From Clitopilus passeckerianus (lineage: Eukaryota > Basidiomycota > Agaricomycetes > Agaricales > Entolomataceae): 64,000 nt of DNA. A model generated the notes under the pieces. That model was given only the letters and a program-made list of their open reading frames with translations, was not told the origin of the DNA and ran no database searches. Position 1 is the stretch's first letter. Every line of letters starts with the position of its first letter. The DNA lies in contig CALYLX010000142.1 in the NCBI GenBank assembly GCA_944990035.1, positions 124,001-188,000 on the forward strand, read 5' to 3'. The translations under genes and the position numbers were made by a program. Below are positions 1 through 64,000 of the stretch, piece after piece.

Positions 1-1025
1 CGCAAATGAGAGATGAGAGTATAAGACAAAGTATTAGCTTACCTCTACCAAGACTATTGTCCAAAACTTTGGCACTCCTTCGGGGCGGCGTGAACGGTTG
101 CTGGTCCCATAACTTGACGATGAGGAGCCGGGCGAAATAATTATGGCTGGTGCCAGCACTCGACAAAAAAAATCTTGTGGGGAATTGGCCTGCCGTCAAC
201 ATGCTGGGGACAGGCAGATTATGGAATTGCGTTTATTGGTGTTTGAAGGTATCAACTTTGCTGCAGTGAGGATTACTGGCAACAGGAGCTCATAGAAACG
301 GACTGAGCGGCGGCATGGGCGACATGTTTGAATTGATGAGGGGAACTGACAGATAGACACAAACGGAGGCGAAGGAAGGAGAACCGTCTCTGTGAAGAAG
401 GTTAGACACAATAGAGAAGAGTAGGAACGAAGCACGTACCCAGGCCTGAACCCTGCCACTACCAACGAGTAAAATCGATGGCGGAGGGCACTTCCCAAAA
501 GTGCTAGATGAAGCAAGGAAGCCAGACAGCTTGGTTCCCACTTCATGTGACTAGGTTTGAGAACTTCATTTCTTGAGGAGCTTGCAGATCCTTTGTCGGT
601 GTGCATGTGCCGGGGGTTGTAGTAAACCGACACCACCACTCCCAAGGTCGAGGGTGCGTATTCCTAGTGCATCGCGTTCGGTGCGTGTAGGGTAGATAAC
701 GAAGTGTATTAGGGGTCCTTGAGAGGATGACATTAGTGTGTGAAGCCGGTAGCTACTCGCAAGCAAACGGAGGTTCGAAAATGAGGACAAGTGTATCGTC
801 GGATCGGAAGTGATCCGATGAGGTCCTGGATGCACGGATCCTTGTGACTCTCAGGTCCGTTCTGATTACTGGAATGCGCAACAACTTCAAGTCGACCGAC
901 CTCATTAATCTCTGCAATCGAACATTCTCACCACAAGTAAACATCGCATGGCATATGTGAGCTCAACTGGCGTTACATACAAGTACAAAGTAGAGAAAGG
1001 CGAGCCTGAGTCGTGTAGATAACCC
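1..1025. other. No gene supported
   Basis: No ORF here shows a recognisable domain, and the overlapping short frames look random. It lies downstream of the broken terpene synthase on the minus strand. Nothing further is seen. Confidence 0.5.
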
Positions 1026-2293
1026 CTAATCAGAAAGATCAACATGACCTACAAACGGTGCTCGAAGCTCAACAATCTTGGTATTCTGCACTTCCTTGTT
1101 CTTTTTCCCGAAGAACCTTTGGATGCAAACCCCCGCCTGTAGAGCTTGAGCCAGAGATACGAGAAAAATAACTTGGGGGATACGTACTTGACGTGTCCGG
1201 CAAGGAAAGAACCGTATCCCTCTAGAATGCGTACGGCATCCTTCCACTCTGGCTGATCCGCCCTCTTCTCGAGGATCCACTTTGCAGCAACGAGCTCCGC
1301 AGTGCGTGCCTCGCAGTACCCTCCAAAGTAATACATAGCTCCTTGGAGATCGAGGCCTCGCTCTTTCATGATTACACAGTAATCATATTCGCCCCCTTGT
1401 GTCCTTTCGCTTGCTCCATATTGTATGAATGGATATCCTGTCAAGAACGAATCATTAGCCTCAATCTAGGGCCTGTCAAAAGATCTCCTTGCGTTGATCC
1501 CAAATGCAAGGTCAAGTGCAGCATTGTGTGCCATCTGGAAGACTGGGTCATCCAAGACGCTCTGCGCTAGTTCAAGTTCTAAACAGTATTCCACAGTATC
1601 CATCACTACTCGCACACCGGCGGTTTCGCGACGAAATCTAACATAAGATTGGATATCGAGCACCACCTCTTTCTCCCGGAAGGTGGCTTCGTCGGCTACC
1701 TCGTCGGCGTAGTCGCAGAAGTGCTCGATGAATCGTGCAATAAATCCTGGACTCATGATCCCGTCGAGATGCCTTTTACGGAAGCTGCAAGTAACATAGG
1801 GATTAAGTTAATCTAACCTAATGGTGAGGTAAAGTGGCCGACTTACTCTTGGAGTATCGCACAGAGCCAAGAGTTGTCATTGAAATCCGGATTGGTGAGG
1901 GCATTCCTAAATATCCGAGCTGTCGCCTTAGCGTCTTGACCGGTTTGGACATCAGTGGACTCATCATATATCCAGAAAACATTGTGCTATCCGCTTCGAG
2001 TAAGTGCTGGAGAAGGTTGTATCGGGTGGTAGTAGCCTCTTACCAAGTCCATTATCGCCCGAACACGCGACCTACTTGCCGTTGGGTGGCAGTAAAAGGA
2101 TATAAGCTCAATCATCGAGCGATCCATGAATTCGGCCATCCTTGGCCCATAGACGTGTTGCTGATACCGCAGGATCCATTCCCGTGTCTCAGGAAAGGCG
2201 TCATCCCAGTGGATTAGTCCCCTCATCTGGGAAAACAGATAAGATGGCGTCAAGGTCAGGAATGCGATACGTGATAGGTGAGTCCTGTGGCAT
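1026..2293 (-). pseudogene. Sesquiterpene synthase pseudogene (three frame breaks)
   Basis: This is a class I terpene synthase relic closely related to the intact gene at 47.2 kb, with the same five-exon layout. Seen in sequence: an N-terminus matching the intact copy from an ATG at 2293; the metal-binding motif DESTD near 1945-1960; a helix with FIARFIEHF; and an NSE triad split by an intron, N then DIHSYNME, near 1432-1500. The tail RFFGKK...VELRAPF ends at TAG 1026. Breaks relative to the intact copy: a 2-nt loss just after the EGTNP stretch (about 2225-2235), a 1-nt loss after the NSE helix (about 1375-1380) that creates TAA, and a 1-nt loss before the RF(Y) motif (about 1113-1120). Splice sites still look usable. 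Ionisation-dependent cyclisation of farnesyl diphosphate is the family activity; this copy should not make a full enzyme. A sequencing error could explain one break, not three. Confidence 0.85.
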
Positions 2294-5200
2294 ATTGGGT
2301 GGAGTAATGAAAGCAAGAGGGAAGTCTGACCTGCTCTATATGTAATTCGGGAGATGGAAACCAGTATAGCATCCCTCGAAAGGATAATTTGTATGCCCAA
2401 ATTCAATCGAGATGAACGTTCAAGTTGTCATATGGCGGGTTCGGGAAGAATGACATTCGTCTTGCAGCGTTGCATTTTGGAAACTAAGGCTGATATGCAG
2501 ATTCATCTAGCTCATCATAGATTTGCAGGGACGACGTTCATTCAGGGACTTTCCTTATCTATTTGCTCATGTGAGGGGGTGCAGCCGCCTGCAGAACGCG
2601 GGCGTCTTACCACAAGAAGCCCAGGCCACAATGCCGTTCTGTGAAATAATGCATTCGGCTCGATACAAGTTAGCAATCGCCGGATTGCACAACTGGGTGC
2701 TTCCATGGCCGCTGTCCTCTGCTTCTTATCCGGCATATCTGATAGGTACAATGGAAGTCCCTCGAGGCCTACGAAATGAAGATACTAACGGACTGGTCCG
2801 TTTGGCTGGTACCAATCCTTCTCGGGATCAGTTGGCGGCCCCGGTTCGACCCTTAGGCCTTAACGTTCAACTTCACGACATCAATGTATTGTCTAGATAT
2901 TCATTCTACAAGGCGATACGAACAAGAACTCATCCAAATACGGTCTATCGTGACAGGCTCTCAAAAATTGGTGCTTAAATTTACGGTTCTCTGACTAAAA
3001 TGAAGGGGGATATACAAAGCTGTACCGGGTAGCTTGCTGTCCATAACTTCCCCTTTCCCCGACCGATAGATTTCAAAATAAATAGGAAAGAAAATAGAGT
3101 CCGGTAGTCATTCACGACCCAGGCGGGGAATGTATTCAGAAGAAAGATGGCATGGGCCCGACAGAACAAAATAATAGAAAAGCCACTCCAATGTGGCGTA
3201 GGTCGTGCGGTGGATGTACTAAAAAGAGAACAATAAAAGGTATTATAAAGGTGGAAGTGTCCTTAAAGATGCAGATGCAGGATGTCGTAACATTCATCAA
3301 GTGTTCGATGGGAGGAAGCCCGGTGTAGGTAAAGAGAACTTGCCCGTTGTGGAAAGATGTCCAGTTCCAAAGTATGAAAGGTATCGCGTCTTCCATTACT
3401 ATCGTCCTTTCTCCGTACATTCCCTTGCCATGATTTTCGCACACCGGAATCGCAGCAGATGGCCTAGAGCATCGAGATAAAGGGGCACAGGTGATGAGTA
3501 GGTGCAGCTTCTTTCTCAGGCGGCATGACCCTTGAACGACGTGACACTGGACCACGAAGTGCTGCCGTATTTAGCAGACAACGTGCCACTGGCGGCGTAT
3601 GAAGGGTGTAGTGATGTGGGGTATACGTTGAGTACGGTGGTTAGTTCTGGCCTAGTTCTTGCGTAGCGTGGATGCTTGAGGATTCTTGGTATCGTGTTGG
3701 GACAGCTTGTTCAATTTACCCAGATGCCTCGCCAGGGACCCAATTCATTCCAACTGTTCTTCTGCCCCTCGTTCCATTCCCCATGGGTCCCACCTAACTC
3801 AGAGTTGAGCAGGGATTTCGATACTGAACCATACGTATGTGGATAGGGGGCCCTAGGTCCTGATGGCAGACCGACACAGCTGTAACGGGCTCTGGCGCCA
3901 AAAGGTGGGTTGTCACGGGGCGCAGTGATAGCAGCTAGATGGCGTAGTCTCGACGGGGAGCTGAGTGAGAAGACGAAGTGTCACTACCACTTCTTCCGAT
4001 CCCTCGGGTGCCGCCCATCTTTTTTGGAGGAAACCTCGCAGACTTTGGAGCACATCATCAGCGCCGCAGGGCGGGCAGGGGCGCCAAATACTTGCTCCCA
4101 CATCTAACTCGTGAAGAGGTGGGATTATGCTGAGAGTTGCAGCTGCGCCGGGGACAAAGTCCGGAGTTGTGACACCATCAGCGGAGAACAGCACATCGCG
4201 TGCCGCGAATGGAAAATTTCCTCTCGTTTAGAGGCGACCTTGACGTTGTAAAAGTGTGAAGTCAACGTCCAAGGTCCAACGAGGGTTTCCGATGCTGTTA
4301 GGGAAAGAGGCCTGATCGTTGGAGGTGCCACAGGTATCGCCACCGTGGGGATTTGGTCTAGAGGTTGGTCGGGAACCGGGTGGCCAGGATTCGTAGTCTG
4401 CATAGTTACGAACAGAACTGCCTATGTTCTGGTTTCCAGCCGAAGATGATATATCACTAGGTATCATAGTGGCGCCAGCGGAAAGTAGGGGAGGACGGAA
4501 GGGTGGCGATAACTGGCACCTGGATTTGGTGGCGAAGAGATCGTTGAGGTGGGGCATGATGGTGTGAGGTTCGATTCGTAAAAGGCGTGGGCGATATGCA
4601 GGAATCCTTGACTGCAGCCGCGAGGAGCTTCGTGCGCAGGGTAAAGCACGGCTGTAATTAAGGGTTCGTGACCTAAGTCTTCAGTCTTCAGGAGCACAAA
4701 GCCATACTTGGGGAAGATGACGTTCTGCCGAATCTGAACCACAGAGAATTAGTTGCGCCGGCTGCTGAAGTCCGTTGGCAGCCAAGCGTTGAGAGACCTG
4801 ATCGGGTTCTGGGTAGGGACAGGGAGGAGCAGCTTCGTTGGGGTGGCGTATGTTGGTACGAAAGATGACGTTGTGAGAGTTTGCGCGACCGAGTTTGGAT
4901 ATTGTCCTGATTGGCCTGCGAGAAACGAACAGCATCCATGATTACGAGTGCTACACCGGCTGGACATGGGAAGAAGTGTGATAGGGGGCCACTGGAATGA
5001 GGTCCATAGCCGTCAACTCGAGGTCCAAAAGTAAACATCCGACATCCGAGATGCACTTCCGACGCTGTTGGCTAACGACTGGAACGTCAACGGCAGTGTG
5101 GGTCCTACTGGGGTGCGTTCTGAGTTGCCTACCGGTTGGCCGGTTGTTCGTCGCTCGGTGCAAAAGCAAACAGATGTGCTCAGGGGGTGCGGCGGAGGAG

Positions 5201-6490
5201 TGGACTTGGTCCGACTATGGCCTGGAGTTCGCAACCAGGCGGTCGACGTAGTGGTGCTGTACAAAGTCGTATGACCTAGCTGGTACCAGGTCTGCGACAT
5301 GAGGACGTTTGAGCGGCAGCTACGAGGGGCTTCTGGACAAGGCTCAGGTGTGGTGCCGCCAGCGTTCCCCGACCTCTTCGTCCAACCACATCTTCCCCAA
5401 ACTCGAGTAAGACTTGACAAGGGTCACTTGAAGACGGTCTCCTCAGCCGATAGCTGTTCGAGCAACTTGAACACGGACCTGCAGAGAAGAGGAATCAGCT
5501 TTCTATTCTCCAGCAAACCAGTAGCAGGCGGGGCGGAAGGGGTGGTAATGGCTAAGCGTGACGGAAAAGTGCTTACCTGGAACAAATACAGACTGTCCAT
5601 GAATAAAACGGCCGACATTCGCCTTCCCCGACAGTTTCCGGTCCGTGGGACCAGATTAAGTAGGCGTGCTTGGAATCCGAGGATGGGGAGTCCCAGATAG
5701 CCCTTTGCTTACTTGCTGCATGTCTTGAGCCTCCGCGAATATGAGGCATTCCCCTTCTTAATAAGAATGAAAATGGCGCCTGATGAGGTTGAAGCTGCTA
5801 TAGTGCAAATCTTCGAACTTGATGATGTCCTGGAGATAGCACCAGAAGTCAGCATTTCATTGGAGCCGTTCGGGACAAAATAAAAAGAGACAGAAATAAG
5901 AAGAGGGAATAGGATGAAAGGAACATGTTCGGATGACGAAAGGCAAGGAGCAAGAAAGGAAGAACGAAAATATGTACCTTGGTTTCTTCGTCCCACTGCG
6001 AACCAATTTCTCAACCTGGTATTGAATTTCGTAGTATTCTTTGACCGTACAATTGTCGGTCTTTCTTTATCTTATCAGTTTCCTTTTCGGGACGTGTTCT
6101 CCTCGTCCATGTGTTATACTTCTCGTATATCATATTCACGGTACTTTCAGTACCTTTACACACTTTACATATAGCAACGAATATTCTTTCTTATTGTCTA
6201 TGATATTTCGCTTATATTCTTATCATTTACCTTAGCTACAGAACTACAGTATAAAAGATATGTATTCATGTAGCGTCAAATTCATTCTGTTCAATTTATA
6301 TTTCACTACCTGGGACTCTTGTTGAAGCTAGGGGATCACTGATTCCCCTTCTTGAGGTCCACATGTGCCAGTTCTGGCGATCCTTGAGGAGACCTTGGAT
6401 CGCAATCGGTACACGGGTGCCTCAGTTGGACAACAGTGGATGCTGGACAGCATAAGTTAAGCGCTGTCAATGCAGCACTGGAGCGAGAAG
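2294..6490. other. Long region without a supportable gene
   Basis: Several short ORFs overlap on both strands but none carries a domain I recognise. Between about 4,130 and 5,420 the minus strand shows fragments in changing frames that read like coding sequence (for example KYGFVLLKTEDLGHEP near 4,700 and VALVIMDAVRFSQANQDN near 4,930), so a decayed gene is possible. 5,700-6,330 is AT-rich and looks non-coding. Confidence 0.4.
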
Positions 6491-6493
6491 TAA

Positions 6494-6563
6494 AAGAGTG
6501 GCCGCGACAAGGCTCGAACCCACGCACTGTGATATCTTCCGAATGCCGAGCCGATTTCTGACA
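6494..6563 (-). repeat. B-box short repeat, copy 1
   Basis: On the minus strand this segment carries GAAATCGGCTCGGCATTCGG, then a stretch ending in GGTTCGAGCC and a GGCCACTCT end. It matches the plus-strand segments at 44,288-44,358 and 49,845-49,914. GGTTCGANNCC is the consensus RNA polymerase III B box (the T-arm of tRNAs). No matching 5' half of a tRNA with a paired acceptor stem is visible, so I call it a tRNA-derived repeat fragment, not a tRNA gene. Confidence 0.6.
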
Positions 6564-6763
6564 AGAATTGAATTGATGGCAGATTAACTATACCTGCGGT
6601 GCCGCGAGACTTGGTTATTAATTCAACCACTTAACCTTTTGGGTAACCCTTGCTTCCTTTCTCGGCCCGGACACTTACTATTTTCAGATGACTGAACAAC
6701 GAATTTCCCGGCCATCTGTCGACACGGCGCCAGCTCGACAACCGCCAACAGCAGACAGCCTTG

Positions 6764-9700
6764 ATGGAGCAAGACGCGTCAACAGCTGCCAAACGACGTC
6801 GTGGACGTCCGAAGGGTACGAAAAACACAAGGGGGAAGCCATCAGCAACAGGAAGACCAGTTGGACGGCCACGCAAAAATCAAGGGCAGCAAGCAGCTCG
6901 AGTGGGTAAGTCAAAGCACGTTCTTATTACTCCTGTTATCACCTAACAAAATCACTCCTTTCAACAGGACCCACGGCGCGTTCTGTAAATGGTAATGACC
7001 ATCAAACGGACGCGTCCAAAGGTGAGCAACTGGTTCCAAGCTACCATGACCGGAACCTGACGTGTACAAACAAGAAACGGGCTCCCAGGCCCTCAATCCT
7101 CAAGTAACGGTGGAAGACCGTGTTCTTCCTGCACCACCGCTCCCTAGCACCTCAGCTGCACCGGTGGATGAAGCTCGGCGGCTAGCAAACGACAACTCTG
7201 GCTCTCACGCCGATCCGACCGGTGCCAAGCCTCGAGCAGTTGTTCGATTTCCATCGCAGAACGCCAAACAGGTCTCGCTCTTTGGTAGGTTGTTCATTTT
7301 ACATATATAGGCGGTACAGGGAGCTTATAGACACGTAAATACAGGATTCTGGGGCACTCACGCGCATCTTGAGGAGGGCCATCTATCATCAAACCATGAG
7401 GCAGCTGGTAAGGTCTCAATCACTTGTTCTATGTAAGATATAATACTAAACAATGTATATACATCCTGCAGGCATATCTACAGCTGCTATCAATGAAAAT
7501 ACGCACCAGGAAGACCGGGATATAGGGCAAGAGAGAGAGGGATCACCAGAAGCGGATTCTGGTGAGTTCCTGTCGCTTTTTTCTTTCAATACACATTACT
7601 GATACCATTCTTTTATAGATCTGTACTCTATCGACCCAATACTGTTAGCGGAGGCACAGGAACAGCTTGGTATGTCCCCCGCGCTTTCAAGCGAAATCAC
7701 ATTTTGCTAATTGACCGTTTCTCAGCTCCATGCGAAGCAAATGCATGTGCAAGTGCAGGCCTCCATCCTACTAATGGCGAGACGTCACACCCAGCTGCGG
7801 CTGCGACGTCTGGAGCCCTACCAAACTTGGTAGGGCTCCTCAATGGTTCTGGAGGCGATGACGAGCCTGTCAATGATGAGTCGGACTTTCCTGACGTTGA
7901 TCGTCTTTTCAACATGGCTGAGGATGACGACAATGAATACGAAGATGACAACGAATTTGGCCCCCTCCCGGACGATGACGACGTACCAGAAACAACGCCT
8001 CGCACCCGTTCCGAGCGCACAAATGCAAAGTCACCAACGTGGCTGAAAGCGCAGTACAAGGAGCAATGCCTGAAGATTCGAGAGGAGGTCATCAAGAACC
8101 CATCCAAGCGGCCATCATGCTACGATGCCGGGTCTTTCTATATAACTCCTGAAAACCCTCTTTTTACCTCCTTTCGCCGTTTCCAGCTTACGCCAGAGAT
8201 GTTCCACAAGCCAACATGGTTCTTGTGGCTCCCACATCTATTCACGGCTGGCAACGGCATCCCCTGCCCTGCATGTCTAGGTGCCGGCAGGACCAAGGAA
8301 ACTGGTGCAACACCAAGGCTACAGCTTCAAGGGTGGGCAAATCTCCCTCGCCGCATCGTCGACATCAACAAAAATATATACATCATTGGCTACCGTTACC
8401 AGTGTTTCCACGAAGGCTGCAAGAAGACGTATCAGAGCTGGTCTCCAGCTCTGCTCAGTGTTCTTCCCCGAGCACTTGCTGCTCAATTTTCTTTCCATCT
8501 TACTCATCGATGTGGTGTCACTGGGCAGCTGCTATCGCTACTTCGAGCAAGCTTTCAACGTGGCATTGGGCCATCACCATTTTCGGCCATGATACGAACC
8601 TTCCACATTCAGCAGCACGAAAGCCTCCAACTGCAGTACTATGAGCTCATCAACGCTCGGCTGCAGTCACCATCGGTCATTCCTCTTCTTGTGAAGCATG
8701 TTCGGTTCAGTAGCTGGAATGATCGTTCAGGCTATGCTGGATATGTTCCAACTGGGCGATACTTCGGGGACCTGTACAACTCGTTCATCGAGCAGCATGC
8801 ACATGAATATGACCAGCAGATGGCAATGCTTTCCTGCCGAATTTTGACAATTGATCACAGTTTCAAGGTATGTATATCAAGTGTAAAAACAGGTCTAACA
8901 TTGACAAGTATACAGGTACCCAAGCACATTGGAAAGGTGAATGGGGAGCCTGTTTTTGGGGCTCTTCATACTGGTGTCAATGAGTATAACGAGGTCCGGT
9001 CAATGACATTGACCCCAACCAAGGCTCATAGCCAGTTTATGCCCGCACTCGCAACCATCCCGCATTCTCTTCGCCAATATGGTCATGATGACATCGAGCT
9101 GGTCTTCACTGACAATGTACGAGGAGATAAGGCTGAACTCAAGAAGGTGTTCCCTTCCCTCTCACGTGGAGTTCACCCTATGCCTTCAGAGTCAACTCTT
9201 CCCCCGCTCTCCCTGCCTGAGGATTGGAATGTATATTCCCTTGAATCTGCATTCCAGATCAATACTGTGCTGAGCTCTCTTCTTGAGAAACTGAAAGGGC
9301 TCAAGGACGGTGAATTCCTTGACGTTGGGATGGACATGGAGTGGCCAGTTGACATTTCATCGGGTATTACGGGTCCTGTTGCCCTCGTGACAATTGCTGT
9401 TGACAAGAACATTTACCTAGTTCGAGTAAGCATTCAATTCCTAGACATTTCATTATATTAGACTAATATTTTACCATCAGTTATCAAAGCTCTCATTGAC
9501 CTCATCTGGTCATCTCAATGTGCCGACACCACTTCTAACCATTCTCCGAAGTTCCCAAATTCGGAAATATGGTGTTCATCTGAAAGCAGACTTCACCAAA
9601 CTGTGGAAGGACTCTGGACTTTCGTCAAAGCCAGGTTCTGTTCCATTTGTTGGTGCCATTGAGCTTGGTGCTCTGGCAAATCAACGCCAGCTTACAGAAC

Positions 9701-12098
9701 GGTCAAATATGGCCCTGAAGGACCTCGTGGCTGTTCTTCTCAAGCGTTATCTTGAAAAGGATGAGGCCGTTCGGGTGAGCAATGCCTGGAATGAGGCCAA
9801 CCTGGGAGCTGCCTATGTCCGGTATGCGACACTGGATGTTTATGCCACATGGGCACTGCGTGAACATATTTTTTTTGCAGCTGCCAATCCGGTCGTCATG
9901 CCAAACACCCCTGCTGGCACTCCTGTGAGAATGTACTCCCGCGACCGTACATCAACCGTTGCCACAGGATTTATAGCACCAGATCGCTTACCCCAACATC
10001 TTGGCGTCAGTGTAACCAAAACTTGTGCTCTCGTCAACATTACATCTATCCACCAACCCGCCTATCTCGTCCGTGCTCACCTTCTTGCCTCAAGGAAAGA
10101 GAAACCCCTCTCTGAGGTCATCCCAACTCTCCCGTCAACATTGCTATGTGACATCAAGGATCTCGGTATTGCTCCCCATACCACCTATAATCCACCTCGC
10201 CCACAATGTCCCCTCCCAGAGCACCCTTACTACCCTGACCTCAATCCATATGCCGACTCCAATTCTGTATCATCATCAACTGCCGACTCAGATGATGCCG
10301 AAACCATGTCTCGGGAGAGCTGGCCCTGCTCTATTCCTTTTGAGGCTGACGAGGAGCAGCCTGTTGATGCAGCGGGAATAAGCAGAGAAGCATTGGCATT
10401 GGCAGATGAGTTTATTCCTATCGAAGGAACTCAGCCTTCAGCACTCCCGTCAATGTCATATCTTGGTACGGAATTACGGTCTCGCATTCTGGGAGATACT
10501 TGGTATATGATGGACCAATTCAAGATCCCCCGGAGCCACGGGCTTCGCCGTGCTTTTGCGCGTGCTCTCTGTGATGCAGTATTCTTGCCCGACCCTGAAG
10601 ACAAAGAAGCTGTCATGAAGGTTCTTTCGAAATGAAACATCACCTGGGAACAGATGGTTCTCTGGCATTCTGACTGGGTCTGGCAACGGGTCCGACGAGT
10701 AGTCCCGTCTGGTGAGATTCTAGCTCCCCGGGTTGCAATGGTTCTGCACCGATTTGGTCCGCTACAGGATGCAACTACAGGTCAACCCCTCTTCACAAAG
10801 GCCTCATTCCAGAAAGCAAAGAAATTCCAGAAAGCAAAGAATGTCCTTGAGAACATTCGGGCTGGTTACTATTCAGACCCTCCTGACATCAAGCTATACA
10901 TGCCACATCGAAAAGAAAAATCCAGCCTTCAAATCTATCACTGCCTCCGCGGAACCAACGGTGTCGAGGGGGGAATTCACCAGAATGTTGCCAAACAGTT
11001 TGGCAGCTATCATACATCTCCAAGGCTAGCTGTGAACCTACTTCGCGATTATAGAAACCAGCATAATCTTGTTGTAAGACCTGCTCCTTGGTTATCTAGT
11101 TTCAATATTTTCTTACAATTGGACAGGTTGGAACCCTTAATCGCACCTCCAAGATTTACCAGGGTTCATTTGACATCTGGACACGCAACCGGCTTGCTGA
11201 CCTTGTTGATGCCACTTCCCATGCATTTGTCTCTGAGCCTGAGCCATCTCTTCTTGGTTGGGTGAATGGAAATAACTATGCTCCATCAAAGGAAACCTTT
11301 GGCATCCTCCCGTTATCACCCTCAACAAAGCAGACTCTGGGGATGCATGCATTCTCAGTAGAGTTTGCAGCAAACCAGTCCATCCGACACCAGCACCTGG
11401 CAATGCAGCAGGGCACTTTGACAGCTGTGCTTCCTGTGCATACGACAGAAGAACGAGCTCTATTCCGCCTGCTAGTGTCAAATCCTTCTAGCTCATTCCT
11501 TACACAGGGGCAGCCCAACTGGGTCCAATTTGCTATGAAATGGTCAGAACACTGTGACGGTGTTCATATCTTCTACAAAGTATCAGACAGCTTTGACATT
11601 CATCTGTAGCCCGCTCTTACATTTTAAGAGTACAGTGTTGAACAGTACCGTGCTGCCTACAACACAGTCCAAGCTTCACTTACGTACAGTACAACATCAA
11701 TGCCTTCCATCCCGCTTGCCAACCCAACAGCCGTTGGGAATCAAATCTCGGTCTCCCCACAGCCACCTTCCTCAACCAACATCAATCCATGGACTGTTGG
11801 ACTACTACTAGATAAGAAGCGAAGTGAGCAGCAAACTGCTCTCGAATTTCACAACTTTTCAATGTCACACTTCGATGGCCAAAATCGAACAGGATCAACA
11901 GGGAGTTCAGCCCCAAGTGCAAAGAGGACAGGCAAAAGACGAGCAGCACCAACTGAGCCGGGTGACATCAATCCTAGGAAGCGCCAAGTGAAGCACTGCA
12001 AGGCCTGTAGACGAAGTGACTGCAAGGGGAGAGGTGGCAGGAGCTATTGTGAATTTCCCGAGGAGGCAGCTGCAATAGCTGCGTTAGATCAGGTATAA
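6764..12098 (+). CDS. AT-hook / Cys-rich / DEDDy 3'-5' exonuclease protein, interrupted by in-frame TGA
   Basis: Eleven exons join cleanly: 6764-6905, 6968-7021, 7075-7284, 7345-7407, 7472-7561, 7619-7669, 7726-8867, 8916-9425, 9481-11073, 11127-11579 and 11646-12098 (1587 codons). The N-terminus has AT-hooks (RRRGRPKG, GRPVGRPRK). It is followed by an acidic linker, a domain with CPAC and C...C pairs (8,220-8,450), and a stretch with LTIDHSFK and VFTDN that resembles a DDE-type RNase H core. A WRN-like exonuclease follows, with DMEWP (Exo I, residues 724-728), GVHLKADF (Exo II) and YATLDVY (Exo III), so all DEDDy residues are present. The C-terminus has a CKACRRSDCKGRG zinc-knuckle-like motif. 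From memory, fungal proteins with DUF6729 next to a 3'-5' exonuclease look like this; that is unconfirmed. A TGA at 10633-10635 (codon 1139) lies in frame, and coding sequence resumes directly after it. The gene is probably transposon-derived and recently disabled, or truncated after the exonuclease. Confidence 0.7.
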
Positions 12099-12685
12099 CA
12101 TATTTTTATCAGTAGTACACTTCTATTTCACATTTCCCATCCTTGACTTCTACCCACAGTAGCCGATCTTTAATTAATTCCCTCCCCCGCTTCGCTTAAT
12201 TAATTTAAATTAATTTCTTTAATTTCTTTCGCGACACCGCATGTATAGTTAAAGTGCCAGCTGGGGGCCCTCTCCGTCCGCTACCTATCGCGGCGAACTA
12301 AATTAATCTCTATGGTCAGAGCCACTACTATTACGACTGGTAAATGTCGTAGATCTCGCCGCCTTATCAACGTCCCCTTTTTAAAACCGCGATTATGTAC
12401 GGTTTTAATTACTACCTTCTAGATCATCATAGAATGAACTTCTTGGTATTTAGAGGGGTGAACGGTAGCAAAGCGCTTTCCATCCCCAACCCAAGACCAC
12501 CGTCGTTTGGTACGGCCTCCGAATAAGTGACCACCTAAGCTCCTCTAATTATTCTCCTAGCAGCTCTACAGGGAAAAAACGATTAACAGGACACCGAACC
12601 GCGCTACGGAGATACTAAATAATCCAACGCAAGTTTATCGCACCCAATTCAGTTCTAGATGGTTGTCCTCATATGATATCCATAG
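12099..12685. other. AT-rich intergenic region
   Basis: Between 12,165 and 12,225 there are repeated TTAATTAATT and TTTAATTTC blocks. No ORF is supported. It could include the 3' end of the preceding element, but I find no clear terminal repeats. Confidence 0.4.
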
Positions 12686-12898
12686 ATGCACGTTCTACGC
12701 TTGATACTCCCCATGCTCTTTACCTTGGCCTCCGCCTCGGTCATAGCAAGAGAGGAAGCCGCCAGCGTCTGCGGGTGTACCGCACTGAAGAAATGTTTCT
12801 GCCCTCTTTTCATCCCCGTCTGCCCGAAAGGCCAGGCCTTGGCGGTCACCTATACCCCACCGTGTTGCTGCCCCAGCTACAAATGTGTCAAAGTGTGA
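12686..12898 (+). CDS. Small secreted nine-cysteine protein, copy 1 (70 aa)
   Basis: A single coding exon of 70 residues. Residues 1 to about 20 form a hydrophobic signal peptide (LRLILPMLFTLASASV). The mature part has the family pattern: CGC, five residues, CFC, six residues, C, thirteen residues, CCC, four residues, C, ending VKV. The ATG is immediately preceded by ATAG, which looks like a splice acceptor, as in the other copies; a 5' UTR intron is inferred. It is probably secreted and disulfide-bonded, with one unpaired cysteine if monomeric. Its closest relatives in the window are at 43.2 and 48.9 kb, on the other strand. It is convergent with the secreted granulin-like gene at 13.3-13.8 kb. 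I do not recognise a named family, so the function is unknown. Confidence 0.8.
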   Translation: MHVLRLILPMLFTLASASVIAREEAASVCGCTALKKCFCPLFIPVCPKGQALAVTYTPPCCCPSYKCVKV

Positions 12899-13256
12899 TA
12901 GTTCGCGCCATGAGCTGACAACTTTGGAAGAAACCCAAAAAGGCTTTCAAAGGTCACAAGGAATCGTACGAAATTGGATTCATCGAATAAATAGGCATTA
13001 GTCGATTTTGAAATTCAAATCAGGATTATCATTCCGTCATTCCGTCATGCCTGTCGTGGTGGGCATGCGCCAGGTGCAAATCCTCTTCGTTATCCGAATC
13101 GTCACCACTAGCAGTGGACGAAGTAATTAAGTGGACGAAGTGATTATTGATCAATTGCGCTCCACTACATGACACTCTTCCAATACAGAGAGGCTTCAAA
13201 CGACAGATTTCCATGCAATCACTGAGACGCATTCTTCAGTCCTCTCATTCTCCTCC

Positions 13257-13787
13257 TCAGAACTTGCATCCCGTAGACGAACATGCTATTCCAGGTGCTA
13301 CCAAGAATCCGCGTTAGAGTTTAGCATTGACGATCAGTCACCACCGAAGAAACACGTACGACAGCACCACTTCTTCCCAGAGCATTTATGATCGCCTTTG
13401 AAGGCGCATCCCGTGGCGGGCTTATAACACTTCTTTCCGTTAGGGCAACATCCGATTGAATATCCATCGGTTACGCAGTATTGGCTGTTGGGGCAGCATC
13501 TATTGTCTATAGATACGGAAGGGCAATGGGGTTAGAACCATGTTATCTAGCGATCACCATGGTGCAAGGAAGACAAACTCACAGCCGCACGAATGGTTTC
13601 CCTTAGCACACGCAGCTGCCGCGGCAAATTTGTTGGTAGAGGATGGGTTGAGGAGGCCTTCAAGCCTAGCATCGCTCGGAGCCTCGTCACCCTCAAGCAC
13701 GTACGGTAGGTCAGGGTACAACGATGCCGAGAGGGCAGGAAGCAAGACGGCGGAGGCCACAAAGAATGCCTTAAGTGAGAAATGCAT
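13257..13787 (-). CDS. Secreted cysteine-rich protein with granulin-like motifs (130 aa)
   Basis: Three exons (13583-13787, 13506-13360, 13297-13257) join in frame with GT-AG introns of 76 and 62 nt. The protein starts with a signal peptide (FFVASAVLLPALSAS), followed by a roughly 45-residue acidic propeptide-like stretch. The cysteine-rich part contains CCPNSQYC, CCPNGKKC and CCPPGIAC at regular spacing, as in granulin/epithelin-type or related CCPxGxxC modules, and ends CSSTGCKF. The last exon is needed to complete the third module. Without that splice the second exon would read through to a stop after FFGGD, so that is an alternative end. It is likely secreted or cell-wall associated; the precise function is unknown. 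It is convergent with the nine-cysteine peptide gene at 12.7 kb. Confidence 0.7.
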
Positions 13788-15700
13788 TGCTTGTCAGTTG
13801 GGAGGCAACAAAAGAGCGAGCTGGGCTGAGTGGATGGGAACTTGAAGGCGAGGGTGGCGAGGCTTTTATTCGTCGACTCCGAGCGCTTGAGAACGCTGTC
13901 TTGGCGACAAGTCAGGCTCGATGCCGGTCATATACCCCCTGGTTGGAGCTCAACGTTTTTTGCCAAGTTCATGTCAGTGGGTGTCGAAGGCCTTCAGAGC
14001 ATCCATGAAAGGTCAAAGACAACACGAGGAGAGCGCACAGTGCACACCTATCAGATGGCTGTCAAATGTAAAACAGGTGCCTTGATGATTACCAGATACT
14101 TTGACAGAGTGCGAGCTTAGTTTTGGGGTACTGAATGTTCATCGGGCTAGAAACGATACACAGAAGGAGATGAAGCATACAGGTGGGAGACCTACTCGGG
14201 AGAACGATGAAAGATTGACGCTCATAAAAACCGCCGTTGCCTTCGGAGCTCAAGCAACTATGACACAGCCTGGAACGCCAGACTTAGACAATGTGAATAA
14301 TCGAAGAGTGCATACGAAGAGAGTAGGGTGAAAACTAATGTATGCAGAGCCCGACCTCCCGTTTCAGTGAAAGTGAACCGACATAGGAGTGGGCTGACAA
14401 GATGACGGTGTAAGGACATACGCCGTAACATATGGGAAAGCGGATGGTACCGTATCTTCTATTCGACATATAGGGGTGTAGAGCGAAGTCTTTGGAAAAT
14501 GTGTCCGAGAGTCTGTGCATATTAGTCAACAGCGAGGGCGACAACTTCATATTCGAGTTGTTCATCGGTGGGGCGAGGATTCTGCTCCTTTGTCGGCGAA
14601 CATGTGATTAAACCGTCTTGGCATTGGTAGCAAACTCGAGAATCCCAGTGCCCTCAGCGACTCAATCGAATTTTGGCTTGGTTATGAGGTCTTCCCGTCG
14701 GCAAGATACCTCGTCCGTTATGACCGCGCGTACCGTCATTAATTGTTGATCGGTTGAACTGACACGACACAGTGGCGTCGAGTCGAGTCGAGAGTCAGAA
14801 GGATGCGGAACGGAAGAGTCAAGGAACCTTGAAGCTGAACTTCACCCTGTTGTGATCATCTCGGCTTGTTCGCCGAGCGCCGCACCTTGCATCACAAGAA
14901 TGCTTGCGAGTAGCAGGTTCGACGGCGGCTTCATGGCCTTGGTACTTTTAATGAGATAATTCTACACTATTTCAGTGGGACCTGTGACTCTTTGTTTATC
15001 ATGCTGCTGCTAAGCCGTAGGGGTCCCTATGCGATGTGTCCATAAGGTGAATTGCCCACGAAGAAAAATGACTCCATGAGAAGCGTGATTCGGTGAGCTG
15101 GCCAATGACGATTTACACTCGTTATACTAGCTCAGGGGCTTGCTTAGTACCAACTTGGTATATCTTTGCTACTCTGTACCGCTATAACACAATGATTACA
15201 ACTGGAACGGGAGCCTACTAACCTTTAGGAAATAGCGAGGTGCTGTCTACAAAATGTGATTAGAAGTATTAACTTCAACTATAACTTGAACGACTAAGAG
15301 GAAAACTCCGGACTCGTAATCCTCCATGCGCAGCACTGGGCACATCCACAAGTAGTTGTGTATTGTGCGTCTAAAGGGAAAATCTTCATACGACGCCCCA
15401 AGTTCGGGCCGGATTTCAAAGGAACGCCTCAATTAGTCTAAAGGGCAGCTTGGGTTGATCTAATAGGAGCCCAGGAGGAGCCCGACGATTTGGGTGAGTA
15501 TTGGGCACGAGGCACCAGATGTCAGTCAAGGGCGGCACCCTCAAGCTGTGGTTTATTCCGAATCAACGGCCCCAAAAGTCTTAATATTCATTTAAGCCTC
15601 CCTTCCACAAGGTGGGAGGCTAATTCAAGAACGACTTCACCCTGTCAACCTTTTTACGCAGAATTCATTTGAGCAGGTGTAATCCATCCGGCCTTCGTAG
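13788..15700. other. Intergenic, no gene supported
   Basis: Short ORFs only, none with domain-like content. A small GTCGAGTCGAGTCGAGAG tandem run occurs near 14,775. The start of this span should hold the promoter of the minus-strand gene ending at 13,787. Confidence 0.4.
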
Positions 15701-15924
15701 ACACCGATCGTTCGAGGCTTGACAGATCGAGCATGCTGTCAAAATCCCGTATATTCCGAGCTATGGAACTCGTGCTCAGGCTGTGACCCCTCTACCGTCG
15801 CTTTTCTTTCCAAGTCCTTCTCAATTAAAAATAATCAATCTCGATCGGCCTCAGACCCTCTCGACCCTCTCTCCGAACATCCAAATTTCCAGTCTCTTTC
15901 CCCATACAATTATCACGACGACAG

Positions 15925-16799
15925 GATGGAAATCACGTCCAATGTCCAAGCTTACTTTGCTCAATGCTGGCCCTTCGTCTCCAAAAAACATAAACAACGT
16001 CTCATGAGAATGGCTTGTGAAGACTGGTCAACATTGGTAGTTGGCAGTGCATTGAATGATCGTGCCGAGGTCTTCGCACTCTTAGTCTCGTGCATGACGT
16101 TGTTCAATGACATGCCAATGTCCGTCGGAGGAAGTCGTATGTCGTCTTCTTTCGTCTTCCGTCTACCTTGTCAAAGGGTTCTCACTTAGGTGTCGTACCA
16201 CATTTTCAGAGTCATCGTATGGCCGAGAGAATGATTTGTATCTTGCGAAGATACACCATTCCCAAGGACCTAAAGAATGTCGAGCAGTGGATTTGAGCCT
16301 ACCTAGGGTATAGGTCCAACGACAACGGTGCTTGGTACGTGGTCCCCACATCTACTATTGTATGGAATCAGAGGCTAACGCCAAATTTCTTGCCTATAGG
16401 TTTTCCACATATGCCCAGCTCTGTGCGCGGGAGGTCGCAACCCCACCGCCATGACAATAGCGGTATATTCTTTCCGACAAGGATACACGCGCCTTGTTCA
16501 CGACCTACTAGCACTTGAACGAGATTACTCTTATTAACGATCCGTACTCCTATCGCAAAGAAAGAAGCCAGCAAGAGAAGTTTCAACATCTAGGCGACAA
16601 CGACAAGGGCAGAAATTGTTATTCCATATGTAACGCTCTCTTCGTCCTTACAGAATATCATCATATGGAGGCATGTGATGCTGTGGAGGAAGTCAAACGA
16701 CTTATCCACTACTTTGGGAGATTTAAAACAAATCGAGGGGGAAATATTCGGGTTCGGCGGAGGAATCGGAAAAGATCGAGAAGCTTGGGTGTGGGATGA
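15925..16799 (+). pseudogene. Terpene synthase relic, trichodiene-synthase-like NSE motif
   Basis: The first exon from ATG 15925 reads MEITSNVQAYFAQCWPFV and continues through a helical stretch ending near LFNDMPMS, which may be a degraded Asp-rich motif. After a plausible intron (about 16138-16210) the reading SHRMAERMICILRRY runs into a TGA near 16,292. Sequence continues in the same frame to WFSTYAQLCAREVA. A frame change follows, then INDPYSYRKE at about 16,531-16,560, which fits the class I NSE triad NDxxSxxxE. The tail VLTEYHHMEACDAVEEVKRL fits the helix that follows in this family. At least one nonsense codon and one frame change make it a likely pseudogene. Assignment to the TRI5-like clade rests on the NSE motif and its context only; a diverged basidiomycete sesquiterpene synthase is the alternative. 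Confidence 0.5.
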
Positions 16800-16917
16800 T
16801 CAATTTCATGCATGGAAATGCATCTTGGTCTAGCTATACGCCGAGATACAATACAGGATTTAGCGCAGAGTCGTGATTAACGTAGTCAATGCTTGGATAG
16901 ATGCAATCTTATGTTCT

Positions 16918-18555
16918 TCAGTCATCTGCGACCTTAATAACCACGGTTCCATGGTTACGTCCCTCAAGCATTCTCTGCATCGCCGAAGAGACTTTCTCCA
17001 AGCCGACATGCACCTCTTCGATAGCTTTGAGTTCCCCAGTAGCGAGTTTCTGGGGAATAGTGGCGTAGAACTCGTCACCCCACTTCTTATCAAGGTAGGC
17101 GACGACAAAGCCGAAGATCGAGATTTGTTTGGTGACAATGTTCATGAGGTTCTAAGTTTCACCAAATAACAAGCTACGTTAGCGCAAGGTCAAAGGCGTC
17201 AAGCGGAAGAAGAATTGACTTACGTTAACTGGCTTAGCCTGGCCACCGTAGCCTAGAAGATGATTATGATGAGATCGTGAAGGACAAGCCGATGTTTGAC
17301 TCACCAGAGATCATACCACATTCCTTTGTGGTTCAGCACGATCAGATGAGAAGAGGAGAGATGAAGAAATGTACTCACGATGAACGTCGCCCCCGTTTTG
17401 GCAGCATCTAGAGCGACCTCGAGCATCTCGCCTCCGACATTATCCCAGTAGCTGAGGCCTCATGTCATTATGAGCGTTGGGATGAATGATACAACACGTA
17501 CATATCAATTGGTCGTTCCTTTGATAGAACCTCAGTAGCACTCGTCGTCTTATAGTTGAAAGGGACATCTGCGCCAATGGATCTCATGAACTCGACCTTC
17601 TCGTCGGTGCCAGCACAAGCGATGACCCTTAGTCCGTCTGCTTTTGCCAACTGGACGACCAGGCTATAGGTTGCCCATCAATGTCGTGTTGTGAAGAGGG
17701 GCATGTTCTAGGCACTCACGATCCTACAGCACCAGCCCCTGTCGTGATGAATATGGTGTCGCCCTTGGTTTTGGTCATTAGCTGGAGGAAATTGGACGCT
17801 ATTAATTGCTAGATACCTTCTTGGCTTTTGAGAATTCGCGCCATCCGTAATACGCAGTCTGACCTGATGAAGTCGTGGGTGAGATATCAATCACATCTGA
17901 TTTAGAACAATGAAACCCACCAGGCATTCCACCAGTACCCAAGAAGTACGACCAAGGCACTTTCCCGTTCACATTGTCGATCACCTTGAGCCCAGCCAAC
18001 GAGGGAATAACGCTATACTCCTGATGGGCTAGGGCATCATCAGCGGTCAGCGGTCAAACACTGGGCCTACGAAAATACACTCACGAAGGAAGCCAAAAAC
18101 GTGATCGCCGACCGTTACTTCTTTGCTCTCAGAGCGGAGGACAACACCAACACTATGGGTGCTTATTCTGTGGAGATTGCGTCAGATTAGTCCTAGGGTA
18201 CTGATAATGCAGACCTACGGATGGCCGAGAGGATAGGCAGGCTATGGGAATTAGTTCACAACCGGGGTTCGAAAATGGCCGGGCTCACCACAGCCGTATT
18301 TCCATCCGCAGGCCGCATCATCATCCGATTGTAAAGGTGAAGAGACACAGCAATCGTCTTGACAAGGAACCCTCCGTTGAGAGCAACTTTCTCCACGTCA
18401 ATAGTATCCGTGTCGTCGTATCCGATCGTGTCTTCGCTCGTCACATAGCCTATTGTTTCGATGAGTTCCAATGAAATGGTGGCACATTACACCGAGATTG
18501 CCTGACCTTTAGGATAGGCGCTGAGAATCGCTTTGGCGTTTCGGATTAAAGGCAT
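16918..18555 (-). CDS. NADPH-dependent alkenal/quinone reductase-like protein (MDR superfamily)
   Basis: A many-exon gene. Joining exons from ATG 18555 gives MPLIRNAKAILSAYPKGYVT, then TIDVEKVALNGGFLVKTI, a short exon with YPLGHP, then VGVVLRSESKEVTVGDHVFG, SVIPSLAGLKVIDNVNGKVP, MPGQTAYYGW, the Rossmann-fold motif TTGAGAVGS, and AKADGLRVIACAGTDEKVEF. The C-terminal exon ends VVIKVADD before TGA 16918. Order and motifs match the zinc-free medium-chain reductases related to prostaglandin/leukotriene B4 reductase and plant alkenal double-bond reductases, about 340-350 residues. These reduce activated C=C bonds of enals or enones with NADPH in the cytosol. All introns tested are 45-75 nt with good splice sites, and I saw no disabling change. 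The broken terpene synthase immediately upstream in the window suggests a possible former terpenoid setting, but that link is only inference. Confidence 0.8.
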
Positions 18556-19436
18556 TGTAGATATGCACCCCCAAGGTTCTCAAAAGTTGGGTTGTTGACT
18601 GCTTTCTGAGGATCGCAGAATGAGTGGCTTTATAGCAAAGGTCGTCATCGGAACCTTCCCGCCCGTTCGCCAGCGGAAACCGAATACAGAGGTGGAGTAA
18701 ACACCGGTGAAACGGGGAATGAGCCAAAAACAAGCAACGAATCCCCTGGAGTCCAGCAGGCTCGTTATTCGATCAGCATGCTTGACAAGAATAGAAAGGC
18801 GCAGCTGCTTATGCTGACATGAGCCATCTTTTGTTTTGCATTTGGACTCGGATGTTGGTCCGCATGAGCTTGATTTGCTAGATCTAGAGCTGGTAGCAAG
18901 TCTTCGGTTGCACTTCCGGCTTCATTCAACTGCGATTACGAGAGTACTACTGAGTAGCCTACCCTAAACTTTGATGGCTGTGGGTCGGGAGGTCACCATC
19001 ATCCTCCATCAGACAGTTGCCGATTCCGATTCCATACTCTATTTCTTGCCAACCGCTCTCAACCTCCAATCATGCTTGATAGCTGTACAACATTCTTCGA
19101 AACCTTCCAGGCATTGGTCGTTTCCGCATTTGAAGTTCTCCGCTACACTTGCGACATGGCGAAATGAGATGTCATAATAGAAGGTTAATCTCCGTTGTGT
19201 CAACTTAAGACTTGAGACTTGAGTGAAGTGTGAAATGCAGCTACTCGATACCTGCCGTTTACTGACCTTGGACTCTGACACCCACTATGGGCGTACGCCG
19301 TTCCCCGCAAAAACATCGCTCTGGTAATTGTTGCCCTCCTCAAAACTAAACCGTTCTAAAGGGCGGTGGGAAACTACGTACTCGCGCCTTCTGTGATGAA
19401 GAAGTGTAAAGCAGTAGACATTCGAGGGGAAAATTT

Positions 19437-21370
19437 AGCACTATCCCCCTTGACGCGTGAGGTGGTCTACGAGGTATTTAATAGCACGGCTGCTCCGAAT
19501 TTGAGCTCACAAGGGACTTTCAGGTGCTGGGTAATCTAGCCCCAAGACCTGGTGAACACTGCTCGGACGTGCAAGCAATTCCACGCTACGCTCGTTAGAA
19601 ATGCCTCGAAATTCATCTGGAAGGAGGCCCTGGAAGCGACCGGAGTCCCACAATGCCCTTCGGATTTGAACGAGATCCAGTATGCCGCGTTCATCTTCGA
19701 AGACATCTGCAATGTATGTTACTTCCTATCGTTCCACGTGTTTTATCACATAACTCGGGCTCCAGTACTGTTTCGAGAGGTTCAAGAAGGTTTCATTGAA
19801 GTTTATATGGGCTTCTCGGACGAAAGTCTGTTCGCACTACGCACACGGCGAGCAGTGAGTCCGCTTTAGCTGAAGAATATGTCAGTAATTGATATTCTCC
19901 GCAAGAATTTTCAGACACACTCCACGGGGAATGTTTTACTCAGATCGCTCGATATATTTCCCTCCAATGGTGCAATACCAGCATAAGCTACTTTAGTGTA
20001 AGAGGACCGCAGCCGCTGATCCAGTTGTTAGGCCATGGTCGGTACTGTGTGCCTAAGGAGGACTACGAAGGGATAACGAAAGAGATCACTCGTTAAATTC
20101 CAAGAAGAAAGAATATATGACGCTGACGGAGGTATTATTCTGATTCCCCACTGAATACCGTTAATCTTATAATATCGCCCATCGGATACAGAACCCGATT
20201 GAAGTTGGATGGAGCAGCGGCTCCAGAAGAGGCGTGAAGACCTATTTCAAGCGAGAAAAATATGGTGGGATAGGGAGGTTTTGGCCAAGCTCGTGCTTCA
20301 TGCGATACTCAGACCATGCTCAGCATTGTTGAAAGGATCCGCGAATACGGTGAGGAAAACGAAGATTATATTATACTGTGCGATGGTGACGTTTCTTCAC
20401 CTTCGAGATGCGAGTTTGGAAAAAGGAAATCGAAGGCATGGAAGAGCACTGGGATTTTCTTCTATTCAGCCATAGGACGCGCTGGCACTGGGATAATCAC
20501 CGATTGAGGTAAGGGCTATACCATTCGAGTTCTATATGGATTGTGACTCAGAAAATAAAAGCATGGAACAAGATTAAGCGAACGGCCATCCGTTGCTTAG
20601 AAATATCTCATTCGAGAGGGGTGGAGGACATGTTAACCTATCGTTTTGATGACCTTAAAATGGCCATTGAAGATTTCATCGACGAGAATCCTTTCGATCA
20701 CCCGACAGGGTATCCGGGAGTGCCGATATCGCCATCCAGCCAGAAATTCTTACCTCAGTGGAAGCCAATCCCGGTGACGAGGTCGACGTGGATGATTTTC
20801 GTTTGGCCCTTGACGAATCATTCCCCCTTTTTATCGAAAGGTGGCACTCCTAGGTTGTAGAGAGGAAAAAGTCGGGCAGGACATTTACTGAGGGATCGAA
20901 AGAGGGAGCATATCGAACATTTTATCAGAGTAGACTACGACAGGTATATATACAGCTATGAGAACAATGTAAGTATAGAAAACAGTGGAATGTTTGTGGC
21001 CATACTGATGAATAGCCACGAAGGTCAAAGCGAATGTGCTCACGATGCATAATTCACATCAACATAGGTCGAAAGCTCTCTGCTCATGGTTATGCAGAAG
21101 GACTACTCGTCTGCGAGAATGGAGGACGTGCACGCCCCCTCATCTCTATTTCAATGCAGTTTCTGCGACGAAACCATTCACCTTGGAGCTGCCTTTCAGC
21201 ACCCCTGCACCAAGGAGCCACGATACATTGCACCTGAGTGCTTTGACTTCGACCCACTTAGATCAGGCTCCCATGGAGCTCGGACTCATTCCGTCTTATT
21301 CGCTAACTCCTTCACATTCACATTCCGCACCGCACTTCAACGACGAGAACAACAATATAAATGATAGTCG
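19437..21370 (+). pseudogene. F-box / zinc-finger-like family protein, probably broken
   Basis: The N-terminal exons, joined across a 50-nt intron (19474-19523), read LTREVVYEVLGNLA and then, after a 1-nt frame slip near 19,540, QDLVNTARTCKQFHATLVRN followed by SKFIWKEALEATGVPQCPSD. This is the typical Agaricomycete F-box with its downstream WK..L...PPCP segment. The next exon (from about 19,766) gives YCFERFKKVSLKFIW...KVCSH, the diverged zinc-binding part of that family. Later pieces include RKIWWDREVLAKLV (20,270), a helical stretch at 20,545-20,700, and CSFCDETIHLGAAFQHPCT at 21,155-21,210. F-box proteins recruit substrates to SCF ubiquitin ligases. The frame slip inside the F-box and unclear downstream joins argue for a pseudogene. 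No ATG in frame was found at the start. Confidence 0.5.
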
Positions 21371-21374
21371 GTAA

Positions 21375-21821
21375 AAATAATTCTTATGTATTCATCTTAC
21401 ACACACGGGATATCAGGCGAATGATTGGGATAGATTCGGCTTTATGAGATACTAAGATGATACGACGATAACTCTTGGTAGCGTAAATGGACAGGGGGAG
21501 GTGGTAAGTAATATACAAAGAGCACCGAAGTCGACGACTTTAGAAAGACATATAGGTCGACGAGAGGAGATTACGAGTCCAGAAAACGTATAAGTATTTA
21601 TGGAATGATTTACGAAGTCAATCCAGGTATCCAGTAAAGGAGTGCGGGATCAACGAGCGGACGAGATCAAGAACAGTGAGATATACAGACGATGGGGGTA
21701 GGGGATAGGACGAGGCAAGTACGAAAAATAGGTAACGAGAGATGATCAGACATATGAACATATAGCAAAACGATATCAGTATAGGGAATAATTAAAAGAA
21801 ATCTTTTCGACGAGAGGAGGG
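21375..21821. other. Intergenic 3' flank between convergent genes
   Basis: AT-rich sequence between the end of the F-box relic and the stop of the bZIP gene. It probably holds the bZIP 3' UTR. No ORF is supported. Confidence 0.4.
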
Positions 21822-23435
21822 TCAGTCCTCGAAAGTCGGAGCAGGGATCCCATGGGCAATGAGCATCTGCTGGCACATCATCGCTCGCTCCTTCCAGATG
21901 TCCTTGTCTTGAGATAAGTTCTCGATCCTCGTCTCCAACTCCTGCTGGTGCTGCAGCTTCCTCGCACGGCTTCGTCGAGCAGCGATGGTGTTTTGACGAC
22001 GCTTGTACTCGATCTGCTCCAACTCGGTGGCGTTGGGACCCAAAGGCTCGAGATGATCCTCATCCTCGTCGCCAAAGGCGGTGGAACGAGCACGCTTGCG
22101 GGCAAACGTGGCAGGCAAGTCCTTGCGCGAAGTGGCGGAAGGAGTAAGGTACTTGCGAGTCTGAGTGGGAGCATCGATGGGGACGAGAGCCTCGGGAGTC
22201 AGACCCTTCCTGGTTCCAGTCGCTGATGACTTGCGACGGTTCATCGGAGGCGCCATTGCAGGCGACGCCGGCTGGGCCGGTGAAGGGAAGGCGGAAGGGC
22301 CGAGAGGGAGGGCGGGAGAACGAACGAGGGAGGCTGGGTTCACAGAACTGCCGAAGTCATGGAGCATCGGCGACTCAGGGGTAGTGAAGGAGTACAACGC
22401 CTGCTCCAAGGGCGAGAGCGTAGGCAGCTTCTTCTCGACAGCTGGAGCATAATGAGAGAGGCCGTAGTCGATGGTGGGAGAGGTGGTGGATGCCTCAGGG
22501 AAGTCAGGCATGGGAGGGAAGAGGACTTCATTGAAGTCGCCACTAAGGAAGTCATCCTCGGCGATGAGGGGAGTGTCGAAATCATCGAGCTCTGAGAAAG
22601 CAGGCGATGTCGAGAGACCCGGAGTGGCGGGAGTGGCCATGAGCGGTGATGCTGAAGGCGAAGCAGCGGTTAGAGACAACATGGGCGACGAGTACGGAGA
22701 CTCCAAATCACCTTGGTTAATGTATTGAAGAAGGCTCATGATGTCCACGTTCTCGAGCTCTTGGAGCTCGGGAGACATAGTCTCCTCAACGGTGGTCTCT
22801 ACTTCGTTCTTTTGGTTCAACATGTTGATATAGTTTTGCTTTATTTGGTCGAAATCAGTGAACTGTGACTGAGCGAGGTCAGGCAATGGTGGTTCTTGTC
22901 GAGGTACTGCTGATGGTGCTGGGGGAAGACTCTTGGGGAGATCATCTGATGTTATAGCGCCATTTGACGTGGGCGAGAAAACGAGATTAGACGTCCTAGG
23001 ACGTTGGCGACGTTGAGTTAGGCCATGGTTAATAGATAGAGAGGAAGAGCTTGGTCCGGGTGGTCCAAGATAGTGTGCATGAGCTGAAGAGCGAGATGCC
23101 GATGACGAGGTAAAGGCCGAGTTATTCACAAAGTGTGGAACATCTTGGCTACCGAGTGTTATTGATGTGGTGTAACTATGAGATGAAATCGCGACGCGAG
23201 TTGAGGTTATGGGTTGGGTTGTTGGACGAGGCAACAACTTGGGAAGCCTCGAAAGTCTGGAACCAGGCGACGAAGTCAGTTCTGATTTCACGATGACTTT
23301 AGATTTATCAGATTGCGAGCGCCTCGGCCTTGGCGACGATGCAACTGGGGATGTATGTCCCTCGTCCACCACCATGGGGACGTCTGATGCGTTCCGAGAG
23401 GAAGACACAGCGCATTGCGAAGACGATGGATCCAT
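21822..23435 (-). CDS. GCN4/CPC1-like bZIP transcription factor (537 aa from the proposed start)
   Basis: One long uninterrupted frame. The frame is open back to an ATG at 23672, but the first 79 residues are low-complexity and lie opposite a plausible 5' leader. The ATG at 23435 (MDPSSSQCAVSSS) is the more likely start. Most of the protein is Ser/Pro-rich with acidic patches (LAEDDFLSGDFNEVLFPPMP near 22,520) expected of an activation domain. The last 70 residues hold the bZIP: a basic region with NTIAARRSRARKLQ, fitting the N-x7-R DNA-contact signature of GCN4-type factors, followed by a short leucine zipper. GCN4/CPC1 activates amino-acid biosynthesis genes under starvation and in other fungi is controlled by upstream ORFs. 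Out-of-frame ATGs at 23551 and 23532 precede and overlap the proposed start, which would fit, but the transcript start is unknown. Confidence 0.8.
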   Translation of the reverse strand: MDPSSSQCAVSSSRNASDVPMVVDEGHTSPVASSPRPRRSQSDKSKVIVKSELTSSPGSRLSRLPKLLPRPTTQPITSTRVAISSHSYTTSITLGSQDVPHFVNNSAFTSSSASRSSAHAHYLGPPGPSSSSLSINHGLTQRRQRPRTSNLVFSPTSNGAITSDDLPKSLPPAPSAVPRQEPPLPDLAQSQFTDFDQIKQNYINMLNQKNEVETTVEETMSPELQELENVDIMSLLQYINQGDLESPYSSPMLSLTAASPSASPLMATPATPGLSTSPAFSELDDFDTPLIAEDDFLSGDFNEVLFPPMPDFPEASTTSPTIDYGLSHYAPAVEKKLPTLSPLEQALYSFTTPESPMLHDFGSSVNPASLVRSPALPLGPSAFPSPAQPASPAMAPPMNRRKSSATGTRKGLTPEALVPIDAPTQTRKYLTPSATSRKDLPATFARKRARSTAFGDEDEDHLEPLGPNATELEQIEYKRRQNTIAARRSRARKLQHQQELETRIENLSQDKDIWKERAMMCQQMLIAHGIPAPTFED

Positions 23436-23672
23436 CCGTAGATGCGATTTCGTAGAAAATGAAAACAAAAAAGTATTTGGTTCGTTGGGTCGCAACGCAC
23501 TCGCACTGGCCACGGCCGCCGATAAAACGCAAACGTCACTGGAAGAGTCACTCACACTGAACAGCAGTCGCTGGCTGCTGGAAGATACTGAAACTGAAAA
23601 ACCTAAAGGTCTCCAATCCCGTAGAAGGTTGTGGTGAAAGGGGGGTAACGACAGAGTGGCTTGACTCAACAA

Positions 23673-26072
23673 GATTTTAAACGACCAACACCGCCATTTT
23701 TCAAAGTCCGACCGGACCCGCCTCTACGGACAGCCTTGGCCGCTCATCCATTTTGTCAGGAACATGCTTCCGGTGGCTATCCTTTTTTCCCCTCATTTCG
23801 GATAGGATTTTCCTTTGTTTTCCCCTGAGATTCCCTAAAATTGTCCTTCAAATCGTTCAGAAGGTCTTTGGAAAGGTAGCCTACGGCGTAGTAAGTGGCA
23901 TATGCTACGGCTCAGCTCGAGTCTGTTCGAGTCATTTTCCACACGGAGATGATTAATCCAGCTGACCAATTCCCACCGACAAGGGCGGGATGCCATGAGA
24001 AACAGCGAGCTCACTTGATCGCACAGCACCGCCCTTCCCCCCTAGGCGGGAAATGAAATAGTCGTGTCAGGCGTGGCGCGTATCGTGGGCGCCGCTCTCC
24101 ACGTCCTTCACCAAAGCAACGCACTGCCCGGATTGGCCAAATTGACATCGCTGATGCGTCCCCTCTTCCTCCCTCCACGTATCCTTTCCTCTTCCCATGC
24201 AACTGCCTGTATTCGTATTGCTGTGGATGTGAACAATAATCTGCACAGGGCACAGGGGTTGCTACACACTGCGAGGGATCAGATGATTATCGAGACCCGA
24301 CGAACAACCGCCGTCGGGATACAGGGCCGGTGGATCCACTTTCTGCCTCCCATCTGCCAACCCAACCGGTTAAACCCGTCGGTCGTTGCTTTGCTTTCCG
24401 CTTTGAAGACAACCGCATGTTGCGCCTTGTACAAACGGGGTTAGTGTGGTGGGCGCAGTCCAACGCTTTCGTCTGTGGACACGTTTTCTTCATCTTGTCT
24501 TCATTGAAAAAGGTCGTCAGTGGCTTGAATTGGTCTTGAATGGTGGTGGTACCTGGCGCAGCATCCTGTATCAAAGTCGTTTAGCAGACGTGGAGCAAGT
24601 TGCCTCGCGTTCAACCAATAAGAAACGATGATCAGTCAGCGAATTGATAAAGGGGTCACCCGTTATCGGGAGTCGGTACGCAGTCGTACGTCAAGAAGTA
24701 AACAATAACCAAGCGTCAAAACAAACGGTATGATAGATTATCTGCCACACTCATCAGTGTGACGACCTCGAATGTATTACAGGAATTCCGTCAAGTTCCG
24801 TCAAGTTCCGTAAGTCTGGTCATTCCGAAGTCGTATGTCGCTGCCAAAACCCAGATGGAGTGTAGGAAAGTGCGTATGCAACTGTGTAGTCCCTGCGACC
24901 CCAGTATTCTGAGCATAATGGTCGAATCGTCACAGGAGTGCTCATCAGTGATGCGAAGCTCTCCGCAATGAGGAACAGGTGCTTTCCAACAGTTGCAATC
25001 AGGAGCGCACGCAGCCAAATGTGTGATGTCAAAGAGTGCGTCTGGTGAGTGCTGCAGTGCCGCAGGTGGGGTCCAAGGTGAAGTATGTAGACATCGCAGC
25101 AGGTACCTTGTCAACGTCCCAAGTCCGTCGTACTGCCCACAAAATCTCCGCAGTGGTTGACTATCCGAGGATGCAGCAGTATATAGCCTAGCGAAGTTCG
25201 GTGGTTTTGAGGTTCAATCCAGGTGACCTTCCTATTCATGCGTCAATGAAAGTGCAAGGCGTACAGCGGCGATAGTGAGTCCTCGAGATGCATCAGAGGG
25301 GAGCAGGCGCAGTCAAAATACAGGCGTCGGGGAGAGTGAGTCTTTCTAGAAGGTGATAGTAGTGTCAGGAAAGACTAGGGAGATGCAGTAGTTTCCAGTG
25401 CAAAACGTTCAAAGTTGATAGAGGGCCTCGGGACGGGGGAAAGAAAGCAGGACTGTACCGAGGGGACGAGCAGTTAAATAACCGATGTGCCGTTCGTTCT
25501 TTGTAAGGATGGAATAGCTGTTGGCGCCCGAGAGTCAAGAAAATTGAAACGCGTACTTTATTAGAAAGCAAGCTTGGTCATGATTTCAGCGCGGTGGAAG
25601 ACGAAACACGAGGCTCCCGGCTAGCCCACAGTCTGGAGGAGGGGTAGGGAAAAGGCGCCCTCCATTCTGACCCAATCTCTTATATACCAGTTCCTGGAAA
25701 CCGACTCATCATCCCAAGAAAGGAGGACGGGAGGCGGTTCCGCCTAGTTCCGCCCTCGTTGAGTCATTGCTCCTCCGACGTTTGCCAAAACGGGCGGGAG
25801 TCTCTATTTTGATGAAAACATGACTCGTGTGGGTATGGGCCCGTCGGGACCACTCTTGTCAGCAGGAGTATGGGAGGCACCGACAAGACCCGAGTTTTGC
25901 CTCTTTTAGGAGAGGCCGCTAAGTTAGCGCCGATCGCGATATCGGCTGGACGCGTCAACTATCACGTGATGGGAAAGATCAGTCATTCGAGTGTCCACTC
26001 TACTTTAAGTACTTGTCGTACTGCTTCAGGGATGTTCTTTGTTGAGAGGATGGTATCATTAAAGGATATACG
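23673..26072. other. Intergenic, no gene supported
   Basis: This span probably includes the promoter and leader of the bZIP gene at its left end. Short ORFs elsewhere carry no recognisable domain. A 10-bp unit (TTCCGTCAAG) is repeated in tandem at 24,785-24,811. Confidence 0.45.
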
Positions 26073-26896
26073 CTACGATCTACCAGTTAAGCTACCTATC
26101 GTTGATATGGCATAGCCAATGGGGTATCCGACATCAAGCAGCTAAGACATCTCTCGATGCGTCAGCGATACAAGTAAAACCCTCAGAAAACAACCTACCT
26201 TCGCCTCCACGAGACCATCTTCCGCAACTTTGGGGGTGTTGACCGGAGCGACATTACTCTGATCAGCAATGTTGCTAGCTAGGGGTATTGCCGTTACTGG
26301 AGCCATGGCTGCTGGTCGACCCATCGTTTCCTGCCTACTTGCCGAATCAGCATTGTATCCCGAAGGACGATATAGGACGTTACGAACATTTACGCCTTGG
26401 TTCTGGCTTCCTATTAGTAGAGCACCTACATTGTTTCCAATCGTGTTACGTTTCTGTCACGAAGTGGGTCAGGACAACATGAATCAAACTTGAAAAGCCT
26501 AATCAACTACCAGCAAGACGAGAGGATTCTTGGCCACATCGACATTCTTGAGCACATCGACGCTTTGCGCATCGGTAACAACCTGCTGAGCTGAGTTGCC
26601 GCTGCCGCTACTATGGCTGTTCGTTTCGCCCGTATTGCCGTTCTGTTAATTATATCAGCGCTGAGCGAGATTAAAGGCACATGATACAAACATTTACAGT
26701 ACTGTTTTGCGAGGCTAATCCTATAGCTTGGAGTTGATTTCCAATCAGATCGCGTTCCTGTACAAGAAAATGGTCAGTCTTAGGCAGTCGATAGGCCTCT
26801 GGGTACCGTGAGGTACAGAACACATACAATACGAGTCGGCGCAGCATTGACAGCTAGAGTACCAGCAGCGACAACGAGGAAGGCAGAGAACTTCAT
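26073..26896 (-). CDS. Small secreted protein, Asn/Ser/Ala-rich, unknown function
   Basis: Exons join from ATG 26896. The first gives a signal peptide, KFSAFLVVAAGTLAVNAAP. Later exons carry ERDLIGNQLQAIGLASQN, then a Ser/Gly/Asn stretch with VDVLKNVDVAKNPLVLL. An exon beginning about 26,435 has RNTIGNNVGALLIGSQNQG and further Ala/Pro/Val-rich sequence. A last short exon ends IGYAISTIGSLTGRS at TAG 26073. Introns are GT-AG and 50-75 nt. The two IGN...SQN segments look like a diverged internal repeat. It is likely secreted to the wall or medium. I do not recognise the family, and the last splice is the weakest part of the model. Confidence 0.6.
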
Positions 26897-26997
26897 AGCG
26901 CGCGATGAGTTTGATTGTAACGAGTGTGTAGGGAATCGAAAGAGAGGACGAAGCTGAGAGCTTGCTGAGGAACCTTCGAAGTCTGGATGAACTTCAG

Positions 26998-27004
26998 CTT
27001 TATA
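26998..27004 (-). promoter_or_regulatory. TATA-like box for the secreted protein gene
   Basis: TATAAAG on the minus strand, about 105 bp upstream of the ATG at 26896. The position is plausible for a core promoter; no other support. Confidence 0.35.
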
Positions 27005-28010
27005 GGACCTAGATTACATGCACTGTATTCGGGACCGAGCAGGAGAAGAGTCTCCATATTTCAATGGACTCAGAACTTGAAGTGCTAATTTGGTGCTAAC
27101 ATATTCGCCCCTGGATGACGAACCGAATACTAACAGTCGGTCACCAACCAGAGTCCCAGCACCTCCGTGACCGGCTGTCGTTTGGATTTTGTGGTAGGAA
27201 TGCCCACCATTCGTCTACAAAAAAACTTGTAGGAAGGTAGATATGCTACGCAGGGTACTCATCTCCTCTTCCAGCTTCCGCCGGCGTTAGAATACTTCGG
27301 ATGCGGCCGAGGCAGAAGAAGATGGAGGAGGTGCGAGGAGTATATGTCAGTAGATTTGGAGAACTCGTGAATTGCCGACTGCGTCGGCGGAACCCTTGCT
27401 TGCTGCGCCACAACGTACAGCTTCCAACAGCTCTTTAACAGGGAGATGCATTTCAGCGTCTCGTTTTGAATTCAGGAAACTGGCCCCATGTTCAGATTCC
27501 AACGCCTGAAGAACTCCTTAGGATCTCTTCTGACCTTTCTACCGTGCTTGGGTCAGTGCACGAGTTGGGGAAGCGTGATTTTGAGTGGTAATGTCCGGCC
27601 TTTGTTTACTCCTTTAAAGCCCCAATACAGTTTGGTGGACATCAAGTGGACATGCAGATTACCTCAGAATGTATAATTTACGTCGGCTCGTATCAAAGTC
27701 AAATAGTCGTGGGTTTCTGCCAGGGCAGCTTCTTTTTTTGTGATCGACGTGTACAGATTCTAATCCTTTCAGTGAAGTAAGGGGAAATAAGGATACAAGA
27801 GTGGGTGCTTTGACTGGATTGCCTTGGGGAATTTTATGCTCACGACTAACGTCGACGGGCTATTGCTCACTCCGGGCACATTAGGTGGTATCATATGGGC
27901 TGGGCACTTGTATCTTAATCCCTTGACGTTTGAAGGCGGCTTCAATTTTTGTGCATCTTTCCCGGTGAATACTGAAAAACCAAGGAGAAAATGGAAAACA
28001 AGGCACTCTG
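27005..28010. other. Intergenic, no gene supported
   Basis: No coding region with domain content. It ends at the first copy of the 15-bp target-site duplication. Confidence 0.4.
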
Positions 28011-28681
28011 GTATACGTTGTGGCTCGACGCTTCTTGATCTTTAACCACCACCATCCGACCGTGGGAACTCGTCACTCTCACACAAATGGTCGGCCGTAC
28101 TCCACCAAACACCTCTCATTAATCGCATCGGGCCCCGCCACAGCCTAACTCGTATTCCCTCTCAACAAATCCCTTTAATAAGTCTCTCATTTTTCTTATT
28201 GGGGCAGATCGCGACAACTGCGCGGTCTGTCTCCCCCCCGCTCTGCTGGAGGCAATTAGGATCCGCTTAGGATCCAACGTGCATAGTGGAAGGCAGGGTC
28301 TCTCGTTAATATTCGTTTTCCAACCTGTAAGGGTCATCGTGCTAACCCCTACTGCCGGTACACCAGCTATGCAGGTAACTGACAGTTGGAAGCTGCGGCG
28401 CCCATGCCGGTAGTAGGGGCTTATCCTAGGCGCATCCACCCGGAGAATGGGGTGGGACTCCTCTGAAATCCGGCTATCAGTCGCTATTAGGAGGCGCAGG
28501 ACAGACATACGTGCTGTCCAGGTTGATGAGAGGGATGTTTTAGGTGTAGCCTGCCCTCGCGGGACTGTTGTCGCACACCCAGTTTTTTGTATATTTTGAG
28601 TACGTCTAAAATATACCCTACGCGGATGATCTAAAAAATTAAAAAAAATTAAAAAAAATTAAAAAAGTATACGTTGTGGCT
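28011..28681 (+). mobile_element. Retroposed element with A-rich tail and 15-bp target-site duplication
   Basis: The 15-mer GTATACGTTGTGGCT occurs at 28011-28025 and again at 28667-28681, flanking a 641-bp insert (28026-28666). The insert ends with an A-rich tail of the form (AATTAAAAAA)n directly before the second copy. Long direct repeats plus a 3' A-rich tail are the marks of target-primed insertion by a non-LTR retroelement or a SINE mobilised by one. No plus-strand ORF of note exists inside, so it is a SINE or a short 5'-truncated LINE end. A 129-codon frame on the minus strand (28119-28508) has no recognisable domain. Confidence 0.75.
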
Positions 28682-29196
28682 GTGTATCGTTACTCTCCGA
28701 TCACGCCAGTTCTGTAACGTCACGCACGATGAAATGCGGCTTCAATTATGGGGGACAGAGAACCCTTGCAAGCAAGGGAATTTTGAGCAGTTTGACCGAT
28801 AAGGGGAGGACGAGACCGCGAAGAGACAGAATTCTGTACGACATGTGAGGAAAGCCCTTCATAGCGTGTATTCCGTAGATGCCCAAAGCCAGAAGGAAGG
28901 CGAGAAAAGATAGGTACGTGAGCAGGTACTGTAGGTTGATTGAAATGCAAGACATCGTACTAGATACGATGAGAAATACAACCAACCATCGACGCTAAAG
29001 GTCGGAGATCACTTGACGTTTTCAAGGTGCCAAGTTGTAAGTCTATCATAGTAAGGGTGATCATACAGGGGCAAGGACGCCGAGGTTAACTTTCAGATTC
29101 TGTCCATATCCTCCGCAATATACATAACCGGATACAGCACAATAAAATATTTTCGATTAGTCCAGCTCATCATAACCACCTAGCTCCCCTTCTGTA

Positions 29197-29436
29197 TTAG
29201 AGCTTGACACACTTGTAGCTGGCACAGCAGCAGGGCGGTTTGTAGGTAACGGATGTACCATATCCTTTCTTGCACTTTGGAGGTCTGGTATCGCAGTGGA
29301 AGCATGGTGGTACCTTGGTGCATCCACATGGTGTCGTGACGGCTCGGGCTTCCAATGACTCGGGCGACTCAGAAGTTGTAGCGACCACAGAGGCGGTGAC
29401 CACAAGAAGTGACAATGCAACCCGGGCTATATACAT
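29197..29436 (-). CDS. Small secreted nine-cysteine protein, copy 2 (79 aa)
   Basis: A single coding exon. A signal peptide (ARVALSLLVVTASVVA) is followed by a slightly longer spacer than in other copies (TTSESPESLEARAV). The Cys block is CGC, five residues, CFHC, six residues, C, thirteen residues, CCC, four residues, C, ending VKL. It differs from its relatives by one extra residue between the third and fourth cysteines and by a basic KCKKGYG loop. The ATG follows CTACAG, an acceptor-like site. A CGTATTTAAGG word lies at 29650-29661, 225 bp upstream. It is the most diverged intact member and stands alone, outside the duplicated block. Function unknown. Confidence 0.75.
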   Translation of the reverse strand: MYIARVALSLLVVTASVVATTSESPESLEARAVTTPCGCTKVPPCFHCDTRPPKCKKGYGTSVTYKPPCCCASYKCVKL

Positions 29437-30832
29437 CTGTAGGGAGGAGGTCAGTGCGCCGTATTATGTACAGAGCAGAGAATGTCGACGACGAACGTTG
29501 TATGACTTGGATGGTGGGTCGGATAATATGTTTGGAGGCCGACTAAAGGTGGAAAATTGTCAGAGAATGAGATATTGTCTTGAGCCAGAAACTTACTTCT
29601 GATATTGTGGGGGAGGTTCCGGGGTTACTATCCTCGACTCGACGCATTGCCCTTAAATACGTTATATGTCATTTATTTTCATGTCCATAAGAAGATGCAT
29701 TAAAATATTCCAAGGGAGCCTAATAACTATGCCAAGACACGGTGGGACGGGAGAGGACGACAAAGCCTTGCTTCGGTTCTACGCGGAATGGCTTCAAGCT
29801 CGCAAACTACCGCATACAACTAAGTTTGTCCTGTGCGGTTGCGTGTAGCCACGAAATCGTATCTCCTCAGACTCAGACACTCGATCATACCATCCAAGTC
29901 TTCGGTCTTCAGGCACATTTTTACCGTGAGGACACCTGTTGCACGTTTCAGGACAATAGGAAGATCCCAAAGACATGAATTTTGAATTCCCTCTGCTGCT
30001 TATGCTATGTTTGAGATTCAAAATATGACGGGAATAAGCCACGTTCCACCCGCGCTCTGATTCCGAATTTGCCATGCATATACTATATGACTTGAATGCG
30101 GTGTGGTGAATAAATATCGAAAGTAGATGGTACGTAATTCTCTGCGACATGATTGCAGCTGCTCATACCCCCGGCACACTATACATACCGGCTGCACTTT
30201 GTTAGGAGCCTGAGTTTGACTCGACACCCATCTTAGATCCAACATGAGTCCCGATTCATTCAAGGAGGGTCCGGATATACCGATGTTGTTCATCAACTAA
30301 GCACACAGAAGTTGAGAAAGCGACCAAAGTCGGATAGGAGTAAGTGGGGCAAGTTGGGAAGTACAACAGGACAGGATATTCCAGTAGGTATGTAGATAGG
30401 TACAAGAAATCGGGTACTAGATACATCGGGATGGACGAGTGATAAACGCTAAAGCGGTCAATCTCAGAAGGTGGTAAGGTATACACAGTGAACAAGGAAA
30501 AAGTGGGAATACGAATCTGCGGTATAAGCAAGATGTCAGCAAAATGGTAGGTCGTGATGAAGGGCAAGGGATCAGTCCAGGAGTCCATAAGTAGGTGACT
30601 AGGCATCCATCCATCCATTCGGGGAGTTCGATACAGGAAAAGGAAGTCTAGTCGTGATCGAGGTCGTAGTTAGTCGGCACCATTAGAGGAGGGTTTTAAA
30701 TCTGTCATCTGGGAGTCTTCATTCGTGTTCATGAGTAGTGGTGGATATAGATCCAGTCGTCGTCAGATTACGACGGGGCAACAAGTGCGTAAGGTCGTTC
30801 GAAAATGGCCACGGACATCACTAGAGTAGATG
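29437..30832. other. Intergenic, no gene supported
   Basis: Holds the promoter of the peptide gene at its left end (TATTTAAGG at 29,650-29,661). The rest has only short overlapping frames. The part next to 30,832 probably contains the SHO1 3' UTR. Confidence 0.4.
29650..29661 (-). promoter_or_regulatory. CGTATTTAAGG core promoter word upstream of peptide copy 2
   Basis: On the minus strand this reads CGTATTTAAGGG, 225 bp before ATG 29436. The same word occurs at matching distances upstream of the peptide genes at 43.2 and 48.9 kb, and in altered form at 46.7 kb. It is probably a TATA element with the start site and a 5' UTR intron between it and the ATG. Confidence 0.5.
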
Positions 30833-32950
30833 TTATAGCAGCTGAAGATAGTTTGATGGTGCAACTGTAAAGGGTAAAGTAGAGGTAGGTCAGTCAGTGA
30901 TCCGTAACACAAGCCTGATGAACCGAGAAACAAAATTGAAAAAAGAGCATACGTGGAAGTTCGAGATGCGTGGCGGAGCATAAACATGTGGGCGATGAAG
31001 GGAAAGGAAATAGAACCCCTTGTGGAGTGAACGGTGTGGACGAAAGTAGATCTAACATGAGTAGTACTGAAGGAAGAACGGAACGCAGCCTCAATAACGA
31101 ATAAACCGAATGAAAAGACGGGGCTGTGGTTGATAGCCAGAGAAAGGGGGTAGGAACCCAACGACAGGATAAAAGGAGAGAGCCGAAGCAAAACAGGAAT
31201 GAAAGCACAGAACAGGAAAAACACTCACTCCCAACACTCCCATCCCCCCTCCTCGCACTCCACCACCGCCCGCTCTTATCCACAATCTCCAGTGTTTCAC
31301 CTTGTTGGAAGGAGAGCTCGTTCGGGTCGTGTGTGCTTGCTTTGTCTATAACACGTCCGTGTTAGCCCCATACTCTTCCTAGAGAATAAGGAGAAAGCGG
31401 ATGGAAAAGAAAACGTACACGAATACAAAGCCCTAGCCGTCCACACCTTCCCTCCTGTTGCTGCTCCCCCTTCCTTCTTATCCCCAGTCGCCTTCTCCGC
31501 CTTCTCCCCACCCACATGTCCCTCCCTCTCATCCTCCTCCTCAATCCTAGACGTATACCCAGGCGCAGGCGTCCCCGTCCCCGCAGCCGTATTCGTAGCC
31601 GTATGAGATGTTCCACTCCCAGCTGTAACACCACTTCCTCGGGCACGTATAATCTCATGTTCGGTGCCATCAAACCCAACAGCTACACTCACACCTGCAT
31701 CTCCTGCTCCAGAGTCGCTTCTCAGAATCCCGGCTCTCACAGGTGGCCCCATTCCTCCTCCACCGGCGCCGATCCCAGCACCTCCAGCTCTCTCCCGGCC
31801 GTCTGTATCGATACTCCTCCCCTCACTTATAGCAGCCGAAGTTCGTCGGGTCCCATCAATACTAGCTCCCGTCAACGCATCGCTTTCTCGTCCACCTACA
31901 GAGCCTGAGCCCGAGCCTGGACCAGGATGAGAGTTGCGTAGTGCCAAAGCGTGGGGTGGGAGAAGTGGGGACGTGGGTGGGATGGGCTGCATCGTGTACT
32001 GCTCTCCACCAGGCGCACCGTTGCCGTTCGGGGGAGGAGGGTACGGGTGGGGGATGTATTCATCGCCACTATGCTTCCCCGTGTGTGTGGGGACACCACT
32101 CTCCGTTCTTCCATCCTTCCTCCTTCCAGCACCAACACCATTAACGATTCGACTAACCGCGGAATGAGGAGGGGAGGACAAATAAACGACCCAAAAAAGA
32201 TCAGCCAAAAGCGTGAGGAGCCACCCCGCCGCCGTTGCTTGCTCGGCTGGGGTGGAGACGGGGGAGGAGCGGATGTGGTTGTCGATTGCGAGAGCGGAGA
32301 AGACGATTACTATTGAGGAGAGGTTTGCTAGGGCGGGTGCTGCCGTGAATGGGTGGTGGGGAGCATAGGGAGGTGAAGGGGAAGGGGAGGAAAAGAGAGA
32401 GAACCCCAACCAAACGAGGATAATCAACTGCAGGATAATGGCGAACCAGAGATACCCCCCGAGAAACGAAGCTCCGAAATCGTGTGTGAGGATCGATTGG
32501 GAGATTAGGGTGGTGAGGAATGCAATCTGAAATGACGTCGTCGTCGGTCAATTAAGATAGAAAAGGAGAGAAGAGAGAAGAACATACGATTCCGAACACC
32601 AAAGACCCCAGGAGGATTAGACTTCTCCCAGTTCCTGTAGCTCCTGCTTCGCTTCCGTAGCTTATAGGCCTTCCCCCACCCTCTCCACCAGGACTAGCCA
32701 GCGGGTGTGGGTAATGATACCCATGAGGCTGAGCTTCGACCGGATACTGCTCTTGCCCCTGCCCCTGCTGTGGTTGATACGCCGTACTCCCTCTCTGACT
32801 CTGATTACTCTGATTGCTCTGAACTCGACTATGCCGACTTGGATGAGGCGACGCCTCCAAGCCAGGACCATAAGCGAGCGCGGTGGATGGACCGAGCGTC
32901 GCGCTGTTTCGGGAGTGGGAAGTGTCGAATTGGTCTGGGTTTTGCGACAT
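30833..32950 (-). CDS. SHO1: SHO1 osmosensor: four-helix membrane domain plus SH3 (539 aa)
   Basis: Four exons join in frame: 32950-32588, 32526-31419, 31345-31229 and 30864-30833. The N-terminus (about 105 residues) is Ser/Gln-rich. Four hydrophobic segments follow (SLILLGSLVFGI, FIAF/YLWFAIILQLIILVWLG, LANLSSIVIVFSALAI, AAGWLLTLLADLFWVVYL), the SHO1 membrane domain. A long Gly/Ser/Pro linker leads to a complete SH3 domain built from three exons: ARALYSY, DPNELSFQQGETLEIVDK, RWWSARR and APSNYLQLL before TAA 30833. The linker is unusually long and repetitive (GPGSGSGS, GAGIGAGGGG). SHO1 is a plasma-membrane adaptor that recruits the MAPKK Pbs2 through its SH3 in the HOG and related pathways. 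The final exon lies beyond a 364-nt intron and restores the expected SH3 end, which supports the model. Confidence 0.9.
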
Positions 32951-34946
32951 TGCTGACGTCGGTGGTGGAGGGCTTCTCAGAGTATGCTTCTATCTCCTCA
33001 GAGTCAACTTCCCGAATTCAGTCTTCTCCTTCTTCTTGTCCGTGGGAAGGGAACAGAACGGGAGAGAGAAGCAAGCAGAAAATTTGGACGACGAGTGATA
33101 GCGACAAGAAGGAAACGAGGCTGCGCTTGCCCTAATTCAGTTCAGTTCACTTTCTCGGTTCTCTATGACGGATTGACATGACATCCTGCATCGTGCCCAT
33201 TGCCCCGTATGAACCGTTTCTGGAAGCGATGATGATGGTAGGGCCTGGACCGAAGAAGAGGCTATCTATAGGTGCGTTTGATCCAGAGGCGGCTTCATTT
33301 CCCTCTCCTCGTCAGAGTACTTTGTTGCTCCAAGCTCCAAAATTATGAAATGAGCTCGTATGCAGAGAAATACTGCAAAACAAAGATGACAGAGTTGACT
33401 GTATCATGTGTATGGAGGAGAGAAGTCGCCATCGGGACCCGGTGATCAATGATCCCACGGCCCTGGCCGGATTGGCGGTCCGGAGTAGCCTTCAGGCTTC
33501 GGGATGACGGATTTGCCTCTTGCCTCCCGATGTCATCATGTCATGGTCAAGACGTTCGAGCACAATTCCACCGTCACCAAGCTCTGTCTTGTAATCTCAT
33601 CAGGATTTCGAGCTACTCTATGGCAGGACAATCCGAGTCCACTCGACCCTCGACGCACGACGCACGAGGTGGAAGGACGTTACTGTGCGAGGTTATTCCG
33701 TTTTCCACCTATATTCTTCACCATCCCATTTATTCCTCTCGTGGCTCCTTCGCTCTCAGCCTTTCACTTCGTAACCTTAACAATAACTTGAATCTGATGG
33801 GCTCACTAGGAACACGTCAGTGATCTTGAATGTCCGCATCTGGACCTGCCTGAGGACCAATAACAACTCGTAGGCAGAAACGAAAACGAGGTGAGTTTCC
33901 CGGTTCTATTCCTCTTGCATTTCTTCCTCCTCCCCTGCGCTTTCCAAAGCACGACGTGACCGGGACCAATGCGCGCTACTTATTGCGGGTTTGCATAGAC
34001 ACCCTCTCCCGATGAATTGGCCTAGGATCAACGCGCCCAGGCCCATCTTCACACCTGCCTGGCATCGAGATCAATGGATATGTCAGTGGTGGTCTCGCGC
34101 AACGAGTCAGAGGTGCGTATTGCATGGCTTTGATTATGCTCATATCCTCCCCTCGTCTATGTACGCGGACGATTTTTTTTCGACGCTGGCTGGTAGGTGA
34201 AATGGTTTCTGAGGGGTGGAGAGTAGGAATTCAAGGCTGGCCATCAATGAGGACTTGAGTACCGAGTACGGAGTGTCGGCGGCGTCACGGTTTATTCAGG
34301 TCAAGTCTCTGAGGTTGGTACTTCCTTCTTCCTGTCTTTTTCGTTTATGCTTACCCGTCGATATCTCCCCTCGCGGTTTCTTGAAACTATTCCGGCCCGG
34401 CGAGCGCTTTGGATACCGTGACTATGGAGTGTGGAGCTCACGTTTTGAAGCTCCCGGTTTGGGCATTCGACTAGCTTGGATCGTCTTTCTCAATCCTGCC
34501 TCTCCGCGGTCATCCCTCTCGGTGTTATGTTTCTCATTCTTGCTTTCTCAAGAAACCACGCCGATCAAACACTCTAACTGATGCATGTGTGCTTAGGGAT
34601 ACTCTCAGCTCTATAAGTCATGATATTTCTGAGTCGAAGACGAGGTGTGTGTGTTTATACTGAACGAGTGGGCGCCTCTCCAAGAGGTGGAAATATACAC
34701 GGATTCGATCTGCGATGGGTAGGACAAGCAAAGAGAAGTTTTAGAGGGAACTATGGGACGAGTAGGAGAACGCCTGCGTCACCCTAAGTACGATCATTTT
34801 TAGGAACTTGAATGTAAGGCGAGGTGTAGGTAACAAATAGGACGGAATGCAAGTTTGAATATAAGAATTGATATTCGACGGTTAAAGAATGAAAGCTAGT
34901 TGTAACCCGTTCATATATGTATCAAGTACGACGTCTGAAGTCTGTA
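32951..34946. other. Intergenic, no gene supported
   Basis: Its left end is the SHO1 promoter side. Between 33,450 and 34,580 several plus-strand frames of about 120 codons occur with splice-like signals (a donor near 33,890 and an acceptor near 33,998), so a small spliced gene is possible. I cannot assign a product. Confidence 0.35.
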
Positions 34947-37900
34947 TTAAGGTAAGGGAACCTTTGAGATATCGAGGAGGAGAACGCGGCCATCCCGGCA
35001 GCCGACAGCGACAGACGTGCCAGTTGGGTCTATTGAGAACTCGTAGACTTGCAGGTGTGGAGGGAACCAGCAGAATGGAACAATGACAGGCTCTCCGTCC
35101 GCCGGTACTTTGATGTATACGAGGCCGTGCAGGGAAGGCTTCTCTCGCTCCCCGAGTACGACGATGCGCAAGGGATAATCAGGCGTGACTGGGTGGGTGA
35201 AAAGAGGGTCAACAACATCATGGGTGGTGACAATTGGGACCGAAGATGTGGAGCGTGGGGTGCTCGGGAGGAACATTAAAGATGACATAGATTTGAAATG
35301 TTTCTCGAGAGAAATAATGCGAACGGTGTTGCTGGCGATCCGCAAGTAAATGGAGGCACTTCCATAGTACTTGTTTATTGATGCTAGTGTTGAGCCACCG
35401 GGGGAGAATGCAACGGCATGCATTACCTGATCTGAGTCGATGGTGGTGATATGAGACCCGGACCGTCCATCCCAAACCCTGAATGTCTCGTCAAACGACG
35501 CAGACACAAGTCTTAAGCCATCAGGAGAGAATGTAATTGCGGTGACCAAGGATGAATGGCCCGTGAGGGTGTTGATATGAGCTCCTGCCTTTCCGTCCCA
35601 CAAACGGACGTCGAAATCTCCACCTGCTGAGGCAAGCCTTAAACCGTTGAGAGAGAAAGCAATGGCCGTGACGTCGAAAGGATGACCAGTAAGAGTACAA
35701 ATATGGTCACCCGTCTTTCCGTCCCACAACCGCATCGTCACGTCGTCGTTCGTCGCATCGTCGAACCCTGAAGCAAGCCTTAAGCCATCAGGAGAAAATG
35801 CAACGGCGTTCACATTGTAAGAAGTTGGATGCCCGTGGAGCGTGGCGATATGGGCTCCTGTCCTTCCATCCCACAGTCGTAGGTGTTATCTTTCGATCCG
35901 GAAACGAACATTGAACCGTCAGGTGAGTGTGCCATGACCGTTACCGTCTCGGAATGTTTATGAATGGCATCAAGTTCAGGGCTGTCCGGGTTTGCATTCT
36001 GTGGATGGATGGTATCGTTTGAAGGAGGAAATGCAGCGCTTGCCGAATTTGAAGGCAACCTGGCAATCCCGGCATGGCTTTCGAGACTGTCTGCCTCGAC
36101 CTCCCAAAGACGGACTGTGTGATCAAACGATGCTGATGCAAGTCTTGACCCATCGGTGGAGAATGCGACAGCAAGGACCCCATCGGAATGGCCGTTGAAA
36201 GAGAGTATAGGGGCACCTGACGTTGCGTCCCACAAGCGGACTGTGTTATCCCGCGACCCCGACGCGAGTCTTCCACCATCTGAAGAAAATGCGACAGAGT
36301 TGACCCCATTGGAATGGCCTTCCAGAGTGATGAGATGGGCACCCATTGCTACATCCCACATTCGGATTGTGTGATCATTAGATGCTGATGCAAGCCTCAA
36401 CCCATCGGGGGAGAATGCAACATCCTTAACGCCATCGGAATGGCCTTCAAATGTGACCATATGAGAACCGGTCGGTGCATCCCACAGACGCACTGTGTGA
36501 TCCCAGGATGCTGACGCGAGTGTTGAACCATCCGGGGAGAATGTGACAGAGTTTATTGAATCGGAATGGCCTTTAATAGTTATGAGATGAGCACCCGTCG
36601 CTCCATCCCATAAACGAATGGAGTTGTCTTCATATCCTGATGCAAATCTTGAAACGTCTGGAGAGAACGCAACAGAACTGACCCCGTTGGAATGGCTTTT
36701 GGAAGTGATGATTCTGATGAGATGAACCCCTGTCGTTACATCCCACAGACGAATTGTGCAGTCGATGGATGCCAATGCAAGTCTCAATCCATCGGGGCAG
36801 AATGCAAGTCTCAACCCATTGGGGGAGAATACACTACTGGGGGAGAGTGCAACATTCTTAACACCATCGGAATGGCCTTCAAATGTGGCGATATGAGCAC
36901 CTGTCTGTCCATCCCACAGACAAACTGTTCGATCAAAGGACGCTGAGGCAAGTACGCCACCATCGGGAGAGAAAGCGACAGCATGAACCACATGCTCATG
37001 CCCATTTAGAGTGACAAGCGCACCCAGGTCCCATTCTTCTTTAATTCCACTGAGGACTTTGACGCCTTCCGCTCTATAGGTCCCATGCAGAACGGTTTGC
37101 CCAGGGACGAACGGGAGTGCTGACCGATAAATATGCGTTGGGGCCAATGTGAGGACTTCGCTGTTCTGTAGCAGGAATCGACGGGTGTCCGACAACATCA
37201 TGTGGAGTTTGCTTCGTGCTGACGGACTTTGAAGATTTTCAATCAAACGTTGACCCATTAGCCATTAAACAAACTTGTATGGAGCGGCCACTTCCGTTCC
37301 GGCATGGCATAAACTCGGATGGAGGCTGCCGCTATCACCAGCGTTAGACCCTTTAGGGATCGGTTCATTGGCTGGATTTTGGGGGTTAGACACATAGATG
37401 CAGGTTCTGGTCTAGTAATCATCCTCGGCAATTCAATATTTGGCTAGGACATGTCACATTTCGTATGAAGACCGGCATGCCGCCAGCTGGATATCCAGCG
37501 TGACAAGCAGATCGGCATTCTTCTGTGGAGGTATATACCATCAGGGTTAACATCACCCTCCTGGCATTGTTTTGGCAACCTACAATTACAGGCAAGGTAG
37601 TAAACATATATCTATGAGCAGGCGAGCCCACTGCACGACAGGGTAATAAACCGCGTATCCCCAAAAAGCATACTTAACAGGATGCAGTTTATGCGACAAC
37701 GAACGCCAACTGAAGTCAAGCACGTTGGTACGGGTTGACATGACGCCAATAGCTCGCGGATCCATCCACAGAGGTATAGTAAAACGAGCACTGGCCCATA
37801 ATGAACCGTGGACACCCCATTCTGGATATCTGCCACGCAGATTGGGGCGGAGGTACTGCCTGAGCCTCTCAATAAACACCGGGTATCGAGAGGGTCGTGC

Positions 37901-40483
37901 TTGATCATCAGATGATGGAACAAACCAGTTTAAGTAGCGATCTGGGTCAGGGAAGAAGTCCCAAGACGCCAGATCGCAGGACTTCCAATGGAAATGGCCG
38001 TCTTCTGAAGGGGATGGGAAAGAACGACGTGAGGGCGAGTGTAGCGAGTACCAAATTACAATGCGTTGTACTCTGTCAGGAGGTAAGGCACAGGTTTAAT
38101 CGAAGAGACAATACCCACCAAAGGGGAGTCTCGTATGGCTTGAATACGCTCCGAAACTTGGAAGTCATCCGTAGTTGACGAAAGGAATGGATTGAGGTGA
38201 TGCAATGATTGATGATCACAGGAAAATTACTGTGTATAGATAAAAAATTAGCTAAGGATCAAGAAATCGACTTAACCTAGTGATGTATTCACACGAGACT
38301 TAAGCACCCATAAAAGGCAAATTATGAGTTTATGGACCAATCGAAATTAGAGAAATACCAATTACAAACAAGCAAAAATATTGTAAAGTTTTGGAACTTT
38401 GGACGCTGGAAAGAACTCAATGGAGTATCCACTCCATCCTCGTAACCAGTAGGCCAATAAGTCTACTCACAATTGCATCCGGCGCCACATCAAACATGTT
38501 ATGTGCACGGTCGATGTGGTCAAGAATGCTCATGACCTCAAGCCATGCCATCATATGGGTAAACGTTCACTTGTGAATATCCTCCTGAAGCTCGCTATCC
38601 AGCTCTCCGGCTTCGTTAAGATGCGAGGCCCAATGAGATGCCGCGTAGACGAGCTCTCCGCTCAGGGATGGATCCCGTAGGCTTGCAATCTCTTTCTTAT
38701 CCAGAAACCGTTCTTCTGAAGTAAGATTTGCCACGTTATATTTCAAATTCTCGTCCATTATACGGAAGCACGCTATGGCGAGTCGTCGATGATGCACTTG
38801 CGTATCAATCAAAAAGTTTAAAACATGGGTCGATGTGGCTGCTGGCAAATTCTCCAGAGCACGTTCGATGCGGTCCACATTAGTGATAAAATCGGGGAAT
38901 GACTTGTGATGGATGCGGAATATCATATCTGGACCGGTCGGGGCGACGAGGGAATGCAGATGAAGGAGGCCATTCGTAATATCCCTTCGGTGCAAGCTAA
39001 GGAGATGCGCCAAAGCCTCGCAAGGTAGAGGGTTATGCAAGGTAAGAATAGCGCCAATGATGGTTTGGTATCGATTAAACCATTCGACGATTTCGTCTAG
39101 GTCGTCGGGAGCAGCATTGGTAATGATGCGGATATAGAATTTATCCATAACATCTGTCCGGTTCGAGCCAGAGAAATCTGTAAGTGATACACCTTCGAGT
39201 ATGCGGGAGAGACGGTTTCCGGGGTTAGCTACCTTGGAATCAAGAATGAACTTTGTAGCTGTCGAAGCGACGATGAAGAGCGTGCCACAAATGCCGCACA
39301 GCATCCACATTTCATTAGCGCTAGGCTGCCATGGGGGTAGATCATCTGGAAATATATCTTGAACGCGGTCCACCGATAGAGAGTGTTCTAGAAACAACTT
39401 GATATCGGAGTGCACGATCTCATCATCAATCTCGTGTAGATGGAATAGCTCGTGATTTGTGTCCTTATTCCAGATCCGTCGAAGATGTTCCTCGGGAGGA
39501 GCCGTAATAAAGAATCGAAGTTGAGGTATAACGTGGTGAGCGAGGAGTGTCGGGGGGAGGGGGGGTACGTGCCTCCTCGTCTCTGCACTCGTCGAGAGCG
39601 TCTATGACTACCAGGATCAGTTGGTCCACCGGAATGAATGAAAGGCGAAGAGGTTCAAGAATGAGGAGGGTAAATTGCTGATTGATAGTCTTCTGTACGG
39701 CATCTGGATCCTGTCCGAGAGCTTTATCAAGTTGCTGAGCAAAGAGTGCATCATGACGTGCGAGCTGATAAGCAATGGTAGGGAAGAAATGTTTCGCTGT
39801 CTTCCGGTCTTCCTCATCCATCGTAAAGAAGAAGCTTGCACCAAGACTTCCATCTTTGAAGGCACGCTCTGCCACAGTCTGTGCGATGGTTGATTTTCCG
39901 ATGCCGGCGACTCCATCCAGAACATATATGGGTGCTTGGCTGCCATTGCCAGTGCTCCATTTCTCGATATCTCCAAGGAGTTGTACAAAAGTATTTGGGA
40001 AGCATGTGGCTCGCGGATCCGCTGTATAAGAGTCGTGTGCTGCATTGACCGGGTTGAGGATGCTGTTGAGCTTTTGAAGCTTCTCCACCCCAGCGAGATA
40101 TCACAAGAGAGGCGAATAGATGACGCCCTCACCGGTGTCGTTGTATTCTGGTTGACTTCTACAACCGTATTGATGTCCCCCCCCTGCGTTGTAAATGTTA
40201 TTCTCAATGGAGGCGATCACTTGGGGTTGTGGGATGAATTCTGCAGTGCAAGAGGCTGAATTTCCCGGCCACTCGGCTCATTAACATTCGTCAGAGACTT
40301 GGAAGATTTGGTAATATGAGAAACTGAGCCTCCTCTCGCGGGGGATTGCGTCTCTGGGTTTGTCAGTGAGAAGGGCGACATGGTGCGTCTATCCGGAGCC
40401 TCCACTCTGATCGAGGCGGATGCAGAGGAATCTGGGTTATCCTTATACTTCTTCTCTTTCAAATGGGAGAGAAGCTTGCGCAT
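34947..40483 (-). pseudogene. NACHT-WD40 (NLR-like STAND) pseudogene
   Basis: This has the same layout as the intact gene at 52.9-57.5 kb: basic N-terminus; linker with NNIYNAGGDINTVVEVNQN; NACHT with P-loop GVAGIGKST (about 39,900) and Walker B LILVVIDALDE; a helical region; and about a dozen WD40 repeats ending VLLLDIS. Lesions relative to the intact copy: a frame change between the N-terminal frame and the GGD linker (about 40,235-40,260); a frame slip in the C-rich run at 39,548-39,566; TGG to TGA at about 38,567; a 5-nt loss just after it (about 38,548); and a 1-nt loss in a WD40 blade (about 35,878-35,885). The intron between NACHT and WD40 parts is about 1.2 kb, against 53 nt in the twin. 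Intact STAND proteins of this type are thought to act in non-self recognition and programmed cell death; this copy should be dead. Confidence 0.85.
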
Positions 40484-40810
40484 GGTTAAAAGTAATACAG
40501 ATACGAGGTATCGGTACCGTTGTCGGCTAGAAGCGCGTAATGGGGAGGAGAAACCTGATGGATGGAAGGTAACACGAACAAGTGCTAAATAAACCCTGGT
40601 TTCCTGATGGGCATTGATTTTTGGTCACTTGATGATTGCAATTGAATGACGAGTCCCCCTGCTAGAAAAATCGAGCGCTTATTTGAGCCATAGGGATTAT
40701 GGGGAATGTGGACGAGGTCCTTCAGACTCGATTGGGAGCCGCCATCCGGGGGAGTTTAGTTGACTGCATTTCGAAATGAGGAGAGGGATAGGTTCCCGAG
40801 ATGCCGTCAG

Positions 40811-40835
40811 TCGGCTCGGGATTCGGAAATGCAAT
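40811..40835 (+). repeat. Partial match to the B-box repeat
   Basis: CGGCTCGGGATTCGGAAATG here matches the 5' part of the B-box repeats at 44.3 and 49.85 kb. The B box itself is missing, so this is a fragment or a chance partial match. Confidence 0.3.
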
Positions 40836-41600
40836 GGCCAGTATGGCCTTGCAACTTGCACTCTTTCCTTCAACCCCACCAACTCGATCCCCGCTACGAC
40901 TAATCTCCACTTCAAGAATCCGGGATACTTATCAATAGTGAAAATGTTCTAAGCTCGAGATCTGCGTTGGATTTACGCCGTCAACCTAGATGGCAATGAT
41001 TCCTGCAACTGAGGCATCCAGCTAATGAAGAGCGGTCACAATTCTCTCCAAGAATCGCTATACTGGCAGAGCTCGACTTCAAGAACGAGGCCCTGATTAC
41101 CCACCTTTAGTGAGAGCCTTTAGGTGGTGTAAAAGTGGGCACCAACAATGCGAGAACTCGGGCAAAGGTGCATAATTTCGTTCTCCTCCCTTGCCGCCTC
41201 TCTATCCTTCGTCATTTGGGCACCCTCCTTTTATCTCACGTGTTCTTCTGAATCCTGTCCTACCTTCCATGGAACCCAATGCTAATTAACCCTGCCGTCT
41301 CTAGGATACCTTCAAGCTCGAAAACCCCAGCACTCAGGCGCCATCCCGTATCAACCGCATATCCTGGCAAGCTCAACACACAAAGCGAGGCCTTTATTTC
41401 CTCTCCTACGTGCTCCGAGTGGCGCCCATTCTGCCATTAGCCATCAGCGAGAGGATATCCATTTATCGCACACGTTGCTATTGACATTGGTGATTTTATC
41501 CTGGAAGGAACATATGTTTTACAGGGAAGCTGGGTTTCTCCTTCACGCTTCCCGTGATGCCCTTGCGTCTCGTCTTCAATTCCAGCACCAATAGAAACTC
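40836..41600. other. Intergenic, no gene supported
   Basis: No ORF with recognisable content. It leads into the left edge of the duplicated mosaic. Confidence 0.4.
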
Positions 41601-41649
41601 GCTCGCATTTACTTGCAGGTCTATGCCCAAATCATGTCCAAATCCTCCA

Positions 41650-42150
41650 GGTAGCCAATAACCACCGCTCCAGAGCAATGCTTTCAAATGCACTTGCCAA
41701 GTCTTTCTTGAAAACGACTGCTGCCTTGCTCAGAGGTCCCTTCTATCCGTCGCCCACCCACGTTCTTCATGGTGTAAACGCCGTACCGGTCGGGCCGTAC
41801 GGCATTGTCCATACCGCTACTTCGACCACCTCGTCGCTACCTCCAGGCTCAAATTGCCTGCATCCATACTGTTTTGCTCAGCATCTCCCATCCGCATTCG
41901 TTTACTTCATCAGTGAGCGATGAAGCAGCAGGCATCTGCACGATATCACCCCCTACAACTCCTTTAGACTCCGCCTTCTACAGATGCTAGCTACCTCACT
42001 GCTCCTCCGCAAACCATATTCTCGCCCTATTTGTCTTCCCTTCATACACCAGCCGACGAATCCTCGACCTGCTCCACAACTGTAATCAGTTATGTTCGTC
42101 CCGGGCAGTGATATGGTCTCGAGGCGGGGCACGCTCGACCTACCTCTATC
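41650..42150 (+). repeat. Repeat unit X, copy 1 (degenerate duplicated gene segment)
   Basis: The end of this unit (CGCCCTATTTGTCTTCCCTT and the roughly 90 bases after it) matches 45,270-45,390. The middle (GCTACTTCGACCACCTCGTC with surrounding bases) resembles 51,690-51,750. Frames are short and change, so it is probably a decayed gene fragment. The product is not recognised. Confidence 0.5.
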
Positions 42151-42398
42151 CTCATGCCGTTCGAAGAGGTGGAAAAGGCGAACAAAGCTGCCCTGTTACC
42201 CACATTGATGAACCTCCTGTCAACTTGGACCATCATTGAAGCTGAGTGCTGAGCGGCCGCAAAGCACGAGATACAGCGGGTCCTTTTCCTGTGATTGATA
42301 TCCTGGATTTTCAGTTGTTCTTGAAGAGATTGTCGAAGTTGTACCACGGAGTGCCTCAGTTGAACGAGGGTGGTGTCACAGGAATTGAGCGTTGAGGC
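42151..42398 (-). repeat. Inverted repeat arm A (about 248 bp)
   Basis: Its reverse complement matches 44,462-44,710 with only scattered differences; a core of about 190 bp is almost identical. On the minus strand it is open as VQLRHSVVQLRQSLQEQLKI. The two arms flank about 2 kb that holds peptide copies 3 and 4. Confidence 0.8.
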
Positions 42399-42615
42399 TG
42401 ATACGTAGTTTCCACAGATGGACGTTGAATATGCACACAAAACCGAACTTGACACCTATCCGCGGCAGTGGCGTATTTGCGGTATGTATGGCATTCATGT
42501 AAAGTTGTTGGATTTCAAATTTAAGAAATGTCTCTCCGCTCAGCGGACGCAATGGATACCGTCGTATTAAAAACTGTTTCGCCTCTACATAGAGTCTGCG
42601 ACTCTCCTTAAGCAA

Positions 42616-42790
42616 TCATACTGTGACACACGAATAACTAGGGCAACAGCATGTAGGGCTATAGGCGACAGCCCGTGCAGTGCCTTCCTCACAAAGGGGG
42701 ACGGAGAAAGGGCAAATACACGTCTTCAGCGCTGTACACCCGCAATCAGTGGGGGGTGGCCCCTGCCTCTGTAGACTCGTGACCCGCCCC
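42616..42790 (-). pseudogene. Nine-cysteine peptide, copy 3, 5'-truncated
   Basis: The cysteine block is complete (CGC, CIC, C, CCC, C, ending VTV at 42616), but there is no signal peptide and no ATG in frame before it. The upstream sequence runs straight into a remnant of a terpene synthase 3' end on the other strand (42,798-42,846). The 3' flank matches that of copy 5 at 46.3 kb. This is a copy cut by a duplication breakpoint. It could be expressed only from a non-AUG start or a spliced leader that I cannot see. Confidence 0.7.
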
Positions 42791-42797
42791 ACAAACT

Positions 42798-42846
42798 GTT
42801 GAGCCTCGAGCACCGTCTGTAGATAACGTTGACCTCACAAAGTAGA
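42798..42846 (+). pseudogene. Terpene synthase 3'-terminal remnant
   Basis: GAGCCTCGAGCACCGTCTGT and the bases following align with the last 45 nt of the intact synthase at 48,467-48,511 at roughly 80 percent identity, without its reading frame. The downstream spacer (to about 43,020) also resembles the spacer after the intact gene. It marks the left edge of the duplicated block. Confidence 0.65.
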
Positions 42847-43244
42847 TCCTTAGGTGCCTTTCTATTATCAAAAAGAGTACACAATCTGCCCGAATTGCTT
42901 TCTCTCGGAAATTTCCCCAAATACATTGATTATAAGTCGGCAATTTCTGTCATGACCGGTAATTTCTCGGGTTCGTTCGATCTTTTTCGACGCGCCACAT
43001 CTGCTCCCCAGGCCTAAGCTTCACGGCTTGATAGCGACAACCCATTGACGTTCTTGATCTCAAGTTCGTGTAAGTGCGAAGACCGGAACCTGATGGCACG
43101 AGCCAGATACGCAATTGATGGCCTGACTGTCATGAACGGAAGCCCTTCACCGAACCTGAACCCCAACTTCACCAGATCTGCTTGGCGGATATAATTCATT
43201 CAGAGTTGCTACCATGTCTCTACTCACACCAGTGAAACCTCAAA

Positions 43245-43469
43245 CTATTCAACCTTAATGCACGTGTAGCTAGGGCAGCAGCACGGAGGGCTATACGTAA
43301 CCGACAATGCAGTCCCCTTTTCGCAGACTGGGAAGCCGGCGGGGCACCCACATACCTTGAGCGGTGTGCATCCACAGACGCTGGCTGTCGTTTCCTTTGC
43401 GACGAGTACTGAGGCGGAAGTAGAGGCCACGGCGAAGATTGCGGGAACTATCACGCTCAGAAATTTCAT
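43245..43469 (-). CDS. Small secreted nine-cysteine protein, copy 4 (74 aa)
   Basis: A single coding exon. A signal peptide (KFLSVIVPAIFAVASTSASV) is followed by LVAKETTAS and the Cys block: CGC, five residues, CGC, six residues, C, thirteen residues, CCC, four residues, C, ending IKVE. Nearly every mature residue is shared with copy 6 at 48.9 kb. The ATG follows TTCACAG directly, and a possible donor lies near 43,530, so a 5' UTR intron is likely. A TATTTAAAGG word is 235-245 bp upstream (43703-43714). It sits in the block duplicated at 48.5-51.4 kb and is read toward the synthase remnant. Function unknown; likely extracellular. Confidence 0.85.
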   Translation of the reverse strand: MKFLSVIVPAIFAVASTSASVLVAKETTASVCGCTPLKVCGCPAGFPVCEKGTALSVTYSPPCCCPSYTCIKVE

Positions 43470-43702
43470 CTGTGAACGTAGTATGACTATTCAAGCTCTC
43501 AGAGATGATTGGCAGAGTTCGTAAACTTGCCTTGGATTATTTCGACGTAGCACGATCTACTAGAAGAGTTTTGGTGCGTATAATTGGAGTGCGGCTAGGC
43601 TACGGTAGGGGAGGTCAGCAATGCGGTCGTTCAGTCAACGAAAATATAATACCAAGAGAACGTGTTTTCGAAGGGAGTGTAGAGTCCTTCGCGAGATACA
43701 GC

Positions 43703-43714
43703 CCTTTAAATACG
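43703..43714 (-). promoter_or_regulatory. CGTATTTAAAGG core promoter word upstream of peptide copy 4
   Basis: CGTATTTAAAGG on the minus strand, 245 bp before ATG 43469. It is identical to the word at 49338-49349 upstream of copy 6. Confidence 0.55.
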
Positions 43715-44287
43715 AAAACTCTTGCACCTAAAATCGCACGTGAGGTGTATAACAAACCTGGGCTTCCTAGGCATGCCCTTCGGCCCGAGAGTGCTAAGAT
43801 GGCTGGCGGTAATGGGATTGGCTACTGATAGTCATCCACTGAACGTCGCTCAGGTGAGCCTAGGATGGGCAGTTGAAGTCTGATTTGAACTCGGGGAAGT
43901 TCACACCTCTTACCCCAGATAAACTATTGAATTGAAAGCCGCCGAAATGTCGCGTGAACGACGGAGAGCTTTCGAGCATCGCTACAGTCTTGGCTGGACC
44001 TTAGACGGTGGGCACCTACAATGCATGGCTGTAGTTCTTCTTCAGCCCTTCCAGTTTTGGTTGATAATATATATTCGATTGGCCATCTCAGGCAAGCACG
44101 GGCAAGGTGTTGTTAGGCAGTAAGAAAACCGCCTTGGCTCGGAATTGTGTGGAAACGGGCTGGGAATACCAAACCTGAAAGAATCAGACCCCGGGGTCAG
44201 CAGCCCCAGATACGTCTGATTTCGACCCAAAGGACTTTTCTCTGTTCCTGACACCCCCTTCAATTGTAAGTTTCCTCAATTTCGGGG

Positions 44288-44358
44288 GTCGAAATCGGAT
44301 CGGGATTCGGAAATGATTCGGAAGCGCCTGGGTTCGAACCTTGTTGGGGCCACCTAGT
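44288..44358 (+). repeat. B-box short repeat, copy 2
   Basis: Contains GTCGAAATCGGATCGGGATT, then GGTTCGAACC (44331-44340, a perfect B box) and GGCCACC. It matches 49,845-49,914 closely and 6,494-6,563 in inverse orientation. It is part of the larger block duplication. Confidence 0.65.
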
Positions 44359-44461
44359 TTCATTCTCACCCATTCAAGTTACGTCAAGGCTACCACAATG
44401 ATACTCAAATGCCACTCGCATCCGTCCTGGGCCGGAAGCTGGCCTTAAATGCGTGCTTCCA

Positions 44462-44710
44462 GCCTCAACGTTCAATATCTGCGACACCAGCCTCATTCAA
44501 TTGAGGCACTCCGTGGTCCAACTTCGACAATCTCTTCAAGAACAGCTGAAAATCCAGGATATCAATCACAGGAAAAGGACCCGCTGTATCTCGTGCTTTG
44601 CGGCCGCTCAGCACTCAGCTTCAATGATGGTCCAAGTTGACAGGAGGTTCATCAATGTGGGTAACAGGACAGCTTTGTTCGCCTTTTCCACCTCTTCGGA
44701 CGGCATGAGG
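44462..44710 (+). repeat. Inverted repeat arm B (about 249 bp)
   Basis: Near-identical to the reverse complement of 42,151-42,398. It lies between the B-box repeat and unit X copy 2, which are neighbours in the other block copy (49.9-50.0 kb) without this arm. This arm is therefore an insertion into the block. Confidence 0.8.
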
Positions 44711-44999
44711 CTCATGGCTATTCTGTTCATAGGACATTCATCAATGACGACCGCTGGCAGCAATCGGCGCCTACATCTGACGAGTTCTTCAAACCACTGT
44801 AATAACATGAAAACCTGAACTTGGAGGCTCTCCATAGACTGCAGACGAACGGCTGATCCCCCACCGTTTGACCTTACACTGCCATGCACCTTTCATCCGA
44901 ACAATTCGACATCCACTGGATAGCTTTGCTCTAGGTAAGCCATTATTATCACTTTCTACGTCGTTGTCTTTCAGTTCCCTTCCTTCCTTCAGATAAGAA

Positions 45000-46060
45000 A
45001 CTGAACACGCTCCACCCACAGGTTTATTATCAGGCTTACCCTTGCTACTCGCGGTTGCCGCTGCACAAGACGTACCGGGCGTGCACGTCGCCTTTACCTG
45101 GATCATCGAATGTTCGCATAACCGGCCTCAGGCATATTCAGCCCTCCGTTCAGAATCACCTCGCTGAAATTGCTGAAATCCCTGCATCTGCCCGATATCG
45201 TCCCCAACAATACCCTTGGTCCGTCCCTAATGCAGATGCCCGCTGTCCCACTGGCCTCCACGTCCCATACCCCCGCCCTATTCGTCTTGCCTCCATGTCA
45301 CCCCCCGATGAATCATCAATCAGCCCCAGAGGTGTAATTGGTTCTGTTCGGCCTAGTGCTGGCGGGGTGAGCTCGGCCCGCTTCTATCCTCCTAGGTTCA
45401 CACAAACGGAGATCAGGCAAACTTCTACAGATGCTATCGTCAATGCTCGTGTGGTGTCCAATTGCCTCGGAGGGACTATTCGGCTATCGGGCGTTGACTT
45501 GGGCCAAGCCAAGTTCATCACCATGAAGCTGGAAGTACCAACCCCAATCTACTTGCTAGGGAGTCGTCATTTAGCTTTCGTTCTCGGATTCTTCCACGCC
45601 TGGGACACGCCAAGTTACACGTCGATGGAGGATGGAGCTTTCAGAACAGCCGTCAGTGTGCACATCTGGGACCGTATCGACCCAATGCTTGGCCCTCCTC
45701 GCCCCTCCGAGCTCCTTTGTTCCCTTCCCTCCCTACGACAACCCGAGCTAAACCTGGTTGGAGGCGAACTTCGTAAGGGCGCCGGTCATCTTCCAATCCA
45801 AGTCACGTCATGCCTAGTTCGTGGATACCTGTGCCAGTGGCTCGTTTGAGTGGCGACGCAGCCGTAACTGTTGGACGCTACTCCCATGGTGGACCCATTT
45901 TGCAAACATCCTTATACGAGGCTGAAAGCTCTGCGTCAGGGCGTGTTGTCGTGCCAGAGGCCAACATGCAGGACTCCCCTCACACAGTGCCAATCCTGCA
46001 TTTCCTGCCATCAGCGACCGTTGGTAGGAGGACAATTTGCCCTATCAAACCCCCTGATTT
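45000..46060 (+). repeat. Repeat unit X, copy 2
   Basis: The longest open stretch is 45,055-45,849 (264 codons), but the conserved reading changes frame against copy 3 (50.1-51.5 kb). Matching pieces include 45,690-45,800 with 51,130-51,225, and 45,850-45,930 with 51,250-51,330. THAVPILH/HTVPILH encoding stretches lie at 45,985 and 51,383. It is probably a decayed multi-exon gene; the product is not recognised. I do not call the 264-codon frame a gene. Confidence 0.5.
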
Positions 46061-46279
46061 CTCTCATGATGCGGAATCTCCGGAGATGGATGTTAGGTGT
46101 GCCAACCACATATCCGCTGCGATAGTAATGTATCTACAACATGTACTACTTTTCTGAATAAATGTTGGATTTTCAAAATCAACAAACACATATATGCATG
46201 CTGGAGACATTCCCTAGTATCATCGTATTGAAAGTCCCTTTCGTCTCTACTTAGAGACTCCCCGCAATCAATTACACTG

Positions 46280-46480
46280 ACACACGAATAGGTAGGGCAA
46301 CAGCATGGATGGCTATCGGCGGCCGCCAACGCTGTCCCTTCTTCGCAAACCGGCATGTAGAGAGGGCAAGCACAGTCTCAGTGCCGTACACCCACAAGCG
46401 TCGACGGCTCCCTTCCTGGCTGTGAGTGAGGCGGGAACCACGATGAAGAATCCGGGAAGTACTAGAAGTAGCATCTGCAT
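46280..46480 (-). pseudogene. Nine-cysteine peptide, copy 5, frameshifted
   Basis: Starting at ATG 46480, the signal peptide (MLLLVLPGFFIVVPASL) and the first CGCTALR are in one frame. After AGACTGTG (about 46,375) the remaining CACP, C, CCC and C lie in another frame, ending VSVI. Keeping the five-residue spacing of the family implies a 2-nt loss. The 3' flank matches copy 3 (42.5-42.6 kb). A CGTACTTAAAGG word at 46700-46711 corresponds to the promoter word of the family, with one change in the TATA part. Confidence 0.75.
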
Positions 46481-46699
46481 CTCTAGATATGGTATGAATA
46501 AACAGGTGTAGTGGAGTGGGTGTCGTGAACTCACATTCGATTTGATAACTCCAGAGCAGTATAATTCGTTGATAGTGTGAACCTGGGGTATAAAACAGGT
46601 GGATGTGCTCAGAAACGTAGTCGTTCAAGCTAGTTCAAGATAATTGAATAGAAAGTGCTCTCGAGTTCGGGGGTGCAGAACCCTTCGCTCAACTCGCTC

Positions 46700-46711
46700 C
46701 CTTTAAGTACG
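46700..46711 (-). promoter_or_regulatory. Altered promoter word upstream of broken peptide copy 5
   Basis: CGTACTTAAAGG on the minus strand, against CGTATTTAAAGG at copies 4 and 6, 231 bp before the proposed ATG. Confidence 0.4.
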
Positions 46712-47190
46712 AATTTCTTCCTTCTATGTGAGTTTGTAAGGGGTCCCAAAACCCTCCGATTCAATGAAACCAATACGACTCTCATTAAGATGCCGATACT
46801 TAGGACAACTTCTGGTGGTAATAATATTGGCTCCTGACAGTCAGCTACTAAACAGCGCTCAGGTCACGCGGTGTCGGTGAATATGTACTTTGGGACCGTG
46901 CTATATCATGCTGTTATGATATGATTCTTACCCGCTAGTTTCTCTACAGAAATAATCAACTCACGAGCAGTGTGCCTCCTGGACTCTTTGGCTGCTTGAG
47001 CTAGATGAGTGGGAAGCGCCAGTGCATTATCTTTTCATTTCCGAACCGGGGATAACGAGTGTTAATTCCACCGAGGCGCTGTGTGGCAGCTCAGATTTTC
47101 CACACTAGTCTTCAGACGCTCATGCCATTCCAGCTGTCGAGCACACCACAAGCACTTTCAATCAACCCGTGATCAAGGGCTAAACTCTAT

Positions 47191-47197
47191 TATAAAG
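47191..47197 (+). promoter_or_regulatory. TATA box of the sesquiterpene synthase
   Basis: TATAAAG, about 40 nt before ATG 47236, in an otherwise mixed-composition leader. Confidence 0.5.
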
Positions 47198-47235
47198 TAG
47201 GTGGTAATTTCTTTTGCATTCCCCATTCAAGCGCC

Positions 47236-48511
47236 ATGTCCCAAGATTCTCCTGCCACATTTCGTATCCCCGATCTCGAAACAATCTTCTCCACCTTCCC
47301 GGATGAAGGAACAAGCCCATACTACGACGACGTTCTGCCTGAGGCGAGAGCATGGATCAAGCAATATCAGGAGCACGTCTACGGCCCCAAGATGACAGAG
47401 TTCATGGATCGCTGCAAGATCGAGCTGATAACGTACTACATCTATCCTTTGGCAAGTAGGTCTTGCATCCGAGCAATGATGGACTTGGTGAGAGAGCGTA
47501 TTTATGCAAAGGCCTTGCCCACATTTATCACTGAGCTGGCAGGACAACCTATTCTGGCTTACCGATGAAGCTACTGACGTCCAATCCGGTCAAAAAGCCC
47601 GGGAGACAGCGGAGGTAGTCAAAAAGGCACTTACCAATCCTGACTTCAAAGACGGCTCCTGGCTCTGTGCAATGCTCCAAGAGTAGGTGGACCGACATCC
47701 CTCTTTAAAGATCAACTCATCAATTCAATGTCTGCGTTCTCGTCAGCTTTCGGAACCGACACCTTGACGGTATCAGGACTCCATCATTTATCGCACGATT
47801 CATCGACCACTTCTGCATCTACATCGATAGGATAGCCGATGAGGCCGTCTACAGGGAGAAACAGAAGGTGCTCGACATACCATCGTACATGGAATTTCGT
47901 CGCGAAGCAGCTGCCGTACGGATAGTTATGGACACAGTGGAGTATTGCGCCGAACTCGAGCTCCCTCAGACTGTCCTCGATGACCCTGTCTTCCAGGTGG
48001 CGTATAATGCTGCACTCGATCTGGCTTTTGGGACAAATGTGAGCACTCATCGGATCTAAGTCTGTAGACTAAACCTAATGACCATGCATTTATTCGTAGG
48101 ACATCCATTCGTACAATATGGAACAATCCAAGGGTCATGACGGCGCAAATGTCATCACGGTTATTATGAATGAGCGGGGCCTCGATGTTCAAGGCGCCAT
48201 GGACTATTTCGGCGGATACTGTGAAGCCCTTACTGCGCAGTTTCTCGATGCGAAGCGTAAACTCGAGAAGAGGGCAGGTCGGGAGTGGAAAGATGCCGTA
48301 CTGATTCTTGATGGGTATAGTCTTTTCCTCACCGGGCAAGTCAAGTGCGTCTTCATCCCGCGTAGCCGTAACGTTGTATTCTGACTCTAAGGAAAATAGA
48401 TGGGGCTTTGCGACGGAAAGGTATTTCGGTAAGAAGAATATGGAGGTACAGAAGACTAGGGTTGTAGAGCTTCGGGCACCGTTTGTAGATCACGTTAATC
48501 TCAAAGACTAG
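47236..48511 (+). CDS. Sesquiterpene synthase, class I (346 aa)
   Basis: Five exons (47236-47487, 47543-47682, 47747-48038, 48100-48344, 48400-48511) join exactly in frame. The metal-binding motif DEATD lies at about residues 92-96, where basidiomycete synthases have D(D/E/N)xxD. The NSE triad NDIHSYNME spans residues 228-236, with its N split from D by the third intron. The diphosphate-sensing Arg-Tyr pair is R317-Y318. Length fits the family (330-350). The enzyme should ionise farnesyl diphosphate with three Mg2+ and cyclise it; the product cannot be read from sequence. A relic of a second copy lies at 1.0-2.3 kb and only the tail of a third at 42.8 kb. The next gene downstream, convergent, is peptide copy 6. 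No P450 or other tailoring gene is recognised nearby. Confidence 0.9.
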
Positions 48512-48892
48512 GTTCTTATAGAAATGGCTGTCTATATCAAAGAGTGTAGAACAAAGCCTCAAAAAGTTCTATTGGGAATACGCTGTGTATAAGTCGGAGA
48601 TTTCTACTCATTGGTACTTTATCGGGTTCATTCGAACTCTTCTGATGCGCAGGTGTTCACGAATGGGTGGCGACAACACATTGGCCTTCTTGGCTCCGAT
48701 GGAATCAGTCAGGTACGCAATCGACAGGTTGATTCTCATGAACGGAAGCTGAACTCGAATTCAAAATCCAAAAGATGCCTATCTTCTGCTTGGCGGCGGA
48801 TACAATTCGTTCAGATAATCAGATAATTGTTCCATAAGAAACCTATCGGGTATCTCCTACTACGTCTCTACCCACACCAGTTAACCTTTGGA

Positions 48893-49111
48893 TTATTCAA
48901 CCTTAATGCATGTATAGCTCGGGCAGCAGCACGGAGGGCTATAAGTAACCGACAGCGCGGTTCCCTTTTCGCAAATTGGGATGCCGGCAGGGCAGAAGCA
49001 TGCCTTTAGCGCTGTGCATCCACACACGCTACTGTCCTCCCGCGCGACGAGTACCGAGGCGGAAGCCATGGCGAAGAAGAGTGCGGGAACTATTATGCTC
49101 AGAAACTTCAT
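48893..49111 (-). CDS. Small secreted nine-cysteine protein, copy 6 (72 aa)
   Basis: A single coding exon. The signal peptide is KFLSIIVPALFFAMASASV. The mature part begins LVAREDSSV, followed by CGC, CFC, C, CCC and C at family spacing and the end IKVE. It is closest to copy 4 at 43.2 kb, including flanks, so the two arose by block duplication. The ATG follows TTCACAG directly, with a donor-like site near 49,170. The promoter word CGTATTTAAAGG is at 49338-49349. The stop lies about 380 bp beyond the stop of the convergent sesquiterpene synthase. Likely extracellular; function unknown. Confidence 0.85.
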   Translation of the reverse strand: MKFLSIIVPALFFAMASASVLVAREDSSVCGCTALKACFCPAGIPICEKGTALSVTYSPPCCCPSYTCIKVE

Positions 49112-49337
49112 CTGTGAACGTCGTATGAATACTTGAGTATCCAGCTGAGTGCAACGCTAATGAACTTGCATTGGATTATTTCAAGGTAGCACGGTTTAGA
49201 GTTTTGGTGCTGGTAGTTGGGGTGCAGCTAGGCTAAGACAGAAGGGTCAGCAATGTGGTCATTTGAGCCAGCGAAAAAATCATACCGAGAGAAGGTGGTT
49301 TTAATGAAAGAGGTATAGTTGTTCGCTCAAGGCGGCG

Positions 49338-49349
49338 CCTTTAAATACG
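49338..49349 (-). promoter_or_regulatory. CGTATTTAAAGG core promoter word upstream of peptide copy 6
   Basis: Same word and near-identical distance (238 bp to the ATG) as at peptide copy 4. Confidence 0.55.
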
Positions 49350-49844
49350 AAAAATCTTGCGCTCATGACCACACGGGAGCTGTAGAGAAAGCCTGGATTT
49401 GCTAGGAGTGTCCTGAGGCCTGAGAGAGCTAAGACGATTGGCGGCAACGGGATTGGCTACTGACAGTCATCTACTGGACGGCGGTCAGGCGAGCGACCTT
49501 GGATGGGCACCTGAAGTCTGATGAACTCGGAGATTTTCCCAGCGCCCACCCTACATGGTTTACTGAATTGAAAGTCGCAAAAACGTCGTGTGAACGACGG
49601 GAAGTTGAGGCCAGGTTGCGACCTTGGCTGGACCCGAATCTATTGGTTGACTGTTTTTCGGCAGATTAAGGTCGACGCAGCATTCAGGGCTGTGCTGCCA
49701 GTGATCTTGACGTTTGTGGTTCAAAATACAGAGACATGTTTGCGAGCGTTCAATTGTGGTAGCACCAGTGCGATGCTTTGCAGTCCAAGGTCGAAAAAGA
49801 CAAATGGCCGTCAATTCCGAGATCAAAATTCTTCAATTTCTTTT

Positions 49845-49914
49845 GTCGAAATCGGATCGGGGTTCGGATATGAGCTGAGAGTGCCTGGGTTCGAACCTTG
49901 GCGCGGCCACTCTG
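49845..49914 (+). repeat. B-box short repeat, copy 3
   Basis: GTCGAAATCGGATCGGGGTT followed by GGTTCGAACC at 49888-49897 and GCGGCCACTCT. It matches 44,288-44,358. Confidence 0.65.
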
Positions 49915-49999
49915 TTTCTTTCTCTCCCCTTCCGCCTTTTCTCTGAACTCATTCAATTCAATTTCGTCGATAATGCCTGAGATACAACGTTGACAATAA

Positions 50000-52000
50000 T
50001 CACACACGAAATCTACTCGGGATCTTTCTCGTGCCCGAACCTGGTCCTGAATACGCGCTGCCAACTGAAGCACCAACACGACAACTTCAAGCTTCCACCA
50101 CAGTCCATCGTGTCTTCAAAGGAGAGGAGGGGCTGCAAGATATTGGTTGTAATAAAAGTTCGCACTGTGCCTGGTGGCCCTGCTCCAACAAGCGTCTTCA
50201 AGTTGGGCGGAGATTCTCAAGGTTCGCACCAAACATCCACCTTACCTGCCTCATGAGACAAAGGATAAACATGTGTATGGCACGAGTTGCTCTCGATACG
50301 CCGAAAGTCGAATCCATTCACGAAACAGCCTTACTAAAGTAAAGGTAAGCCATTCTTATCTTACTTTCGTCCCTTCTGTCGACCAAGAAGCTAAAGTACT
50401 CTTAGCTCACAGGCTGGCTATCACGTCTACCCAGCTTAGCAAATGGGAAGTGTCGCCGCATAGCACGCGCAATACTTGCCTTTCGGCTTTCCTCAACCTA
50501 CGGTAGTCTGTGCCGCCGGAATTGGCCAGACCTCGGATGTAATCCAGTCCAACCACATCCCAGAAATCCCTTCATGCCTAAAACCATGCAGGCCGCACAA
50601 GGGTGTCCTTTACAGCTCCTTGCTTCCCCTCTCGCGCAGGCGTCAGCTGCCTGATTGGTCCTTCATGTTCAACATCCCCGCCCATATTCCTCTCTCCCTA
50701 CCTTCATCGCCCTACAAATCATCCTTGGGTAGTACCACAGGTACAATCACCCTTTTCATCCTAGAGGCGGAGCGCACATGACCTGCTTCAAGCTCGCCAG
50801 GTCCATGCAAACGCAGCTCAATCCGGAGCCCAATATTCAATCGTGATGCTCATGCTTTTTGGCCCTCGGAATCACCCTTCGGATCTCGGATGTTGACTTC
50901 AACCAACCTGGGTCCAACACCATCCTGTTGGGGTTTTCATTCTCAATCTCCCCGCTCTGGAATCGATCTTCGTGGTTCTCCTCGACTGGTGTCTCAAGAA
51001 CGGGGACCCCTCGCATCACACGTCGGCTAGGAGGGCCTTACAGGATATCCCTACTCAGCCTTCAGATTGTACATTTGGATGTGTGTCGAGGTCTAGGATG
51101 GTTTATCAACGATAGCTTCTCGTTGCCCGCCCCGTATAGCCCCCTTGCCCACCCCACCCACGAGAACTTCATCTGAACCTGATTGGAGGCGAGACCCATA
51201 ACGGCGCCAGTCATCTTCCAACCCACGTCACCAACAGCCTCATGGACATTTGGCAGCGGACGTAGCGATGGAGCAACCGTTATCGTTTCGTAGTGGACCG
51301 GTCATGACCACCTTCTCATACGAGGCCTGGAAGCTTCATTCAAGGAGCGTTGCAGCAGCAGAGGCAGTACGCAGGTGCTGCCCACTCATGCAGTTCCAAT
51401 CCTGCATCTTTTTTCATCAACGGCTCTTGGTGGGAAGACCTCTCTCGGGGTCGAAGTATTTGAGTTACTCGGCGGCCAGACGATGGCAAGAAAAGGAAGG
51501 AAATGTGGTGGAGACGGGTGGGAAACGGCCCAGGACGTAGTTTTACCGAGGAGGAAGAAGCTATCATCGTCCAGCAGCAAGATACCAACGTCGCCGCCCT
51601 CAAAGCATTCGCAGTACGCAACACCACCACTCAGTGTTCACGTCTCTCTGGGAGGTGCAAACGCTGTCACCAATCAGACAAACGACCATAGTCCCATCGC
51701 TGCTTCGACCAGCTTCTCGTTGGTGGACTCCAGGCGCCAGCCGCCCTCACCTTACATCCCCCATCCCAACTCGAACCAGAACGAAGAAATCGAACTTCCT
51801 TGGGCCAACACTTCGATATTAAGGCGTCCCCGAAATTATCTGCACTCGGCCCTCGCTTTGGTAACCCAGCAAGTAACGTACTTTGGCACCAGATGCAATT
51901 CGATCTCTGCAGCTCCCCATCCCGGTCGCAAGGGCCACCTCACACTCCCTCTGGTTCATCCGCAGTTCAGTTGGAGTGGTTGAGAGGAAATAGGTCGAGA
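50000..52000 (+). repeat. Repeat unit X, copy 3
   Basis: Similar to 45.0-46.1 kb in several blocks and, at its right end (51,620-51,750), to 41.7-41.8 kb. Readable pieces such as LPWANTSILRR (51,790) occur in changing frames, so I see a decayed or heavily spliced gene, not a supported CDS. Splice-like sites are present, and an intact multi-exon gene cannot be excluded. Confidence 0.45.
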
Positions 52001-52892
52001 AGTTGAGGACGGTAGCGAAGACGCACAGCCCAATAGGCACATCACCATCTAAAGGACAAGAAGCCGACACCGACACCAGGAATTCGTCGTTGCTCCGAGC
52101 TCAGCATTCGTATCCATTACATGATCGACTCCAGGCCGCTATCTTCGACTTTTTTGCCGGAGACTCCTTGAATACAGCACCTGCGGATATCTTGTGGCAT
52201 CGTTCAAGAAATCACGATATTGGCGCAACACGCTGCAGATACAGACACTCCCCCATTTCGTCTCTGTCCACGACGTCCTGCCTCCTAAACAGCAGAAGCG
52301 CAGCTCGCAGCTCTCCCCAACGCTGTCTCCTTCTACAAACCCAGCGTATACACACAAACCAGGCAATTTCGGATGCATCAACAATTTGTCTTTCGCATGG
52401 CGGTGATCTGATCATTCCGGATTCTGTTCATGTAACAGCTCTAGGATGAGGAAAGGACGATACTTTTGGGATACTTGCAACGAAATTGCTATTTCTGTCC
52501 CTTTTCGCACCATGGACACCTTCATCCATTACATGCTGCCAACATGGACAACCGTATTATCATTGCACTCCCATGGACGCATGTTCCTCACGCCTTCGCC
52601 CTCCATTAATCAATTATATTACCTTTAGAGCATTTTACTTCTATGGACGTGTTTGTCATACAATTTCGCCCTACCTGACAGTACCCTCCCGTTGAACAGG
52701 CTATCATGTGATTTCGTCCTTTGTTCGCCATAATGTTGCTCCCCTGCATTCGCTACCTTGACTTTGAACAGCTGGCCACCAGCCTGAGGTCCGTCATGAA
52801 CGTCCCATTATGTTGTTCGGAGTACGTACACTTGTAGCGACGAAGTACGATGCGCCCTACGGGCTTTGAATTGATACATGGCATAGTCATAT
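52001..52892. other. Intergenic, no gene supported
   Basis: Short frames only. It precedes the 3' end of the intact NACHT-WD40 gene. Confidence 0.4.
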
Positions 52893-55800
52893 TCACGAGT
52901 GAAAGTCGGACTTGGAAGACAGTTGTTCGAGGAAGGATATATCAAGAAGCAAGACACGGCCGCTCTCACAGCCAACGGTGATAGATGAACCTGTAGGGGC
53001 TATAGAGAACTTCTTCACTTTGAAGTGGGGAGGAAACCAGCAGAATGGAACCATAAGAGGTTCTCCAGCTGCTGGTATGGTGACGTATACGAGGCCGCAC
53101 AGGGAAGGGTTTTGCCGCCTACCTAGTGCGATTATGTGTAAGGGATAATCAGATGTCGCTGGGTGGGTGAAAAGAGGGTCAATAGCACCATTTCTGACGG
53201 CGGTAGTGGGCAAGGCGGTTGAGTGTTGGGCCTTCGGGAGGAATGCAAAGGATGAGATGAATTTAAAATGTTTCTCGAGAGAAACTCGGCGAATGGCGTA
53301 GTTGGCCGTCTGCAGGTAAAGGAAAGCACTTCCATGGTCTGCGTCGATCGATGCAATTGTTGAGCCACTGGGGGAGAATGTGAGGGCATCCATTATCCTG
53401 CCTGAGTTGATAGTGCTTATATGAGATCCAGACGAAACACCCCATACCCGGAATGTCTTGTCAGATGAGGCCGACACAAGCCATAGACAATCAGGGGAAA
53501 ACGCAACTGCAAGGACATAGTTTGAGTGACCGTTGAGGATTTTAATACGATCCCCCGTCGTTCCATCCCACAACCGGATGGTCATATCATCAGACCCCGA
53601 TGCAAGCTTTGAGCCATCTGGAGAGAATGCAATGTCCGTAATGCCCCTGGAGTGGCCAAAAAGAGTGCGTATATGGTTGCCCGTCTTTCCGTCCAACAGC
53701 AGGATGGTATAATTGTAGCATGCTGAAGCAAGCCTGGAGCCGTCCGGAGAAAATGCAATGGTGTTTACTGGGCGAGAGTAACCATCTAAGGTGATGATAT
53801 GGGTTCCAGTCTTTCCATCCCACAGTCGGAGGGTGCTATCCGTGGATCCAGACACAAATTTTGAGCCATCTGGCGAGTGGGCCATAGCGGTGATCCCACC
53901 AGCGTGCCGATGAATATGATTCAGAGGAGTTAACAGAGTGTTCGCAGCATCTGAGGTTAGGTTGGCATTACTGGAATGGCCTTCCAGATTGTCCGCCTTG
54001 ATGTTCCAAAGACAGATTGTAGAATCAAGGGATCCAGACGCAAGCCTTGATCCATCGGGGGAGAATGCAACGGAAAGGACCGCGTTGGAATGTCCGTTGA
54101 AAATGACGATAGGACCTCCTTTTGTTGCATCCCACAGACGAACTGTCTTATCAAGCGATGCTGAGGCAAGTCGCGCCCCATCAGGAGAGAATGTAATATC
54201 TGTAACCCAATCGGTATGACCCTCGAGAGTGATGATATGTGCGTCCGTTGTTGCTTCCCACAGACGGATGTTGTGATCTCTTGACGCCGATGCAAGTGTC
54301 GACCCATCGGGGGAGAATGTGACAGCTTCAACCCAACCGTAATGACCTTCAGGGGTGGCGAGATGAACATCTGTTGTTCCATCCCAGAGGCAAACTGTGT
54401 GCTTGCTCGCTGCCAATGCGCCGACGAGGCTCCACCCATTTGGGGAGAATGCGACAGAGTTGACCCCACCAACTCGATGGCTGTTGACCCCACCAACTCG
54501 ATGGCTGTTGACTCGGAGGGTAGTCAGATGGGCACCTGCTGTTCCATCCCATAAGCGGATCGTGTTGTCATTGGATCCTGATGCGAGTCTCGAACCGTCG
54601 GGGGAGAACCTAACAGTGTTGACTCTGTCCGAATGGCCATCGAGAGTGGTAAGATGGGCACCCGTCGCTACATCCCAGAGACGAATGGTGTGATCGGTGG
54701 ATGCGGATGCAAGTCTCGACCCATCAGGAGAGAATGCAACGTCATTAACGTCATCAGAATGACCTACAAATGTGGTGATAAGAGCACCGGTTTGTGAGTC
54801 CCACAGAGAAACTGTGTTGTCTCGGGATGCTGATGCGAGGGTTGTTCCATGGGGAGAGAAACTGACAGCCTTGACTGGACTCGAATGGCCGGTGATAGTG
54901 ACGAGCGCTGCAGGGTCCCACTCCTCTTCAATTCCACTGAGGACCTTCAGACCTTTTGCATCTCCAAAGGTCCGGTTAAGAGAAGAGTTTCGAGGAAGGA
55001 ATGACAACGCTGATTGATGAATATGCATTGGCGTCAACTTTAGCACTTCACCACTCTGCAGGAGGAATCGCCTGGTGTCGGACATCATGCTGTGAACGCC
55101 ATCTCGGTCGTTTTCTACCCATGCTTGGGGGTTGGAGTCCTTTATTACCGTTCTTTAGCAATCAGTGTAGTATGTCGAAGTAAGTTACTCACAATTGCTT
55201 CCAACGCCATATCTAACATTTCGTAGGCGCGCTTCATTTGGCCAAGGATGATCATGACCTCAAGCCATGACATCACATGGGTAAACACCCATTTCTCGAG
55301 ATCAATTTGAAGCTCGCAGTTGAGCTCTCCAGCCGCGCGAATATGAGAAGCCCAATGAGACGCGGCGTAAGTGAGGTCGTCTCCAAAGGGTTTATCTCGC
55401 AGACTCGCGATATCTTCCAGATCCAGGAAGCATTGGTCGGGAGAGAGGTCTGCTACATTCTGCTTCAAGTTTCGGTCCATGACACGGAAACATGCCCTGG
55501 CGATTTCCTGATGATGTCTCTTCGTATCAATCAGGAATTTTGAAGCCAGGTCTGGCACATGTGTGACCAAGCTATCCAGAGCGAGCTTGATACGCTCTGC
55601 ACTTGTGATGAAATCGGGGAGTGATTTGTGGTGTACTCGATAGATCAATTCGGGACCACTTGGGGCGACTAGAGAGTGCAAATGGTACAAGGTTGTTTCA
55701 ATCTGGCTAACCTCGATGCTCAGCAGTGTAGCCAGAGCTTGGGCCGGGAGGGGATATTGAAGGGTAATGATTGCACCAACTACGACTTGATACAGTTGAA

Positions 55801-57495
55801 ACCATTCTTCGGCTTCGTCGGGGAGGTCGGGTACAGCGGCACGTATGATCTGTATGTAGAATTTGTCCATAACATTGGTGTATTTCGAGCCGGAGAAGTC
55901 TGCTGGTGAGACTCCATCGAGGAGACGAGCAAGTCGCCGTCCGGGATTCTGCGCTTTCTTGTCCAGAATGAATTTGGTAGCCGTCGATGCAATTATGAAG
56001 AGGGTTCCACAGACGCCGCATAGCATGTTCATGTCGTGAGCACTGGGACACCACAGAGGCCGAAGATGGGGAAACACCCTCTGGACGCTCTCAGCAGATA
56101 GGGAGAAATTGAGATAGAGTCGGATATCGGATTGCACGATGTAATCCTCTATCTCATGCAGCCGAAAGAGCTCATGATTGCGATCTCGGGCTAGAACGTC
56201 ACGGACATGCGACTCAGGGCGAGTGGTAATAAACAGCCTCAATTGAGGCAAATGGGGGACATGCTGGGCGAGGAGGGTCAAGAGGGATTCGGCTTCGTCC
56301 TCCTTACACTCGTCCAGTGCGTCGACGACGACGAGAATGGGAGGTTCCCTGAGGGTGACTAGGTCCTTCAGGGGAGCGTAAAGGAGAAGAGAGAGCTGTT
56401 GGTAGATCGTCTTCTGCGCTGCATCCGGGTCGCTCTCCAGTGCTTCAGCAATTTTTTGAGCGAACGATGTATTGTAACGAGCAAGCTGAAATGCAATGGT
56501 CGGGAAGAAGTGCTTGGCGGTCGCCCGTTCTTGTTCGTTCCTCGTGAAGAAGAAACTCGCGCCTAGAATCCCGTGTCCCGCGGCTAGCTCAGCTATCGTT
56601 TGTGCAATCGTCGACTTTCCGATTCCAGCCACGCCGTCGAGGATGAATACCGGAGCATGGTTATCGATTCCGTTGATCCAAGCTTTGATATCACTCAATA
56701 GCTGCAGGCGAGTGTTCTCGAAGCACTTGGATCTTTGGTCGGCCTCGTACGAATCCCAAGCCGCTTGGACTGGGTTAAGGATGCTTTTGAGTTTCTGGAG
56801 CTACTTGAATGTCAGTGAGATACCGCAGCTTCAAATGCTGTGTTACTTACTCGTGTCGTCGTATCCTTATTGACTTCCAGATTTCCAGCGACGTTGTATA
56901 TGATGCTATCGCCTCCCGCGTTTATCCGGTTGTTCATGATAGACGAAACGACTTGCGGAGCAGCTACGACAGTTGGCGGGGGACATGTGAGTGGAATATG
57001 TGGCCGCCCTGGATCCGAAGGGGTATGGCTCCCGGATGAGGCTACTTCATCGTTAAACCCCAGTTGACCAGACTCATTCCTAGCTGTAACAGAAGCCTGG
57101 GTGAACAGAGGACAGGAAGAAATCACAGTGTTGGCTGATAGGTAACTTTCCGAGTCCTGAAACGGGGAAGCGGGGATAGCGGTTGTTGATCGTACTACTC
57201 GTTTCTCTGGTCGATTGTCGTTCTCTGGCCAGGGTTCCGTCAACTCCAGATGTTCGATGATCCCATGAGATGATTCTTTGCCCTTGACAGCTGGAGTTTC
57301 TAACTGCCTTGAGTGGAGAGGCAATGGCGGGTAGTTATCCGAAGTCGGTGCTCTAGCCGTGGAGAACCTGATCGTAGGGAGAGTAGAGGAGCCGGAACCT
57401 TCATTTCCCTTGCCCTTCTTCTTCGAGAGGAAAAGTTTTTGTAGGGAGGAAACCCATGTAGGCATGGGAGCCTTGTAGGTGAGAACCTTCAACAA
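52893..57495 (-). CDS. NACHT-WD40 STAND (fungal NLR-like) protein, intact (1499 aa)
   Basis: Three exons (57495-56851, 56800-55193, 55139-52893), both introns phase 0 and 50-53 nt. Residues 1-215: a basic start (KLFLSKKKGKG), a Pro/Ser-rich disordered stretch, then a linker with NNRINAGGDSIIYNVAGN. A motif LQKLKSILNPVQAAWDSYE leads to NACHT with P-loop GVAGIGKST (271-279) and Walker B ILVVVDALDE (370-379). A helical region follows to about residue 750, then about twelve WD40 repeats with FSPDGSRLAS and IRLWD cores, and a C-terminal beta domain ending VLLLDIS. The repeats are very alike, as in HET-E/NWD-type proteins where they diverge by recombination. These cytosolic STAND ATPases are thought to sense ligands through the repeats and trigger a death response. 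No separate effector domain is recognised at the N-terminus. A 24-bp tandem duplication lies in the fourth repeat. Confidence 0.9.
54459..54506. repeat. 24-bp tandem duplication in a WD40 repeat
   Basis: GTTGACCCCACCAACTCGAT plus four bases is present twice in direct tandem, adding eight residues (an extra NSHRVGGV) to the loop of the fourth WD40 repeat. The reading frame is kept. Confidence 0.9.
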
Positions 57496-60051
57496 GGAGG
57501 AACAAGCGCTCAGTACTCAGTGACTGAGGGTAGCCATCCACAGCGGATGGTGGTTTCCCGATGGAAATCGATCAATTGCAAGGGACAATTGATGACAATC
57601 CTGTCAGGAGGTCCGAGCGCTTATATGAGCGCTAAGCGCCAACCTTTGGAGGAATTGTGCTGCTTGGCTCGAAATGCCAGTGGGACAACAAAATTTCAAT
57701 TCCATGCCATTTAATACATGGTACAGATTGGATTGCTGCAAGAAGGACGCTCTTCAACTTGGCTTGCCAGTGGGGAAAGGAGGCTGGGGTTTGTTGGATT
57801 TTGGGAGCTGGCTGCGACCTCTGAAAATTACACCGTCGAAAAAAAGCCACAACCGCTCCTTCATCCTGACTCCAATTGCGTCCATGTCCGGGCTAGAATC
57901 CAGCTTCCAACAATGCCCTTTCTCGAATACAAGCCATTCGTACCTTCGAGCTGAAAGCTAGCACCAACAAAACCGCGCTACAATTTAGTACAAACTATTG
58001 GCAACAACCCTCTCGTCAAGTTCAAGCCGCTGCACTCGATCCACAACCTATTCAGCGACCTCAAAATCTTGTGCATGTCGACTTCATGAAGAAGGAGCTA
58101 CGCACGCTGCAGCTACATGCCTGACGAGCGCCGATGAAGACCCTGCGGAAATGGGCCGCCCCTTCTTGGTGTTGGGACAGCTCACGTACAGGTGAATATC
58201 ATTTTTTTTCGCCTCGTTTCCCCTGCCATCTATTCTACGCCGTCCAAACATCGTCATGGGGTTTCAGGCCTCCATCTACCTTTGTTCACATTTCCCTTTC
58301 TGACCCCTTTGAATGTGATGCTGATACGATCCTGTTCACAGAGTATTGTAAACATCAAAATTCTGCGCGCCGCTTCCGCCCATGGAGCAAGATCCTTCTT
58401 TGGCGGCCTGTATTCAGCACGAGAAGATCTTGGATATCGGATGCCCTCCTTTGTTCATATTCGAATTCCAGGCGATCTCTGCCACCTGAACCTTGGAAAA
58501 TCTGGCTCTAACAACGTCACGCTACTCACTTCCTACATCACATCAAGAAGAGGATAGCAATTGCTGGCGTGTATAGCTGTTGATACTTCGGGGAAGCCAA
58601 TTCAACCATGGGTGTAATACCTGCGCTAGAGGTAAGCCAACTCTTTTCTATCGCCTTTCTTCGTGCTTTCTTTCAACCCATGCTAATACTATATCTGCAG
58701 CTAATAGTCGAGATTTCCGGTCCAGAAAACGACAGATGTGCTGCACAACGCCTGAGAGTGGCACCGTCCAAAAATCTCCAGCAATGGACCCTGCTTGTCT
58801 ATCTGACGGACGCACTCCCTCCCCTTCATCTCGAACCCTCCCACCATTTCTGTCGAAAATTCCTACATGCTGCAAACGACGCATTTGAGCCGGTATGCAC
58901 CCATTACCTAGCCACTCTTCCCCTACCCCGGCCACCTTCCCACCATGAGCTCCAAACGCTGGCTACACCCACCGAACTCTCAACCCTCGACCTCTGCCAT
59001 ATTCATTTCGCCCTAGCATGCCAGTGAGGCGACTCATCAATCACTGGTGGAGATAATAAAGAAAGGATAGCGAGAGCTGCATCGTCCGAGACGAGGCAGA
59101 ACGCGGACCTATGGCGCACGCATAGGATGCCCGACCGCCCTGTACCCTACCAGTCTGGTGGTCCGCAGCCTAGGCTAGCGCACCTACGCCGTTGTTGGTA
59201 CCCAGGTTACCATCCCCAGTGGTATCGGAAGCGCGGTTCAGACCTCAGATGTCACCCATTGATGTTCTTCCTCCACCGCCAATTTATCATGAAGGAATCA
59301 AGCTCACGACGCCCGCCAAAGAAAACCCGATCACCAGAGCTGCTTCAGAGCGTTCCTTGGTCAAGTAAAAGGTGCCAAATGCCCGGAGTTCAATGTTCGG
59401 CTTACAATCTGCACATCTACACCCTGCCCAAGCACCCTCAGCCCCCAGCTCCTCCACCCGCGAATATCATCTGGTCGAGGTCGTGTCTCACAACCCGATG
59501 CTATCTCCCCATACCCACCTATCACACGACGAGCGTGATGGGTACCAGCAGCACAGCATCCTTGCAAATACCGCTGGTTCTCGTGACCAGTTCGCCCTGC
59601 CCAGAAGGACCACCGCACTATCCTCCCCGCCATTGGCCCTTCATCGCCAGTGACTAGCGGGCAGGCTTCGGTATCTGACGTGGCTTAGGTACGAAGAATG
59701 GGTGTCAATGGGTCTTGGGATGATATATTGGACGAATTGAATATCTTCAAGGTTATTTTCCAGACTGTACACTTCTACTTTGTTATCTACATCTACATTA
59801 TCCGAGTTCTACCAACTTCTATTGGACTTGTAAAGATCACTTCGTATTAGAATTCCTATTGACGTGTCCTACTCCATATCCTTGCCCTACTCCACTTCCT
59901 CCCATATATACTCCACGAAACCCAGTAGTTTCTTCATTTCCCGTGCCGTGTATTCATATACGGCCCTCGTTACTCTCCTGTTTGGATACATTACCCCGTC
60001 GTCGGAATAATTATCTTACCTCGCCCAATCATAGCAGGTAGATCGCAGGTA
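57496..60051. other. Region with splice signals but no assignable gene
   Basis: On the plus strand, MGVIPALE (58,608) is followed by a good intron (GTAAGC at about 58,632 to CTGCAG at about 58,700) and a frame with LIVEISGPENDR and LQQWTLLVYLTDALPP. Farther on, IDVLPPPPIYHEGIKLTTP is readable near 59,260-59,310. This suggests a multi-exon gene between about 58.2 and 59.7 kb whose product I do not recognise and cannot model reliably. Confidence 0.35.
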
Positions 60052-61609
60052 TCAGAAAACAAGTCTTTCTAGCATTTCCCAGTCATGTTTTGGTAGAATC
60101 AACACCCCAGCTTTGACCCCAGCCGCCCACATACCCTTAGCTTGGGATATCGCCAATGGGTAACGCGCATGCTGCGCATCGACGGATCCAGCAGTGGTTA
60201 ACTTCTCCTGAATGCGTGCTTGCACCTTTTTCGGGATCCCATCATGCACCGTGCCCATATCGTATCTCCCACTCCAATTAAAGTCGATCAAGAATACCCT
60301 ATCGGCCTTGTTGACTAGAATGTTTGACCAGCACAAATCACCAAAGACGTATCCCTCAGAATGCAGATCCGCCACTATCTCCTCGATCTTCTTCCTAGCG
60401 TCCGATGGTGTGGTCGGTCTAGGCTTGCTATCGATGTATTCCATGACGACCATTTGCATAACGGCCAAACCAATAGGATGCCCAGCTTCGTGAAGTTTCC
60501 CGAGGTAGTGTAGCTTAGGGGCCACGCCTTTGCTAGCGAGGTATTTGTGCACATCTCTCCATACCGTGGAGGAAATTTGACGACCACCTTCTTGGGATCA
60601 TCACTGCCTACAATGTCCGCAAGAAAGGTGACACAGGTTGGCCTGTCTTCCTCTAGGTGCTTTATAAACCTGAACTCGACGCAACGGCCATCACTATTGG
60701 TGTACGATGTTGGGTATGGGAAGAAACGGGGGTGTGGTTGGTTGGGTCGCAGGCGAGGAATGTCAGCGGTCGAAAGATGATGGTAGAGCTCCTTGAGTTT
60801 GTTTATGCACGTACTGGAAAGAGTCGGTAACAATATTGAACGAATTGAACAGTCGCTTACACAGCTATCGATCCAGTTGCGTCTCATGATGACACCCGCT
60901 TGGGCCGAAGGATCACCATCGGAGCCTATAGGTGACTTGCTCATTTGAAGGAGGAGAAGGGTTGTTCATTCTCCACGTCTAGGATGTCGTCATCGGGGAG
61001 GGGTTCTTGGTTGGCAGTCATAGTTAAAACCTGGCGCAAAAGTCGGTCGTCTGTCAACGGAAGCGAGACTTTCCAGAGTTCGGGCCAACCACGCCATGTC
61101 TCGCCCGTCCTTTTGAACCAGGCGTCCTTGATAGTGGTCTTGAGTTCATCGACGAAAATCCGCGGAGGGGCAACCACTCTGAGTATGTCTCTTCGACTCC
61201 CCGGGCAAGTGATGCACTCGATAAAGCCTGTGACACCTATCATTGCGAATCGGGTCAGAATGGCAGAGTTGAAGAGAGGTGAAAACGCACTGGGCACCTA
61301 CAAAAATAACATTTCTGTATCCAAGAGCTTGAGTTCCGCTATGTCCTTGACCTCGAGAAGCCGTATGACTTCGTTGTCGGAGAATATCTCTTTGACTTGC
61401 CTCTTGAGCATTCCAGGTTCATCGTTAAACGTGGTTGTTGGATCCTTGCATCGCCATAAGACAAGCTGGTCGGGGTGGAGGCTGATTGGATGACGTTCTT
61501 TGACCTTCTTTTTCAAGTCTGCGATGCTACTTGTAAAGGCCGGGGAGGGCCCTCCAATGGGGATGGTCTCGCGATAGATGGCGAGATAGTACATCTGGTC
61601 GGTGCCCAT
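60052..61609 (-). pseudogene. Crinkler (CRN)-type ubiquitin-like header plus kinase, decayed
   Basis: From an ATG at 61609 the N-terminal part has an ADLKKKVKERHP..LVLWRC stretch. A second part contains TGFIECITCPGSRRD, VDELKTTIKDAW and LWKVSLPLTDD, which resemble the ubiquitin-like header of fungal Crinklers. Downstream comes a kinase-like region: KKVVVKFPPRYGE, APKLHYLGKLHEAGHP, MEYIDSKPRP, a catalytic loop YVFGDLCWSNILV, LIDFNWSG in the DFG place, and ARYPLAIS..MWAAGV. Problems: an in-frame TAG at 61298-61300 (possibly hidden by a 54-nt intron with a weak donor), a stop/frame change between the header and the kinase part (about 60,941-60,950), and a 1-nt frame slip inside the kinase N-lobe (about 60,556). 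The last is hard to explain by splicing. Crinkler proteins occur widely in fungi and are thought to act in biological conflict; this copy is probably inactive. Confidence 0.65.
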
Positions 61610-61699
61610 GTAGTGGCGCAACAAGCTGAGGCGCCTTGCATCTGTTTGGCAAACTCGCGTGGTAAAAATAGAATACTGTAATAACGCTTCTCACCCAAT

Positions 61700-62278
61700 C
61701 AAACACGCAGAAAATCACTTAGCAAATTAAATACTAATTAGGTAATCTTCATCCTTTTGAGGTCTTCGCCAACAGTTTTTCGCAGTGTTCGCACGACAAT
61801 CCCAATACCTGGCTTGACCTCTATTACGGTTCTTAGGATCCTGGAGACTGCTAATGCTTACCTGTCATCCGATGCCATCGGCAGACTTGAATTTTCCGCT
61901 CCAAGTGATATTGGCCCAGTGAATCGGGTCACACTGACAGCGTCATGACCCAGACCATCCATCTTCAAGTTCCAAGTCGCCTCGACTATCACCTTTTTAC
62001 AACGGATCAGACTTATTAATCTGCTGTGTATTAGGCATTGGATGTAGGAACAGCACCTGGTATCGCTGCTAATGTCAAGAGAATTGGCTAGATGTTTGTT
62101 CAGGTCAAAAAAATAAGGTGGGCAGACCGGCTACCAGCTATCGTTCAAACTTCACTATCGCCAGGAAGGACGGCTCTAGTCCTAGCAGCCGGATTATAAA
62201 CAAGAGGAATGTCATTTGTAAGAGAAAGTAAGCATAATATATTCGATAGCATGATCCGTAGTTACCCATTCGGCCAGA
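61700..62278. other. Intergenic, no gene supported
   Basis: Contains the upstream side of the Crinkler relic and the 3' flank of the GH35 gene. No ORF with recognisable content. Confidence 0.4.
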
Positions 62279-64000
62279 TCACATCCTGCCAGTCAGGCTC
62301 CAGCCAGGGTTGTTGGACAAGACTTTGCCAACACCTCCTTCATATGTACCATCAATGTTGAGCTGGAGATCGGGCTTGACTGTGACATTCGGTTCCATGG
62401 ACCACAACGCAACAGCAACGGTACTAAAGAATCGGATCACATTAATACAAGAACATGGGTAGGAAAATAAGAATATGCGTACTTGACACCTCTGTAGTCA
62501 AGGATACCTTGATGAACGGGGAATTTGGACTGGGGTCTGCGTAGTGCGTCAGGAGCAGTTCACGAAGTGTTTAGGATTCAAACCAACCCGAGATTTCCAA
62601 CACGTTTGCCCATCATCCATCCATTGACAAACAAGATTGCTCGGTAGGGTTGTCCGGGGGGTTCAGTGAACGTAAATGACATTGGAACGTCGAAGTCTTG
62701 AGGAATAGACAGCTTGAATGTAGTCACGAAGAACCCGACACCTGCATCCGAATTTGGTATGCCCTGGTTGAGCTCTCGTGTAACCCAACGAGACGTATCA
62801 AAACCAGGGAGATGCCATCCTTTACGTTCGGCAAAGAGACCGCCTTCGTTGAGAACGCCTAGATAACGGCCTTAGTATGCACTCCCACGTTGACAAGATC
62901 GATGACTGACCTCTAGCCTTGTCAAGATAGCTGTGGCAGAGAGTTAATCTAGGCAGCGTAGTATCCAAGACGACTTACTTCTCATAGCCTCCGATCTTTC
63001 CTTGGACTTTCCAGGTCGTGAAGTTTCCGGAATCCGGCTTAACGCCCCTAATGCCGCGGGGGCTCTTACAGTTCTCAGGAGTTCCTACATTCACGATGTG
63101 AGTTGAACAGCAAGGGACTACAGTGTTACATACCCCAGCCCGTTTCGTTCAAACCCATATTATCCCGTCTGGTTTTTAGCACAGATCTCGATCCATGGTG
63201 AGACTCGCGCACCTGACTTACGGTGATCACATTGCCTTTTCCGGCTTTTACTGAGCCTTTTGGGAAGACGAACTTGTCATCGGTCTCTTCGAGGACTAGC
63301 TTGTTATTGGTGGAGCTTGAGCAGATTAGGGAGATATCACAGCGGACTTACTTCCCATACGACGTATTCAAGAAGACATCGTTCAGCCAAACTGTTGCAG
63401 CAAATGCTACAAGGACGCGTTAGCCATCTCGTGATTCGGTTTGAAACCACCTTACCTTCTCCACCATTTATAGAAAGGTTGACACTTTTCTCTGCACCCG
63501 TCGCATTGAAGTGGCCTCTCCATAGTACGATGTTCTCACAGCTGAAGGGGTGTGTTAGTAAGTCTGAAGGGCTAATACTATTTTGGTCTTACAACCCGTA
63601 ATCGCAGCCGTAGAGTGCTCTTCCGTCTCCATAATATGGTTTGAACCGGCTATTCGTCTCAGTTTTGTTGGAAATGGTCCAAGACTCGTCGTCAAAACCA
63701 GCCTCAATTTCGGGCAGGCTGTTCTGATATCTCCACCCAGTCAATTTGGGCACAGCGACGCGGGAGGCAGCAGCGCCGTCCACCTGCAGCTCTCCAACGA
63801 AGATTCCCTGAATCGTCGTAGCTGAAGAGGTTGAGTGACTGACAGAGACAGGCTTCCCGTTCCACGTGATGGAACGGACGCTACGAGGTGCGATGACAGT
63901 CAGTTTGGTGTTGGCCTTCAGATCACCCGCCAACGCCAATGCAGATCCAGAAAGTTCGGCTCCTCTAACAAGGTATGGTCCACCAACCAAAATCGATTGG
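62279..64000 (-). CDS. Beta-galactosidase, GH35 family, C-terminal part (5' end outside the window)
   Basis: Many exons on the minus strand, entering at the right edge. Readable pieces in order: GDLKANTKLTVIAPRSVRSI, VSHSTSSATTIQGI, LTGWRYQNSLPEIEAGFDDE, YYGDGRALYGCDYG, an exon with LWRGHFNATGAE and LSINGGE, then VNGWMMGKRVGN, and the last exon VAVALWSMEPNVTVKPDLQL ending WSLTGRM at TGA 62279. These are the beta-sandwich and jelly-roll domains that follow the catalytic TIM barrel in fungal secreted GH35 enzymes such as A. niger LacA (about 1000 residues). The catalytic glutamates lie in the barrel, outside this window. The enzyme hydrolyses terminal beta-galactosides, normally outside the cell. 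I saw no break in the visible part. Confidence 0.8.

Follow-up and report, generated by a model that had tools for sequence, protein, structure and literature searches.

The window, a stretch of 64,000 nucleotides (G000:C139:124001-188000) within a genome of 64.8 Mb in 160 contigs, was found to contain six copies of a short gene for a cysteine-rich peptide of the secreted type. These six were all the matches above the inclusion threshold when the window was searched in six frames with a profile, and each lies where the sequence-only reading had placed it, four being intact and two broken as it had counted. The four intact genes are uninterrupted coding frames of 70, 79, 74, and 72 amino acids. 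They are listed below with the broken copies, the predicted leader introns, and the TATA-like elements.

12447..12453, plus strand: TATA-like element TATTTAG of A1, 239 nt before the ATG
12629..12685, plus strand: 5' leader intron of A1 predicted from the sequence, GCAAGT...TAG directly before the ATG
12686..12895, plus strand: A1, intact nine-cysteine peptide gene, 70 aa, stop at 12896-12898; allele on C59, dN/dS 0.11
29200..29436, minus strand: A2, intact nine-cysteine peptide gene, 79 aa, stop at 29197-29199
29437..29496, minus strand: predicted 5' leader intron of A2, GTTCGT...CTGAC...CAG, outside the stricter donor rule
29653..29659, minus strand: TATA-like element TATTTAA of A2
42616..42768, minus strand: A3, 5'-truncated copy with all nine cysteines and the stop, mature part in frame
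43248..43469, minus strand: A4, intact nine-cysteine peptide gene, 74 aa, stop at 43245-43247
43470..43530, minus strand: predicted 5' leader intron of A4, GC-AG
43706..43712, minus strand: TATA-like element TATTTAA of A4
46274..46480, minus strand: frameshifted, fast-diverged 46.3 kb copy, end approximate
48896..49111, minus strand: A6, intact nine-cysteine peptide gene, 72 aa, stop at 48893-48895
49112..49169, minus strand: predicted 5' leader intron of A6, GC-AG
49341..49347, minus strand: TATA-like element TATTTAA of A6

The core cysteine spacing was encountered five times in the six frames of the window and in none of 60 dinucleotide shuffles, and C-x13-CCC-x4-C alone was encountered six times, compared to none in a further 60 shuffles. 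A2 is the C-x2-C variant, with a net charge of +7 in its cysteine domain, and its allele on contig C59 encodes an identical protein with three synonymous differences. The 42.6 kb copy (A3) has lost its 5' half, including the start, the signal peptide, and the upstream region, and an intact copy is present on C59 (193.4 kb). A frameshift divides the 46.3 kb copy, whose start and signal peptide lie in a different frame from its C-terminal half, and the profile search recovered it as two pieces. The "V/I-K end" that had been ascribed to the copies proved to be a loose description, as two intact copies end in IKVE and one in VKL.

The sequence-only reading had taken these copies for a six-copy, nine-cysteine family. 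The family is real, of the secreted type, and rich in cysteine, but the window copies proved to be a branch within a larger family, spread over the genome and characterized by eight cysteines. One or more intact copies are present at no fewer than 17 loci (A1-A6, B1-B2, C1-C4, D1-D3, E, and F), and these fall into six groups over two divergent haplotypes. The relatives were gathered with seven protein queries against the whole genome, and the counts are lower bounds. The groups were located as follows.

Group A: the window, C139 and C59
Group B: C138:638-644 and C57:103-105 (kb)
Group C: C138:163-167, C57:412-416, and C53:17-21 (kb)
Group D: C82:14-16 and C83:23-25 (kb)
Group E: C156:842 and C96:438 (kb)
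Group F: C100:3.6 and C126:0.2 (kb)

The analyzed set of 28 intact sequences includes alleles. Excluded from the counts were a degenerate copy at C138:638.0, weak matches on C54, C65, C88, C133, C142, and C152, and the second copies of C1-C3, which read alike on C57 and C53. C1-C3 are the same at C57:412-415 kb and C53:17-21 kb while the C138 copies differ, and the repeat is either an assembly duplicate or a third copy.

The spacing C-x5,6-C-x1,2-C-x5-7-C-x13-CCC-x4-C was observed in all 28 intact sequences, and all 28 have a hydrophobic N-terminal segment (2.10-3.25 for the best 11-residue mean on the Kyte-Doolittle scale). In a 20-sequence alignment, the invariant columns were Met1, the eight core cysteines, and one proline. 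Within the 13-residue loop, Gly occupies place 3 in 27 of 28 sequences, and Pro occupies place 12 in 26 and place 13 in all 28; the last loop has Tyr at its third place in 21 of 28. The nine-cysteine pattern described earlier stands for the window copies and does not extend to the wider family, where the ninth cysteine (the first of CGC) was found only in groups A and E, which together form one tree branch (support, 0.915). The resulting odd number of cysteines would predict a free or intermolecular thiol.

A 5' leader intron was predicted for most of the family. CAG or TAG stands directly before the ATG in 15 of 15 intact genes of groups A, B, and E, compared to 103 of 2356 ATGs in the window, and a fuller intron-like pattern was matched by 25 of the 28 intact sequences, compared to 288 of 2356 window ATGs; these contrasts overstate the evidence, since the sequences are related and not independent. 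The three misses were both A2 alleles and D2 on C82. The predicted donor in group A is the unusual GC in 8 of 10 sequences, and GT was found in A2 and in sister group E; judged by these donors, group A has likely switched to a GC-AG leader intron. TATTTA is common to the group A genes at about 216-244 nt upstream of the ATG.

Selection on a folded scaffold, which had previously been deduced from the spacing, was now measured. Nei-Gojobori counts pooled over 11 allele pairs gave a dS of 0.218, a dN of 0.054, and a dN/dS of 0.25 (bootstrap, 0.19-0.32; 0 of 500 at or above 1). This value lies far below 1 and is purifying selection. The pooled ratio was 0.21 for the mature part and 0.29 for the pre-part. 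Two exceptions to the trend were the mature part of pair C1 (1.11), where one allele has a different C terminus, and the pre-part of A6 (1.57, on six changes). The truncated 42.6 kb copy, compared over 42 codons with the intact relative closest to it, still had a dN/dS of 0.09, and the truncation therefore looks recent.

The loss of copies recurs. For five loci or more (B1, C4, D1, F, and that of the 42.6 kb copy), an intact copy is paired with one that is broken on a single haplotype, and the 46.3 kb copy is an uncertain sixth. The B1 copy on C57 ends before the CCC, C4 on C57 is without an ATG start and has its last cysteine altered, D1 on C83 is also without an ATG start, and in F on C126 an array of TTTAGGG-type telomere repeats replaces the 5' half. 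The 42.6 kb copy starts where about 0.93 kb of C59 (193535-194469) is missing from C139, which accounts for the missing start and signal peptide. Since identity with C59 is only 73% over the remaining body of this copy, compared to 91% for the adjoining 2.1 kb, exchange between paralogues is also possible. An intact allele of the 46.3 kb copy was considered at C59:191.0 and was dropped, as the branch is long, the tree support is weak, and the haplotypes are rearranged there. A block of 1.1 kb lies between the peptide genes at window positions 47420-48514 and outside them at C59:189455-190535, from which it follows that the haplotypes are rearranged inside the cluster.

TTTAGGG-type arrays were observed at the starts of C82, C83, C100, and C126, which places groups D and F within 25 kb of a telomere. 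No telomere array was found at the start of C53 or the end of C57, near group C, and group A lies more than 130 kb from the start of its own contig. The repeat is of the plant type, and a search for four exact units in a row gave 540 overlapping matches genome-wide. The sequence before it at the contig starts (C82:1-600, C83:1-600, C100:1-600, and C126:1-60) is presumably untrimmed nanopore adapter and barcode.

The earlier statement that no named family fits was borne out in the collections searched. No convincing match was obtained in Pfam (28 of 28 intact sequences), in NCBIfam (20 of 28), or among PDB sequences, and in these three collections no profile match led to a characterized family. 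Matches to single members were taken as chance (Astro_capsid_N at E 0.0032, YjbE at E 0.01, DUF6893, MF_alpha_N, PSI_PSAK, proC, rad23, and PRK12516), as were eight PDB profile matches at E 0.2-0.85, each to a viral 2A protease or polyprotein along a stretch of about 25 residues. The 96 pattern matches in viral contigs included no relatives. In a protein database, a single sequence gave 1 candidate and a 20-row profile gave 3939 candidates, with no match from either; a control, a conserved-looking frame from the window, was likewise blank (nothing at E 0.001 in 7996 scored candidates), so these negatives say nothing about fungi. The control frame, which was without a Pfam match, is assumed by us to encode an SHO1-like SH3 protein. 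Within the titles and opening lines of abstracts in the open-licence literature, no family with such a cysteine pattern was found.

The predicted structure was a two-stranded hairpin over the C-terminal half, without a helix, as modeled by AlphaFold2 from five window sequences. Confidence was low in both runs (pLDDT, 74.6 and 72.0; pTM, 0.41 and 0.39), which used the same sequences with different first rows and are not independent, and three of the five models of the first run had a mean pLDDT below 55. Fold searches of the predicted model, including Foldseek and PDB folds, gave no significant match to a solved fold. Four of the eleven weak Foldseek matches were chains of CCN3, the C4 domain of VWF, and mucin-2 (two chains); this likeness to VWC-type domains was not accompanied by a significant structural or profile match, and a VWC-like fold was dropped. 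Copsin, a fungal defensin, is described in the text of one paper as a cysteine-rich antimicrobial peptide of a mushroom (PMC11532979). No defensin Pfam model matched any of the 28 sequences. A CS-alpha-beta defensin has a helix packed on a two-stranded sheet, and the low-confidence models here are hairpins without a helix.

We tentatively hypothesize, at somewhat less than an even chance, that the family consists of secreted, disulfide-locked defence peptides, probably directed against competing microbes. This reading was drawn from the anatomy of the peptides, their turnover, and the parallel with PRI3/cylindracin. In its favor stand the invariant cysteine spacing, the hydrophobic N termini, the low pooled dN/dS, the tandem groups, the one-haplotype losses, and the closeness of groups D and F to telomere repeats, and the family is best read as one that turns over fast. 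The predicted signal peptide would direct the protein out of the cell. Members of the window subfamily may then shed a short pro-piece that has Arg or Lys as its last residue, 7-9 positions ahead of the first core cysteine; a basic residue at this distance was present in 10 of 10 intact group A sequences. The eight cysteines would then form four disulfides around the C-terminal beta-hairpin bearing C-x13-CCC-x4-C. Variation among paralogues in the loops between the cysteines would alter charge and target, and the peptide would act on rivals by damaging their membranes or walls, in the manner of recombinant cylindracin. In the ninth-cysteine branch, the odd thiol could link two peptides into a covalent dimer. 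The broader proposal, in which a new disulfide fold (a triple-cysteine-locked hairpin) constitutes a mushroom peptide arsenal turning over fast between the nuclei of the dikaryon, with covalent dimers in the ninth-cysteine branch, is considered somewhat unlikely.

Several observations count against the defence reading. Most members of groups C and D, as well as F, lack the basic residue in front of the cysteine domain. The charge of the cysteine domain ranges from -2 to +7, with many members near neutral, unlike typical antimicrobials, which are cationic. No sign of positive selection was seen in the pooled counts of the 11 allele pairs, and the predicted fold is of low confidence and resembles no solved fold significantly.

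PRI3/cylindracin is probably the closest described parallel, the two being likened by description as the PRI3 alignment is given in a figure. According to the text of one paper, cylindracin is a secreted mushroom protein with an eight-cysteine domain and an intron in the 5' untranslated leader, and its recombinant domain has no free thiols and acts on filamentous fungi in a disulfide-dependent manner (PMC11532979). A second paper's text gives adjacent locus numbers for the PRI3 paralogues of C. aegerita (PMC8097960). The peptides studied here resemble it in being small and of the secreted type, in having eight cysteines (28 of 28), and in their tandem paralogues; a leader intron and, in group A, a pro-piece ending in a basic residue, both predicted here, would be further likenesses. 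They differ in length, the cysteine-rich domain of cylindracin being Gly rich and 59 residues long, compared to 41-51 residues here (the count starting three residues upstream of the first cysteine). As for agrocybin, the first cysteine-free stretch of its N terminus is, we presume, longer than the x5-6 loop here. A further difference may be the CCC, which does not occur in the text of the cylindracin paper, where the alignment is in a figure (PMC11532979). The same text describes a pro-region that ends at Arg-36 and is probably inert in the view of its authors, cleavage after Arg-36 that was not found in the pileus, and recombinant protein that did not inhibit the tested bacteria and yeasts (PMC11532979). 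The parallel is thus imperfect, and on the last two of these points the defence reading is not helped by it.

The same parallel bears on a fairly unlikely alternative, that these are the fungus' own surface or developmental proteins (of the wall, the aerial hyphae, or a fruiting-body coat), hydrophobin-like or forming a stage-specific coat. PRI3-type genes are described as developmentally regulated (PMC8097960), cylindracin is located in the outer cap layer in the text cited above (PMC11532979), and the C4-C5 loop here is often apolar (e.g., PAGIPI, PLFIPV, and PFSVPL). Hydrophobins (PF01185) are also small, secreted, cysteine rich, and multigene in basidiomycetes, as far as the cited text describes them (PMC3879219). 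However, the order of the cysteines is different: hydrophobins have two separated CC pairs, and here a single CCC is present with otherwise single cysteines. PF01185 matched 0 of 28 intact sequences at E values up to 1, and the only hydrophobin match listed for the genome, C156:1290090, is at none of the peptide loci. The earlier conclusion that the peptides are not hydrophobins is therefore upheld.

Effectors secreted to act on a living plant or animal host are an unlikely explanation. The peptides are small, of the secreted type, cysteine rich, multicopy, and partly subtelomeric, traits that are common in effector families, and the intact copies differ between haplotypes. Against this, the alleles are under purifying selection rather than diversification, and no Pfam effector family was matched. 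Secreted enzyme inhibitors are very unlikely: the C4-C5 loop (C-x5-7-C) is short, often proline rich, and different among paralogues, as a binding loop might be, but the resemblance is by eye only, and no inhibitor family or fold was matched. Most improbable are secreted metal-binding peptides chelating copper or zinc through the CxC and CCC motifs, because the long loops between the cysteines are fixed and carry conserved Pro and Gly, as in disulfide scaffolds, and signal peptides lead to oxidizing compartments.

Mushroom genomes contain many orphan small secreted proteins, few of which have a function assigned. The present family offers a strict scaffold and a sharp question, namely, why one branch has nine cysteines, and intact and broken forms of a single locus occur together in one individual. 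The mature domains are small (about 50 residues) and would be suited to antifungal and antibacterial testing; if active, they would stand next to cylindracin as another family of mushroom peptides, built on a distinct cysteine framework. Other secreted cysteine-rich proteins, from C. cinerea, are described in one paper's text as induced by bacteria or a nematode (PMC4704728).

Two regions encoding NACHT domains with WD40 repeats lie among and beside the peptide genes on the minus strand of the window (34950-40100 and 52896-56800) and are candidates for fungal NLR-like genes. On the plus strand at 7566-10632, DUF6729 frames adjoin a 3'-5' exonuclease match that is below its cutoff, and these frames possibly represent a mobile element.
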